In this document: one piece after another, positions 1-43,524 of the stretch
Layout of the letters: each line of letters opens with the position of its first letter
Position numbering within the stretch: the first letter of the stretch is position 1
Origin: Candidatus Kapaibacterium sp.
GTDB lineage: Bacteria > Bacteroidota > Ignavibacteria > Kapaibacteriales > UBA4661
Direction of reading: 5' to 3'
Length of the DNA: 43,524 nt
Assembly (NCBI GenBank): GCA_025358765.1
Contig: JANYIG010000134.1
Coordinates: 1 to 43,524 of the forward strand
Made by a program: the position numbers and the translations under genes
Notes under the pieces: model-generated
Database searches by the model: none
Told to the model about the DNA's origin: nothing
What the model saw: the letters and a program-made list of their open reading frames with translations, nothing else

Positions 1-18
1 TTGTCTATATTGCGTATT

Positions 19-93
19 GGTCATATGCTCGTGGCTGGGTTGTAGGTGGTTTGTGATGATTCCACTACAAACCTACGCCACGTGCGTATGGTC
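19..93 (+). other. Long imperfect RNA hairpin
   Basis: Bases 19-49 pair with 62-93 around a 12-base loop (50-61). The stem has about 28 pairs, one clear mismatch (T29/T83) and three single-base bulges (C76, A69, G46). Several pairs (20/92, 21/91, 26/86, 37/74) are G-U wobbles when the plus strand is transcribed but would be A-C mismatches on the minus strand, so selection, if any, acts on a plus-strand RNA. No U-run follows directly; the first is near 111-118. It could be the terminator or 3' end of an upstream gene, or a leader structure of the next gene. Confidence 0.55.
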
Positions 94-145
94 TTCAACT
101 TTCAAAGAACTTTTTTTCTAAATATGTGTACGGTACTGAAGCCTT

Positions 146-1576
146 GTGCTATCATTCATAATGATGCAAATATCGACATCATTATTTGCACAGCTTTCTT
201 TCCGACCAATTATTAGTACCAAACCTGGATCCTATCCTGAGTCTGGTATTACAATAACATGGCAATCAGTGCCGGGGGCTGAGCGGTACATGCTTGATAT
301 CGCAGTGGATAGCAGTTTTAATGTTTTTGTGTCAGGATTGCAGAATTGGTGGGTGAATCCATTGTACAAAAGGTATAAACAAATAGGTTCTACGCATGAG
401 CTCTCTATTTATACTTTACCTCAAGACGTGCGATACTATGCTCGCTTGCGGGCATGGAGTGCAGGTGGATTTAGTCTATACTCGGAGGTGCAATCATCAG
501 TTACACAGAATCCCAGTACTGTATTTAATTCTCCTATTGTGCTGCCAGTGTTATTAAGTATTGCAAGTATATCCCCAACAAATTTTGCTGTGAAAGGACA
601 AATGACATCTCCAAGTGATGTTACAACACTTTCAATACATAATATGGAGTGTACGGGAATACTACCAAACCAGTTAGTTCAAAAAAACTTTGATAAAACT
701 TTTTTTGAGGATACTATTAGAGGACTTCCTCAACCAAATAATATACTTCCTTATCGTGCTTTCATTAGCACACAAGCCCAATTTTTTAATCAAATAGCTC
801 TCCATACGGCATTGCTTCCTGAGTTATGGCAATATCTGGAAAGAGTAGAAAACCTCGAATACTACGAACTCCCCTGGCAACAAGGAGATACAACACTCTA
901 TGTCTATGACCAATCTCTTCGTGATAACCCCGTCGTTGGCATTTCACCTGACCTTTCGGTCAATCAAACCAATGTTGATTCTCTGTTGCTGCGATTAGCT
1001 GCCGCTAAACTGCCCATCGAAACCGTCTGGTATCAAAATGGCTATGCGTGGTACACACCAACCCCCCTTGAGACACGACAATACGGTGTTGATTTCCGGT
1101 TGGCAGTTAAACTTCGTCAAACGAACGACCGTATCAAGCAATTGGGTCCGTGGAAACGGGTTACAGAGCTTGCACAGCCTTGGTTCTGGTACTGGGAAAA
1201 AGGTGTTAATATTATTCCGATAGCTGGCGGCTGTAATAATGTGTATTATCGCCGCTACATTTTTCGGTCAATGCCAACCGATGTGAAGGAGTCACCTGCT
1301 CCAATACTTACATTTGCCATTGCGCCTAATCCGATGAGTGAACAAGCAACGGTGACCTACACTGTGCCGGAGAGAGCACAAGTGACGGTACGGTTCTATG
1401 ATATGATGGGGCGACAAGCGATAGAATTAGTAAACGATGTGAAGGAGCCTGGGACATATTCTTTGCCCCTCAATATGACGATGGTATCAAGCGGGGTATA
1501 TGTAGCGGAATTGCTGTGGTGTACGGCGAATGGTCACGCACAACGACATCATAAAGTTGTCCATTGTGTCAAATAA
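146..1576 (+). CDS. T9SS-tailed secreted protein with fibronectin III-like domain
   Basis: A 476-residue extracellular protein of unknown specific role. Residues about 25-120 look like a fibronectin type III-like domain (W-x-x-V-x-x-A-x-x-Y pattern, then YYARLRAWSAGG). The middle, 120-385, is unrecognised. The last 80 or so residues form a type IX secretion sorting domain: the APNPMSEQATVTY start, then the VRFYDMMGRQ strand, then SSGVYVAEL. Such tails direct export through the outer membrane and attachment to the cell surface in Bacteroidota and relatives. The start is uncertain. The GTG at 146 and the ATGs at 161 and 164 all leave a very short signal sequence (hydrophobic stretch ending near Phe-Ala-Gln) without the usual basic N-terminus, and an in-frame TGA lies at 137-139. 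An upstream frameshift or an unusual start is possible. Confidence 0.8.
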   Translation: MLSFIMMQISTSLFAQLSFRPIISTKPGSYPESGITITWQSVPGAERYMLDIAVDSSFNVFVSGLQNWWVNPLYKRYKQIGSTHELSIYTLPQDVRYYARLRAWSAGGFSLYSEVQSSVTQNPSTVFNSPIVLPVLLSIASISPTNFAVKGQMTSPSDVTTLSIHNMECTGILPNQLVQKNFDKTFFEDTIRGLPQPNNILPYRAFISTQAQFFNQIALHTALLPELWQYLERVENLEYYELPWQQGDTTLYVYDQSLRDNPVVGISPDLSVNQTNVDSLLLRLAAAKLPIETVWYQNGYAWYTPTPLETRQYGVDFRLAVKLRQTNDRIKQLGPWKRVTELAQPWFWYWEKGVNIIPIAGGCNNVYYRRYIFRSMPTDVKESPAPILTFAIAPNPMSEQATVTYTVPERAQVTVRFYDMMGRQAIELVNDVKEPGTYSLPLNMTMVSSGVYVAELLWCTANGHAQRHHKVVHCVK

Positions 1577-1702
1577 TAAATAACGTGAGTTCAACATAAG
1601 AGAAAGGCTCTAAAAAAATTACGATACGCTTATTCCCGACGAACTCAGAATACTCCCTATGATTGCTGTTTGACACTTTTTCTTACATCGAGCTTATGCT
1701 AA

Positions 1703-1870
1703 CTACCGAGCAATAATGAGTTGTTTATGTTCTTGGAGCAGTGCGTCGGATTCTGTAGCCGCTGTCCACGCGCACGGTGTATGCAGTGGGGCTAAGGCGT
1801 TCTACATTGACCGCAGCATCATAGCTATTTGCTGTTTGCAGGAATTGGTCGAGCGGTCGCATGGACTCTA
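1703..1870 (-). pseudogene. Decayed T9SS sorting-tail remnant
   Basis: Read on the minus strand, this stretch encodes SYDAAVNVERL then SPTAYTVRVDSG, the usual end strands of a T9SS tail. After one change of frame it continues as EHKQLIIAR and a TAG stop at 1703-1705, the typical closing residues of such tails. An in-frame stop lies just upstream, so only about 55 codons survive. The 412-base interval 1577-1988 contains nothing else that I recognise. I read it as the eroded 3' end of a cell-surface gene. Chance resemblance is possible because the domain is short. Confidence 0.45.
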
Positions 1871-1988
1871 TAGGCTATAACAAAACAACACAGAACGTTT
1901 TCTTTTTTATTGCTCCGACAAGTACCATCATTTGGCTCTTGTAGTTATTTGCCTCTGACGACTTAAATTTTTTGGCTATTTCGATAAT

Positions 1989-3323
1989 TTACCTTAGAAG
2001 TGCTCCCAAAGCTTCATCCACACGTTGAAAATCAAATTGTTGCAAGGCAGTCGTCATAAGCATTTGAATTTGTTCATTACAAAGATTGCCAATACTACCT
2101 TCGTGTGTGTGATGAACGGTTGATGGTGCTTTAAACCTATTGTCAGCAATGTCTTGCCCCACTTGTTTGTACGCATCACGGAATGGAACGCCTTCCAACA
2201 CTTTTTGATTAACCGCTTCGACGCTAAACAAATGGGAATAGCGTTCATCATTCAGAATTGTTGTGTTAATGCGAATGTGTTGGAGTGCAAATTCTGCGAT
2301 GTCGAGACAGGACAGCAGTTCTTGAAATGCAGGAAAAAGAGATTCTTTGAGGAGCTGCAAATCACGGTGGTAACCGGACGGAAGGTTCGTGGTTATCATG
2401 GCAATTTCGTTTGGCAGCGCCTGAAGTTTGTTACATCGAGCTCGGATAAGTTCGAACACGTCGGGATTTTTTTTATGCGGCATGATGCTGGAGCCAGTTG
2501 TAAGCTCATCGGGAAAGCTGATAAACCCAAAGTTTTGGTTCATAAACAGCGTCACGTCCATCGCTAACTTCCCAAGCGTTGCCGCTACCGATGCAAGTGC
2601 TTGTGCTGTTATGCGTTCGGTTTTGCCTCGTCCCATCTGAGCATACACAACGTTGTAATTCAGCGACTCGAAGCCGAGCAAATCGGTTGTCATTTGCCGA
2701 TTAAGTGGGAATGATGAGCCATAGCCAGCCGCAGAGCCGAGTGGATTTTTGTTTGCCACACGGTATGCGGCGTGGAGCATAATCACATCGTCCACAAGAC
2801 TTTCCGCGTAAGCGCCGAACCATAGACCAAATGATGATGGCATCGCAATTTGCAGGTGTGTGTAGCCTGGAAGTAAAGCAGCTTTGTATGTTTCACTTAA
2901 ACTCTGAAGCCGTACAAAAAGTGCTTGAACACGCTCAACGACAAGACGCAGTTCGTGGCGAATAAATAGTTTAATATCAAGTAACACTTGGTCGTTGCGC
3001 GACCGCCCACTATGAATTTTTTTTCCCGTTTCGCCCAATGTTTGTGTTAGCGACAATTCTACTTGCGAATGAATGTCTTCCACGCTTTCTTCAATCTGAA
3101 ATTCACCGTTCTTAATGTGTCTATGGAGAACTTTAAGCTCCCGTTGTATATCTTGCAATTCCTTGCTTGTGAGCAAACCGATACTCTCTAACATCTGCGT
3201 ATGTGCGAGTGAACCAAGAACATCAAACTCTGCCATTACCATATCTAATGTGCGGTCATTGCCGACCGTAAACCGCTCAATATCAGCATGAACAACTGAT
3301 GATTCCTTACTCCAAAGTTTCAT
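1989..3323 (-). CDS. argH: Argininosuccinate lyase
   Basis: Cytosolic enzyme that splits argininosuccinate into arginine and fumarate, the last step of arginine synthesis. The 444 residues span the whole fumarase/aspartase-superfamily fold and match the usual ArgH length (about 450). Visible hallmarks are the HSGRSRNDQV segment, the PGYTHLQIAMP segment carrying the catalytic His, and the superfamily signature GSSIMPHKKNPD with the mobile-loop Ser. The gene stands alone, transcribed away from the response regulator at 3544 across about 220 bases that must hold both promoters. Other arginine genes (argE, argB, argF) lie 18-25 kb further on, on the same strand, so argH is not in their operon. 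The start is the ATG before KLWSKESS. Confidence 0.96.
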   Translation of the reverse strand: MKLWSKESSVVHADIERFTVGNDRTLDMVMAEFDVLGSLAHTQMLESIGLLTSKELQDIQRELKVLHRHIKNGEFQIEESVEDIHSQVELSLTQTLGETGKKIHSGRSRNDQVLLDIKLFIRHELRLVVERVQALFVRLQSLSETYKAALLPGYTHLQIAMPSSFGLWFGAYAESLVDDVIMLHAAYRVANKNPLGSAAGYGSSFPLNRQMTTDLLGFESLNYNVVYAQMGRGKTERITAQALASVAATLGKLAMDVTLFMNQNFGFISFPDELTTGSSIMPHKKNPDVFELIRARCNKLQALPNEIAMITTNLPSGYHRDLQLLKESLFPAFQELLSCLDIAEFALQHIRINTTILNDERYSHLFSVEAVNQKVLEGVPFRDAYKQVGQDIADNRFKAPSTVHHTHEGSIGNLCNEQIQMLMTTALQQFDFQRVDEALGALLR

Positions 3324-3543
3324 GATAAAGGTTCTTGTACGTGCGAAAAAAAATGTAAATTTGAAGCCAGCAAGATAGTAAAATTTCTCGCCGAGCAGTG
3401 ATAAAAATCTATAATGGTCGGAAAAACGTATATTTTTAATATTCCACCGACCTCTGGAATCTCACTGATAAATGCTTGGTCAACGTGTCTGTGGGCGTGA
3501 TGTCAACAAGACGGTCTGGATATCATACAAATGGGGTAAACGC

Positions 3544-4767
3544 ATGAAAATATTGATTGTTGACGATTCAGATGATGTACGGTTAAGTCTGAGGCTTTTT
3601 CTGAAAAAATGGAATCACGAGGTTGTTGAAGCTATGGACGGCAAGGAAGGCTGGCAGATGCTGCAAGAAAACCAAGACATCAGTTTTGTGATTAGTGATT
3701 GGTCTATGCCGGAGATGACGGGCGTTGAGCTTTGTCAAGTAATCCGAAAGGCTGCTTTGGGGCGCTATATCTATATCATACTGCTTACAGCAAACACCGA
3801 AAAAGGGCAGGTTATTGAGGGCATAGAATCGGGCGCGGATGACTTTATCGGCAAGCCGTTCAATCAAAATGAACTGCGAGTACGTATTCACGCTGGAGAG
3901 CGGGTGCTTCAGTTGGAGCGCGAATTAGCGGAGCGCAATCAAACACTCGTTGAATACAATCGTAAGCTCGAAGAAGCATACGCTCAAATACGGATAGATT
4001 TGGAAGCTGCCGCCCGCCTCCAACGCCAACTCTTGCCGGATAGCGCCCGTGATAAGTTTGCAGGTGTCGGGTTCGATAGAATGTATATGCCGTCTGCGTT
4101 TGTGGCTGGGGATACGCTGAATTTTTTCCAACTTGACGAACACCACGTAGGGTTTTACATGATAGATGTGGCTGGACACGGTATTGCTTCTGCGCTCATG
4201 TCTATCACGACGCACAAAATCTTGACACCCGAATATTCTATTAGGGGGCGTGAGAATATTCTGAAGCATACCATTGAGCAATCACCCTACTACGAAATTC
4301 GTCCTCCAGCACAAGTAATTACCGAATTGAATGAAAGTTCGCAGCAAGAAAATGATGCCATGCAATATTTCACAATGGTGTATGCCGTTTTGAATACGCA
4401 GACTGGTGTGGTGACTATGAGCCAGGCAGGGCATCCGGCTCCAGTGCTTGTTCGCACAAATGGCGAGGTTGTGCAGATTGGCTCCGGTGGCTTTCCCGTC
4501 GGAATGTTACCCGGAATGGTCTATGAAGAGCTTACAGAAACACTTTATCAGGGCGATCGTTTATATCTTTATACGGATGGCATAACAGAATGTCCGAATC
4601 CCGGCGGAGAGCAGTTTTCAGAAGAACGTTTCGTCCGTTTATTGAGCGAAGAGCCGCAAATACCAATCGAACATGTATTAGAAAAAATCGAGAGCGCATT
4701 GATAGAATGGCGTGGTAGCACACAGTTTGATGACGATATTTCGTTGTTAGCCGTTGAAAAGCATTAA
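3544..4767 (+). CDS. Response regulator with PP2C/SpoIIE phosphatase output
   Basis: A 407-residue cytosolic protein. Residues 1-118 form a receiver domain with acidic pair D7/D8, phospho-acceptor D52, Thr in LLTAN and K104 (GKPF). A coiled-coil linker (about 118-165) leads to a SpoIIE/RsbU-type serine phosphatase, 170-407, with metal-binding Asp in AGD (190), DVAGHG (208), YTDGITE (345) and FDDDIS (387-389). Such proteins dephosphorylate STAS-domain anti-anti-sigma factors when the receiver is phosphorylated. A matching STAS protein (8535-10556) and HATPase kinase (8034-8486) lie on the other strand, so the three could form one partner-switching circuit. The first ATG-like codon is upstream at 3472, but 3544 begins exactly at the receiver (MKILIVDDSD) and follows GGGG, so I prefer it. 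The GT39-like gene follows after 27 bases. Confidence 0.93.
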   Translation: MKILIVDDSDDVRLSLRLFLKKWNHEVVEAMDGKEGWQMLQENQDISFVISDWSMPEMTGVELCQVIRKAALGRYIYIILLTANTEKGQVIEGIESGADDFIGKPFNQNELRVRIHAGERVLQLERELAERNQTLVEYNRKLEEAYAQIRIDLEAAARLQRQLLPDSARDKFAGVGFDRMYMPSAFVAGDTLNFFQLDEHHVGFYMIDVAGHGIASALMSITTHKILTPEYSIRGRENILKHTIEQSPYYEIRPPAQVITELNESSQQENDAMQYFTMVYAVLNTQTGVVTMSQAGHPAPVLVRTNGEVVQIGSGGFPVGMLPGMVYEELTETLYQGDRLYLYTDGITECPNPGGEQFSEERFVRLLSEEPQIPIEHVLEKIESALIEWRGSTQFDDDISLLAVEKH

Positions 4768-4794
4768 ATCATTCATTATGGAGAATTTATTACT

Positions 4795-6246
4795 GTGACA
4801 TCATTGCAATGGCGCTCAATTTCACCTCTTGTTCTGGCATCGTCAATAGTGGCGATGCTGGTCGTTATATGGTTGCGGGTGACACTTAATTTTAACACAC
4901 CGTATTTGGACGAGTGTGATTACCTTTTTGTTGGTAGATTATTGACTTCAGGGGTAGAGTGGAAAACGCAAACGTATATTTTCAGCTCAAATATTCCACT
5001 CTATATTTTTGGCGTGGCGGACAAACTTGGCGGATACCTCGCAGGACGGGCGTTTGCTATGGTCTTAGGTATATTCTCGCTTGTTAGTTTTTATCATGCC
5101 ATAAAACACTTGCTCAACGACCGCTCAACAGCCTTCATTGCTGTATTCCTTCTTAGTTTACAAGCACCGCATATTTTTATTAGCAAATTTGCTACATATG
5201 ACATTGTTTGTCTGACATTTTTCATGCCAGCGCTGTGGTGCTTGGCATTGGTACTTCGTGAAGATGGTCAGCGTCGGCTTTTGTATGTCGTACTTTGTGC
5301 CATATTGTGTTTTTTAGCAGTGATTTCCAAATATATTGCATTGGCATATTCACCTCTATTTTTTCTTGCGATTCTCTGGCGCGATCGCAAAGCAGCAGCA
5401 GTATTTTTCGGCGTTGGAGCAGGGTTGCTCGCTTCATATATCTGGTGGTATCGCGGTGATCTCATGTTGTTGTATCAAAATCAAATTCTGGGTGATCATC
5501 AGCCAAACTCTACGTATCTACAAATTATCGGAATTGTTCTTCAATATACAGCGCTGTTGGGTGTTTTAGCAATCGTCGGTGCGTCTGTGGTGCGGCATAA
5601 AGGGCTTTTGCCACAAGCTATCGGGTTGCTCGTGTGTGCGCTGCCATTACTGGTGTATCACATTAGAGGGCGTGATCTCGTGTCACTCAATAAACATGCC
5701 GTCTATGCCGTGATATTTCTTGTGCCGTTGGTTGCCGCATTTTTACGACAGTTGGTTTTTGAGCGTAAACAACATCGCTTTTCTCAAGGAGGAGTTATTC
5801 TTATTATTGCTGCGATGGTGGCATTATCATTGTATCAGGTACGGGAAATGGAGCGAAGTTATCCGAATACCACGAATATTACTAGCTATATACTACAACA
5901 CAGTACGCAGCAAACAAAAATTATGAGCGAGGATGAGTATTTGTTCCGTTATTATTGTTATCCCAAACTTGGTATTCCACAGATGTCAGAATTAACATGG
6001 TTCGACAATAATTTGGACGGAAAATTTGAGCGACAGGATGTAATAGATGGCATTTGGGACGGAAAATTTGATTACGTCTATATTAACGAACTCAGCGCAC
6101 CATTTGAATTACGGCATACATTGATAGAGGGCGTTTTGCCGCACAGTTACGAAAAAGTCTATGAAGAATCGTATGTAAACTCTGAGGTGATGAATCGTCA
6201 TAACGTGGGAAAGATGATACTCTACAAATTGAAAGCCAAGCCATAA
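4795..6246 (+). CDS. GT39/ArnT-like multi-pass glycosyltransferase
   Basis: A 483-residue inner-membrane protein with about ten hydrophobic segments and a hydrophilic C-terminal domain (about 365-483). The first extracytoplasmic loop carries an Asp-Glu pair in TPYLDECDYLFVG. In GT39/PMT and ArnT-type enzymes an acidic residue there acts in transfer from a polyprenyl-phosphate sugar. The fold therefore suggests a GT-C transferase that modifies a lipid, glycan or protein on the periplasmic face, with the donor unknown. The start is a GTG with GGAG 11 bases upstream. It sits 27 bases after the PP2C gene and 13 bases before the GH9 gene, so the three are probably co-transcribed. A small polyprenyl-type GT2 at 10579 could supply its lipid-linked sugar; that pairing is inference. 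Confidence 0.72.
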   Translation: MTSLQWRSISPLVLASSIVAMLVVIWLRVTLNFNTPYLDECDYLFVGRLLTSGVEWKTQTYIFSSNIPLYIFGVADKLGGYLAGRAFAMVLGIFSLVSFYHAIKHLLNDRSTAFIAVFLLSLQAPHIFISKFATYDIVCLTFFMPALWCLALVLREDGQRRLLYVVLCAILCFLAVISKYIALAYSPLFFLAILWRDRKAAAVFFGVGAGLLASYIWWYRGDLMLLYQNQILGDHQPNSTYLQIIGIVLQYTALLGVLAIVGASVVRHKGLLPQAIGLLVCALPLLVYHIRGRDLVSLNKHAVYAVIFLVPLVAAFLRQLVFERKQHRFSQGGVILIIAAMVALSLYQVREMERSYPNTTNITSYILQHSTQQTKIMSEDEYLFRYYCYPKLGIPQMSELTWFDNNLDGKFERQDVIDGIWDGKFDYVYINELSAPFELRHTLIEGVLPHSYEKVYEESYVNSEVMNRHNVGKMILYKLKAKP

Positions 6247-6259
6247 AAAGATAAAAGCT

Positions 6260-8020
6260 ATGAAGACACTGATTGGCATGGGTATTCTCGTGGTTGTGAG
6301 CTTTCTCGCTACATGTAGATGGTCACCCGAATTCCTTCGTCAACCACCGCCCGCCGATTCTATTCCCTATTTTCCATCACGCATCGTTGTCAATCAAATC
6401 GGATATTATCCCAATGCTCAAAAACGAGCGCTGTTCATTGGTTCCCAAACCCCGTCACCGATAGCGGAGATTATTGAACAATCCACCAAAACTGTTCTGC
6501 TGAAATGCTCGCTCTCAACGTTCGTGATAGACGGACAAAGCGGTGATACGCTACGTACGATAGATTTTACGGCACTTTCACACGAAGGAACCTACTTTCT
6601 CCGTGTCGGAAATGTGCAATCGTTCCCGTTTCGGGTTAGGCGCGATGTTTATACGCCAGCATTTGACCTTATGATGCGATCGTATTATCTCCAGCGATGC
6701 GGTGTTGTACTCAATGATAGCCTCACGGGTGTGCAGCATTCCGCATGTCATTTGGAGGACGGCTTTTTATTTCGTGCGGATAGCCTCAATCCCGCCTCAA
6801 GGCGTATTCAAGCAACGGGTGGTTGGCATGATGCGGGTGATTTCGGCAAATATGTCGTCACAACTGCCATTACCATTGGACGGCTACTCACGCTTTACGA
6901 AGTCCATCCTGACTTGTTTCACGACCATCTTCACATTCCTGAAAGTGGAAATCGTGTTCCCGATGTCCTAGACGAGGTGAAGATTGCGTTAGATTGGTTG
7001 CTCACCATGCAACGAAGTGACGGAGCAATATACCGAAAACTTTCTGGCATTGTTTGGACACCGCCGCTTGTGCCGCAGGCAGACACGCAAAAGCGCTATG
7101 TATTTGGCATCAGTACACCAGAAACCGCCAAATTTGCTGCTGCAATGGCACTCGCAGCTCGCACATACAAACGCACGAATCCACATTATGCGGGACGCTG
7201 CTTGCAAGCGGCGCTCAAGGCGTGGTCGTATCTGCAATATCATCCACAAATGGAGGTTGATTGGCAAACAAGTGATGATGCGGGTTCTGGGAAGTATTTA
7301 ATTTCCGAAGTTGACCAAGAGTACGAATTGACAATAGATACTGATGACCGATTCTGGGCAGCAACGGAGCTTTGGCTTACGACCCACAAGCCTGAGTACG
7401 ACAGCTTCCTGAGTCAAACGACAGATTCATTAGACTATACAATTTTTGAGTGGAAAACACCCGCATCGTTAGGTATGACGAATTATGTTCGCTGGGCAGC
7501 CGCACGAGGGCGGGATAATATTACGGCGAAAAAACTCAAACAAAAAATTCTCAACCGTGCAGAACGTGTGTTAAAGCGGGTCTTAGCGAGCGGCTATTAC
7601 TACGGCAACGATAGGATTGTGTGGGGGTCGAATCGGATGGCGGCGGAAGAGGGTATTGTACTAATGCAAGCATATAACTTGACACGCAAGCGAGAATATC
7701 TAAATGCAGCTCTTGACCAGCTTGATTTTCTGTTGGGACGTAATCATTTTAATCTCTGTTTTGTAAGCGGTGTGGGTGCTAATCCAGTACGACACATCTG
7801 CCATCTTTTCTCGCGGGCAAGCGGATTCTACGTTCCGGGGTTTCTTTCTGGTGGTGCAAACGAATTTGAACAAGCGAACATCGCACCAAAATTCAGAGGA
7901 TTACTGAGCTATGTGGACGACGAACGTTCGTATTCAAGCAATGAAAATGCGATTGATTACAATGCCTCAATGATTGCACTTATTGGGTTGGTGCGTGCCG
8001 AAATGGAGCGTGAACGTTGA
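6260..8020 (+). CDS. GH9 endoglucanase lipoprotein
   Basis: A 586-residue glycoside hydrolase family 9 enzyme, which cuts beta-1,4-glucans with inversion. The N-terminus has a lipobox (LATC, Cys19), so it is probably anchored in a membrane facing the periplasm or outside. Residues 40-128 are the CelD_N immunoglobulin-like domain (RIVVNQIGYYPNAQKRA). The catalytic (alpha/alpha)6 barrel, 133-580, carries the GGWHDAGDFGKY motif (D191 and D194, the base region), a His region near 512-515 (here RHICH rather than the common PHHR) and the acid E562 in SSNENAIDYN. It follows the GT39 gene closely. Opposite a cellulose-synthase-like operon, it more likely trims the cell's own glucan during synthesis, as BcsZ (GH8) does elsewhere, than digests food cellulose. 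That role is inference. Confidence 0.92.
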   Translation: MKTLIGMGILVVVSFLATCRWSPEFLRQPPPADSIPYFPSRIVVNQIGYYPNAQKRALFIGSQTPSPIAEIIEQSTKTVLLKCSLSTFVIDGQSGDTLRTIDFTALSHEGTYFLRVGNVQSFPFRVRRDVYTPAFDLMMRSYYLQRCGVVLNDSLTGVQHSACHLEDGFLFRADSLNPASRRIQATGGWHDAGDFGKYVVTTAITIGRLLTLYEVHPDLFHDHLHIPESGNRVPDVLDEVKIALDWLLTMQRSDGAIYRKLSGIVWTPPLVPQADTQKRYVFGISTPETAKFAAAMALAARTYKRTNPHYAGRCLQAALKAWSYLQYHPQMEVDWQTSDDAGSGKYLISEVDQEYELTIDTDDRFWAATELWLTTHKPEYDSFLSQTTDSLDYTIFEWKTPASLGMTNYVRWAAARGRDNITAKKLKQKILNRAERVLKRVLASGYYYGNDRIVWGSNRMAAEEGIVLMQAYNLTRKREYLNAALDQLDFLLGRNHFNLCFVSGVGANPVRHICHLFSRASGFYVPGFLSGGANEFEQANIAPKFRGLLSYVDDERSYSSNENAIDYNASMIALIGLVRAEMERER

Positions 8021-8033
8021 GGATACGGTAAAA

Positions 8034-8486
8034 TTATTCAACTATAGTTTTGTTGTTATGAAGAAATTTGGTCAGCGTCAAAATATTTATGTTGTTCTCG
8101 TTGGTGATTTCGATTTTGTCCATAAGCTGTCCCATGATAAATAACCCCATACCACCTTCAGGTAGGTTATCAATATCGTTTGGGTCAAAATTAAATTGTG
8201 TCGGAAGGTTTATACCTTCGGGAAAAGAATAGCCACCATAGCGCATTGAGCAGGAAATTTCTTCGGCTGTCAAGGTTACGGTAACGGAAAACGTTTGTGT
8301 TTCGTCGTAACGATAGGCATGTTCGATGACGTTGTTGCACGCCTCGACAACGCAAAGCCCAATTTGATATGCTTCACCCTCCGAAACAATTGACCTACAA
8401 ATACCGTTCACAGCAGCGCCCACGAGCGAGACGTGTTCTAATGTGCTTGAGGCAGTTAATACGATATGCGGCGATGCTGCATTCAC
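8034..8486 (-). CDS. RsbW-like HATPase (anti-sigma/serine kinase family)
   Basis: A 150-residue HATPase_c_2 protein of the RsbW/SpoIIAB type. Members bind a partner such as a sigma factor, and phosphorylate the Ser of a STAS protein. The N box is present (E48, N51/N52 and H56 in VVEACNNVIEHAY), as is the glycine-rich lid motif (PEGGMGLFIM, about 109-118). The G1 box, normally Asp-x-Gly-x-x-Phe, reads RYGGYSF at 82-88 and has no Asp, the residue that contacts adenine. Nucleotide binding or kinase activity may therefore be weak or altered. It is the last gene of the long minus operon, 48 bases after the STAS-containing ORF, and faces the GH9 gene end to end. No sigma factor gene is visible in the window. 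Confidence 0.85.
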   Translation of the reverse strand: MNAASPHIVLTASSTLEHVSLVGAAVNGICRSIVSEGEAYQIGLCVVEACNNVIEHAYRYDETQTFSVTVTLTAEEISCSMRYGGYSFPEGINLPTQFNFDPNDIDNLPEGGMGLFIMGQLMDKIEITNENNINILTLTKFLHNNKTIVE

Positions 8487-8491
8487 AGGAA

Positions 8492-8506
8492 CCTCATAAC
8501 ATGAGG
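8492..8506. repeat. Short perfect palindrome before the RsbW-like gene
   Basis: CCTCAT and ATGAGG flank three bases, forming a perfect inverted repeat in the 48-base gap between the STAS stop and the HATPase start. It lies just upstream of the HATPase start (8486), so it could be a small hairpin tuning translation or a protein-binding site. It is short enough to occur by chance. Confidence 0.3.
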
Positions 8507-8534
8507 AGAATAGCGTAAGGAGAACGGTAAGGAA

Positions 8535-10556
8535 TTAGGTCAGTGCGGTTACCGCTTCCGTCGCAGTCGGAAAAATTCTGAAGACTCTGTCCATACGAGT
8601 CAAGCTAAACATCATCATTACATCGCTTTTCACGCCAGCAATCACGAGATCGCCTCGTCGTCCGAGTATCTTCAGACTCGTTACGATAGCTCCCAAGCCA
8701 CTACTGTCAATGAAATCTACGTTTGATAAATCTAATACTAAGAACCAATTATCGGCATTGATAAGTTCCGACATTTTCTCTTTAAATTGAATGGCGACTT
8801 TGGCATCAAGACGTTTATCTTGTACTTTAACGATACAGACTTTACCGGAAACGGTCGTTTCAAGGTTCATGATGATCTCCGAATAAAAACTTAAGAAGGG
8901 TGTGTGTTTATCTGTTTGATGTTCTGCGCGAAGTAAATCATTGACGGTTTTCACAGGATGAAACGTGCTTGATGGCACTTCCACAAATACGGTATTCCAC
9001 TCCGCCATGCTACCATTCCACAATCCTGGCAACTCAAGTGCTTTAAGCTCTTGCCCGTCCTTAGATTTCACCGAGATAAATCCGGTATTTTGATTTCGGT
9101 AGTGTAACAGATTGAAGGGTATGCCTTTATAGTTCCGTACACCACAAACGAGATCGACAGGGTTAAAATGCGTTGACTGTTCTAATATACGGTTTTGTTC
9201 TGATTTGTTCCTATCAATTTGTGCGGTTTCCACAATTTGGAGCGACGTTGTACCGTCGGATTCCCGCACAAAAAATGGTCCGCCACCCGGCTCACCTTCA
9301 TTTTTGACCATACCGCACACCCGCAACGGACGATTAAGTTTGACAAAGAGAAAATCTTGAAGCTCCTGCGGTGTGTATTCCTCTACAGTCTTATGAAGTT
9401 CAATATAGAGCCGCCAACGTGCAAAATCAAGAATTTCCTGAAGAACATTTTCCGAAACACTTCCGCTTTCCAAAACCCAGAGGTACTTAAAGACTGCATT
9501 TTGAAGCTCCACCAAATATCCGCATAAGAGCCGTTTAAAGCGATACGTTTCAGATTTGATGCGGTCAGGAACAACATTGTCAATGTTTTTGATGAATACA
9601 ATATCTGCCTGCAAATCGTTCAGATTCTCTAATAATGCGCCGTGTCCGGCAGGGCGGAAATGTAAGCCATCATCACTCAGAAATGGCTCATTTTCAGAGG
9701 TCACGGCTACGGTGTCTGTGGATTGTTTTTGCTGCGAGAAACGAATATCGAGCGTTGCTGTGGCGGCTTCGTTCCGACCACGCACTGTAGCTATATGGTA
9801 CTCAACCGCTTCCCGATGCTCCGGCGAAATCGTGAAATGCACACGGGCAATAGCCCCCCCGTGTTGTGTGCTTTGCTGCGTATCCTTTGTATATTCAAGG
9901 GCTTCAACAAGGTGTTCTTCAATAGGCGTACGAGTAAAATTTCCCGTAGCATCACTGTATGAATGGAACTCAATCAAACCTTTGGGTAAGTGTGCATAAT
10001 TCAAGCCCCGTTCCGTCAGCAAATACTCAAGAATCTTGGCGTATTTTCCCTCGGCCAAAAACACATATATATCGTAGCCATTAGCCTGCATGACGTGTTG
10101 TAGCGACGAAAAAAAAGCAAACTGATAAATATTCTGGAAAAACTTTACGCCGAAAATATCATCCGCATTTCCCTCGTTTGCGCCGAGTTGTAAAGTCGCT
10201 ATTGTCAGTTCTGGTCGTTCATTCAACGTAATCAAAGACTTAAACATTCGCGTAGCAGCACCAGAGGCAGGTACGAACTTCATTACCCGCCCAGCGGCAA
10301 TGGCCTTGGTACACAGCGAGAGTAAGCGAGATTCATCATTCGGTTGAATACGCTCAATGCCGTCACCCACCGTGCAGGCGCGGTCGAGCGTAATAAACGG
10401 CAGTCCTCGCTTAAACGTCAAAAACTGTCGGATAAGTTCTGCTTCCGAAACACCACTTCGCATTAGTTGTCTGAGAATACGCTCCGTCTGAACAAGGGCA
10501 TCCTCTCTGGATAGTGTTTTTGTCGTCATATTTTCAAGAACAGAAGTCTCACGCAT
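8535..10556 (-). CDS. DUF4301 protein fused to a C-terminal STAS domain
   Basis: A 673-residue ORF with two parts. Residues about 30-550 are DUF4301, a Bacteroidota-associated family of unknown function; visible conserved stretches are VPASGAATRMFKSL near 97-110, FRPAGHGALLENLN, GEPGGGPFFV and the TVNDLLRAEHQ end. Residues 563-673 are a complete STAS domain of SpoIIAA/RsbV type with phospho-acceptor Ser in DFIDSSGLGA (S618/S619). DUF4301 proteins normally end near residue 550, so the fusion looks like loss of a stop between two neighbouring genes. The STAS part begins with its own Met563 and a good ribosome-binding site (see 8868-8880), so free STAS protein may be made too. It lies 22 bases after the small GT2 and 48 before the RsbW-like partner. 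Confidence 0.88.
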   Translation of the reverse strand: MRETSVLENMTTKTLSREDALVQTERILRQLMRSGVSEAELIRQFLTFKRGLPFITLDRACTVGDGIERIQPNDESRLLSLCTKAIAAGRVMKFVPASGAATRMFKSLITLNERPELTIATLQLGANEGNADDIFGVKFFQNIYQFAFFSSLQHVMQANGYDIYVFLAEGKYAKILEYLLTERGLNYAHLPKGLIEFHSYSDATGNFTRTPIEEHLVEALEYTKDTQQSTQHGGAIARVHFTISPEHREAVEYHIATVRGRNEAATATLDIRFSQQKQSTDTVAVTSENEPFLSDDGLHFRPAGHGALLENLNDLQADIVFIKNIDNVVPDRIKSETYRFKRLLCGYLVELQNAVFKYLWVLESGSVSENVLQEILDFARWRLYIELHKTVEEYTPQELQDFLFVKLNRPLRVCGMVKNEGEPGGGPFFVRESDGTTSLQIVETAQIDRNKSEQNRILEQSTHFNPVDLVCGVRNYKGIPFNLLHYRNQNTGFISVKSKDGQELKALELPGLWNGSMAEWNTVFVEVPSSTFHPVKTVNDLLRAEHQTDKHTPFLSFYSEIIMNLETTVSGKVCIVKVQDKRLDAKVAIQFKEKMSELINADNWFLVLDLSNVDFIDSSGLGAIVTSLKILGRRGDLVIAGVKSDVMMMFSLTRMDRVFRIFPTATEAVTALT
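8868..8880 (-). promoter_or_regulatory. Internal ribosome-binding site and start for the STAS domain
   Basis: On the minus strand GGAG stands six bases before an in-frame ATG (GGAGATCATCATG). That ATG is residue 563 of the fused ORF and the natural first residue of a 111-residue anti-anti-sigma protein (8535-8870). This spacing is ideal, which supports independent translation of the STAS protein from the same message. Confidence 0.6.
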
Positions 10557-10578
10557 ATGTTTCCTATTGTTTTACAAT

Positions 10579-11349
10579 TCACGACCGTACGTTATCATTA
10601 GCTCGTTGACGGTGGCGAAGGTTCTTGTGTAAAAAACGAATTTTCAAAACATCTACGATCATCTGAAGCGCTGCTTTGAAGGGATTGACCGTTGAACCTT
10701 CTTGATGAACGTAATGGACGGGTATCTCTTTGATGCTGTAGCCGAGTTTGTCCGCCAGATAAAGCTGTTCTACGTCGAAACTGAAGCGGTACGTCTTTTG
10801 TAGGCGAGCTATCTCGTGAGCCGCTTCGTTGGTAAATGCTTTGAAGCCACATTGGGTATCTCTGATTCCTCGTACAGCAATCAACGATACAAATGTATTA
10901 AATCCCGTGCTCATAATTCTGCGATACAGTGGCTTATTTTTAACATCCGAATTGCCCACGCGTCGCGAACCAATCACAACATCAAACCCCTGTTCCAAAT
11001 ACGGAAAAAACGATTCGATATTATCCATAGGAGCAGCAAGATCGGCATCGGTAAACACAACAAACCTGCCATTTGCCTTGAGCATTCCGCGTGCAACAGA
11101 AAAACCTTTACCTACATTTTTGACGTTTTCAAGGATAACACTTACCTCTTGGCTTTTCATTTCATTGCTGTAAATGTCAATCGTCCGCACGACTTCCGTG
11201 GTCATATCAGTACTTCCGTCATCCACAACAATAACCTCGCTGCTATAGGATTGCTTTGACAAATAATCCTTCACAATGTAGAGCGTATCGGCAATGCGAG
11301 CTTGCTCGTTGTATGCGGGAATGACAACGGAAAGATAAACGGTATTCAT
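10579..11349 (-). CDS. GT2 glycosyltransferase, dolichyl/polyprenyl-phosphate type
   Basis: A 256-residue GT-A glycosyltransferase of the DPM1/ALG5-like branch, which moves a sugar from a nucleotide donor to polyprenyl phosphate at the cytosolic membrane face. Motifs in order: PAYNE, VVDDGSTD, the metal-binding FTDADLAAP, IGSRR, and DTQCGFKAF. It lacks the C-terminal membrane segments of the longer GtrB type. I start it at MNTVYLSVVIP (11349) rather than three codons upstream, because the family begins directly at this strand. It lies 22 bases before the DUF4301-STAS gene. A lipid-linked sugar product would suit the GT39-like membrane enzyme at 4795. Confidence 0.87.
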   Translation of the reverse strand: MNTVYLSVVIPAYNEQARIADTLYIVKDYLSKQSYSSEVIVVDDGSTDMTTEVVRTIDIYSNEMKSQEVSVILENVKNVGKGFSVARGMLKANGRFVVFTDADLAAPMDNIESFFPYLEQGFDVVIGSRRVGNSDVKNKPLYRRIMSTGFNTFVSLIAVRGIRDTQCGFKAFTNEAAHEIARLQKTYRFSFDVEQLYLADKLGYSIKEIPVHYVHQEGSTVNPFKAALQMIVDVLKIRFLHKNLRHRQRANDNVRS

Positions 11350-11451
11350 AATAAGCATCAGTTGGTCACAAACAATTGGTCAAAACCGACATTCTTGCAA
11401 ATTACACCATCTGGTCTGTAAACGGCACTATCGAAAAAATATAAAATAATG

Positions 11452-12447
11452 TCAGAACGAATAACTCCACGAAAGCGACAAGGAGCCATCTAAAAAACTA
11501 CCATTTGAAGCCGACGTTGATCGCCAAGGGTAACGATTGCCGGCGTAATTATTGTACTGGACGGTTATAGTATTCGAGTGCCAGTCAAAATATCCAAAAC
11601 CGTATGTGAAATCAGGGTCCCAGTCTTGCTGCTGTCCCGCAATCGGGTAATAATAGAGAGAGAACGTCAGGTAGAAAGATTTGTAAATTGTGTATTTGGT
11701 TCCCAAGCAGAGCGATGTTTTCCACGATTTTTCTTCTACACCAGCGGTGTAAGTGGGCGTGAGGTTTAGGCTCAGGCTGTGACCAATCGCACTACTTTCG
11801 TCCAGCGTACACCACTGTTCGTAAAATTTTGCCGCCGGAAATTTCCAACCTAATGTCCACGTCCCTTCGCTCAGATGGGTGATTTTTCCACGATTTTCGC
11901 TTGCATTAAACTTATTGCCCACCGTACTCCAATATACCAAACTGAACGTGTACGGATGCCAATCATCATAGCCAAAACGATAGGAAAAATCGGGATCCCA
12001 CGGATTCCGTGCGCCTTCATTCAGATACTTCATAAACGACACGCTGATAAACCAGTAACTAAGAGGCGTGTAGGTGATTGAAGCACTGAAGGAAGTTCCC
12101 ACCAACCGTTCGCCTTGCGTTTGTGTTCCTGTGGGATTAGCTTTGGCTTTTAGCGGGAGACTGAACCCCAGACCAATGCTCACGCCATCGGTAGCCGCAT
12201 CTTTTTTGCCTAAATCACTTAATGGCAATGAGAATGAGGTTGTCATATTTTTGAGGATGTTTTCCCACGTTTCATCTTCAGTTTGTTGCTTTTTGTCAGG
12301 AATAGATTTCTGCGACATTGTGGAAGCAAACGGATACCCTTGCACACTCATAAACCCATATTTTGTGATAGCGCGGGCTGGGTCAGTAGCAAGGATAGGT
12401 GCTGCATACAGACTAAAAAGAAGCGCTATGAATACAATGGGTTTCAT
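11452..12447 (-). CDS. Predicted outer-membrane beta-barrel protein with WDPDF repeats
   Basis: A 331-residue exported protein I cannot name. A signal peptide (MKPIVFIALLFSLYAAPILA) is followed by a short linker and many alternating aromatic strands, ending in the aromatic-rich SLSWSYSF typical of outer-membrane barrels. Two copies of a conserved unit, WDPDFSYRFGYDDWH and WDPDFTYGFGYFDWH, each continue into a strand and a G-N-(K/R) turn. They are about 150 residues apart, suggesting internal duplication. The longer reading start at 12543 would overlap the preceding gene and precede the signal peptide, so I use 12447. Its place in a polysaccharide operon without BcsC/PgaA suggests it may be the glycan exit pore or a surface anchor; this is inference. 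Confidence 0.7.
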   Translation of the reverse strand: MKPIVFIALLFSLYAAPILATDPARAITKYGFMSVQGYPFASTMSQKSIPDKKQQTEDETWENILKNMTTSFSLPLSDLGKKDAATDGVSIGLGFSLPLKAKANPTGTQTQGERLVGTSFSASITYTPLSYWFISVSFMKYLNEGARNPWDPDFSYRFGYDDWHPYTFSLVYWSTVGNKFNASENRGKITHLSEGTWTLGWKFPAAKFYEQWCTLDESSAIGHSLSLNLTPTYTAGVEEKSWKTSLCLGTKYTIYKSFYLTFSLYYYPIAGQQQDWDPDFTYGFGYFDWHSNTITVQYNNYAGNRYPWRSTSASNGSFLDGSLSLSWSYSF

Positions 12448-12490
12448 CAAAGAGCGTTTAGGATTTGTGTGTAGTGAAAGCGTTTGGGTT

Positions 12491-13345
12491 TTATCGTTTA
12501 ATGTAGCCGCCGCGTGGCGGGCTGAGGAGCCGCATAAATTCAAAGCGCGAAAGAACTACTTCTACAGTATTATTTTTTGCAGGAGCATTTTTACTCGTTT
12601 CTTTTGTCGTGCCAATGAGCCACAAACCTATCCGCACGGTGCTTGATTTCGAGGGGGTAGGCACGAGCAATGAATCTGCTGCCTGCGGTGGAAACCGCCA
12701 ACGGTCGCCCACCCAAGGCGATGGGTTTCCGTGATCATGATAACTGATAAATGTAATGTCATGTTCACGCCATTTCGCCACGTGTGTAGAAAAATCGCCA
12801 CTCATAACAAATGGAAACTGTGGATAATGTACAATTGGTTCTTTTTTGCGAGTGGGTTTCACCGTATAAACTAACGAATTGATGCTGCTTTTCGCTGCCC
12901 ATTTTGTGAAGCGGATAGCCAGTTCCGGTTGCGGTTCCACGTCGTCATCAGGCTGTTTGTTGGTTTCAGTGCCGATGTCCATACTCAGGACAATGTTGCG
13001 GTCCATATTGTCCACACGGCTGTTTGTGTAAAGTACATAATCACCGTAGCCAAGCGTAGTGTCACACGCCAATTCCACGCATGTCCAAATATCTTCACGC
13101 TTTGTAATGCGAAGATGCAACATTCCTTTGGTATCAACAAAAACATTGGCGGCATTGTTAGAAAAGATATTGTTACCGGGGCTTACAGGCTCATTTGACA
13201 TTTTTATCCGCCAACGGAACCCAGAAAATTCTATCGTTGCAGTCGTTGCCAGCGCGTTCGTCGTCAACGTCCCCCAAGCAATCAAGACGATGCACAGCAG
13301 ATGAAATCTTGTTTGTAGAATAGTGCGTACCAACAATTCTCTCAT
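12491..13345 (-). CDS. GH16-like secreted beta-sandwich protein
   Basis: A 284-residue exported protein. After a signal peptide (hydrophobic core about 17-30, ending NALA) it resembles the GH16/concanavalin-like fold: SGFRWRIKMS, NIFSNNAANVFVD, LHLRITKREDIWTCVELA and LGYGDYVLYTNSRVD. This opening pattern is typical of GH16-like glycan-binding or lytic proteins. I do not see the E-x-D-x-x-E catalytic motif of active laminarinases; the expected strand reads VLSMDIGTE. It may therefore bind rather than cut glycan. The start ATG at 13345 overlaps the upstream DUF3131 stop in an ATGA arrangement, showing translational coupling; the longer start at 13366 is less likely. Confidence 0.68.
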   Translation of the reverse strand: MRELLVRTILQTRFHLLCIVLIAWGTLTTNALATTATIEFSGFRWRIKMSNEPVSPGNNIFSNNAANVFVDTKGMLHLRITKREDIWTCVELACDTTLGYGDYVLYTNSRVDNMDRNIVLSMDIGTETNKQPDDDVEPQPELAIRFTKWAAKSSINSLVYTVKPTRKKEPIVHYPQFPFVMSGDFSTHVAKWREHDITFISYHDHGNPSPWVGDRWRFPPQAADSLLVPTPSKSSTVRIGLWLIGTTKETSKNAPAKNNTVEVVLSRFEFMRLLSPPRGGYIKR

Positions 13346-14739
13346 TCCCGCTTTGTTGGAAAACATTTATTGAAATTCTTAAATTCGTCGCGCAGATAAA
13401 TATTATAGAAATAGTCCGAATTGCCGATAGGTTGATAGATGCGACCGTTCTTCTTGAAATAAAGGCACTCCAAGATCATCGCATTAGTTGCCAGCGTAAT
13501 ACTGCGTTCTACCTCACCGCTTCGCTCTAACCGTGCCTCAAACCAGCCCCGTTCCGGGTCAAATAGTAGATTCACCACCATAATTAGCTTGTCGGTATAG
13601 GCAGTTTTCCAGAGAACCCACATTCCGAAGGCGGCTTTGACCGACACTGCCGAAAACTGAGGATAATACGTACCGTCTTCGGAACAGGTATTCCATTTGT
13701 TGCCATTAGAGAAAATTGCATCATGGATCAGGTACGGCTCTTCGGGCAGAATGCGGGTGGTACGGGCTGTGAAGATATCTTCGCGCTCGTAGCGTCGCTT
13801 TTGGACTTCATACACGGACTGCGCCTGAGTAACATAGCGCTTGTCGGTTGTAATATAGCCAACATTTTCCCAGCCAAATTCCATCCCGTCGAATAAAAAC
13901 GGCAGCGTCACAAGCGCATTGTTGCCGTTACTTTCACGTTCGTCGCCGCCATCGAACATCAAATCTATATCATACATACGGATAACATCTACAGGGTCGA
14001 GCGAGGATGATTTTTGGGTTGGGAAGCCCCATGCCTGAAAGCCGCGTGCAGCATACTCTTTCCAACCGAGCTTGCCGTCGGGGTAATGCTCAATGCGGTC
14101 GCCTACCCGTGTGCCACCATATAAATTTCCTAACGAATCAATAACGTTGCAGAAACTCCAACGCAGAACCGCCCGATCAATATATTCTCCATACTCGAAA
14201 TAACGGTCACGCACAATCCGTAGCGCAACCATCAACCGCCCGATGTCCATTGCTGACCAACCAAGTTCACCCTGTTGATTGGCATAATTACTCATCCATC
14301 CGTTGTTCGCGCTGTAATTAAGATTGGGCAATTCATTGTTAAAGAGCGGCATGTTATTGAGAAAGCTCAGAATAGCGCTCATTCTCCCATCAAACTCATG
14401 ACGGCTAATAATCTCAAAATCCCGTGCAGCAATCAACGCAAGAAGATAATCTCCGACGCTTGCCATAGTGGCGAGCTGAAAACCGTCTTTCACATTTATC
14501 AATCCAGTTTTGGGATGATAATTGTTCTCAAAGTACTTCCACGCCGTCTTTGCCCAGAACTGCTCTTCGGGGGTGAGTGTACCACGCCGGCCTTCTTTAA
14601 GCGAATTGCCGACGTTTTCAATTCCTTCACCCACAGAACGCACAACCACACCGCAACCACATACACACAGCACAAACACTATTGTGCTGGCTGTAAGAAC
14701 GACTGTCGTGTACGTGCAAAATGTGCGGAACTTGGGCAT
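13342..14739 (-). CDS. DUF3131 protein 1 (diverged copy, lipoprotein-like)
   Basis: A 465-residue exported protein, third of three tandem DUF3131 paralogs in transcription order. The N-terminus has a hydrophobic segment with VCGCG, a possible lipobox. The DUF3131 region, about 58-445, looks all-alpha and toroid-like: AKTAWKYFENNYHPKTGLIN, NELPNLNYS, GWSAMDIGRL, GWKEYAARGFQAWG, DGMEFGWE. The family has no settled activity, but its relatives sit beside glycan synthases. In copies 2 and 3 the segment before DG(I/L)E is VVSESY(V/I)L; here it is VTLPFLF, so a Glu shared by the other two is missing. The gene follows copy 2 by 16 bases and is translationally coupled to the GH16-like gene. Confidence 0.85.
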   Translation of the reverse strand: MPKFRTFCTYTTVVLTASTIVFVLCVCGCGVVVRSVGEGIENVGNSLKEGRRGTLTPEEQFWAKTAWKYFENNYHPKTGLINVKDGFQLATMASVGDYLLALIAARDFEIISRHEFDGRMSAILSFLNNMPLFNNELPNLNYSANNGWMSNYANQQGELGWSAMDIGRLMVALRIVRDRYFEYGEYIDRAVLRWSFCNVIDSLGNLYGGTRVGDRIEHYPDGKLGWKEYAARGFQAWGFPTQKSSSLDPVDVIRMYDIDLMFDGGDERESNGNNALVTLPFLFDGMEFGWENVGYITTDKRYVTQAQSVYEVQKRRYEREDIFTARTTRILPEEPYLIHDAIFSNGNKWNTCSEDGTYYPQFSAVSVKAAFGMWVLWKTAYTDKLIMVVNLLFDPERGWFEARLERSGEVERSITLATNAMILECLYFKKNGRIYQPIGNSDYFYNIYLRDEFKNFNKCFPTKRE

Positions 14740-14755
14740 TTCATTGTATCTCGTG

Positions 14756-16162
14756 CTACTTTTTTGCTTTTGGTGGTATTGCTTTGCTTATTTGACGTTG
14801 AAGAATAAAGCTCTCAGGTCGTACTTCACGCTCTTTGATGGCTTTGTCCCACTTGCTTTCTCGACCAGAGAACCGCAGCAATTTTCCTTTGACTTTGTAG
14901 AGCAGTACTTCAAGCATGATGCCGTTGTTATTCATTGTGAATGCTTTGATGGGCTGCTGAGATTTTTCGTAAATGCCTTCGTAGTAACCCACTTGTGGGT
15001 CGAATGCTTTACTAATGTACTCAAAAAGTTTATCAGTATATTTTGTGTCCCACAACACCCAAAGCCCAAGCGCTGCCTTGAGCGCAACGGCGGCAAACTC
15101 AGGTACGTATTTACCCGGCTCAGTGATAGTATTCCACGGATAGCCGTCGGTGAAGATTGCGTCATACACGAAATACGGATCTTTGTCGAGTTGGTGTTCC
15201 GTGCGAGCAGTCATGATGCCCGTTCGACGGAAACGCTCTTCTTGCACCTTGTAAATACGCTCGGCAAACTCAGCAATAACTGGGTCGGTGTGCTTCATAT
15301 CAGTAGAAACATCGTCTAATGCTGTATCCCAGTTCATTTCAATACCGTCAAGGACATAACTTTCTGAGACCACATAATTGTGTGCAGCAAGCACGCGCGG
15401 GTCGCGTTTGTCGTAGGGAATTTCTATGCCATAGATGCTCCGCGTATCGTATGGCTCGGGCTTGGCGGCGCGGCGTGTGTCGAATCCCCAAAGTTGGAAG
15501 CCTTTAGCGGAATATTCTTCGTAACCTAACCGACCCTCTTGAACATATTTCACCTGACCGCCTTCGCTAAATGCGCCATACATCTGTCCCGTGCTGTCAA
15601 TCACATTCTTGAAATTCCACCGTAAAACACATGAATCTATGCGGTCTGCGTGTTGTGGATGCCGTTCTTTAATAATTTTCGCCCAAATAAGAAACCGTGC
15701 CAAATCTATCGCCGAAAAACCAATCTCTCCCGGCTGATTAGCATAATTCACCTTTTCAAGCGTAATGGTGTTGTAACATTTATTCGGAAGTTCGTTCTGA
15801 AAAAGCTCAACTTTCGAGAATGAGTCAAAGAGTTTTGTGACACGCCCATCGAAGGTATTTTGATCAATAATACCAAGTTCCACCACTGCGACAAGTGCTC
15901 CTAAATATGCGGAAATATCCCACATTGTTGTGGAAGGATATTGGTCGCCAGCATTCACTAACCCTGTTTGGGGCTGATAATTCTTCTCAAAAAATTTCCA
16001 TGCCGTCCGTGCCATTTCCATCTCGCGGGCGCTCAACGCGCCATTTCTGCCCGGATGATTGCCATAATTGCTCTTGATTTGTCCAAATACGGGAACTGTC
16101 GTTTGAAGTACAAAACAAAACAGACTGAGAAGAAGTGGTGATATGTGGATATGTCGTTTCAT
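14756..16162 (-). CDS. DUF3131 protein 2
   Basis: A 468-residue secreted protein, second of the DUF3131 trio. The signal peptide (MKRHIHISPLLLSLFCF to PVFG) fixes the start at 16162; the longer frame to 16243 adds 27 residues without signal character. Conserved stretches are ARTAWKFFEKNYQP, GLVNAGDQYPSTTMWD, NELPNKCYNT, YANQPGEIGFSAIDLARF, GYEEYSAKGFQLWG and YVVSESYVLDGIEMNWD. It is closer to copy 3 than to copy 1. The C-terminus carries an extra basic tail of about 35 residues (ending IPPKAKK). It is separated from copy 3 by 224 bases that hold a repeat element, so it may also have its own promoter or weaker coupling. It probably acts on glycan in the periplasm or at the surface; the activity is unknown. 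Confidence 0.86.
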   Translation of the reverse strand: MKRHIHISPLLLSLFCFVLQTTVPVFGQIKSNYGNHPGRNGALSAREMEMARTAWKFFEKNYQPQTGLVNAGDQYPSTTMWDISAYLGALVAVVELGIIDQNTFDGRVTKLFDSFSKVELFQNELPNKCYNTITLEKVNYANQPGEIGFSAIDLARFLIWAKIIKERHPQHADRIDSCVLRWNFKNVIDSTGQMYGAFSEGGQVKYVQEGRLGYEEYSAKGFQLWGFDTRRAAKPEPYDTRSIYGIEIPYDKRDPRVLAAHNYVVSESYVLDGIEMNWDTALDDVSTDMKHTDPVIAEFAERIYKVQEERFRRTGIMTARTEHQLDKDPYFVYDAIFTDGYPWNTITEPGKYVPEFAAVALKAALGLWVLWDTKYTDKLFEYISKAFDPQVGYYEGIYEKSQQPIKAFTMNNNGIMLEVLLYKVKGKLLRFSGRESKWDKAIKEREVRPESFILQRQISKAIPPKAKK

Positions 16163-16258
16163 AGTGTTCCAGAAAGCTGTATAAGTGATATTATTGTAGT
16201 GTTTTGGACGTGCTATGCCTGGGTTTAGTACATCGTTCTGCAAATACAGAACTTTTTC

Positions 16259-16350
16259 GTCATTCCAGCCCCAGCCTTCGCTGGGATAAACTCCTGCTGG
16301 AATCCACTGACTTGTAGAACGTCATGGATGCCGACCTTCGTTGGCATGAC
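16259..16350. repeat. Dispersed intergenic repeat with nested hairpins
   Basis: Two hairpin units in the 224-base gap between DUF3131 genes. The first has ATTCCAGC and GCTGGAAT arms around an inner CCAGC-CTTC-GCTGG stem. The second runs GTCATGGATGCCGAC-CTTC-GTTGGCATGAC. The GTCATTCC... and CGGCATGAC style with CTTCG loops matches the common REP/MITE-like repeats found in many bacterial genomes. No U-run follows on the transcribed strand, so it is not a standard terminator, although it could stabilise mRNA ends and separate expression of the two genes. Confidence 0.7.
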
Positions 16351-16386
16351 AATCAAAAAAATACTATAGGTATTCAGTCACTGCAT

Positions 16387-17733
16387 TTAGTGTACAAGTT
16401 GAATATGTTTGCCAAATTTTTTGTAACACAGTGTTTCTAAAATGATAGCATTTGTATTGCCAGTGATAGCTTTATTTGGCTTACCCGTTGCTTCGTACAG
16501 CCCCGAGTACCAGCCACGCGCGGGGTCGTTGAGGGGTTTCACGGCATCTATCAGTTTTTGCGTGTACGGCGTTTGGTAGAGCGCGTACCAGCCAAATGCA
16601 GCTTTAGTGCTGATAGATCTAAACTGTGATACGTCCTCGCCTTTGTCCGTGATGCAACTCCACGCTTTGCCGGCGGTGAAGACAGTATTGTAAACGAAAT
16701 ACGGCGCTACGTCAATATTGTCTTCGCTTACCGCCGTCAGAACACCTGTTTTGTTGAAGCGTTCTTCTTGCACTTTATAGACACGAAAAGCAAACTCGCG
16801 GGAAATGGCATCAAAGCCAAATTCCAATCCGTCCAGAATATACGATTCACTTACGACATAATTAAATGCTTTGTAGCGGTCGGGCGTACGTTTATCCGTC
16901 GGAATGTTGATGCCGTAGATAGATTCGTAATGCAAAAAATCGTCATATTTTAATGCCTCAAACACGTCTGTTCCCATCAGGGAGAAGGATTTTGCGGCGT
17001 ATTCTTCGTAACCGATACGCCCTTCCTGCGTGTGAATCGTAGCATTGCTATCGTTCAACGTTGCCCCGTAAAGAATGCCATCACGCACAGCATGAGTGAA
17101 TGTAAAGCGTTGCAAAATCTCGCGTACAGCGGCAGCAAACTTCGGATGCTCCCACACAATAATATGCAACGGCACAAACAAACGCCCAACGTCAATCGCC
17201 GACCAGCCAATACCGCGTGGTGTCTTGTTGTTGGCGTAATCTGCCATTTCTTTTGTAAGCGTGTTGTAAGACTTATTCGGTAGTTCGTTGTCAAAAAGCG
17301 GGAGTGTGGCGAGCGCTTGCAATGCGGCTTTCAAGCGTTCATTCATCACGGATTCAGAAATAATCCCGAGTTTATGCGCTGACAACACCGCAAGCAAATA
17401 CGAACCAGTATCCCACATCGTCGAGGCGGGATAGTTATCCACAGAGTTCACCAACCCTGTTGCTGGCTGATAATTATTCTCGAAATATTTCCACGCAATC
17501 CGCGCAAACCCTTGTTCTTCCGTCGTGAGCGCCGTTGGCGCTATGGGCTGAACGGCGGCAGTGTGTTCGATAGTGAACGTTGCAGTTGCATTAGTAGCTG
17601 TACGTGATGCTGTACTACCTACTGCGCCAATATTCACACCTTCGAGCCAGACAATGAGCGCCAGTGCTGTTGCCAAGCCGAACAAAAAGATAATTCTGCT
17701 GCGGGCTGCTATAAGACCTTCGGTGAACGTCAT
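16387..17733 (-). CDS. DUF3131 protein 3
   Basis: A 448-residue protein, first of the DUF3131 trio in transcription order. An N-terminal hydrophobic segment (RIIFLFGLATALALIVWL) acts as a signal anchor, so the domain should face the periplasm. A Thr/Ala-rich linker leads to DUF3131 (about 75-445): ARIAWKYFENNYQPATGLVN, ASTMWDTGSYL, NELPNKSYNT, GIGWSAIDVGRLF, GYEEYAAKSFSLMG, YVVSESYILDGLEFGFD. I start at 17733 because AGGAGT stands five bases upstream of that ATG; the longer reading would put the start before this site. It follows the PIG-L gene by 31 bases. The anchor suggests it works close to the inner-membrane synthase. Confidence 0.87.
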   Translation of the reverse strand: MTFTEGLIAARSRIIFLFGLATALALIVWLEGVNIGAVGSTASRTATNATATFTIEHTAAVQPIAPTALTTEEQGFARIAWKYFENNYQPATGLVNSVDNYPASTMWDTGSYLLAVLSAHKLGIISESVMNERLKAALQALATLPLFDNELPNKSYNTLTKEMADYANNKTPRGIGWSAIDVGRLFVPLHIIVWEHPKFAAAVREILQRFTFTHAVRDGILYGATLNDSNATIHTQEGRIGYEEYAAKSFSLMGTDVFEALKYDDFLHYESIYGINIPTDKRTPDRYKAFNYVVSESYILDGLEFGFDAISREFAFRVYKVQEERFNKTGVLTAVSEDNIDVAPYFVYNTVFTAGKAWSCITDKGEDVSQFRSISTKAAFGWYALYQTPYTQKLIDAVKPLNDPARGWYSGLYEATGKPNKAITGNTNAIILETLCYKKFGKHIQLVH

Positions 17734-17764
17734 CGTGACTCCTAACATTCAAAAAATTATGGTT

Positions 17765-19114
17765 CTAAATATTTGCTGTGATTGCATGAAGGCTTTCCTC
17801 ACGGATGGTTACAGTATTGTTGTGAATACGATAATCCACAAGCACCTGATAACCAACACAATTACCGCGTGGCGGCAGAGCCATCATGCTACTTAATTGT
17901 TTGAGAAATTCTCTATTGGAAATAGCTTCAAAACAAGCAAGCGTACCGCCTCCATGAATGCCCATACATCCAATAATATACCGAGTTTGACGCATCGGAT
18001 TTACCATAATCGTCAAGATGCCAATGTCTTGTACGACGCTTCGTTCCCCGAACTCATCTTCTTCATAGACGGAGCGTGATTTCTGACCCGTCAAGCGGTC
18101 ATACACTACGATATCGCGGTAATCCGGCATGGTATAATCAATTACGTACCGAATGCCTTCAAAATGATTAAAATAATGCCGCGTCAAGCCGTTCGATGCA
18201 GCGCTTCCACTGAGGATAATATTCGAGTTCCAGAGCATTTTTTCGGCGTTCGCAGCATCGGAACGATAATTTTCTACGGGATTGCGGTCGCTCCACAACT
18301 GTGCGAACATCTGGAACAAACGTTGAATGCCCTCTTGTTCTTTATTCGCTGTGGAAACCCATTGCTCTTTGCGGCGCGGAACAGGTACGGAATGAATCAC
18401 AGTCAGCATTTGATTGCTGATGAGCGGATACCAGAAGTTGTGAAATGGGCAGTCGTTCAAACTTTGTACGAGAAAAAGCATGTCTTCGGCTCCTTCTTGT
18501 ACGGAAAGTTCAAAAGGTTCTGCTTCCTGCAACCCTAATGGCTCCGAATATGCTTTAATGCGGCGTTCGATGGCTCCGTAGTCAATACGCATTGCTTGGG
18601 TAGTGTGTGCTTGCAACGCTCGTATCTTCTGGTCATGGTACGGAATAGTTTCAATAAAAATTTTGGGCGAAAACTCAGATAGCATAAGTGAATTCACCAC
18701 CGCGTATGATAAAATCGGCTTTTTGCGGAATGTGGACATCGTGATTTCGTTTGCGGCACGATGGTCGTTATGGCTGTCCGCCTTCGTATGCGTGAATACG
18801 ATGTCTGGTTCGCAGTTACGTTCATGGAGGATTTTACGGAGTGTTCCCACTGTTTCTGCATTACATATTAAATCACCGTCAGGGAAACCCGAAAATATCA
18901 TCTGCTCTTCTACCACACCCAATGCTGCTGCCCCAGCAATGGCTTCAGTTTTGCGTTGTGCAGCAACATCCGTGTTGCGTTCATTCGTCAAAATACAAAT
19001 CCAAACATTCCAACCTGTTGCTGCCAAACGAGCAACTGTTCCGCCCGTGCCGATTTCAATATCGTCAGGATGACACGCAACAAATAACGCACATGGTAAA
19101 AAAGATGTCGTCAT
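17765..19114 (-). CDS. PIG-L family deacetylase with an extra C-terminal domain
   Basis: A 449-residue protein. Residues 1-215 are a PIG-L/LmbE zinc-dependent deacetylase, which removes acetyl groups from N-acetyl sugars. The metal site shows as CHPDD (H15, D17/D18) and HNDH (115-118). There is no signal peptide, so it works in the cytosol, for example on a sugar nucleotide or lipid-linked sugar. Residues about 285-449 form a separate domain with ILSGSAASNGLT (300-311), DIGIL (363-367), NP (372-373), GCMGIHGGGT (382-391) and a closing VDYRIHNNTV strand. I have seen this pattern in small sensor-like domains of unclear role but cannot assign a family. It lies between the GT2 synthase and the DUF3131 genes and may supply deacetylated precursors. 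Confidence 0.86.
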   Translation of the reverse strand: MTTSFLPCALFVACHPDDIEIGTGGTVARLAATGWNVWICILTNERNTDVAAQRKTEAIAGAAALGVVEEQMIFSGFPDGDLICNAETVGTLRKILHERNCEPDIVFTHTKADSHNDHRAANEITMSTFRKKPILSYAVVNSLMLSEFSPKIFIETIPYHDQKIRALQAHTTQAMRIDYGAIERRIKAYSEPLGLQEAEPFELSVQEGAEDMLFLVQSLNDCPFHNFWYPLISNQMLTVIHSVPVPRRKEQWVSTANKEQEGIQRLFQMFAQLWSDRNPVENYRSDAANAEKMLWNSNIILSGSAASNGLTRHYFNHFEGIRYVIDYTMPDYRDIVVYDRLTGQKSRSVYEEDEFGERSVVQDIGILTIMVNPMRQTRYIIGCMGIHGGGTLACFEAISNREFLKQLSSMMALPPRGNCVGYQVLVDYRIHNNTVTIREESLHAITANI

Positions 19115-19178
19115 AATTCTTGTGTAGAAATCGAGAATGGCTGGTTCACATTTTTTTTAATCTCATAATGCTTATATT

Positions 19179-20984
19179 TTACGCCGTTGTGTCCGCAGGC
19201 GGTTTCCAAAACGCAGCCGCCACAATGCCGCTCAATGCCGCAACGTTAATAGTTCCCCAAAACAAATTAGTTACGAAGCCACTGTAGTTATGAGCCTTCC
19301 CAAGTGCTATCATTACTCCGGTATAGATAAGCCCTGCAACGGTGAGTCCGATTATCACAAGCTGTGGGATAACCAACTCAATGAATGTGCCTTCCTGCCT
19401 ATCTTTCGGGGTGACGGGGAATTTGATTTTTTCACCGCGAGCCACCGTCCATAGCGCCCGCAGATTCACCGGAAAGAATGATAAATAGCTTGCCATACCC
19501 GCCCAGCCTGAGATTCCCCACATTCCCACCATAAATGCTAATTCGTTCAGCACAATAAATGGCAGAAAATGCTTCATAAACTCCGTCGTATCGCAGCTTA
19601 CGGGCGGAATGCCCGTGAACAGATAGATAATCGGCGCAATCAAAAACACTATATTCCATAATCCCGCAAAATACGAGTAGAACGTTGCCATGTACATTAG
19701 GCGTTGTGCCATCGTTAGGCGGTTTTTGCGGAAAATCGGATTGTCGTGAAAGAAAATATCTAACGAGCCTCCAGCGTACTTAAAACGCTGAACGGTCCAG
19801 CTTAACAGGTCTTGTGGCGACAGCATCTTTGATTCGACTTCGGGATGATGCACGGATTTCCACTGCCGATTTTCGTAGGAGTGCAGAATAATTGATGTGT
19901 AAATATCTTCCGAAACGTGAAATTTATATGGCGTTACTTCTGTTTCAAGCGCCAATTCACGGCGCACCGCATCGGACATATCACTCAGGATTTCTTCATC
20001 GTGAATATCTTTGGTCAAACGGCGTACTTCGCCGTCCACCGAATCTGCATACGTCTTCATTGCGGCTTCCATCACGGCTTCGCGCCGATGAATAGAACCT
20101 GCGCCGCAGCAAAACGACGCATTTGCCCAGTTGCGGCGGCGCTCGATAATGTCAAAAAAGAGCTTGGGGTCGTTGCAAAAACGATCTTGTCCGACCATGA
20201 CCGAACCCATCAAACGTTCAATAACAGCACCAAGAGCATACCCCGGATACGATAGATAGCGTTTGAAAACTTGTCGAAGGGGCGTTCCTTCCGTTAAATC
20301 GTAGAACCAATGCGGCGTTTGCACCCATGCTACGTCGGGGTCGCGGAAATACCCAAGTGTGTGTTCAAGAATCGTCGGGAAAGGGCGTGTATCGGCATCG
20401 CAAATAACAATAAAATCACCAGATGTCTGTTCCATAGCGTTTCGGAGGTTTCCGGCTTTGAATCCCATGTTGTTGTTGCGCGTGATGTAGCCTACACCCT
20501 CTTCTTCAGCAACGCGCTGCATTTCTGGACGTTTGCCGTCGTCCAGCACGAAAATTTTGAGATCTATTGGGTATGGATAGTGAATTTTTTTTGCGTCCAG
20601 AATGCTCAAGCGCACAAGGTCTGGGTCTTCGTTATAGGTAGGAAAGAATACATCAACTGCCACTGGGCGCTCTGTATGGACTGGTGTATGAGAGCACTCG
20701 TTGATGGTGCATGGCGGTGCTTGCTGCGGATAATCCGCGGTTTTCCAGAGATTGAACACAAAAATTGCCAAACCAATGAGCGAAAACGTTTCCGCCATTA
20801 CGAGCGGAATAGCGAACCAAAGAGCATCGTGATTGAGCGACGACATCCAACGCCAAACAACATACCACGCGCCAAATGCGAGTGCCATTGTTGCTAAAAA
20901 TTGCCAAAGCAATTCACGCGCAGCTGAGTATGGAAGCGGCGGTGGCGGCATACGATGTTCAAATTGCTCAAAATAATAACCCAT
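19179..20984 (-). CDS. Cellulose-synthase-like processive GT2
   Basis: A 601-residue inner-membrane glycan synthase. Two N-terminal membrane segments (about 26-47, 55-78) precede the GT-A core: FFPTYNED, VLDDGKRP (D148/D149) and ICDADTRPFP (D196, D198). The acceptor motif is SED (358-360) where BcsA has TED, and the Q-x-x-R-W motif reads QRFKY (399-403). Four to five C-terminal membrane segments follow (430-590). An insert of about 90 residues lies between the metal site and SED. There is no C-terminal PilZ domain and no bcsB neighbour, so it is not a standard cellulose synthase. The product is probably a beta-linked glycan, but the sugar is open. It is first in the ten-gene minus operon. The GH9 enzyme opposite favours a glucan; the PIG-L deacetylase would favour an amino sugar. 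Confidence 0.88.
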   Translation of the reverse strand: MGYYFEQFEHRMPPPPLPYSAARELLWQFLATMALAFGAWYVVWRWMSSLNHDALWFAIPLVMAETFSLIGLAIFVFNLWKTADYPQQAPPCTINECSHTPVHTERPVAVDVFFPTYNEDPDLVRLSILDAKKIHYPYPIDLKIFVLDDGKRPEMQRVAEEEGVGYITRNNNMGFKAGNLRNAMEQTSGDFIVICDADTRPFPTILEHTLGYFRDPDVAWVQTPHWFYDLTEGTPLRQVFKRYLSYPGYALGAVIERLMGSVMVGQDRFCNDPKLFFDIIERRRNWANASFCCGAGSIHRREAVMEAAMKTYADSVDGEVRRLTKDIHDEEILSDMSDAVRRELALETEVTPYKFHVSEDIYTSIILHSYENRQWKSVHHPEVESKMLSPQDLLSWTVQRFKYAGGSLDIFFHDNPIFRKNRLTMAQRLMYMATFYSYFAGLWNIVFLIAPIIYLFTGIPPVSCDTTEFMKHFLPFIVLNELAFMVGMWGISGWAGMASYLSFFPVNLRALWTVARGEKIKFPVTPKDRQEGTFIELVIPQLVIIGLTVAGLIYTGVMIALGKAHNYSGFVTNLFWGTINVAALSGIVAAAFWKPPADTTA

Positions 20985-21135
20985 GATTCACCATCAGTCA
21001 GTTTTAAGTCAGTGTGTATTGGATGGGAGTTTTCCTATAGCATGAAGCCATAGTGTCGTGACGTACGTTACATATCCGAATGCAAACAATATACCATTTC
21101 GGTGGCGCAAAATCAAGCGTTTACGCGGTTACAAG
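20985..21135 (-). promoter_or_regulatory. Probable promoter region of the polysaccharide operon
   Basis: This 151-base gap between argE and the synthase is the largest before the ten-gene run. It holds a near-palindrome TGACGTACGTTA (21059-21070, with perfect core ACGTACGT), a possible operator, and two direct copies of GTCAGT (20996-21013). I cannot point to clear promoter boxes. It may be where arginine/kinase transcription ends and polysaccharide transcription begins, but I see no strong terminator. Confidence 0.35.
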
Positions 21136-22212
21136 TCAGTAATTTGAGCAGTATTGTTCCAAAAGTTGAATATACGTCGCAATGCCTTCTTCAATCTCAT
21201 GAAGATAAATAAATTCGTCTGCTGTGTGTGACCGCTCCGACCTTCCGGGACCGAGCTTGATGGAATGCACGGGAATCACTGTTTGATCCGACATAGTCGG
21301 CGAGGCAAACGTTGTCATACCAAGTGTTTTCCCTGCTTGCACTATGGGGTGCTGGATGTCAATCTGCGAGGGGCGCAATCGCGTGGAGCGTGGTTGCACG
21401 TTGCACCCAACATGTTGGCGGACAATCTCCACGACTTCTTCATTTGTGTAGGCATCGGTTGTGCGAATGTCCACCACGAATGTGCATTGGTCGGGAACCA
21501 TGTTGTGCTGGGTTCCCGCTTGAATCATCGTTACGGTCATTTTTACTGGACCGAGAAATTCTGATTCTTTAGGAAACTGATACGAGTGAAACCATGCGAT
21601 GTCCTTCATTGCCTCGCTGATAGCATTAACACCCACAGTGCGAGCGGCGTGACCGGATTTTCCATGAGCCGTACAATCCAACACCACCAAGCCTTTTTCG
21701 GCAATAGCAATAGCCAATTCCGTCGGCTCGCCAACGATAGCTACGTCTAAACGTCCCAGCTTTCGAAGAATAGATTCCACGCCGTCTTTGCCTATAATTT
21801 CCTCCTCCGCCGTTGTAGCAAGAACAATATTAAACGGCAGGTCCTCACGCTCGTAGAAATGAACGAACGTTGCGATCAACGAGACAAGCGCCCCGCCGGC
21901 ATCATTGCTGCCAAGCCCGTAGAGCTTTCCGTCTTGTATAAGTGGTTCAAAGGGGTTGAGGGTCCAGTCCTGATTGGGTTTTACCGTGTCGTGGTGGGAG
22001 TTTAGCAGTATAGTTTGTCTTGCCGCGCCGTAGTACCGATTACACGACCACACATTATTGCCTTGTCGTTCAGTAGGAATGCGGTGTTCGTGCAGAAATT
22101 CTTGAATCAAGTCTGCCGTTTTGTCTTCTTCGCGGCTGAACGACGGCGTTTCTATCAAACGCTTTAGAAGATTGAGTGCGTTAGAGTAGAGAGCGAAAGT
22201 GGCTGTATTCAT
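21136..22212 (-). CDS. argE: M20 deacylase, probable N-acyl-ornithine deacetylase
   Basis: A 358-residue M20 zinc metallohydrolase. The metal-site motifs are present: [18 protein letters not shown] with the bridging Asp, and TTAEEEIIG with the general-base Glu. The dimerisation domain (about 170-280) carries HGKSGHAAR. The same family includes DapE and peptidase T, but neighbouring argB and argF support removal of the acyl group from acyl-citrulline or acyl-ornithine. In Bacteroidota this step follows N-acyl-ornithine carbamoyltransferase, so the likely substrate is N-acyl-citrulline. Its ATG overlaps the TGA of the upstream sensor kinase gene (ATGA at 22209-22212), so the two are translationally coupled, an odd pairing. 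Confidence 0.82.
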
Positions 22213-25200
22213 TGTGGGGTATCGGCGATAAGGTTCGGAAATTCCTCGAAAACGTTGTTCATCTCTGTAATTTTAAACGATGCTGCATACGAGTATAGTT
22301 CAGTGCCGTAGCGACAGAGTGGTTCGATATCGTACTTCTTTCCAAGTGCTGTAAGCTGCTCGGCAAATTCTTCAATGTCGAGATTATTCATTGTTTCTTC
22401 GATAATCTTCCAGCGTTGAGTTACCGCTGTATCCAAGCGTCCTAAAAGTTCCGGCGGACACAATGCACGAATACTTTCTCTCTGCAATGGTGACCGATTT
22501 GGCGCTGCCATTGTTCGTTGTGGTGTGATGGTTGTGTGAGGCAAAAAACGCACCAGTTCTTTAATAAGCGCATTTTCCGAAATAGGTTTGAGAAGATAAC
22601 CATCGAAGTCACGGCTACTATTAGTACGAGTTTTCTGCCCATCACTTACCATTGCCGAAGCACTCAAAGCGATAATGGGAATTGCTTGTAGTGCGCTCTG
22701 ATGCTTGATATGCTCGGTTGCTTCAAAACCATCCATAACAGGCATTTGAATCGCCATCAAAATGACGCTGGGGTGAAACTGTTCTGCCATCATTACGGAT
22801 TCTCGACCATTAATAGCTTCGAGAAGATTAACTCTATTATTGGGGCTGTGTTGTTCGATGAGGCTTTTGACGATAGTACGGCTTGATTCGATATCGTCCA
22901 CGATCAGCACCGTTCCACCAGTGAAGACAATGTGACCTACTTCGCTATCATCGCCATCGCTGTGTTGTTCGTGCTTGGCAATGATTGCCGTTGCGACATT
23001 TGGCAGCACAACCGTAAATAATGAACCGTTGCCAAGCGTACTGCTAAGGCTAATGTGACCATCCATCATCTCCACAAGTCGTTTTGTGATGGTTAGCCCA
23101 AGTCCCGTACCACCAAAGCGCCGCGTATTGTGTCCTTCCTGCTGACGAAATGGCTCGAAGATAAGTTCTTGTTGGTCTTTTGGAATACCAATGCCACTAT
23201 CTACTATCTCAAAACGGAGGTCAACGATGTGTGGGTCGTCGCTATGACGCTCGACTTCCACATTCATGCGAACAAATCCGTGCTGGGTAAATTTTACAGC
23301 ATTGCCCGCAAGGTTAAATAATACTTGGCGAAGCCGAACTTCATCCAAATACAAGCCGTTAGGAAGATTTGGGTTGATAGTTACGCTAAAATCCAATCTT
23401 TTTTCTTGTGTTTTTACCAAGAAAATATGCTCAAGTTCATTACAGATGAGGCGAAGATCTGTTGGTTTGTAGCGTATTCCCATGCGACCAGCTTCAATCT
23501 TCGATAAATCCAGAATGTCGTTGATAAGACTAAGCAAATTTCGTCCTGCAATGCTGATTCCCCGCAGATAGTCGCTTGATGTTGTGTCATGGATAGAATG
23601 CTTCAGAAGCTCCGTAAACCCCAAAATAGCATTCATCGGTGTGCGAATCTCGTGACTCATATTTGATAAAAATTCTGATTTTGCGCGGTTTGCTGACTCA
23701 GCAATATCCCTTGAAAGCACAAGTTCTTGCTCGAACTGTTTTCGTTCACTGATGTCTTGAGTAACACCATCAATAATACCAGCCTCAAGAATACGCAAGC
23801 GCACAAAAACATACATGTATTCGCCCATTGGCTTACGAACCCGATATTCAAAATCTGCTGCGTAGGTTAGATTCGTACTATTTGCAAGCGCCATTTGGTA
23901 CTGTTCGTATAAAAATGCTATATCATCTGGATGCACATAGCGGTCAATAAACTCTGCAATGTGCATCCTCACAACACGCTCGTAATCTACCTTGTCGTAC
24001 CCCATGACTCTCAGATTTTCTGGATTCAAAAGAAGTTCGTGAGTGCTGAGGATAATTTGCCAACTGCCGACCTTAGCTATTTCCTGTGCTTGCCCCAAAA
24101 GTGCCCGTCCCTGTCGGACAGCGTCTTCCATCTGTTTCCGTTCCGTAATATCCGTAATCACTCCCACAAGGTACTGATTTCCTTGAGCATTTGTGTCTAT
24201 CGTGCGTTGCGTGATAACGGCACGAATACTGCCCTCTGCATTCGTGAGAAATTCTTCGTTAACCGAATGCCCTTTGGAGAACGTGAGTTCATCGTGTTGC
24301 CAAAGAATATATGCTTGTTCTTTCGAGAACCCCTCATAGTCCGATTTACCAATAAGCTGCTCTTTTGATTTACCTAATAATTGGGCGAAAGCATCGTTCA
24401 TCAATTGCCACTGGTGACGGCGGTTTTTAACGAAAATAGGCGTTGGAACCGCATTAAGAAGAAAATTAAGGAATTGTTCGGATTCCCGCATTTTTTCTCC
24501 AGCTTGGCGGCGTGCGGTAACATCAAATAATACGCCATCAAGGTAGAGCAGTTTTCCGCCATCGTTCATCACGCCCTGCCCTTTTTCGTAGAGCCAGCGT
24601 ATGCCGCCATACTTATGCAAAATACGATACTCAATTTCGTACGTTTCTTCGAGGTCTATACTTTCGCGGATGGTTTTATGAACGTAATTTCTGTCCTGAG
24701 GATGAATAATAGTAGCGAGCGAACGCTGCGAATTTTGTGTAAAATCTGATGCAGGATAGCCAGAAATTTGCTCAAAATTATCGCTCATAAACAGACAAGT
24801 AAAGGCGCTATCCGACGCATAACGATAGACCGCTCCCGGAATATTCGATACTAAGCCGCGAAATTGTTGTTCACTAGCTTGGATGCGCTCCTCAGTGTGT
24901 TTTCGTTCGGTGATATCGGAAATAATAAGCGAGACAGCAAAAAGCTCACCTTGTTCGTCGTGGGCAGGTAAGTAGCGCACACTATACCAGATGGGCGTTC
25001 CGTCGGCAAGTAGGCTTTTTTGCTCGATAAATACCACCTCACCAGCAAGCGCACGCTTGAAATTCTCACGATGCTCTTCGCGGAAATCTGGTAAAGCATA
25101 GTTTTCGATAACATCCAGACCAATTTGTGCCTCAACGCCAAACAATCGGCGAATGCTTTGTGATGCGGCATTGTTGAACGCAAGCGTTTCGTAGTTTTTG

Positions 25201-26432
25201 CCGGATAAAACGTAGGAGTCGGTGTTGCTGTTAAAAATGGCTCTGAGCTTACGTTCCGAGAGTGTTCTTTGTTCTTCAGCGCGTTTGCGGACGGTAATAT
25301 CTTGGGTGAATGCTACAATCGTGCGTGGCGTGCCGTCGGAGGCAGGAATAATTCTGCCTGCGCTGGTAAAATATTTCACGTTGCCGCTTGGGGTGATATA
25401 ACGATATTCCATTGGAAATGATATCGACGCATTAGGTTGTTGCAAAGTAGCCAAGAAGCTCTGTCGGACGCTCTCTGTATCATCAGGATATATCAGCGAC
25501 ATAATCCCTTCGAGTGTGTGAGGAAAATCTTCAGGGCGGCACTCCAGCATTTCGTAGTATTGCGGTGTGAGTGTGGCGTGATTTCTCGTCAAATCTATTT
25601 CCAATCCGGCAGTTTTACCTAAGCGTTGCATTTCCAAGAGCATGGTTTGGTTTTGCTGAAGCTGCGTATCGCTTTGATTACGGTCGAGTGCGAGCGAGAG
25701 TGCTGCTGCTGCTGCTCTAAATAAATCTACTGCTACAGTATCCCACGCACGTGCTTCCATGCAGTTATCGAAGCCAATAACGCCGTAAAATTTTTCATGA
25801 ACCAAAAGCGGTAACAGTAGAAAAGACAAACTATTGTTGGGTATGAAAAATTGCTGGTCAGATGGCGAAAGCTCCGATACGAGCATGGAAATTACACCAT
25901 TCTTGCTCAAGATTTCTTCCATTGGCTGCTCGAAGTTGTTGTATGGAAAACCTTGCAGCAGGTGTTCCCAATGCGGAGAAATACCATCAATACACCATTC
26001 TGCCTTACAGTCCATCACTAAGCGCCCCGAAGCATCACGACTGTTTTTAAGAATATACACGCGGTTGGCATCCGATCCTTTGCCGAGAATTGCCACGACT
26101 CTTGTGAAAAGTTCTTCTGTCGTGTTGCACGGTTTGAGCAATTCCGACTGTAGGTTCACCAAAGCAGCCAAGTGACGTTCACGTTGAACAACCCTTGTTT
26201 TCGAGCGACGTTCGCGGCGAATGAAAAACACGCCTATAACGGTGAATACTATGAGTAAGGCAGTAATTCCTACCAACAAAACATAAACAATCGTATTATT
26301 TTGTTGTTCATGGCGGACTTCTTGGAGGGAATCAGCAGCGACGATCTGTACAGTGGATAATATCCCCAGTACAGAATGTAATAGTATAGCCCAAAGAAGG
26401 CTTCTACCTATCCAATGCCAAGTCGTATTCAT
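22209..26432 (-). CDS. Multi-PAS hybrid sensor histidine kinase with a mutated receiver
   Basis: A 1407-residue membrane sensor kinase. An N-terminal signal-like segment and a membrane span (48-71) precede a GAF-like domain (about 85-250), five PAS domains (about 265-385, 390-512, 520-642, 648-766, 778-898), HisKA (H927 in [10 protein letters not shown]), HATPase (1030-1145; GTGLGL) and a receiver (1172-1297). The receiver keeps the acidic pair (VDD), the Ser (LSAS) and Lys (LKP), but its phospho-acceptor position reads [11 protein letters not shown]: Ala1227 (codon GCG at 22752-22754) stands where Asp is expected. The last 85 residues are an alpha-helical domain often found at the end of such kinases. 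It lies between argB and argE and overlaps argE by four bases. The signal is unknown; the PAS and GAF domains suggest redox or small-molecule sensing. Confidence 0.93.
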
Positions 26433-26491
26433 GATCGTGAAGGTTCGAGAAGTGTGCTAATGTTCATCAAAACTCCATCAATGGAGTGCTT

Positions 26492-27313
26492 TTATTCTAA
26501 TGACAAACAGCTGCCTACGGTTGTCATATCTTGTGTTGCCTCGATAATCTGCTCCGAATGGCAAATGCGAACAGAAGATACGCCTTGGCGAAGTGCAGCA
26601 AAGGCATTCTCCATTTTGGGCAGCATTCCTTTGGCAATCACCCCGCGCTCTTTTAGTATCTGATATTCTTGAAATGTGATGCGAGGAATAACGGATGCTT
26701 CATCATCTATCGCTGCCAGCACACCTTGCTTCTCAAAGCAATACAAAAGCCCTACCTCATAACCTGCGTACTCTGCGGCAAGAGCGGAGGCGAGCATTGA
26801 TGCCATAGTATCAGCATTAGTATTCAACATTGTAGCGCCTACTGTTGTGCTATCATTTGTTGCCGTGCTTGTAAGCGGTGCAATCACGGGCGTAATGCCG
26901 TGATCCAGCAGCAACCGCAGTGGAGCCGTCTCTACGTGGTCAATATCGCCCACAAAGCCGTAATCAAGTGTTGGATGCTCTCGTTTATGCGCCTTGATAA
27001 TGCCCGCGTCAGCACCCGTCATGCCAAGCGCATTGCAACCTAACGCCTGCAAACCCGCTACGATGGTTTTGTTAATCAATCCACCATAGACCATTGTGAC
27101 AACTTGGAGCGTATTGGCATCTGTAATGCGTCGCCCGTCCACCATTCGTGTTTCGATGCCGAGTTTGGCGCTCATATTCGTTGCGATTTTGCCGCCACCA
27201 TGCACGATGATTTTTTGTTCGGTGATAGCTGCAATATCGCTTAGAAAGCGCTTTAATGCTTGCGAATGGTCAATAACATTGCCACCAATTTTGATAACAA
27301 AAAGACGCTTCAT
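26492..27313 (-). CDS. argB: N-acetylglutamate kinase
   Basis: A 273-residue amino-acid kinase that phosphorylates N-acyl-glutamate with ATP, the second step of arginine synthesis. Visible motifs are VIKIGGNVID near the start, IVHGGGK, VDGRRITD, the NADTMAS nucleotide-site segment and the KGMLPKMENA lysine segment. It is of the short, Bacteroidota type without the N-terminal helix linked to arginine inhibition in hexameric enzymes, so feedback control may be weak. I choose the ATG at 27313 over the GTG at 27319 because AGGA is nine bases upstream of the ATG but only three from the GTG. It starts 11 bases after argF and precedes the PAS kinase by 59. Confidence 0.94.
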   Translation of the reverse strand: MKRLFVIKIGGNVIDHSQALKRFLSDIAAITEQKIIVHGGGKIATNMSAKLGIETRMVDGRRITDANTLQVVTMVYGGLINKTIVAGLQALGCNALGMTGADAGIIKAHKREHPTLDYGFVGDIDHVETAPLRLLLDHGITPVIAPLTSTATNDSTTVGATMLNTNADTMASMLASALAAEYAGYEVGLLYCFEKQGVLAAIDDEASVIPRITFQEYQILKERGVIAKGMLPKMENAFAALRQGVSSVRICHSEQIIEATQDMTTVGSCLSLE

Positions 27314-27324
27314 CGGCACAATTC

Positions 27325-28275
27325 CTAAAAATTTGTTTCTAACATCCTCTTCAACACTGCCTGTGCAGCATAAACGCGGTTGCCTGCTTCTTGAATAACA
27401 ACCGATGAGGGGCTGTCTAATACATCATCGGCGATTTCCACATTGCGCCGCGTGGGCAAGCAATGAAGAACCTTTGCGGCGTTTGTTTGAAGGAGTTTTG
27501 CTGCTGTGAGCGTCCAATTACGATTCTGCGAGAGTACAGCGCCGTAGTTACGATAGGATGACCAGTTTTTGGGATAGACAAAGTCCGCTCCGGTAAGTGC
27601 CTCGTCTTGATTGTAAAGCACAGGAACATCGCCTGCAAACTCCGTTGCAAGTTCATAGCCTTCGGGGTGTGTAATGACGAATTCCACATCAGCGCAGCGC
27701 ATCCACTCGGCAAACGAGTTCGGAACCGCCTGCGGAAGCGCCTTTGGATGCGGAGCCCACGTAAGAACAACTTTCGGGCGAGGTTTTTGGCATAACTCGG
27801 TGATGGTCATAAGATCGGTGAGTGATTGCAAAGGATGACGTGTTGCCGACTCCAAACTTAGCACGGGAACGCCCGCGTAGCGGATAATTTTGCACATGAT
27901 GTTTTCGCTGTAATCCATTTCGCGATCTGTTAAGCCTGCAAATGCTCGTACACCGAGGATGTCACAATATTGCCCCAACACTGCTGCGCCTTCTTTAATG
28001 TGCTCTACCGTGTCGCCCTCCATCACCACACCCTCGCCAAATTCTAATTTCCAACTTTCCGTTCCGACGTTAACGACAATGACGTTCATGCCCAGATTCT
28101 GTGCAGCTTTCTGGGTGCTAACACGTGTACGAAGGCTTGCATTGAAAAAAAGTAATCCGAGCGTTTTATGATTGCCAAGCTTATCATGGGTGTGGGGAGC
28201 ATGTTTAAGTGCCAATGCTTCCTGCACAATAGAGGAAACGTCCGACACATCTGCGACGGAAAGAAATTGTCTCAT
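27325..28275 (-). CDS. argF': N-acyl-L-ornithine carbamoyltransferase
   Basis: A 316-residue transcarbamylase of the AOTCase/SOTCase branch, which carbamoylates N-acetyl- or N-succinyl-ornithine instead of free ornithine. Evidence: the carbamoyl-phosphate site SLRTR, the long proline-containing run LTWAPHPKALPQAVPNSFAEW, and HCLPTRR. This branch is typical of Bacteroidota and xanthomonads and makes ArgE act after citrulline formation. The residue known to separate acetyl (Glu) from succinyl (Pro) specificity aligns, from memory, with Val90 here (GDTVEHI), so the substrate is unclear, with small or hydrophobic residues leaning to succinyl. It follows the hybrid kinase by 55 bases and precedes argB by 11. 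Confidence 0.92.
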   Translation of the reverse strand: MRQFLSVADVSDVSSIVQEALALKHAPHTHDKLGNHKTLGLLFFNASLRTRVSTQKAAQNLGMNVIVVNVGTESWKLEFGEGVVMEGDTVEHIKEGAAVLGQYCDILGVRAFAGLTDREMDYSENIMCKIIRYAGVPVLSLESATRHPLQSLTDLMTITELCQKPRPKVVLTWAPHPKALPQAVPNSFAEWMRCADVEFVITHPEGYELATEFAGDVPVLYNQDEALTGADFVYPKNWSSYRNYGAVLSQNRNWTLTAAKLLQTNAAKVLHCLPTRRNVEIADDVLDSPSSVVIQEAGNRVYAAQAVLKRMLETNF

Positions 28276-28330
28276 ACTTTGGAAGAATGTGGATGATGAG
28301 TGTGTTTTCTACGATGAAAAGCAGAGTTCT

Positions 28331-29437
28331 TTAAGCGAGTGGGATGCTGAAGGCGACAATGGTTTGACCTTCATCGCTTTGGATATTGAGTTCGCCGTTG
28401 TGCAATTCCAATAATTTTTTCGCAATACTCAAACCTAAACCGGAACCTTGCTGTTCGTAAATTTTGCGGTCAAACTGCGTGTAAGCGCCAATGGATGCTA
28501 TTTGTTCCGGTGTCATAAAACGCCCAATGTTGCTAATAGTACAGATGAATACCGTCCGCGTGACCACCGTAACAACGTTGATGGGTGAACCCGGATGTGA
28601 GTATTTTGAAGCGTTGTCAATGACTTCCTCAATAATTTTATTCAAATAAATGTGGCGAATCCGTACAGTGACATCGTCATGATCGCTGGTAATGGAGATG
28701 TCGGCATCACGATGGTCTTGAGCGATTTTTGTTGATACAACATCAATTACAACGGATTTTGCGGCTTCAGTGGTGTCTTCGCCAAGAAGATGCTTGCGAA
28801 GAAGTTCGTTTTCTTTGTCTAAGCTCACGGAGATAAGTCGTGCGTAGAGGATAAAGTTTTGGGTCAGTCGGCTGAGTCGTCGCGCTGACGTACTCAGTTG
28901 TGTGAGCATCTCCATAATTTCATCGCGGGTAAGCATGTCGTAGCTTGTGAGCAGCAACTCTGAGCAACCTAAAATACCTGTAATTGGTGTCAAAAATTCA
29001 TGGGGAAGCGATAAGCTAATGCTATTACGAAGTTCTTCCAAACGAGTATCTGCCTGAATTTTCTCCTGTTCGTATTTTTTAAGGCGTGATTGAACGGCGT
29101 TGAGCAAATCCGGTACGCGAAAAGGTTTCGTGAGATAATCGTCTGCACCCAGATTCATCCCAACGCGGAGATCGTTCGGATTCGCCCGTGCAGTCAGGAA
29201 GATAAACGGTAATGCTGCCGTAGCAGGGCTGCTGCGGATCATTTCCAGAACACCATGACCATCCAAATCCGGCATCATCACGTCGCAGAGAATGAGATCT
29301 GGCAGCTGTTGTTGGGCTAGTTCCACGCCAATAACACCGTTTGGGGCGCTAAAAACCTTGTAGTCGCTTGATTCCAAAATCTCGACGATATTCTCGCGAA
29401 TAAACTGCTCATCCTCAATGATTAAGATTTTTTTCAT
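28331..29437 (-). CDS. Response regulator-histidine kinase hybrid (soluble)
   Basis: A 368-residue cytosolic protein with the receiver first. Residues 1-120: acidic E9/D9-type pocket (IIEDE), phospho-acceptor D52 in LILCDVMMPDLDG, Thr in FLTAR and K in LTKPF. A helical linker leads to HisKA with H146 (SLPHEFLTP) and an HATPase (N275 in EEVIDNASKYS; GSGLGLSIAKKL). The G1 box reads ISNIGRFM, with Asn where Asp is usual. Such receiver-first kinases relay signals from other histidine kinases, and the PAS kinase two genes downstream could be its partner. The ORF runs back to 29497, but the receiver starts exactly at 29437 (MKKILIIEDE), which I adopt. It heads the argF-argB-kinase-argE run. Confidence 0.9.
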   Translation of the reverse strand: MKKILIIEDEQFIRENIVEILESSDYKVFSAPNGVIGVELAQQQLPDLILCDVMMPDLDGHGVLEMIRSSPATAALPFIFLTARANPNDLRVGMNLGADDYLTKPFRVPDLLNAVQSRLKKYEQEKIQADTRLEELRNSISLSLPHEFLTPITGILGCSELLLTSYDMLTRDEIMEMLTQLSTSARRLSRLTQNFILYARLISVSLDKENELLRKHLLGEDTTEAAKSVVIDVVSTKIAQDHRDADISITSDHDDVTVRIRHIYLNKIIEEVIDNASKYSHPGSPINVVTVVTRTVFICTISNIGRFMTPEQIASIGAYTQFDRKIYEQQGSGLGLSIAKKLLELHNGELNIQSDEGQTIVAFSIPLA

Positions 29438-29792
29438 AACAACACTGGATTCTGGCTTATTGGAATGAATATAACGTCCCCTTGCAGTGAAACTCACGAC
29501 ATTTGCCTGCTCGTTACAGTACCCAAGCGGTAAAAATACAGAAAAGAAACTATAAATGAAGAGAAAAGAAACGAATTTTTCTTGCCGACTATCGCAGCAA
29601 TGAACGTAGTCAAAATTTTTGTTTCAGGCAAAAGTTTTTGTAAGTTTGGAGGGTCTTTTTCAACCCACCTCATCACAGCCATAGAAATGCGCGTACTATA
29701 ACAAGGCAACTACCACGGTACAACAATAGAACATACATAGGTTTTTATTATTAATTCGTACACGTTACACATTTTTGGAAAGGATACCCACA
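29438..29792. other. Divergent intergenic region, no gene seen
   Basis: These 355 bases separate the minus-strand kinase/arginine operon from the plus-strand TPR operon and must hold both promoters. The stretch is AT-rich with several T-runs. I find no convincing ORF, tRNA, long palindrome or recognisable promoter box. GGAAAGGA at 29777-29784 is the ribosome-binding site of the TPR gene. Confidence 0.5.
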
Positions 29793-31511
29793 GTGAAACA
29801 ACTGATCCTCTGCGGTTCCATGATTGCCAGTGCTGGACTGTTTCTGGCAAGTTGCGGCGGCGGCGCGGCGACATCGTTTTTGTCTTCGGCAAAATCAACA
29901 ATGACCAAAGCCGAGCAAATCAAAGCGAAATCGTTCTTGGCGAAAAACCAAGCGGACATTACCAAAATCAACGATGACGCAGCCGTGCAATACCGCGCTG
30001 CAAAAGTCATGCTCGACAAAGAAGTAATGATGGGTTCGAGCAGCGCAAACATCGGTGAGGCGTGGTTCTTGCTCGGCAAGACCTCGAAAGAGCTAAACTT
30101 GAGTGATAGCGCCTTGATGGCGTTCAAAGAAGCAGATAAACTGATTGGTAAAGAGAAAAAAGACGAAGTGCAAATGCGCTCTGAAATGAGTAATATTCTC
30201 TATGAAGTGTGGATTACCAATGTAAACAAGGCTGTCGAGAATTACAATGCTGCAACAGGCGAAACAGATAAACCAACAATGCAAGAGCGTTACCGTGCTT
30301 GCATCAAAAACGTAATGAACTGTCTGGATGCAAAACCAGAAAATATTGACATTATCTATAGCCTATTTGCTGCTTCCTATCAAGGTTTGGAAGACACAGC
30401 AAAGGCGCTTGCAACGCAGGAAAAATACCTCGCGCTCAACAAGCCGATGGTGGATGCACTCGCTGCAAAAGGCGTTCAATTCGCCATGCAACGCGATGAA
30501 GCAGTGAAGTTGCTTGGACAGCCCGCCGAAGCAAAAACACTGCCTCCGCCAGACCCTAAGGCAAAAACACAGCCATCTGCGGCACAGCCGGAAATAACGC
30601 TTTATTATGACAAATACACGAACTTGATTCCGGGCAAAGAAATGTACATCTTCTACCCGAAAAACAAGGACAAAGCCGCGTTCCTGTTGGATGGTTTTTC
30701 GATACCGCCTACAGGTTGGTCTGTAAGCGAGAAAGAGCGTCAAACGAATTTTGACCCACGCACATATATTTCTACGGCATATCAATACTACACAAAAAAA
30801 GACTACGATAAAGCAATCCGATATGCTGAGGAAGGACTTTCCATCAAGCCGACGGACGAGGACTTGCAAAGTTACCTCTCTACGTTCTATATTGAGGGTG
30901 GCAAGACAGACTTGGCGATGGCAAAGTTAAAAGAAAAATCTGAGAAAAATCCGAATGATAAAGCTGCAATCACCCAGTACGGTGGTATGCTGGCAAATTT
31001 GGAGCGCTACGACGATGCAATTGCACAGTTTGATAAAGCATTAAAAATTGACCCGAAATTTGAAACGGCACTCTTTAACATTGCCGCTGCCTATAAAAAC
31101 AAAGCAAGTCAGATTCAGAAAGACGAGCAGAAAAAATTTGACGATGCCGAAACCGCCCGCAAAAAGGACAAAAAAACTCCTTTGTACGTAATGGACATAA
31201 GCAAGTACAAGCCATTCTTGCAAAAATCTGCTGATTATTTTGAGGAATATCGCAAATTACCGGGCAAAGACCGCGATGCACAAGCAACGAATATTGTTGA
31301 GCAGCTTTTGAACGTCTATGACGTGTTGGACAACAAGGAAAAGTATCAGAAGTATGCGAGCGAGTTTGTTGCACTTGAATACGCAAACCAGAATAATCCA
31401 CGTTTCTACGAGTACCTTGCACGCATTTACGGCAAACAAAAGAATAATAGCGCGAAGGTAAAAGAATGCCTCGATAAAGCGGATGCACTGCGTAAAGGCG
31501 GCGCAAAATAA
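29793..31511 (+). CDS. TPR-repeat lipoprotein
   Basis: A 572-residue lipoprotein (lipobox LASC, Cys21) that should sit in the envelope. Tetratricopeptide units are clear at about 335-450 (DYDKAIRYAEEGLSIKP; DDAIAQFDKALKIDP) and weaker ones occur near 55-100 and 170-215. A proline/lysine-rich stretch near 245-265 separates the halves. TPR proteins are scaffolds; the partner is unknown. The start is GTG at 29793, with GGAAAGGA eight bases upstream; the TTG at 29775 lies on that site and is unlikely. It is followed by DUF3467 and GH57 genes on the same strand, after a 136-base gap with possible hairpins. Confidence 0.82.
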   Translation: MKQLILCGSMIASAGLFLASCGGGAATSFLSSAKSTMTKAEQIKAKSFLAKNQADITKINDDAAVQYRAAKVMLDKEVMMGSSSANIGEAWFLLGKTSKELNLSDSALMAFKEADKLIGKEKKDEVQMRSEMSNILYEVWITNVNKAVENYNAATGETDKPTMQERYRACIKNVMNCLDAKPENIDIIYSLFAASYQGLEDTAKALATQEKYLALNKPMVDALAAKGVQFAMQRDEAVKLLGQPAEAKTLPPPDPKAKTQPSAAQPEITLYYDKYTNLIPGKEMYIFYPKNKDKAAFLLDGFSIPPTGWSVSEKERQTNFDPRTYISTAYQYYTKKDYDKAIRYAEEGLSIKPTDEDLQSYLSTFYIEGGKTDLAMAKLKEKSEKNPNDKAAITQYGGMLANLERYDDAIAQFDKALKIDPKFETALFNIAAAYKNKASQIQKDEQKKFDDAETARKKDKKTPLYVMDISKYKPFLQKSADYFEEYRKLPGKDRDAQATNIVEQLLNVYDVLDNKEKYQKYASEFVALEYANQNNPRFYEYLARIYGKQKNNSAKVKECLDKADALRKGGAK

Positions 31512-31535
31512 GGTCGGCACGTATTTGATATAGTT

Positions 31536-31599
31536 CTCCGTTCTCTGCCAAGCGGAGCGGCGCAATCTCACGCAATACGATGAGTTCGTCGCTCCGTTT
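31536..31599 (+). other. Possible alternative hairpins upstream of DUF3467
   Basis: CTCCGTT (31536-31542) can pair with AGCGGAG (31551-31557). The same middle segment, extended to AGCGGAGCGGCG, can instead pair with CGTCGCTCCGTTT (31587-31599) with G-U pairs. The two pairings exclude each other, an arrangement seen in attenuators. A T-run comes only later (31615-31620), so termination is uncertain. It may only be a transcript-stabilising hairpin after the TPR gene. Confidence 0.3.
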
Positions 31600-31647
31600 G
31601 TTGTAAGAAGACGATTTTTTACAATTCAATTTTCACCAAACAATACC

Positions 31648-31974
31648 ATGAACGAACAAGATATGCAACAGCCGGTCAATATCAATATTGAACTTGGCGA
31701 AAAAGAAGCAGAAGGCATTTATTCCAATCTTGCAATTATCTCACATTCTCCGGCGGAGTTTATCGTAGATTTTACGCGCATTTTACCGGGTGTTCCGAAG
31801 GCACGTGTACACGCTCGCATCGTGATGACACCGCAGCACTCAAAACTGCTTCTCCACGCACTCAACGACAATATTGCCCGTTACGAAGCACAATACGGCG
31901 AAATTAATATAGATGGTCAAATGCTGCCGCAGGGGAATTTCCCGGTTGGCAATAACGGCGCACAATTCCATTGA
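31648..31974 (+). CDS. DUF3467 protein
   Basis: A 108-residue soluble protein of the DUF3467 family. The family core is visible: EGIYSNLAIISHSPAEFIVDFTRILPGVPKARVHARIVMTP interrupted only by short loops, then HSKLLLHALNDNIARYEAQYG. No enzyme motif is present and the function is not known; members are small conserved proteins in Bacteroidota and other phyla. The tail (GNFPVGNNGAQFH) is low in structure. It lies between the TPR lipoprotein and the GH57 enzyme, 50 bases before the latter, and is probably in the same transcript. Confidence 0.88.
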   Translation: MNEQDMQQPVNINIELGEKEAEGIYSNLAIISHSPAEFIVDFTRILPGVPKARVHARIVMTPQHSKLLLHALNDNIARYEAQYGEINIDGQMLPQGNFPVGNNGAQFH

Positions 31975-32024
31975 TATAACTGTAAATCCAACCAATTTCC
32001 CCCAACCTTCTCACTGGAGATTTT

Positions 32025-33914
32025 ATGGCTCATTCCGGCAATATCACGCTCGTTTTGCATACGCATTTGCCATGGGTGATGCACCATGGCGGTTGGCCAC
32101 ACGGGACTGACTGGCTTTGTGAAGCTGTTGCGGAGTGCTACATTCCACTTTTGAATGTCTTTAACGAACTCAAAAATGAAGGGTGTACCTCGAAGGCAAC
32201 GTTTGATATTTCGCCTGTGTTGTGCGAGCAAATGGAACATCCTGATTTTGAGAAGATATTCACCCATTACTGCGATGAAAAAATAGCCGGAGCGCAAGCT
32301 GATTACGAGCACTTCATCCACAGCCAGCATGAAACGTACTTTGCGCCTATGGCAAAGTTCTGGGAAGATTGGTACGTTCGCCGCAAAGACGAATATCTGC
32401 ATCGCTATAACAAATCCGTTGTGGGCGGCTTTAGGGCATTGCAAGACGCGGGCATTCTCGAAATTATGACCTGTGGCGTGACACATGGTTATTCAGCATT
32501 GCTCGGCATGGACAAAAGCGTCCGTCTTCAATACAAAGCGGCAAAGGAAAACTACATCAAGCACTTTGGTCGTGCGCCGCGCGGAACGTGGTTGCCAGAG
32601 TGCGCGTATCGTCCGGGTTACGACTGGAAAACGTATTTACCTACGCCTTTGCATCAAACGGCAACGTATCGTTTTGGCGTTGAAAATTTCGTCGCCGAGC
32701 AAGGCATCGAATACTTTGTCGTAGATGAACACCTTACTGGCGGCGGGCAACCAGTAGGTATATTTTATGGTGAGGGTAATGACAAACGCATTATGTACAC
32801 TCATTCGCAGGAGTATCATCATTTCCCGTGGAACTTCGACCGGTCGCCTATGATGCTTTACAATGTCAGTTCGCATGGCGACATCGTGAACCAAAAAACG
32901 GCAGTCGCTTTCACACGGCATCAGAGTATTGCGATGCAGGTTTGGAGCGGCGAATCGGGTTATCCGGGCGATCCCGATTACCTCGATTTTCACAAAAAAC
33001 GAACGCCGTCGAACTTGCGGTATTGGCGGGTGACCGACCCCAAACTTGATATGCAGTATAAACAGCCGTATAATCCTGATTGGATTTTGGGTAAAATCGG
33101 CAAGCAAGTGCATCATTTTATTTATTGCATTGAGGGAGCGCTCGGCTATTACAAATCCCAAACAGGCAAAGAAGGCACTATGTGTTTGCCCTTCGACACA
33201 GAGCTTTTTGGACACTGGTGGTTCGAGGGACCGCTTTTCATCAAAGCACTTATGGCAGGCTTGCATAACTCACCATATGTGAATGCGGTGACGGCTTCGG
33301 AGCAGATTGAACACATCAAACCGCACGAAGTAATGCGGATTCCTGAAGGCTCATGGGGCGAGGCGGGGAATCACAGCGTATGGATGAACGGCGCGACGGA
33401 GTGGACATGGACAGAAATATACGAGTGCGAAGACCGTTTCGATAAGCTGTTGCAAGAGTATCCTGTCGCTTCGATGGATAAAACCATGCGCCGCATTGTT
33501 ACGCACGCGCTCCGCGAAATGCTGTTGCTGCAATCTTCTGATTGGCAATTTCTGATTACAACATTTTCAGCTCGGGATTATGCGGAACGTCGGTTTATGT
33601 TCCATCATGCAGATTTCAAAAAATTGTGCATTCTGGCGCAGAAGTATGCTGTTACGAAGGAACTCACTGCCGAAGAGGAATCCTACGTGAAGGAAACCGA
33701 AGAGCGTAATTCGTGTTTCGAGGAACTTCGCATTGAATGGTGGAATAACGAACCGCTCGTGGACAGTCCAGCAACGCCCGCGAAAGCAAAGCGAGCATCC
33801 TCAAAAAGTGTTGAAAAAGTTGAGAATGCTACCGTTACGGAAACAAAAAACGAAGAAAAACCCGTCAAAAAACCTGTAGCGAAAAAACCTACAGCCGCGA
33901 AGAAAAAAGCCTGA
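32025..33914 (+). CDS. GH57 alpha-glucan enzyme (branching-enzyme type) with basic tail
   Basis: A 629-residue cytosolic GH57 protein. Family motifs: HTHLPW (12-17), WLPECAYRPG with nucleophile E192, and FDTELFGHWWFEGP with acid D391. Their order and the HWWFEGP form fit the branching-enzyme (DUF1957-bearing) subgroup, which makes alpha-1,6 branches in glycogen-like glucan; amylase activity cannot be excluded. Helical C-terminal domain about 430-575. The last 45 residues are a low-complexity Lys/Ala/Pro-rich tail (KKPVAKKPTAAKKKA) like histone-H1-type tails, unusual for this enzyme. GGAG stands five bases upstream of the ATG, fixing the start. It ends before a bidirectional terminator. Confidence 0.92.
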   Translation: MAHSGNITLVLHTHLPWVMHHGGWPHGTDWLCEAVAECYIPLLNVFNELKNEGCTSKATFDISPVLCEQMEHPDFEKIFTHYCDEKIAGAQADYEHFIHSQHETYFAPMAKFWEDWYVRRKDEYLHRYNKSVVGGFRALQDAGILEIMTCGVTHGYSALLGMDKSVRLQYKAAKENYIKHFGRAPRGTWLPECAYRPGYDWKTYLPTPLHQTATYRFGVENFVAEQGIEYFVVDEHLTGGGQPVGIFYGEGNDKRIMYTHSQEYHHFPWNFDRSPMMLYNVSSHGDIVNQKTAVAFTRHQSIAMQVWSGESGYPGDPDYLDFHKKRTPSNLRYWRVTDPKLDMQYKQPYNPDWILGKIGKQVHHFIYCIEGALGYYKSQTGKEGTMCLPFDTELFGHWWFEGPLFIKALMAGLHNSPYVNAVTASEQIEHIKPHEVMRIPEGSWGEAGNHSVWMNGATEWTWTEIYECEDRFDKLLQEYPVASMDKTMRRIVTHALREMLLLQSSDWQFLITTFSARDYAERRFMFHHADFKKLCILAQKYAVTKELTAEEESYVKETEERNSCFEELRIEWWNNEPLVDSPATPAKAKRASSKSVEKVENATVTETKNEEKPVKKPVAKKPTAAKKKA

Positions 33915-33942
33915 CGTTATCGGCTCGTTGGTTTGAAAAAAG

Positions 33943-33980
33943 AAAAAAGCGTGGTATCAGCAATGATTCCGCGCTTTTTT
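33943..33980. terminator. Bidirectional intrinsic terminator
   Basis: AAAAAAGCGTGG (33943-33954) pairs with CCGCGCTTTTTT (33969-33980), giving a 12-base stem with one G-U pair and A/T tails on both sides. It lies between the convergent GH57 and lycopene cyclase genes and can end transcription from either side. Confidence 0.85.
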
Positions 33981-34000
33981 GTAGTACCTTGCTATTCCGA

Positions 34001-34693
34001 TTACACAACGCCACTTCTATCGCCTGCCCTGATTTTAAGCCAGTCGTAGCAAATTGCCGTAAGTGCTAAATGCCCTAACCCGTATCCAAAGTCTTCAATC
34101 GGAATTGTAATCAAACGCAAATCAAGTTGGTACGCTGCATCGTAGATGAGTATAGGACGTGCCGTTAGGTACATGTTGAAAATGAGCGTACACAGGACGA
34201 CAATGCCAAAGTACCAATACGAGCGGGTTTGGAGGAATATATCCGTTTTAAGTTGACGATCGAGAAAGGCAACTGCTCCCAATGCAATCAACACGAGCGC
34301 TGTATATTCGCGCCCTGTGCGGTACACCACTAAGCCAATCGGAATCATGGCAAAGAACCCCACACGCGCCCACTCTAATTCTCGATTAATGACGTTTTTC
34401 ACATATAGCCGTAGCACTTCGCGCGTAAACAGACACGCATATGGCACGGTGATAAAAAATAACCATTCTTCTAACGGCAATTTTGCGAACCGAAACGGAA
34501 ACGTATAACTCGCATTGAAAGACCAATGTCTGTTCGTCACCGCCGAATCCCAGATAATATACGGAATCATGCTTAAAGCGATAGCTCCAAACGTATATTT
34601 CCACTGGCTTATGAAGCGAATGCGCGGCTCGAAACTTCGGGCAAGTGGTCCGAGAATAATGACGAGATTAAAGATAAAATATTCAGCTTTCAT
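34001..34693 (-). CDS. crtYcd: Lycopene cyclase, CrtYc-CrtYd fused membrane type
   Basis: A 230-residue protein with about seven membrane helices. It is the single-chain form of the heterodimeric CrtYc/CrtYd lycopene cyclases, which close the psi ends of lycopene to make beta rings of carotene. Each half shows the family acidic motif: PLEEWLFF (first half) and PIEDFGYG (second half), plus IPYIIWD and FNMYL. The ORF extends to 34798, but the extra residues overlap a terminator hairpin and lack family character; MKAEYFIFN at 34693 is the natural start. No other carotenoid gene is in the window, so this gene is detached from any crtB/crtI cluster. Confidence 0.88.
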   Translation of the reverse strand: MKAEYFIFNLVIILGPLARSFEPRIRFISQWKYTFGAIALSMIPYIIWDSAVTNRHWSFNASYTFPFRFAKLPLEEWLFFITVPYACLFTREVLRLYVKNVINRELEWARVGFFAMIPIGLVVYRTGREYTALVLIALGAVAFLDRQLKTDIFLQTRSYWYFGIVVLCTLIFNMYLTARPILIYDAAYQLDLRLITIPIEDFGYGLGHLALTAICYDWLKIRAGDRSGVV

Positions 34694-34719
34694 GCGGTAT
34701 TGAGATGAATGCGAGAGAA

Positions 34720-34784
34720 AAAGAAAAAAGCCGCTTTTTTGCAAGAGGCTCACTAACGAACACTTGCGGAGAAAAGCGGCTTTT
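34720..34784 (-). terminator. Terminator of the dihydrolipoyl dehydrogenase gene
   Basis: AAAAGCCGCTTTTTTGCAAG (34726-34745) and CTTGCGGAGAAAAGCGGCTTTT (34763-34784) form a hairpin of about 18 pairs with a small internal bulge and a 17-base loop. Read on the minus strand, it ends in a run of T mixed with C, as in intrinsic terminators. It lies between lpd and the lycopene cyclase start, so the cyclase needs its own promoter or read-through. Confidence 0.75.
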
Positions 34785-34810
34785 AATGTTGCAAACAACG
34801 ACAGCCTAAA

Positions 34811-36214
34811 TTAGAAATTCACCGCTTCGCCATATGCCGCAGCCGCAGCCTCCATTATGGCTTCGCTGAGCGTCGGATGCGCGTGCATCGTCTTGAAAAT
34901 AGCCGGTCCAGTTGCCTCAAGTGCGCGTGCTAAACCCATTTCCGCAATCAATTCTGTTACATCCGGACCAATCATATGGGCACCAAGCAATTCGCCATAT
35001 TTTGCATCAAAAACCATTTTTACAAAACCCTTCGCCTCACCGATGGCATGTGCTTTGCCAGCAGCGGTGAACGGAAATTTCCCTACTTTTACCTCATAAC
35101 CCGCTTCTTTTGCCTTTGCTTCGGTCATACCAATGCTGGCTACTTGTGGCTGACAATACGTACAGCCCGGAATATTGTTGTAATTCACGCCGTCAGTGTG
35201 ATGTCCCGCCATAAATTCCGCAGCGACAATACCTTCCGCCGATGCCTTATGTGCAAGCCATGGAGCGCCTGCGATGTCACCAATAGCGAAAATGCCCGGC
35301 ACGTTCGTCTGCATGAATTTGTCAGTTTTAATGAATCCTCGTTCAATGAGAATGCCATTTTGTTCTAAGCCTATGTTCTCGATATTGCCTTGAATACCGA
35401 TTGCGTTCAACGCAATATCCGCTTTAAGCGTTTCTTGGGTTCCATCTTTTTTCTGGATAACAACCTCTACGCCTTTGCCGACGGTCTTTGCAGAGATAAC
35501 GCGTGTTTCGGTGAGCATTTCCACACCATATTTTCTATAATGTTTCTCAAGCTCTTTCGAGACCTCAATATCCTCAATGGGCAGGATATTTTTCATCATC
35601 TCGATGACGGTTACTTTTGTGCCGAACGCATTGTAAAAATAGGCGAACTCTATCCCGATAGCACCTGCACCCATAACGATCATAGATTTCGGAATTTCCT
35701 TTGGCACCATCGCTTCGTGGCTTGTAATCACGCGCTCACGGTCAACATCAATGCCCGGAAACATACGCGGACGTGCGCCTGTTGCAACGATAATATTTTT
35801 CGCAGCAATGGTGTCAGTCACGGCACCGGATTTATCCTTCACCTCAACTGTTCCTGGATTTTTAACAACGCCGAAGCCCGTCACGTGCTGGACTTTGTAT
35901 TTTTTGAAGAGAAACCCAATACCATTCGACATCTGGTTTGCCACGCCACGACTACGCTGCACAATTTTGGCACAATCAACATCCACGCCTTTGATAGTAA
36001 ACCCAAAATCATCCGCATGGTTCAGAAAGTGCATGTATTCAGCGTTTTTGATAAGGGCTTTGGTAGGAATGCAGCCCCAGTTCAAGCAAATTCCACCCAA
36101 ATGTTCTGCCTCGACGCAAATTGTTTTTAAACCGAGTTGTGATGCGCGAATTGCCGCCACATAGCCGCCCGGACCAGCGCCGATAACGACCAAATCTGCC
36201 TGATGTTGTGCCAT
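34811..36214 (-). CDS. lpdA: Dihydrolipoyl dehydrogenase (E3)
   Basis: A 467-residue flavoprotein that reoxidises the dihydrolipoyl arms of 2-oxoacid dehydrogenase or glycine-cleavage complexes with NAD+. Order: FAD-binding VVIGAGPGGYVAA (about 9-21), redox disulfide in GGICLNWGCIPTKAL (C43, C48), NAD-binding VMGAGAIGIEFA, second FAD contact IFAIGDIAGAPWLAHKASAEG, and the C-terminal HAHPTLSE that carries the catalytic His-Glu of the partner subunit. Length is normal for the family. It is monocistronic here, with no E1 or E2 genes nearby, and is divergent from the iron operon across 270 bases. Confidence 0.96.
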   Translation of the reverse strand: MAQHQADLVVIGAGPGGYVAAIRASQLGLKTICVEAEHLGGICLNWGCIPTKALIKNAEYMHFLNHADDFGFTIKGVDVDCAKIVQRSRGVANQMSNGIGFLFKKYKVQHVTGFGVVKNPGTVEVKDKSGAVTDTIAAKNIIVATGARPRMFPGIDVDRERVITSHEAMVPKEIPKSMIVMGAGAIGIEFAYFYNAFGTKVTVIEMMKNILPIEDIEVSKELEKHYRKYGVEMLTETRVISAKTVGKGVEVVIQKKDGTQETLKADIALNAIGIQGNIENIGLEQNGILIERGFIKTDKFMQTNVPGIFAIGDIAGAPWLAHKASAEGIVAAEFMAGHHTDGVNYNNIPGCTYCQPQVASIGMTEAKAKEAGYEVKVGKFPFTAAGKAHAIGEAKGFVKMVFDAKYGELLGAHMIGPDVTELIAEMGLARALEATGPAIFKTMHAHPTLSEAIMEAAAAAYGEAVNF

Positions 36215-36408
36215 TGTATAAACACGTAAAATGTGAGGAAAGACGGAGTTACTGTCGTATTCAATTGTTCAATGAGTGCGACTGTTGCTTGTACAGACGC
36301 TAAATATACGGTTTTGTTGGCTTTTTGTGGAAGCAAATTTATCAAACAACATTAGAATAGAATTTCCGTTGCCGACCATTGGAGTCCCAAATTTTTCTTT
36401 GTTATTAT

Positions 36409-36441
36409 AGATAATTATCTTAATTTAGATTTAGTCTAAAT
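36409..36441. promoter_or_regulatory. Two adjacent palindromes, candidate iron-regulator operator
   Basis: AGATAATTATCT (36409-36420) is a perfect 12-base palindrome. Two bases further, ATTTAGA-TTTAG-TCTAAAT (36423-36441) is a perfect inverted repeat with a five-base spacer. Both lie upstream of a TonB receptor, imelysin and di-heme oxidoreductase, a set usually under iron control. AT-rich dyads with GATAAT-like halves resemble Fur or DtxR-type sites. Which regulator binds is not shown by the sequence. Confidence 0.6.
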
Positions 36442-36487
36442 AATGATTGATAATTTTCCTTCACTTTCAACATCGTTAAAGGTCGCT

Positions 36488-36658
36488 ATGATACTGCAAT
36501 GTGCCGGAGCAACAACGTTTGCGGCGGTGTTCGCATTGGGATGCGCGTATGACTACAACGTCAATCTTAGCAACAGCGATACCCACGAGCGTCAAGAAGG
36601 CTCAACGGGTGGTGAATCACCGCCCACAGAACATTCCTCTGCCGAAAAATTGCAATAG
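36488..36658 (+). CDS. Small putative lipoprotein before the TonB receptor
   Basis: A 56-residue protein with a hydrophobic start and a possible lipobox (ALGC, Cys19), followed by a polar tail rich in Ser, Glu and Thr. I start it at 36488, with AAAGG six bases upstream; the in-frame ATG at 36443 touches the palindromic operator and is unlikely. It ends 49 bases before the TonB receptor start. I know no family for it. Position in the operon is the main support, and it could be a non-coding leader instead. Confidence 0.42.
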   Translation: MILQCAGATTFAAVFALGCAYDYNVNLSNSDTHERQEGSTGGESPPTEHSSAEKLQ

Positions 36659-36707
36659 CCACACACTCACACAGCAGACATCTGTTTTTTACATTTTTGA
36701 TAGCGTT

Positions 36708-39143
36708 ATGCACCGTCTTTTTTTTCTTGTCGCGTTTGTGATATGTAGCCTTTCTCCTGCCGCATCCGCGCAAACCGCATCTTTACGAGGTCTTGTCAAA
36801 GACAAAATTAGTTCACCGCTTGTTTCAGTAAAACTCGCTCTGAAAGGCACAAAATACGGCACACTGACCGACCGAAGCGGTGCGTATTCATTCGCCGATG
36901 TTCCAGCGGGCGCATATACACTTGTGGCGAGCCTTGCAGGTTTTGAGACCGTAAACAAAGATGTCATATTTGTCGCAGGCGAGGTGCAGGAACTCAATCT
37001 CGAACTCCGCGACAAAGTGACTACATTCCGCAACGTGGAAGTGTTGGCAATGCGGACGGGCAATGGCATGGGGCATTTACGGGAGATTGACGGTGCGATT
37101 ATTTATGCGGGCAAAAAAAATGAAGTGATCCTGCTCGACAGCCTGAACGCCAACACTGTCCAAAACTCCACGCGCCAAGTGCTGGGGCGAATACCGGGCA
37201 TTAATATTTCTGAAACCGAAGGAAGCGGCTTCCCATCAAACGGCGTGGGATTTCGCGGTTTTGTGCCGACGCAATCCGTCGAAACTAATACACGCCAGAA
37301 CGGTTACAATGTAGCCGCTGACATCTATGGCTATCCCGAAGCCTACTATCTGCCGCCGCTTGAGGCGGTAGAGCGCATTGAGGTAACACGCGGGGCATCG
37401 TCGTTGCAGTTTGGTCCGCAGTTTGGTGGTGTTATTAACTACGTCACCAAACGCGGCGCTGCTGATAAAGATATTGATATTACGGCACAGCAGACGCTTG
37501 GTAGTTTTGGACTGTTCAATTCTTTCACATCCGTCGGTGGCACGGTGGATAAGGTGAATTATTTTGCATATCTGCAATACACTAGTGTGGATGGTTGGCG
37601 ACCGAATTCAGGAATGACGCGCTTCACGGGTTTTGCCCACGTCCAATATCAAGCCTCGGACGATTTCAAACTTGGGTTGGAATACTCAATTTTACGGAAT
37701 ACGATTCGGATGCCGGGCGGCTTGAATGACAGCCAATACACTGATAACGTTCGCCAATCCTTGCGTTCGCGGAATTGGCTGCAAAGCCCGTGGAATATTC
37801 TGACGGCAACGCTTGATTGGAAGCTGGCTCCAAACACCATTTTTAGCGTAAAATCTGCTTATCTTTTCAGCGCACGGGATTTGGTCTGGCGCAACGAGGA
37901 TGGCGGTCCGGGGGCGTTGGACGTGATTGACCCCGCCACAAATGACTATATCCCCCGTGAAGTGCAGCGCGAGTCGTTTACAAGCAGCACAACGGAGGCG
38001 CGACTTCTCAGCAATTACGCGCTCTTTGGCATGGAAAATACGGTTGCTGCTGGTGTGCGTTTTTTCGCAGGTAGCATGAAACGTCAAGGTGGTGGTCCGG
38101 GCTCGACGGGCGCAGACTTTGATTTGAATCTTTACGGTGGTGATTATGAATACGATTTATCCTTCACAACCATGAATACGGCTGTTTTTGTGGAGAATAT
38201 CTTCCGCCTGACCGACGCTTGGACTCTCACGCCTGGCTTTCGGTATGAATATATCAATTCCACTGTGCAAGGCTACGTGACCGATGGCGACAACGCTGCG
38301 GTTATCAATTCGCACCGCTCCAAAAACCGATCTTTTGCACTTTTTGGTGTGGGAACGCAGATAAAAACATCTGTCTCGACAAACTTCTACGGCAATATTT
38401 CGCAGGCATATCGCCCGATAGATTACACAACGCTCACGCCGTTTAGCTCGATTTCCAAAATTGACCCAACCATGAAAGATGCAAATGGCTTCAATGCTGA
38501 TGCGGGTTGGCGTGGAACATTAAACGGCGTGGTGAGCTTTGATGTGGGTGGGTTTTATGTGGCGTACAATAATCGCGTGGGCTTGGTTTCGCTTACCGAT
38601 GCCAACGGCGACACGTACACCTACCGCACAAATGTTGCAAATAGTGTTCATAAGGGCATTGAGGCATATCTTGAACTTGACATTACGCGGCTCTTTGTTG
38701 GAAATCGTACAGAAGCCTTGCCGATAGGCTCGTTCACGATATTTAATTCGTATTGCTACACTGATGCGCGGTACACAACGGGTGAGTTTTCCGGCAACCG
38801 CGTGGAATATGCGCCGGAGTTCATCAACCGTGTGGGCATGACCTACGCGCTTGGCGGGTTTGGCATCACGGCTCAATACAGCATGCGCGGCAAATCCTTC
38901 GGCGATGCGAATAACACCGTCACAAGTGATGATGCCGTTGTCGGGGTGATTCCCGCGTACAATCTGCTCGACGTTTCGGCAACAGTTCGCTTCGGATTGA
39001 ACAGCCAATACAACCTCAAAGCAGGTGTGACGAACCTTGCAGACACGCGCTATTTTACGCTCAGGACGGATGAATACCCTGGACCGGGCATCATTCCCGG
39101 CATTGGTCGGAGTTTTTATATTTCGCTTGGTGCGCGGTTTTAA
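36708..39143 (+). CDS. TonB-dependent outer-membrane receptor (FecA/siderophore type)
   Basis: An 811-residue outer-membrane transporter for an iron complex or similar ligand. A signal peptide (1-21, ending ASA-Q) is followed by a CarboxypepD_reg-like domain (about 24-100: LRGLVKDK, TDRSGAYSFADVPAGAYTL), the plug (about 130-240: VLGRIPGINISE, GFRGFVP, LEAVERIEVTRGASSLQFG, GGVINYVTKR) and a beta barrel ending FYISLGARF. The order fits FecA-like receptors in Bacteroidota. The reading frame stays open to 36501, but the signal peptide fixes the start at 36708. Upstream palindromes and the downstream imelysin and di-heme genes point to iron control. I see no linked TonB-ExbBD or sigma/anti-sigma pair. 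Confidence 0.92.
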   Translation: MHRLFFLVAFVICSLSPAASAQTASLRGLVKDKISSPLVSVKLALKGTKYGTLTDRSGAYSFADVPAGAYTLVASLAGFETVNKDVIFVAGEVQELNLELRDKVTTFRNVEVLAMRTGNGMGHLREIDGAIIYAGKKNEVILLDSLNANTVQNSTRQVLGRIPGINISETEGSGFPSNGVGFRGFVPTQSVETNTRQNGYNVAADIYGYPEAYYLPPLEAVERIEVTRGASSLQFGPQFGGVINYVTKRGAADKDIDITAQQTLGSFGLFNSFTSVGGTVDKVNYFAYLQYTSVDGWRPNSGMTRFTGFAHVQYQASDDFKLGLEYSILRNTIRMPGGLNDSQYTDNVRQSLRSRNWLQSPWNILTATLDWKLAPNTIFSVKSAYLFSARDLVWRNEDGGPGALDVIDPATNDYIPREVQRESFTSSTTEARLLSNYALFGMENTVAAGVRFFAGSMKRQGGGPGSTGADFDLNLYGGDYEYDLSFTTMNTAVFVENIFRLTDAWTLTPGFRYEYINSTVQGYVTDGDNAAVINSHRSKNRSFALFGVGTQIKTSVSTNFYGNISQAYRPIDYTTLTPFSSISKIDPTMKDANGFNADAGWRGTLNGVVSFDVGGFYVAYNNRVGLVSLTDANGDTYTYRTNVANSVHKGIEAYLELDITRLFVGNRTEALPIGSFTIFNSYCYTDARYTTGEFSGNRVEYAPEFINRVGMTYALGGFGITAQYSMRGKSFGDANNTVTSDDAVVGVIPAYNLLDVSATVRFGLNSQYNLKAGVTNLADTRYFTLRTDEYPGPGIIPGIGRSFYISLGARF

Positions 39144-39201
39144 TGTCTGGCTCTTGTTCCTAACTTTTTTACTTATTTTGACAAGATTTTTGATAGAATC
39201 A

Positions 39202-40290
39202 ATGATAGTAAATATTTTTAAACGGGCGGTCAGTGCTTGTGTTTGTGCGGCATTTCTCACCCTTACAGCCTGCAAACCCGATGAAGACATCGTAACCGTT
39301 ACGCCAATTCCTTCCAACGAAGAAACGGCAGCACTTGCGGGGCTTGCCCGATTGGAATATGCTATTGTGAACGATTTCGATGTCCGTGCGAGCGAACTAC
39401 GAACAGCAATCATTACGCTGAAAGCCTTCTCAACACAGGCAGCATTAGATACCGCAAAAGCCGCGTGGCGGCTTGCCCGTCAGCCATGGGAACAAAACGA
39501 AAGTTTTGGCTTTGGTCCTGTTGGGACACTCGGTATTGACGGCAATGTGGACGATTGGCCCCTGAATCTGGTAGATGTGAAGGGAATTTTGGCAAGCAAA
39601 GTGTTGTTAAGTGTCCCATACGTGGAAGGATTGGGAACGTCGTCGAAGGGCTTTCACGCGATGGAGTTTTTGCTTTTTGGCGAAAAAAATGACAAAACCG
39701 CCTCCACGCTGACCGCCAGAGAAATTGAAATGGTAGATGCGCTTTCGGCGAACTTCAAAACGCAGACGGAAAAACTCAAAGCCGCATGGATGCCTGCGGG
39801 TAACAGCTTCGGCGTACAATTTACAAATGCTGGAAAACAAAGTAGCGTTTACAAAACACGCAAAGATGCGCTATTGGAGGTGGTTGGCTCTATGGTTGAT
39901 ATTTGCGATGAGCTGCCGAACTCGAAAATCGAGATACCACTCGCCATGCAAAGCAATCAATATGCGGAATCGCAGTTCAGCGACAACACCTTGGAAGATT
40001 ACAAAAACAATATTTTGGGCGTACAAGCGGCTTATACGGGGCGGTACGCGGCACGAAGCGGCATGATTGCTGATAGTGGAATTGGTAGCATTGTTGCTGT
40101 GCGGAATGCCGCGCTCCATGCAAAAGTGTTGGCGCAATTGGACGATGCGTTCTACGCATTAGAGTATGTGCCAGAGCCGTTCAGCCGTTCGATTGTAACG
40201 ATGCAAGCCAGATTGCGCCGCGCACAGGACAAAATCAACCAACTTCGCAAAACACTCAACGAAGAGGTTAAGCCATTGATAGGAGGATAA
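39202..40290 (+). CDS. Imelysin-family (EfeO/IPPA-like) lipoprotein
   Basis: A 362-residue envelope lipoprotein (LTAC, Cys24) of the imelysin/M75 family. The family motif G-x-H-x-x-E is present as GFHAMEF (H152, E155), with helical repeats on both sides and the closing segment typical of the fold (QDKINQLRKTLNEEVKPL). Once called a peptidase, the family is now linked to iron uptake. The ORF is open back into the receptor gene; the signal peptide sets the start at 39202, 58 bases after the receptor stop. The downstream di-heme gene starts eight bases after its stop, and AGGAGG overlaps its end. This receptor-imelysin-diheme order recurs in iron-regulated loci of other phyla. Confidence 0.9.
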   Translation: MIVNIFKRAVSACVCAAFLTLTACKPDEDIVTVTPIPSNEETAALAGLARLEYAIVNDFDVRASELRTAIITLKAFSTQAALDTAKAAWRLARQPWEQNESFGFGPVGTLGIDGNVDDWPLNLVDVKGILASKVLLSVPYVEGLGTSSKGFHAMEFLLFGEKNDKTASTLTAREIEMVDALSANFKTQTEKLKAAWMPAGNSFGVQFTNAGKQSSVYKTRKDALLEVVGSMVDICDELPNSKIEIPLAMQSNQYAESQFSDNTLEDYKNNILGVQAAYTGRYAARSGMIADSGIGSIVAVRNAALHAKVLAQLDDAFYALEYVPEPFSRSIVTMQARLRRAQDKINQLRKTLNEEVKPLIGG

Positions 40291-40298
40291 CACATACG

Positions 40299-41741
40299 AT
40301 GATGACTCTTAATGCAAGCGATAGTATGGCTCTGAGCCGTGCTGTCGCTTTTCCACGTACTATTGCTCTTGCGTTTTGTATCGGTGCATTGCTCTTAACT
40401 TTGCTATGTACTTCTTGCCAAAGCTCAAATGAACCGAACGTTGAAGCCGCCAGTACAGATGACGAGCGGCTTTCGGGCGGCGCAATGACAGTATCCGATG
40501 CTACCAGCAAAGCGTTTGGGTTGCCTGCGCCGAATCTGGCGGGCGCAAGGTTGCAACTCCATACCGATGGCGATGCGGCGTTTGAAGCCGTGTTTGTAAC
40601 GGCTCCCGCGCCTGTGAATGCCGGATTGGGTCCGCTTTTTAACAATAACTCGTGTGGCTCGTGTCACAAAGGTGATGGGCGCGGCAGACCACCCGTTGCG
40701 GGCGAGCAGTTCAATTCAATGCTCTTTCGTATCAGCGTCCCGGGCGTGGCTTCCGACGGCGGACCAAATCCTGTTGCTGGTTTTGGCGGACAAGTGCAAA
40801 CCCGCGCCATCTTTGGCACACAGCCAGAAATGGACATTACGATTGAATATACAGAACGCGCCGGACGTTTCGGTGATGGCGAGCAATACAGCCTACAGAG
40901 TCCACAATATCGTGTTTCTCAACCGTACGCACCTGTTCCCCAAGACGTGATGCTCTCGCCGCGTGTAGCGCCGCCCGTGTTTGGTTTGGGTTTGCTCGAA
41001 GCCGTGAGCGAACAAACGATTCTTGCGCTTGCCGATGAGATGGACGCGAACGGCGACGGCATTTCTGGCAAAGCAAATATTGTCTGGGACGCACAAACAG
41101 GACGCTCGACGCTTGGACGCTTTGGTTGGAAGGCGAATCAGCCGAACCTTACGCAACAAAATGCTGCTGCGTACAATGGTGATATGGGCATTACAAGTCC
41201 GTTGTTTCCTGAAGAAAATTCTGCCGGACAGCCACAAGCAATTCCAGCACACGCGCCGGAAATTTCGAGTGCAATTTTGAATGCGGCAACGCATTACACA
41301 CGCACACTGGGCGTTCCAGCACGCCGCAATGTGAACGACGCAGCCGTAAAACGCGGCAAAACGTTGTTTGTGCAGGCAAATTGCTCCGGCTGCCACGTTT
41401 CAACGCTCAAAACGGGCGTTCTGGCTGACGTTCCCGAAGCGTCGAACCAGACGATTCATCCGTACACGGATTTACTGCTACACGATATGGGCGAAGACTT
41501 GTCCGACAACCGCCCGGACTTCAAAGCAACAGGGCGTGAATGGCGTACTGCGCCGCTTTGGGGGCTTGGGCTGACGGAGATTGTGAACGGGCATTCCAAT
41601 TTTTTGCACGACGGGCGGGCACGAAATCTGGTGGAGGCGATCCTCTGGCACGGTGGCGAAGCGGAGCGCTCGAAGCAAGCGTTTATCGGCATGACAAAAG
41701 CTGACCGCGAGGCAGTCATAAAATTTTTGCAATCGTTGTAA
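40299..41741 (+). CDS. Di-heme oxidoreductase (DHOR/thiol-oxidoreductase family) lipoprotein
   Basis: A 480-residue exported cytochrome. The N-terminus has a hydrophobic segment and a lipobox-like LCTSC (Cys40). Two c-type haem sites are visible: CGSCH (119-123, in the NNNSCGSCHKGDGRG context) and CSGCH (362-366). DANGDGISG (249-257) is the calcium-loop-like segment common in the family. DHOR proteins are putative periplasmic oxidoreductases, often paired with imelysin; the substrate is not known. AGGAGG at 40281-40286 lies 12 bases before the ATG. It precedes DHFR by 26 bases. Confidence 0.92.
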   Translation: MMTLNASDSMALSRAVAFPRTIALAFCIGALLLTLLCTSCQSSNEPNVEAASTDDERLSGGAMTVSDATSKAFGLPAPNLAGARLQLHTDGDAAFEAVFVTAPAPVNAGLGPLFNNNSCGSCHKGDGRGRPPVAGEQFNSMLFRISVPGVASDGGPNPVAGFGGQVQTRAIFGTQPEMDITIEYTERAGRFGDGEQYSLQSPQYRVSQPYAPVPQDVMLSPRVAPPVFGLGLLEAVSEQTILALADEMDANGDGISGKANIVWDAQTGRSTLGRFGWKANQPNLTQQNAAAYNGDMGITSPLFPEENSAGQPQAIPAHAPEISSAILNAATHYTRTLGVPARRNVNDAAVKRGKTLFVQANCSGCHVSTLKTGVLADVPEASNQTIHPYTDLLLHDMGEDLSDNRPDFKATGREWRTAPLWGLGLTEIVNGHSNFLHDGRARNLVEAILWHGGEAERSKQAFIGMTKADREAVIKFLQSL

Positions 41742-41767
41742 TTCCAATTGTTGGAACCCCACTATCT

Positions 41768-42271
41768 ATGCGTATTTCCCTCATCACTGCTGTCAGCACA
41801 AACAATGTTATCGGTCGTGGAAACGAGCTTCCGTGGGATATGCCCGCCGATATGCGCTATTTCATGCAGACCACGCTCGGGCATCATGTTATTATGGGGC
41901 GAAAGGCGTACCAAGACATTCTGACGCATTCGGGCAAGCCGCTTGCAGGACGCACGAATATAGTCGTGACGCGAAATCCTGCGTACCGCACGGACGGGGC
42001 ATTTGTGGTTACTTCGCTGAAAGCCGCATTGGAGTTGGCGCAGAGGAATGGGGAAGCAGAGGCATTTATTATCGGCGGGGAGCAAATCTATCGTTTGGGT
42101 TTGGAGGTGGCGGACAGAATCTATCTGACACGTATTCACGGGGAGTTCGAGGGCGATACGCATTTTCCGGCAGTTGATGCCGCCACGTGGTATGAAACAA
42201 GCCGTAGCGATCACCGTGCCGATGCTGAAAACTCGCATCCATACTCGTTCATGGTGTTGGAACGCGTTTAA
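41768..42271 (+). CDS. folA: Dihydrofolate reductase
   Basis: A 167-residue cytosolic enzyme that reduces dihydrofolate to tetrahydrofolate with NADPH. Landmarks are LITAVSTNNVIGRGNELPW (substrate and Met20-loop region), MPADMRYF with the acidic residue replaced in sequence by Asp in the usual helix, HHVIMGRKAY, RTNIVVTRNP and FIIGGEQIYRLGL. Length is typical. It follows the di-heme gene by 26 bases and may be read with it, although the functions are unrelated. Thymidylate synthase (thyA/thyX), a usual partner, is not in the window. Confidence 0.94.
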   Translation: MRISLITAVSTNNVIGRGNELPWDMPADMRYFMQTTLGHHVIMGRKAYQDILTHSGKPLAGRTNIVVTRNPAYRTDGAFVVTSLKAALELAQRNGEAEAFIIGGEQIYRLGLEVADRIYLTRIHGEFEGDTHFPAVDAATWYETSRSDHRADAENSHPYSFMVLERV

Positions 42272-42319
42272 GTCACCATCCTAAGTTTGTCATCAATAAT
42301 TTTCCGGTACAATCTTGTG

Positions 42320-42343
42320 AACAAGGCAGCATGCTACCTTGTT
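42320..42343. repeat. 24-base near-perfect palindrome between convergent genes
   Basis: AACAAGGCAGCA and TGCTACCTTGTT pair with a single mismatch, and the centre (AGCATGCT) is itself palindromic. It lies between the convergent DHFR and CsgG-like genes. There is no following T-run, so it is not a standard intrinsic terminator. It could still act as a stop by cruciform or Rho-linked means, or be a protein-binding site. Confidence 0.5.
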
Positions 42344-42387
42344 GCCTATACCGAATTACTTTTGTCGAAGAACTTAACTTCTGTTCT

Positions 42388-43356
42388 TCACCCGCCTTGC
42401 TCCTGCAAGCGACGTTGCTCTGCTTCCATAGCGCGGCAGTTCTGAAGTGCTGTTTTGTAGTGCGAATCGTTGTCGAGCGCGATTGCTTGATTGAAGGCGC
42501 GTTCTGCGTCGGCAAAGCGGTACGTGTATTGATACGCCAACCCCAAGTCGTACCAAGCGATGGCAAGTTTTTCGCGGTCAGATTTTTCGCGATTCATGGT
42601 GGCATATTTCTGTGTTGCGCCTTCAAATGTCATCACGGCAATCTCCCAATTTCCCGATTCCGCTGCATCAATGCCTGAAGCTAATTCCGGCATTTTTTTG
42701 TCTGAATAAAACTCCACTTTTACCGTCTCGCGGTACGGAACGATGCGTTTCAAAAAATCTGCGATAATTTCCACACGGGCTTGTTCCACCATATTGCGAA
42801 CGATGATGGTGGCGGGTTTTGCATTGGTGGCTTGCTGGCGAGATTCTACCTGACGACGAAGGCTTTTGCTGCCGATGATTTTAGCATCGGATGCCTGCGA
42901 CACCTGAAAACTCACGCCAAACCGTACGGTTCCCACGCGCTGGTAATCCACAAACGTCTTGCCCTCTTTGTTTTGGTATGGCTTGCCTTCAAGCATTTGT
43001 TCAGTGTATTCGTAATCGTTGATAACGCCTGAAATGAGCATCACGTCGTTCTGAGGTGTTGCCGAATTCGTGTTGCCGCCCTTCATTAACCGATTCAAAC
43101 CAATTTTATCTAACACTTCAAACCGTTGTGTTTCGATAAGCCGTTCCGACAGCATAAATTCCAGTTGGTCGCCTTCGTTCGTAAGTGCTGACGTATTTTT
43201 GAAGCCGAGTACCGCCGCTCGTTTGAACTTCCCCGTGTTAATTTCAGCAGGGCGAGTGACAGGTACGTTGATGTATGTTGACCCACAACTGCTAAGAAGC
43301 ACCAATACTGTGAGGAGGCTTACGGCAACTGCGGCACGGGTATGAAAACGGCTCAT
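42388..43356 (-). CDS. CsgG-like lipoprotein with C-terminal TPR
   Basis: A 322-residue outer-membrane-type lipoprotein (LSSC, Cys26). Residues about 40-200 resemble CsgG/FlgO-like proteins: AAVLGFKNTS, a Ser/Glu helix (EFMLSERLIETQRFEVLDKIGLNRLM), then a strand pair (MLISGVINDYEY). Residues about 225-310 are a TPR-like helical pair (LGLAYQYTYRFADAERAFNQAIALDNDS). CsgG forms a curli export pore; here the function is unknown and no curli genes are near. The frame stays open to 43494, but those residues lack signal character, and MSRFHTRAAVAV at 43356 starts the signal peptide. It lies 109 bases after the GAPDH stop on the same strand. Confidence 0.8.
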   Translation of the reverse strand: MSRFHTRAAVAVSLLTVLVLLSSCGSTYINVPVTRPAEINTGKFKRAAVLGFKNTSALTNEGDQLEFMLSERLIETQRFEVLDKIGLNRLMKGGNTNSATPQNDVMLISGVINDYEYTEQMLEGKPYQNKEGKTFVDYQRVGTVRFGVSFQVSQASDAKIIGSKSLRRQVESRQQATNAKPATIIVRNMVEQARVEIIADFLKRIVPYRETVKVEFYSDKKMPELASGIDAAESGNWEIAVMTFEGATQKYATMNREKSDREKLAIAWYDLGLAYQYTYRFADAERAFNQAIALDNDSHYKTALQNCRAMEAEQRRLQEQGG

Positions 43357-43465
43357 ATACTGGGTTGAAATGGAGATAATGGAAACAGAGATAAAAGAAA
43401 GTCTTGCCACAGAGGTCTCAAAAAACCCGCTATGACAAGACTTTTCAAGATTGTATTCAAAAAAA

Positions 43466-43524
43466 TTACGCGCCAAGTTTTGCAGCGAGGTCAACGACGC
43501 GGTTCGAGTAGCCCCACTCGTTGT
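43466..43524 (-). CDS. gapA: Glyceraldehyde-3-phosphate dehydrogenase, C-terminal end (partial)
   Basis: The last 19 codons of a minus-strand gene that enters from beyond the window edge. The residues NEWGYSNRVVDLAAKLGA and a TAA stop (43466-43468) are the hallmark end of phosphorylating GAPDH, a glycolytic enzyme that oxidises glyceraldehyde 3-phosphate with NAD+ and phosphate. It is too short for the general ORF cut-off. The catalytic Cys and NAD domain lie outside the window. Confidence 0.93.
   Translation of the reverse strand, partial: NEWGYSNRVVDLAAKLGA

Follow-up and report, generated by a model that had tools for sequence, protein, structure and literature searches.

We report a locus in the genome of a Candidatus Kapaibacterium sp. 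that probably (at a rough estimate, two chances in three) encodes a synthase-dependent polysaccharide system in which DUF3131 proteins process the chain, a barrel exports it and a partner switch controls its production. This reading draws on domain content, motifs, predicted folds and conserved linkage. The window, that is the whole stretch of 43,524 nucleotides analysed, contains the following genes of the locus:

3544..4767, plus strand: response regulator with SpoIIE-type PP2C phosphatase, switch activator (Pfam Response_reg and SpoIIE; the frame opens at 3472, likely ATG at 3544)
4795..6246, plus strand: PMT/ArnT-like membrane glycosyltransferase, accessory (Pfam PMT, 6.6e-6)
6260..8020, plus strand: GH9 hydrolase with CelD_N Ig domain, accessory (Pfam GH9, 2.5e-78)
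8034..8486, minus strand: HATPase_c_2 anti-sigma-type serine kinase (Pfam, 2.1e-22; N-box E48/N52 kept)
8535..10556, minus strand: fusion of DUF4301 (UDPGP-like nucleotidyltransferase, residues 27-547) and STAS (residues 565-668) in one open reading frame (Pfam)
10579..11358, minus strand: small GT2, polyprenyl/dolichyl-phosphate hexose transferase-like, accessory (Pfam GT2, 3e-26; NCBIfam)
11452..12444, minus strand: WDPDF-repeat outer-membrane barrel with signal peptide and about 12 strands, predicted to serve as export pore (AlphaFold, Foldseek)
12491..13366, minus strand: relative of GH16 by tblastn to annotated GH16 proteins, lacks the catalytic ExDxxE motif and likely binds glycan
13342..14739, minus strand: DUF3131 paralogue 3, probable lipoprotein (LCVCGC, from sequence; Pfam, 366 bits; orthogroup in 46 loci)
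14756..16162, minus strand: DUF3131 paralogue 2, secreted, signal peptide (Pfam, 426 bits; the frame opens at 16243, likely ATG at 16162)
16387..17748, minus strand: DUF3131 paralogue 1, an (alpha/alpha)6 domain held in the inner membrane by helix 8-37 (AlphaFold, Foldseek; orthogroup in 78 loci)
17765..19114, minus strand: PIG-L-type N-deacetylase, not core (Pfam, 3.2e-23)
19179..20984, minus strand: BcsA-like processive GT2 without PilZ (motifs DxD, SED, QRFKY, FPVTPK)

The synthase and its conserved neighbours

The enzyme at 19179-20984 has a GT2 fold with DDG, DxD and ED motifs, and its membrane domain aligns with BcsA structures. BcsA is its nearest solved structure and CelA its nearest NCBIfam model; the score against TIGR03030 (BcsA/CelA) is 223 bits, under the equivalog cut-off of 699, against 24.5 bits for the NCBIfam model of MdoH, which falls short of an OpgH assignment. 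QxxRW and TED are absent, with QRFKY and SED instead, and the alignment of relatives retains QR[FY]KY in 87/88 and SED in 87/88. PilZ was found neither in this protein (Pfam scan) nor anywhere in the source genome. Judged by sequence, the synthase and its relatives form a distinct BcsA-like subfamily, marked by the lack of PilZ, SED for TED and QRFKY for QxxRW. Both SED and QRFKY deviate from the canonical processive GT2 motifs and were counted against our best explanation.

Relatives were collected by a scan with this GT2 as the only query, which matched Kapaibacteria, Desulfobacterota and Alpha-, Beta- and Gammaproteobacteria, and 88 loci were compared. Loci with full flanks, spanning at least 21 kb, were treated as complete (n=61, of which 54 were fetched by the synthase alone). 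GT2, DUF3131, SpoIIE, STAS and HATPase are found together in all 61, and because every complete locus holds all five parts, their co-occurrence is not a matter of chance. This is the comparison across genomes that the sequence-only reading had proposed, with neighbours that are not conserved together as the refuting outcome; its central claim, that these genes form a synthase-dependent polysaccharide system not described before and equipped with its own partner switch, is supported by the result. More specifically, a SpoIIE gene is no further than 10.5 kb from the GT2 in 40/40 genomes (0.29 expected), compared to 0/13 for canonical BcsA in the same 40 genomes, and DUF3131 directly follows the GT2 in 76/83.

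The gene set occurs across several phyla, on chromosomes as well as on Enterobacterales plasmids. Many carriers are filamentous, and a role as the sheath-maker of Thiothrix/Sphaerotilus was considered for that reason; this idea was dropped, as Photobacterium, Ferrimonas and Enterobacteriaceae also carry the set and a sheath paper names lthB, a GT8. Among the carriers, Photobacterium profundum (SS9; locus L055) is experimentally tractable.

DUF3131 proteins, barrel and accessory genes

All three DUF3131 proteins expected between 13342 and 17748 are recovered by Pfam, at 366-491 bits. The AlphaFold model of paralogue 1 (pLDDT 92.7) matches GH144/GH162/GH189 in Foldseek with a best E of 3.7e-10, and the first 19 ranks all belong to characterised members of the clan or to GH144-like 'putative glucoamylases'. 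Profile comparison by hhalign matches DUF3131 to GH144 and to the GH189 domain of cyclic glucan synthase, over the N-terminal part only; in all, four routes lead to the GH144/GH189 tie. E239 of XcSGL lies within GYNEAM, whose DUF3131 counterpart is GYEEYA, a match at motif level. Glu occupies the general-acid column in 53/53 sequences of paralogue 2, 38/46 of paralogue 3 and 47/83 of paralogue 1 (replaced in 36/83). On these models, DUF3131 shares the fold of the beta-1,2-glucanase clan (GH144/162/189/192-194) and retains the clan's general-acid motif in part, a relation that is new here.

An earlier proposal from the letters was that DUF3131 and the WDPDF barrel replace BcsB/BcsC-type parts. 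Because fold and profile place DUF3131 among GH-like (alpha/alpha)6 proteins, it is more likely a glucan-processing enzyme than a BcsB substitute, and we lowered the standing of a BcsB-like scaffold. The barrel half of the proposal holds up better. The WDPDF protein, which has no Pfam match, can be aligned to 31 relatives (27-51% identity), and the AlphaFold modelling suggested earlier predicts a 12-strand barrel with moderate confidence (pLDDT 78.8) and a Foldseek match to FapF (1.3e-5; TM 0.38). The barrel is present in 54/88 loci. In a Paracoccus locus (L009) the WDPDF barrel is missing and a TPR+PgaA-barrel porin is present; in another locus (L038) a barrel frame matches DUF3131 weakly, at 21.6 bits. 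The model and the PgaA-type replacement in one locus support the WDPDF barrel as a probable outer-membrane pore.

Other genes vary. The PMT-like gene keeps its place in Kapaibacteria kin (L013, L014, L127), and relatives of the small GT2 occur in 19 loci. The expected GH9 enzyme is indeed present. The GH16-like protein is related to GH16 as thought, and is probably not catalytic because the ExDxxE motif is lost: the window reads ELAIR at this position, and four kin read DVAIQ, DIAIQ, MLALQ or ILAIQ. It was therefore rejected as the cognate hydrolase of the Kapaibacterium lineage. PIG-L is likewise present, and was rejected as a core deacetylase (of a chitosan-like polymer) since only 2/88 loci, the window and Nostoc, have it. 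The GH9, GH16 and GH2 helpers are as compatible with a beta-1,4 or beta-1,3 polymer as with a beta-1,2 one.

The partner switch and the proposed mechanism

Pfam confirms the phosphatase-STAS-HATPase set reported around the synthase. Two features had been missed, the fusion of STAS to DUF4301 and, from the alignment, a Tyr in the HATPase G1-box. The SpoIIE metal-site residues Asp232, Asp369 and Asp421/422 are kept in 78-79 of 79 sequences. STAS matches the SPOIIAA and TM1442 structures and carries the phospho-site motif DSSGLG (Ser618/619), with Ser618 kept in 83/84. In the HATPase alignment, Glu48 and Asn52 are present in 82/82 and the G1-box Asp in 80/82; the window has Tyr83 in place of this usual ATP-site residue, so the kinase step may be altered in the source genome. 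Many relatives' loci also encode a histidine kinase with H-NOX, globin or Hpt. The linkage argues strongly that the switch controls polysaccharide production.

The DUF4301-STAS single frame is seen only in the window. Kin have separate genes and STAS frames exceed 160 aa in just 5/84, and the fusion was rejected as a common feature. In relatives, STAS and HATPase often flank a pyrophosphorylase (in 21 loci they flank a nucleotidyltransferase), and in the window the UDPGP-like DUF4301 is fused to STAS; nucleotidyltransferase and DUF4301 never co-occur in one locus.

Reading polymer type, linkage, enzyme direction and switch target from these observations, we propose the following course. The inner-membrane GT2 would polymerise and extrude a linear glycan, with a glucan built from UDP-glucose as the most likely product. 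In the periplasm, the chain would meet between one and three DUF3131 proteins, of which one sits in the inner membrane and the rest are secreted proteins or lipoproteins; as kin of the beta-1,2-glucanase/glucanotransferase clan, these may cut or re-join the chain, and the WDPDF barrel would conduct it across the outer membrane. Variable helpers (GH2, GH9, GH16 and OpgC; in the window PMT, GT2 and PIG-L) may trim or decorate the polymer. The histidine kinase would feed the response-regulator/SpoIIE phosphatase, which would dephosphorylate STAS; free STAS would turn the pathway on and the HATPase kinase would turn it off. Precursor supply is the preferred target because STAS lies next to an NDP-sugar pyrophosphorylase-like enzyme or forms one protein with it. 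Besides the SED and QRFKY motifs, several observations weigh against the scheme: the helpers point to no single linkage, the general-acid match is confined to motif level, the HATPase of the source genome has lost its G1-box Asp, the DUF4301-STAS fusion is particular to the window, and the barrel model is of moderate quality.

A bolder version of this scheme is tentative and somewhat doubtful: a distinct glycan-secretion class in which DUF3131 is a new GH/transglycosylase family acting on the nascent chain, and the switch acts on enzymes through STAS held by or fused to an NDP-sugar pyrophosphorylase, replacing c-di-GMP and a sigma factor.

We regard as unlikely that the locus is a variant cellulose or mixed-linkage beta-glucan system, with the GT2 making beta-1,4 (or 1,3/1,4) glucan, GH9 in the role of BcsZ and DUF3131 as a non-catalytic periplasmic scaffold standing in for BcsB. 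The closeness of the GT2 to BcsA and CelA, GH9 in 24/88 loci and GH16 in 15, and a membrane-anchored DUF3131 paralogue 1 directly after the GT2 all fit such a system; however, the CelA score lies under the cut-off, QRFKY and SED are nearly universal, canonical BcsA is additionally present in 9/40 genomes, and DUF3131 has the predicted fold of a glycoside hydrolase with near-invariant acidic residues. The beta-1,2-glucanase fold group of DUF3131 would suit a second pathway like that of osmoregulated periplasmic glucans, in which the GT2 makes a beta-1,2-glucan that stays mainly periplasmic, DUF3131 stands for OpgG/OpgD and OpgC succinylates the product. OpgC/acyltransferase genes in 33/88 loci, with the OpgC_C domain found in relatives, agree with this, as does, indirectly, a salt-shock network module of four DUF3131 genes in Shewanella piezotolerans (PMC8371737). 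Yet the GT2 is BcsA-like with its low MdoH score, an outer-membrane barrel, which OPG systems do not need, is present in 48/61 complete loci, and the window has no OpgC; this pathway too appears improbable.

It is quite unlikely that the switch acts on a sigma factor, or on some other target of cell-wide reach, and only happens to travel alongside the polysaccharide genes. HATPase/STAS/PP2C sets control Bacillus sigma factors, switch targets are commonly unknown (PMC8256260), and the source genome has 14 SpoIIE genes. Against this, no sigma factor is annotated in five loci (L005, L006, L007, L009, L010), the locus SpoIIE is the only strong one in 28/40 genomes, and the switch genes accompany the synthase from phylum to phylum and also on plasmids.

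Comparison with known systems

The layout had been flagged as possibly known already, and a similar set is indeed listed as accessory 'block 3b' of Klebsiella pneumoniae, tied to the PC1 ecocline: a cellulose-synthase-like gene, three DUF3131, OpgC, a hybrid kinase and an anti-sigma factor with its antagonist (PMC12974863). The likeness is by gene list alone, and that paper gives no function, fold or mechanism. Our full-text literature search, whose coverage leaves out most subscription journals and preprints, found no earlier functional description of the set beyond this list, and no biochemistry or mutants for any member. The locus suggests a possible product for a block tied to Klebsiella population structure, and for DUF3131, a family of unknown function that appears in just three papers of the library searched, the analysis offers a predicted fold, a probable type of reaction and a candidate catalytic residue.

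Like Pga/PNAG, the locus pairs a GT2 synthase with a barrel pore, of the TPR+PgaA type in Paracoccus; in contrast, no PgaB is seen, regulation differs and the window's PIG-L is not core. With cyclic glucan synthase and Opg systems it shares OpgC in many relatives and the GH189/GH144 fold of DUF3131, but unlike OpgH or GT84 synthases, its synthase is BcsA-like and DUF3131 stands as a protein of its own, either secreted or anchored in the membrane.

Known controls of synthase-dependent polysaccharides are few and c-di-GMP is dominant, and here such a synthase travels with a phosphatase/STAS/kinase switch. The syp locus is of the Wzy type. PP2C/kinase/STAS control of polysaccharide output is described for SypE/SypA of Vibrio fischeri and HmpUVW of Nostoc punctiforme (PMC8256260); those switches govern other polysaccharide loci, whereas here the switch lies inside a synthase-dependent locus. 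The closest parallel in overall plan is Bcs (BcsA/BcsB/BcsC/BcsZ), with a BcsA-type GT2, a periplasmic partner, a hydrolase and an outer-membrane exit. The present locus differs from it in having no PilZ/c-di-GMP input, in the SED and QRFKY motifs, in DUF3131 and a 12-strand barrel where Bcs has BcsB and BcsC, and in its partner switch.

Gene layout in the window

The window corresponds to contig C326 in a genome of 4.86 Mb, and at 3544-20984 two divergent gene groups adjoin each other. All parts named by the sequence-only reading, which had proposed a possible polysaccharide system with a built-in partner switch, are present according to Pfam and NCBIfam.

Gene groups of the polysaccharide locus (Pfam/NCBIfam; barrel from the predicted model)
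3544-8020, + strand: RR/SpoIIE phosphatase, PMT-like protein, GH9 enzyme
8034-20984, - strand: HATPase, DUF4301-STAS fusion, small GT2, barrel, GH16-like protein, three DUF3131 proteins, PIG-L, synthase

These genes are flanked by an argH-like gene (1989-3323) and by M20 deacylase, argB-like and argF-like genes within 21136-28275, a flank that also holds a hybrid histidine kinase (22209-26432); they look as if inserted into an arginine cluster. Further along, TonB-dependent receptor, imelysin-like and di-haem (DUF1111-like) proteins stand in a row at 36501-41741, a probable iron-uptake set as read from the sequence.

Conservation and linkage of the gene set

We scanned 84,980 species genomes using the synthase as sole query. 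The closest named relatives of the synthase are found in Candidatus Kapaibacterium and Ignavibacteria MAGs (70-73% identity). A set of 88 loci (the window, 80 from the scan and seven on plasmids), many of them cut by contig ends, was annotated with profiles built for the purpose. DUF3131 was found in 86 of these loci, SpoIIE in 79, STAS in 81 and HATPase in 81; all four are present in every one of the 61 loci that span 21 kb or more, 54 of which were retrieved by the synthase query only. The neighbours are conserved together in complete loci of relatives, the point on which the sequence-only reading had made its proposal depend, and its observation is confirmed and extended.

Linkage is shown by comparison across genomes. 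SpoIIE lies at most 10.5 kb from the synthase in 40/40 genomes, against an expectation of 0.29 computed from SpoIIE gene number and genome size, and is the sole strong SpoIIE in 28 of them; none of the 13 canonical BcsA genes in the same genomes has a SpoIIE nearby. Because SpoIIE is abundant in the window's genome (14 genes), linkage there proves little by itself, and the cross-genome comparison carries the proof.

Strong DUF3131 matches are almost restricted to these loci: two to four copies occur in 25 of 26 carriers, mostly on the same stretch, and among 296 genomes of the phylum such matches occur solely in the window's family. The synthase is rare and patchy, being present in 4/395 genomes of the phylum, all of the window's own family, and in 2/321 Gammaproteobacteria, seed included. 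Together with carriage of the gene set on plasmids of Pantoea, Salmonella, Chimaeribacter, Vibrio and Rhodobacterales, this distribution fits spread by transfer. In the Salmonella Rubislaw IncF plasmid (L010), the entire locus lies on a plasmid typed as conjugative. In Pantoea stewartii plasmid pDSJ10 (L006), an IS66 element separates the STAS/HATPase genes from the SpoIIE gene and OpgC is in two ORFs, so that the system there looks broken.

Synthase, predicted pore and DUF3131 proteins

The 601-aa GT2 synthase can be aligned with the solved BcsA structures 7lby and 4hg6, yet scores 223 bits with the CelA model against a cut-off of 699. A domain search detected no PilZ in the synthase or in the window's whole genome, which also has no canonical CelA. 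In 87 of 88 relatives SED replaces TED, and likewise QR[FY]KY replaces QxxRW (87/88); the Nostoc GT2 (L008), just 34-39% identical to the other synthases, keeps QRLRW. When nine canonical BcsA proteins were placed in a tree with the synthases, 84 members fell into a single group apart from BcsA, with modest support (0.79).

The WDPDF protein is predicted to form a 12-strand barrel, whose top structural match, at a low TM-score, is the amyloid-secretion pore FapF. The Paracoccus locus (L009), in which the WDPDF profile detects no barrel, encodes a protein that combines TPRs and a PgaA barrel domain. The GH16-like protein keeps the fold relationship assigned to it earlier, but the ExDxxE motif, retained in proteobacterial members, is lost in Kapaibacteria. 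Frequent helpers among the 88 loci are GH2 (43), OpgC/acyltransferase (33), pyrophosphorylase (30) and GH9 (24); PIG-L occurs only in the window and Nostoc loci. In L004, L060 and further Vibrionaceae loci, a gene adjoining the barrel gene encodes a large Ca-binding protein with RTX-type repeats, which may serve as an adhesin or matrix protein.

The outline of the sequence-only reading was right, except that it took DUF3131 for a scaffold replacing BcsB. The AlphaFold model of DUF3131 (pLDDT 92.7) matches only members of the beta-1,2-glucanase group (GH144, GH162, GH189 and newer SGL families) at ranks 1-19, and DUF3131 is now a probable glucan-processing enzyme. It matches 8rf9 at 1.4e-4 and, by hhalign, 24 GH144-type proteins at 85% and 7e-6, with the N-terminal part covered. 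The Pfam DUF3131 model matches GH144-type proteins weakly, and in 2900-aa proteins a weak match stands alongside one to the GH144 model. The portions consulted of two papers on the beta-1,2-glucanase clan (PMC12102758, PMC10834661) make no mention of DUF3131; they give E239 as the general acid of XcSGL, which appears as Gln, in GYNQAM, in chain 8xul. The candidate counterpart of this motif in DUF3131, by motif match, is GYEEYA at 246-251. Glu249 is kept in 53/53 proteins of paralogue group 2, 38/46 of group 3 and 47/83 of group 1; on these counts, the most promising candidate for an active enzyme is group 2, and some members of group 1 may lack catalysis. We infer a glucan product, together with its linkage type and export. 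The single GH144-type gene of the window's genome (L129, G000:C297:34956-35666) is distant from the locus.

Probable partner switch and relation to described systems

The switch residues are strongly conserved: STAS Ser618, in DSSGLG, in 83/84, HATPase Glu48/Asn52 in 82/82 and the SpoIIE metal residues in 78-79/79. The window HATPase (8034-8486) has Tyr83 where the G1-box Asp stands in 80/82 relatives, a substitution that may leave its kinase step inactive, weakened or altered. Sensors differ between loci (H-NOX with kinase, globin with hybrid kinase, GAF, Hpt), and no sigma factor is annotated at the five annotated loci.

In 21 loci a nucleotidyltransferase separates STAS from HATPase; in Kapaibacteria and Desulfoluna the same operons carry DUF4301, and nucleotidyltransferase and DUF4301 are never together in one locus. 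DUF4301 matches UDPGP weakly in Pfam (6e-4) and, on direct reading of the sequence, retains a GxxTR-like signature in PASGAATRMFK. It forms a single ORF with STAS in the window, and the two are separate genes 160 nt apart in L012, 52 nt apart in L016 and farther apart in L013. This placement beside STAS hints that the switch would target precursor supply. Glycogen/starch phosphorylase-like genes near the switch genes of five loci (L018, L020, L022, L026, L042) and a phosphoglucose isomerase-like gene in L080, likewise read directly, fit glucose-1-phosphate supply.

Within the limits of the library searched, no description of this gene set as a system was found in the literature. The layout itself, as the sequence-only reading had allowed for, is already in databases, and a Klebsiella paper lists it with no function given (PMC12974863).
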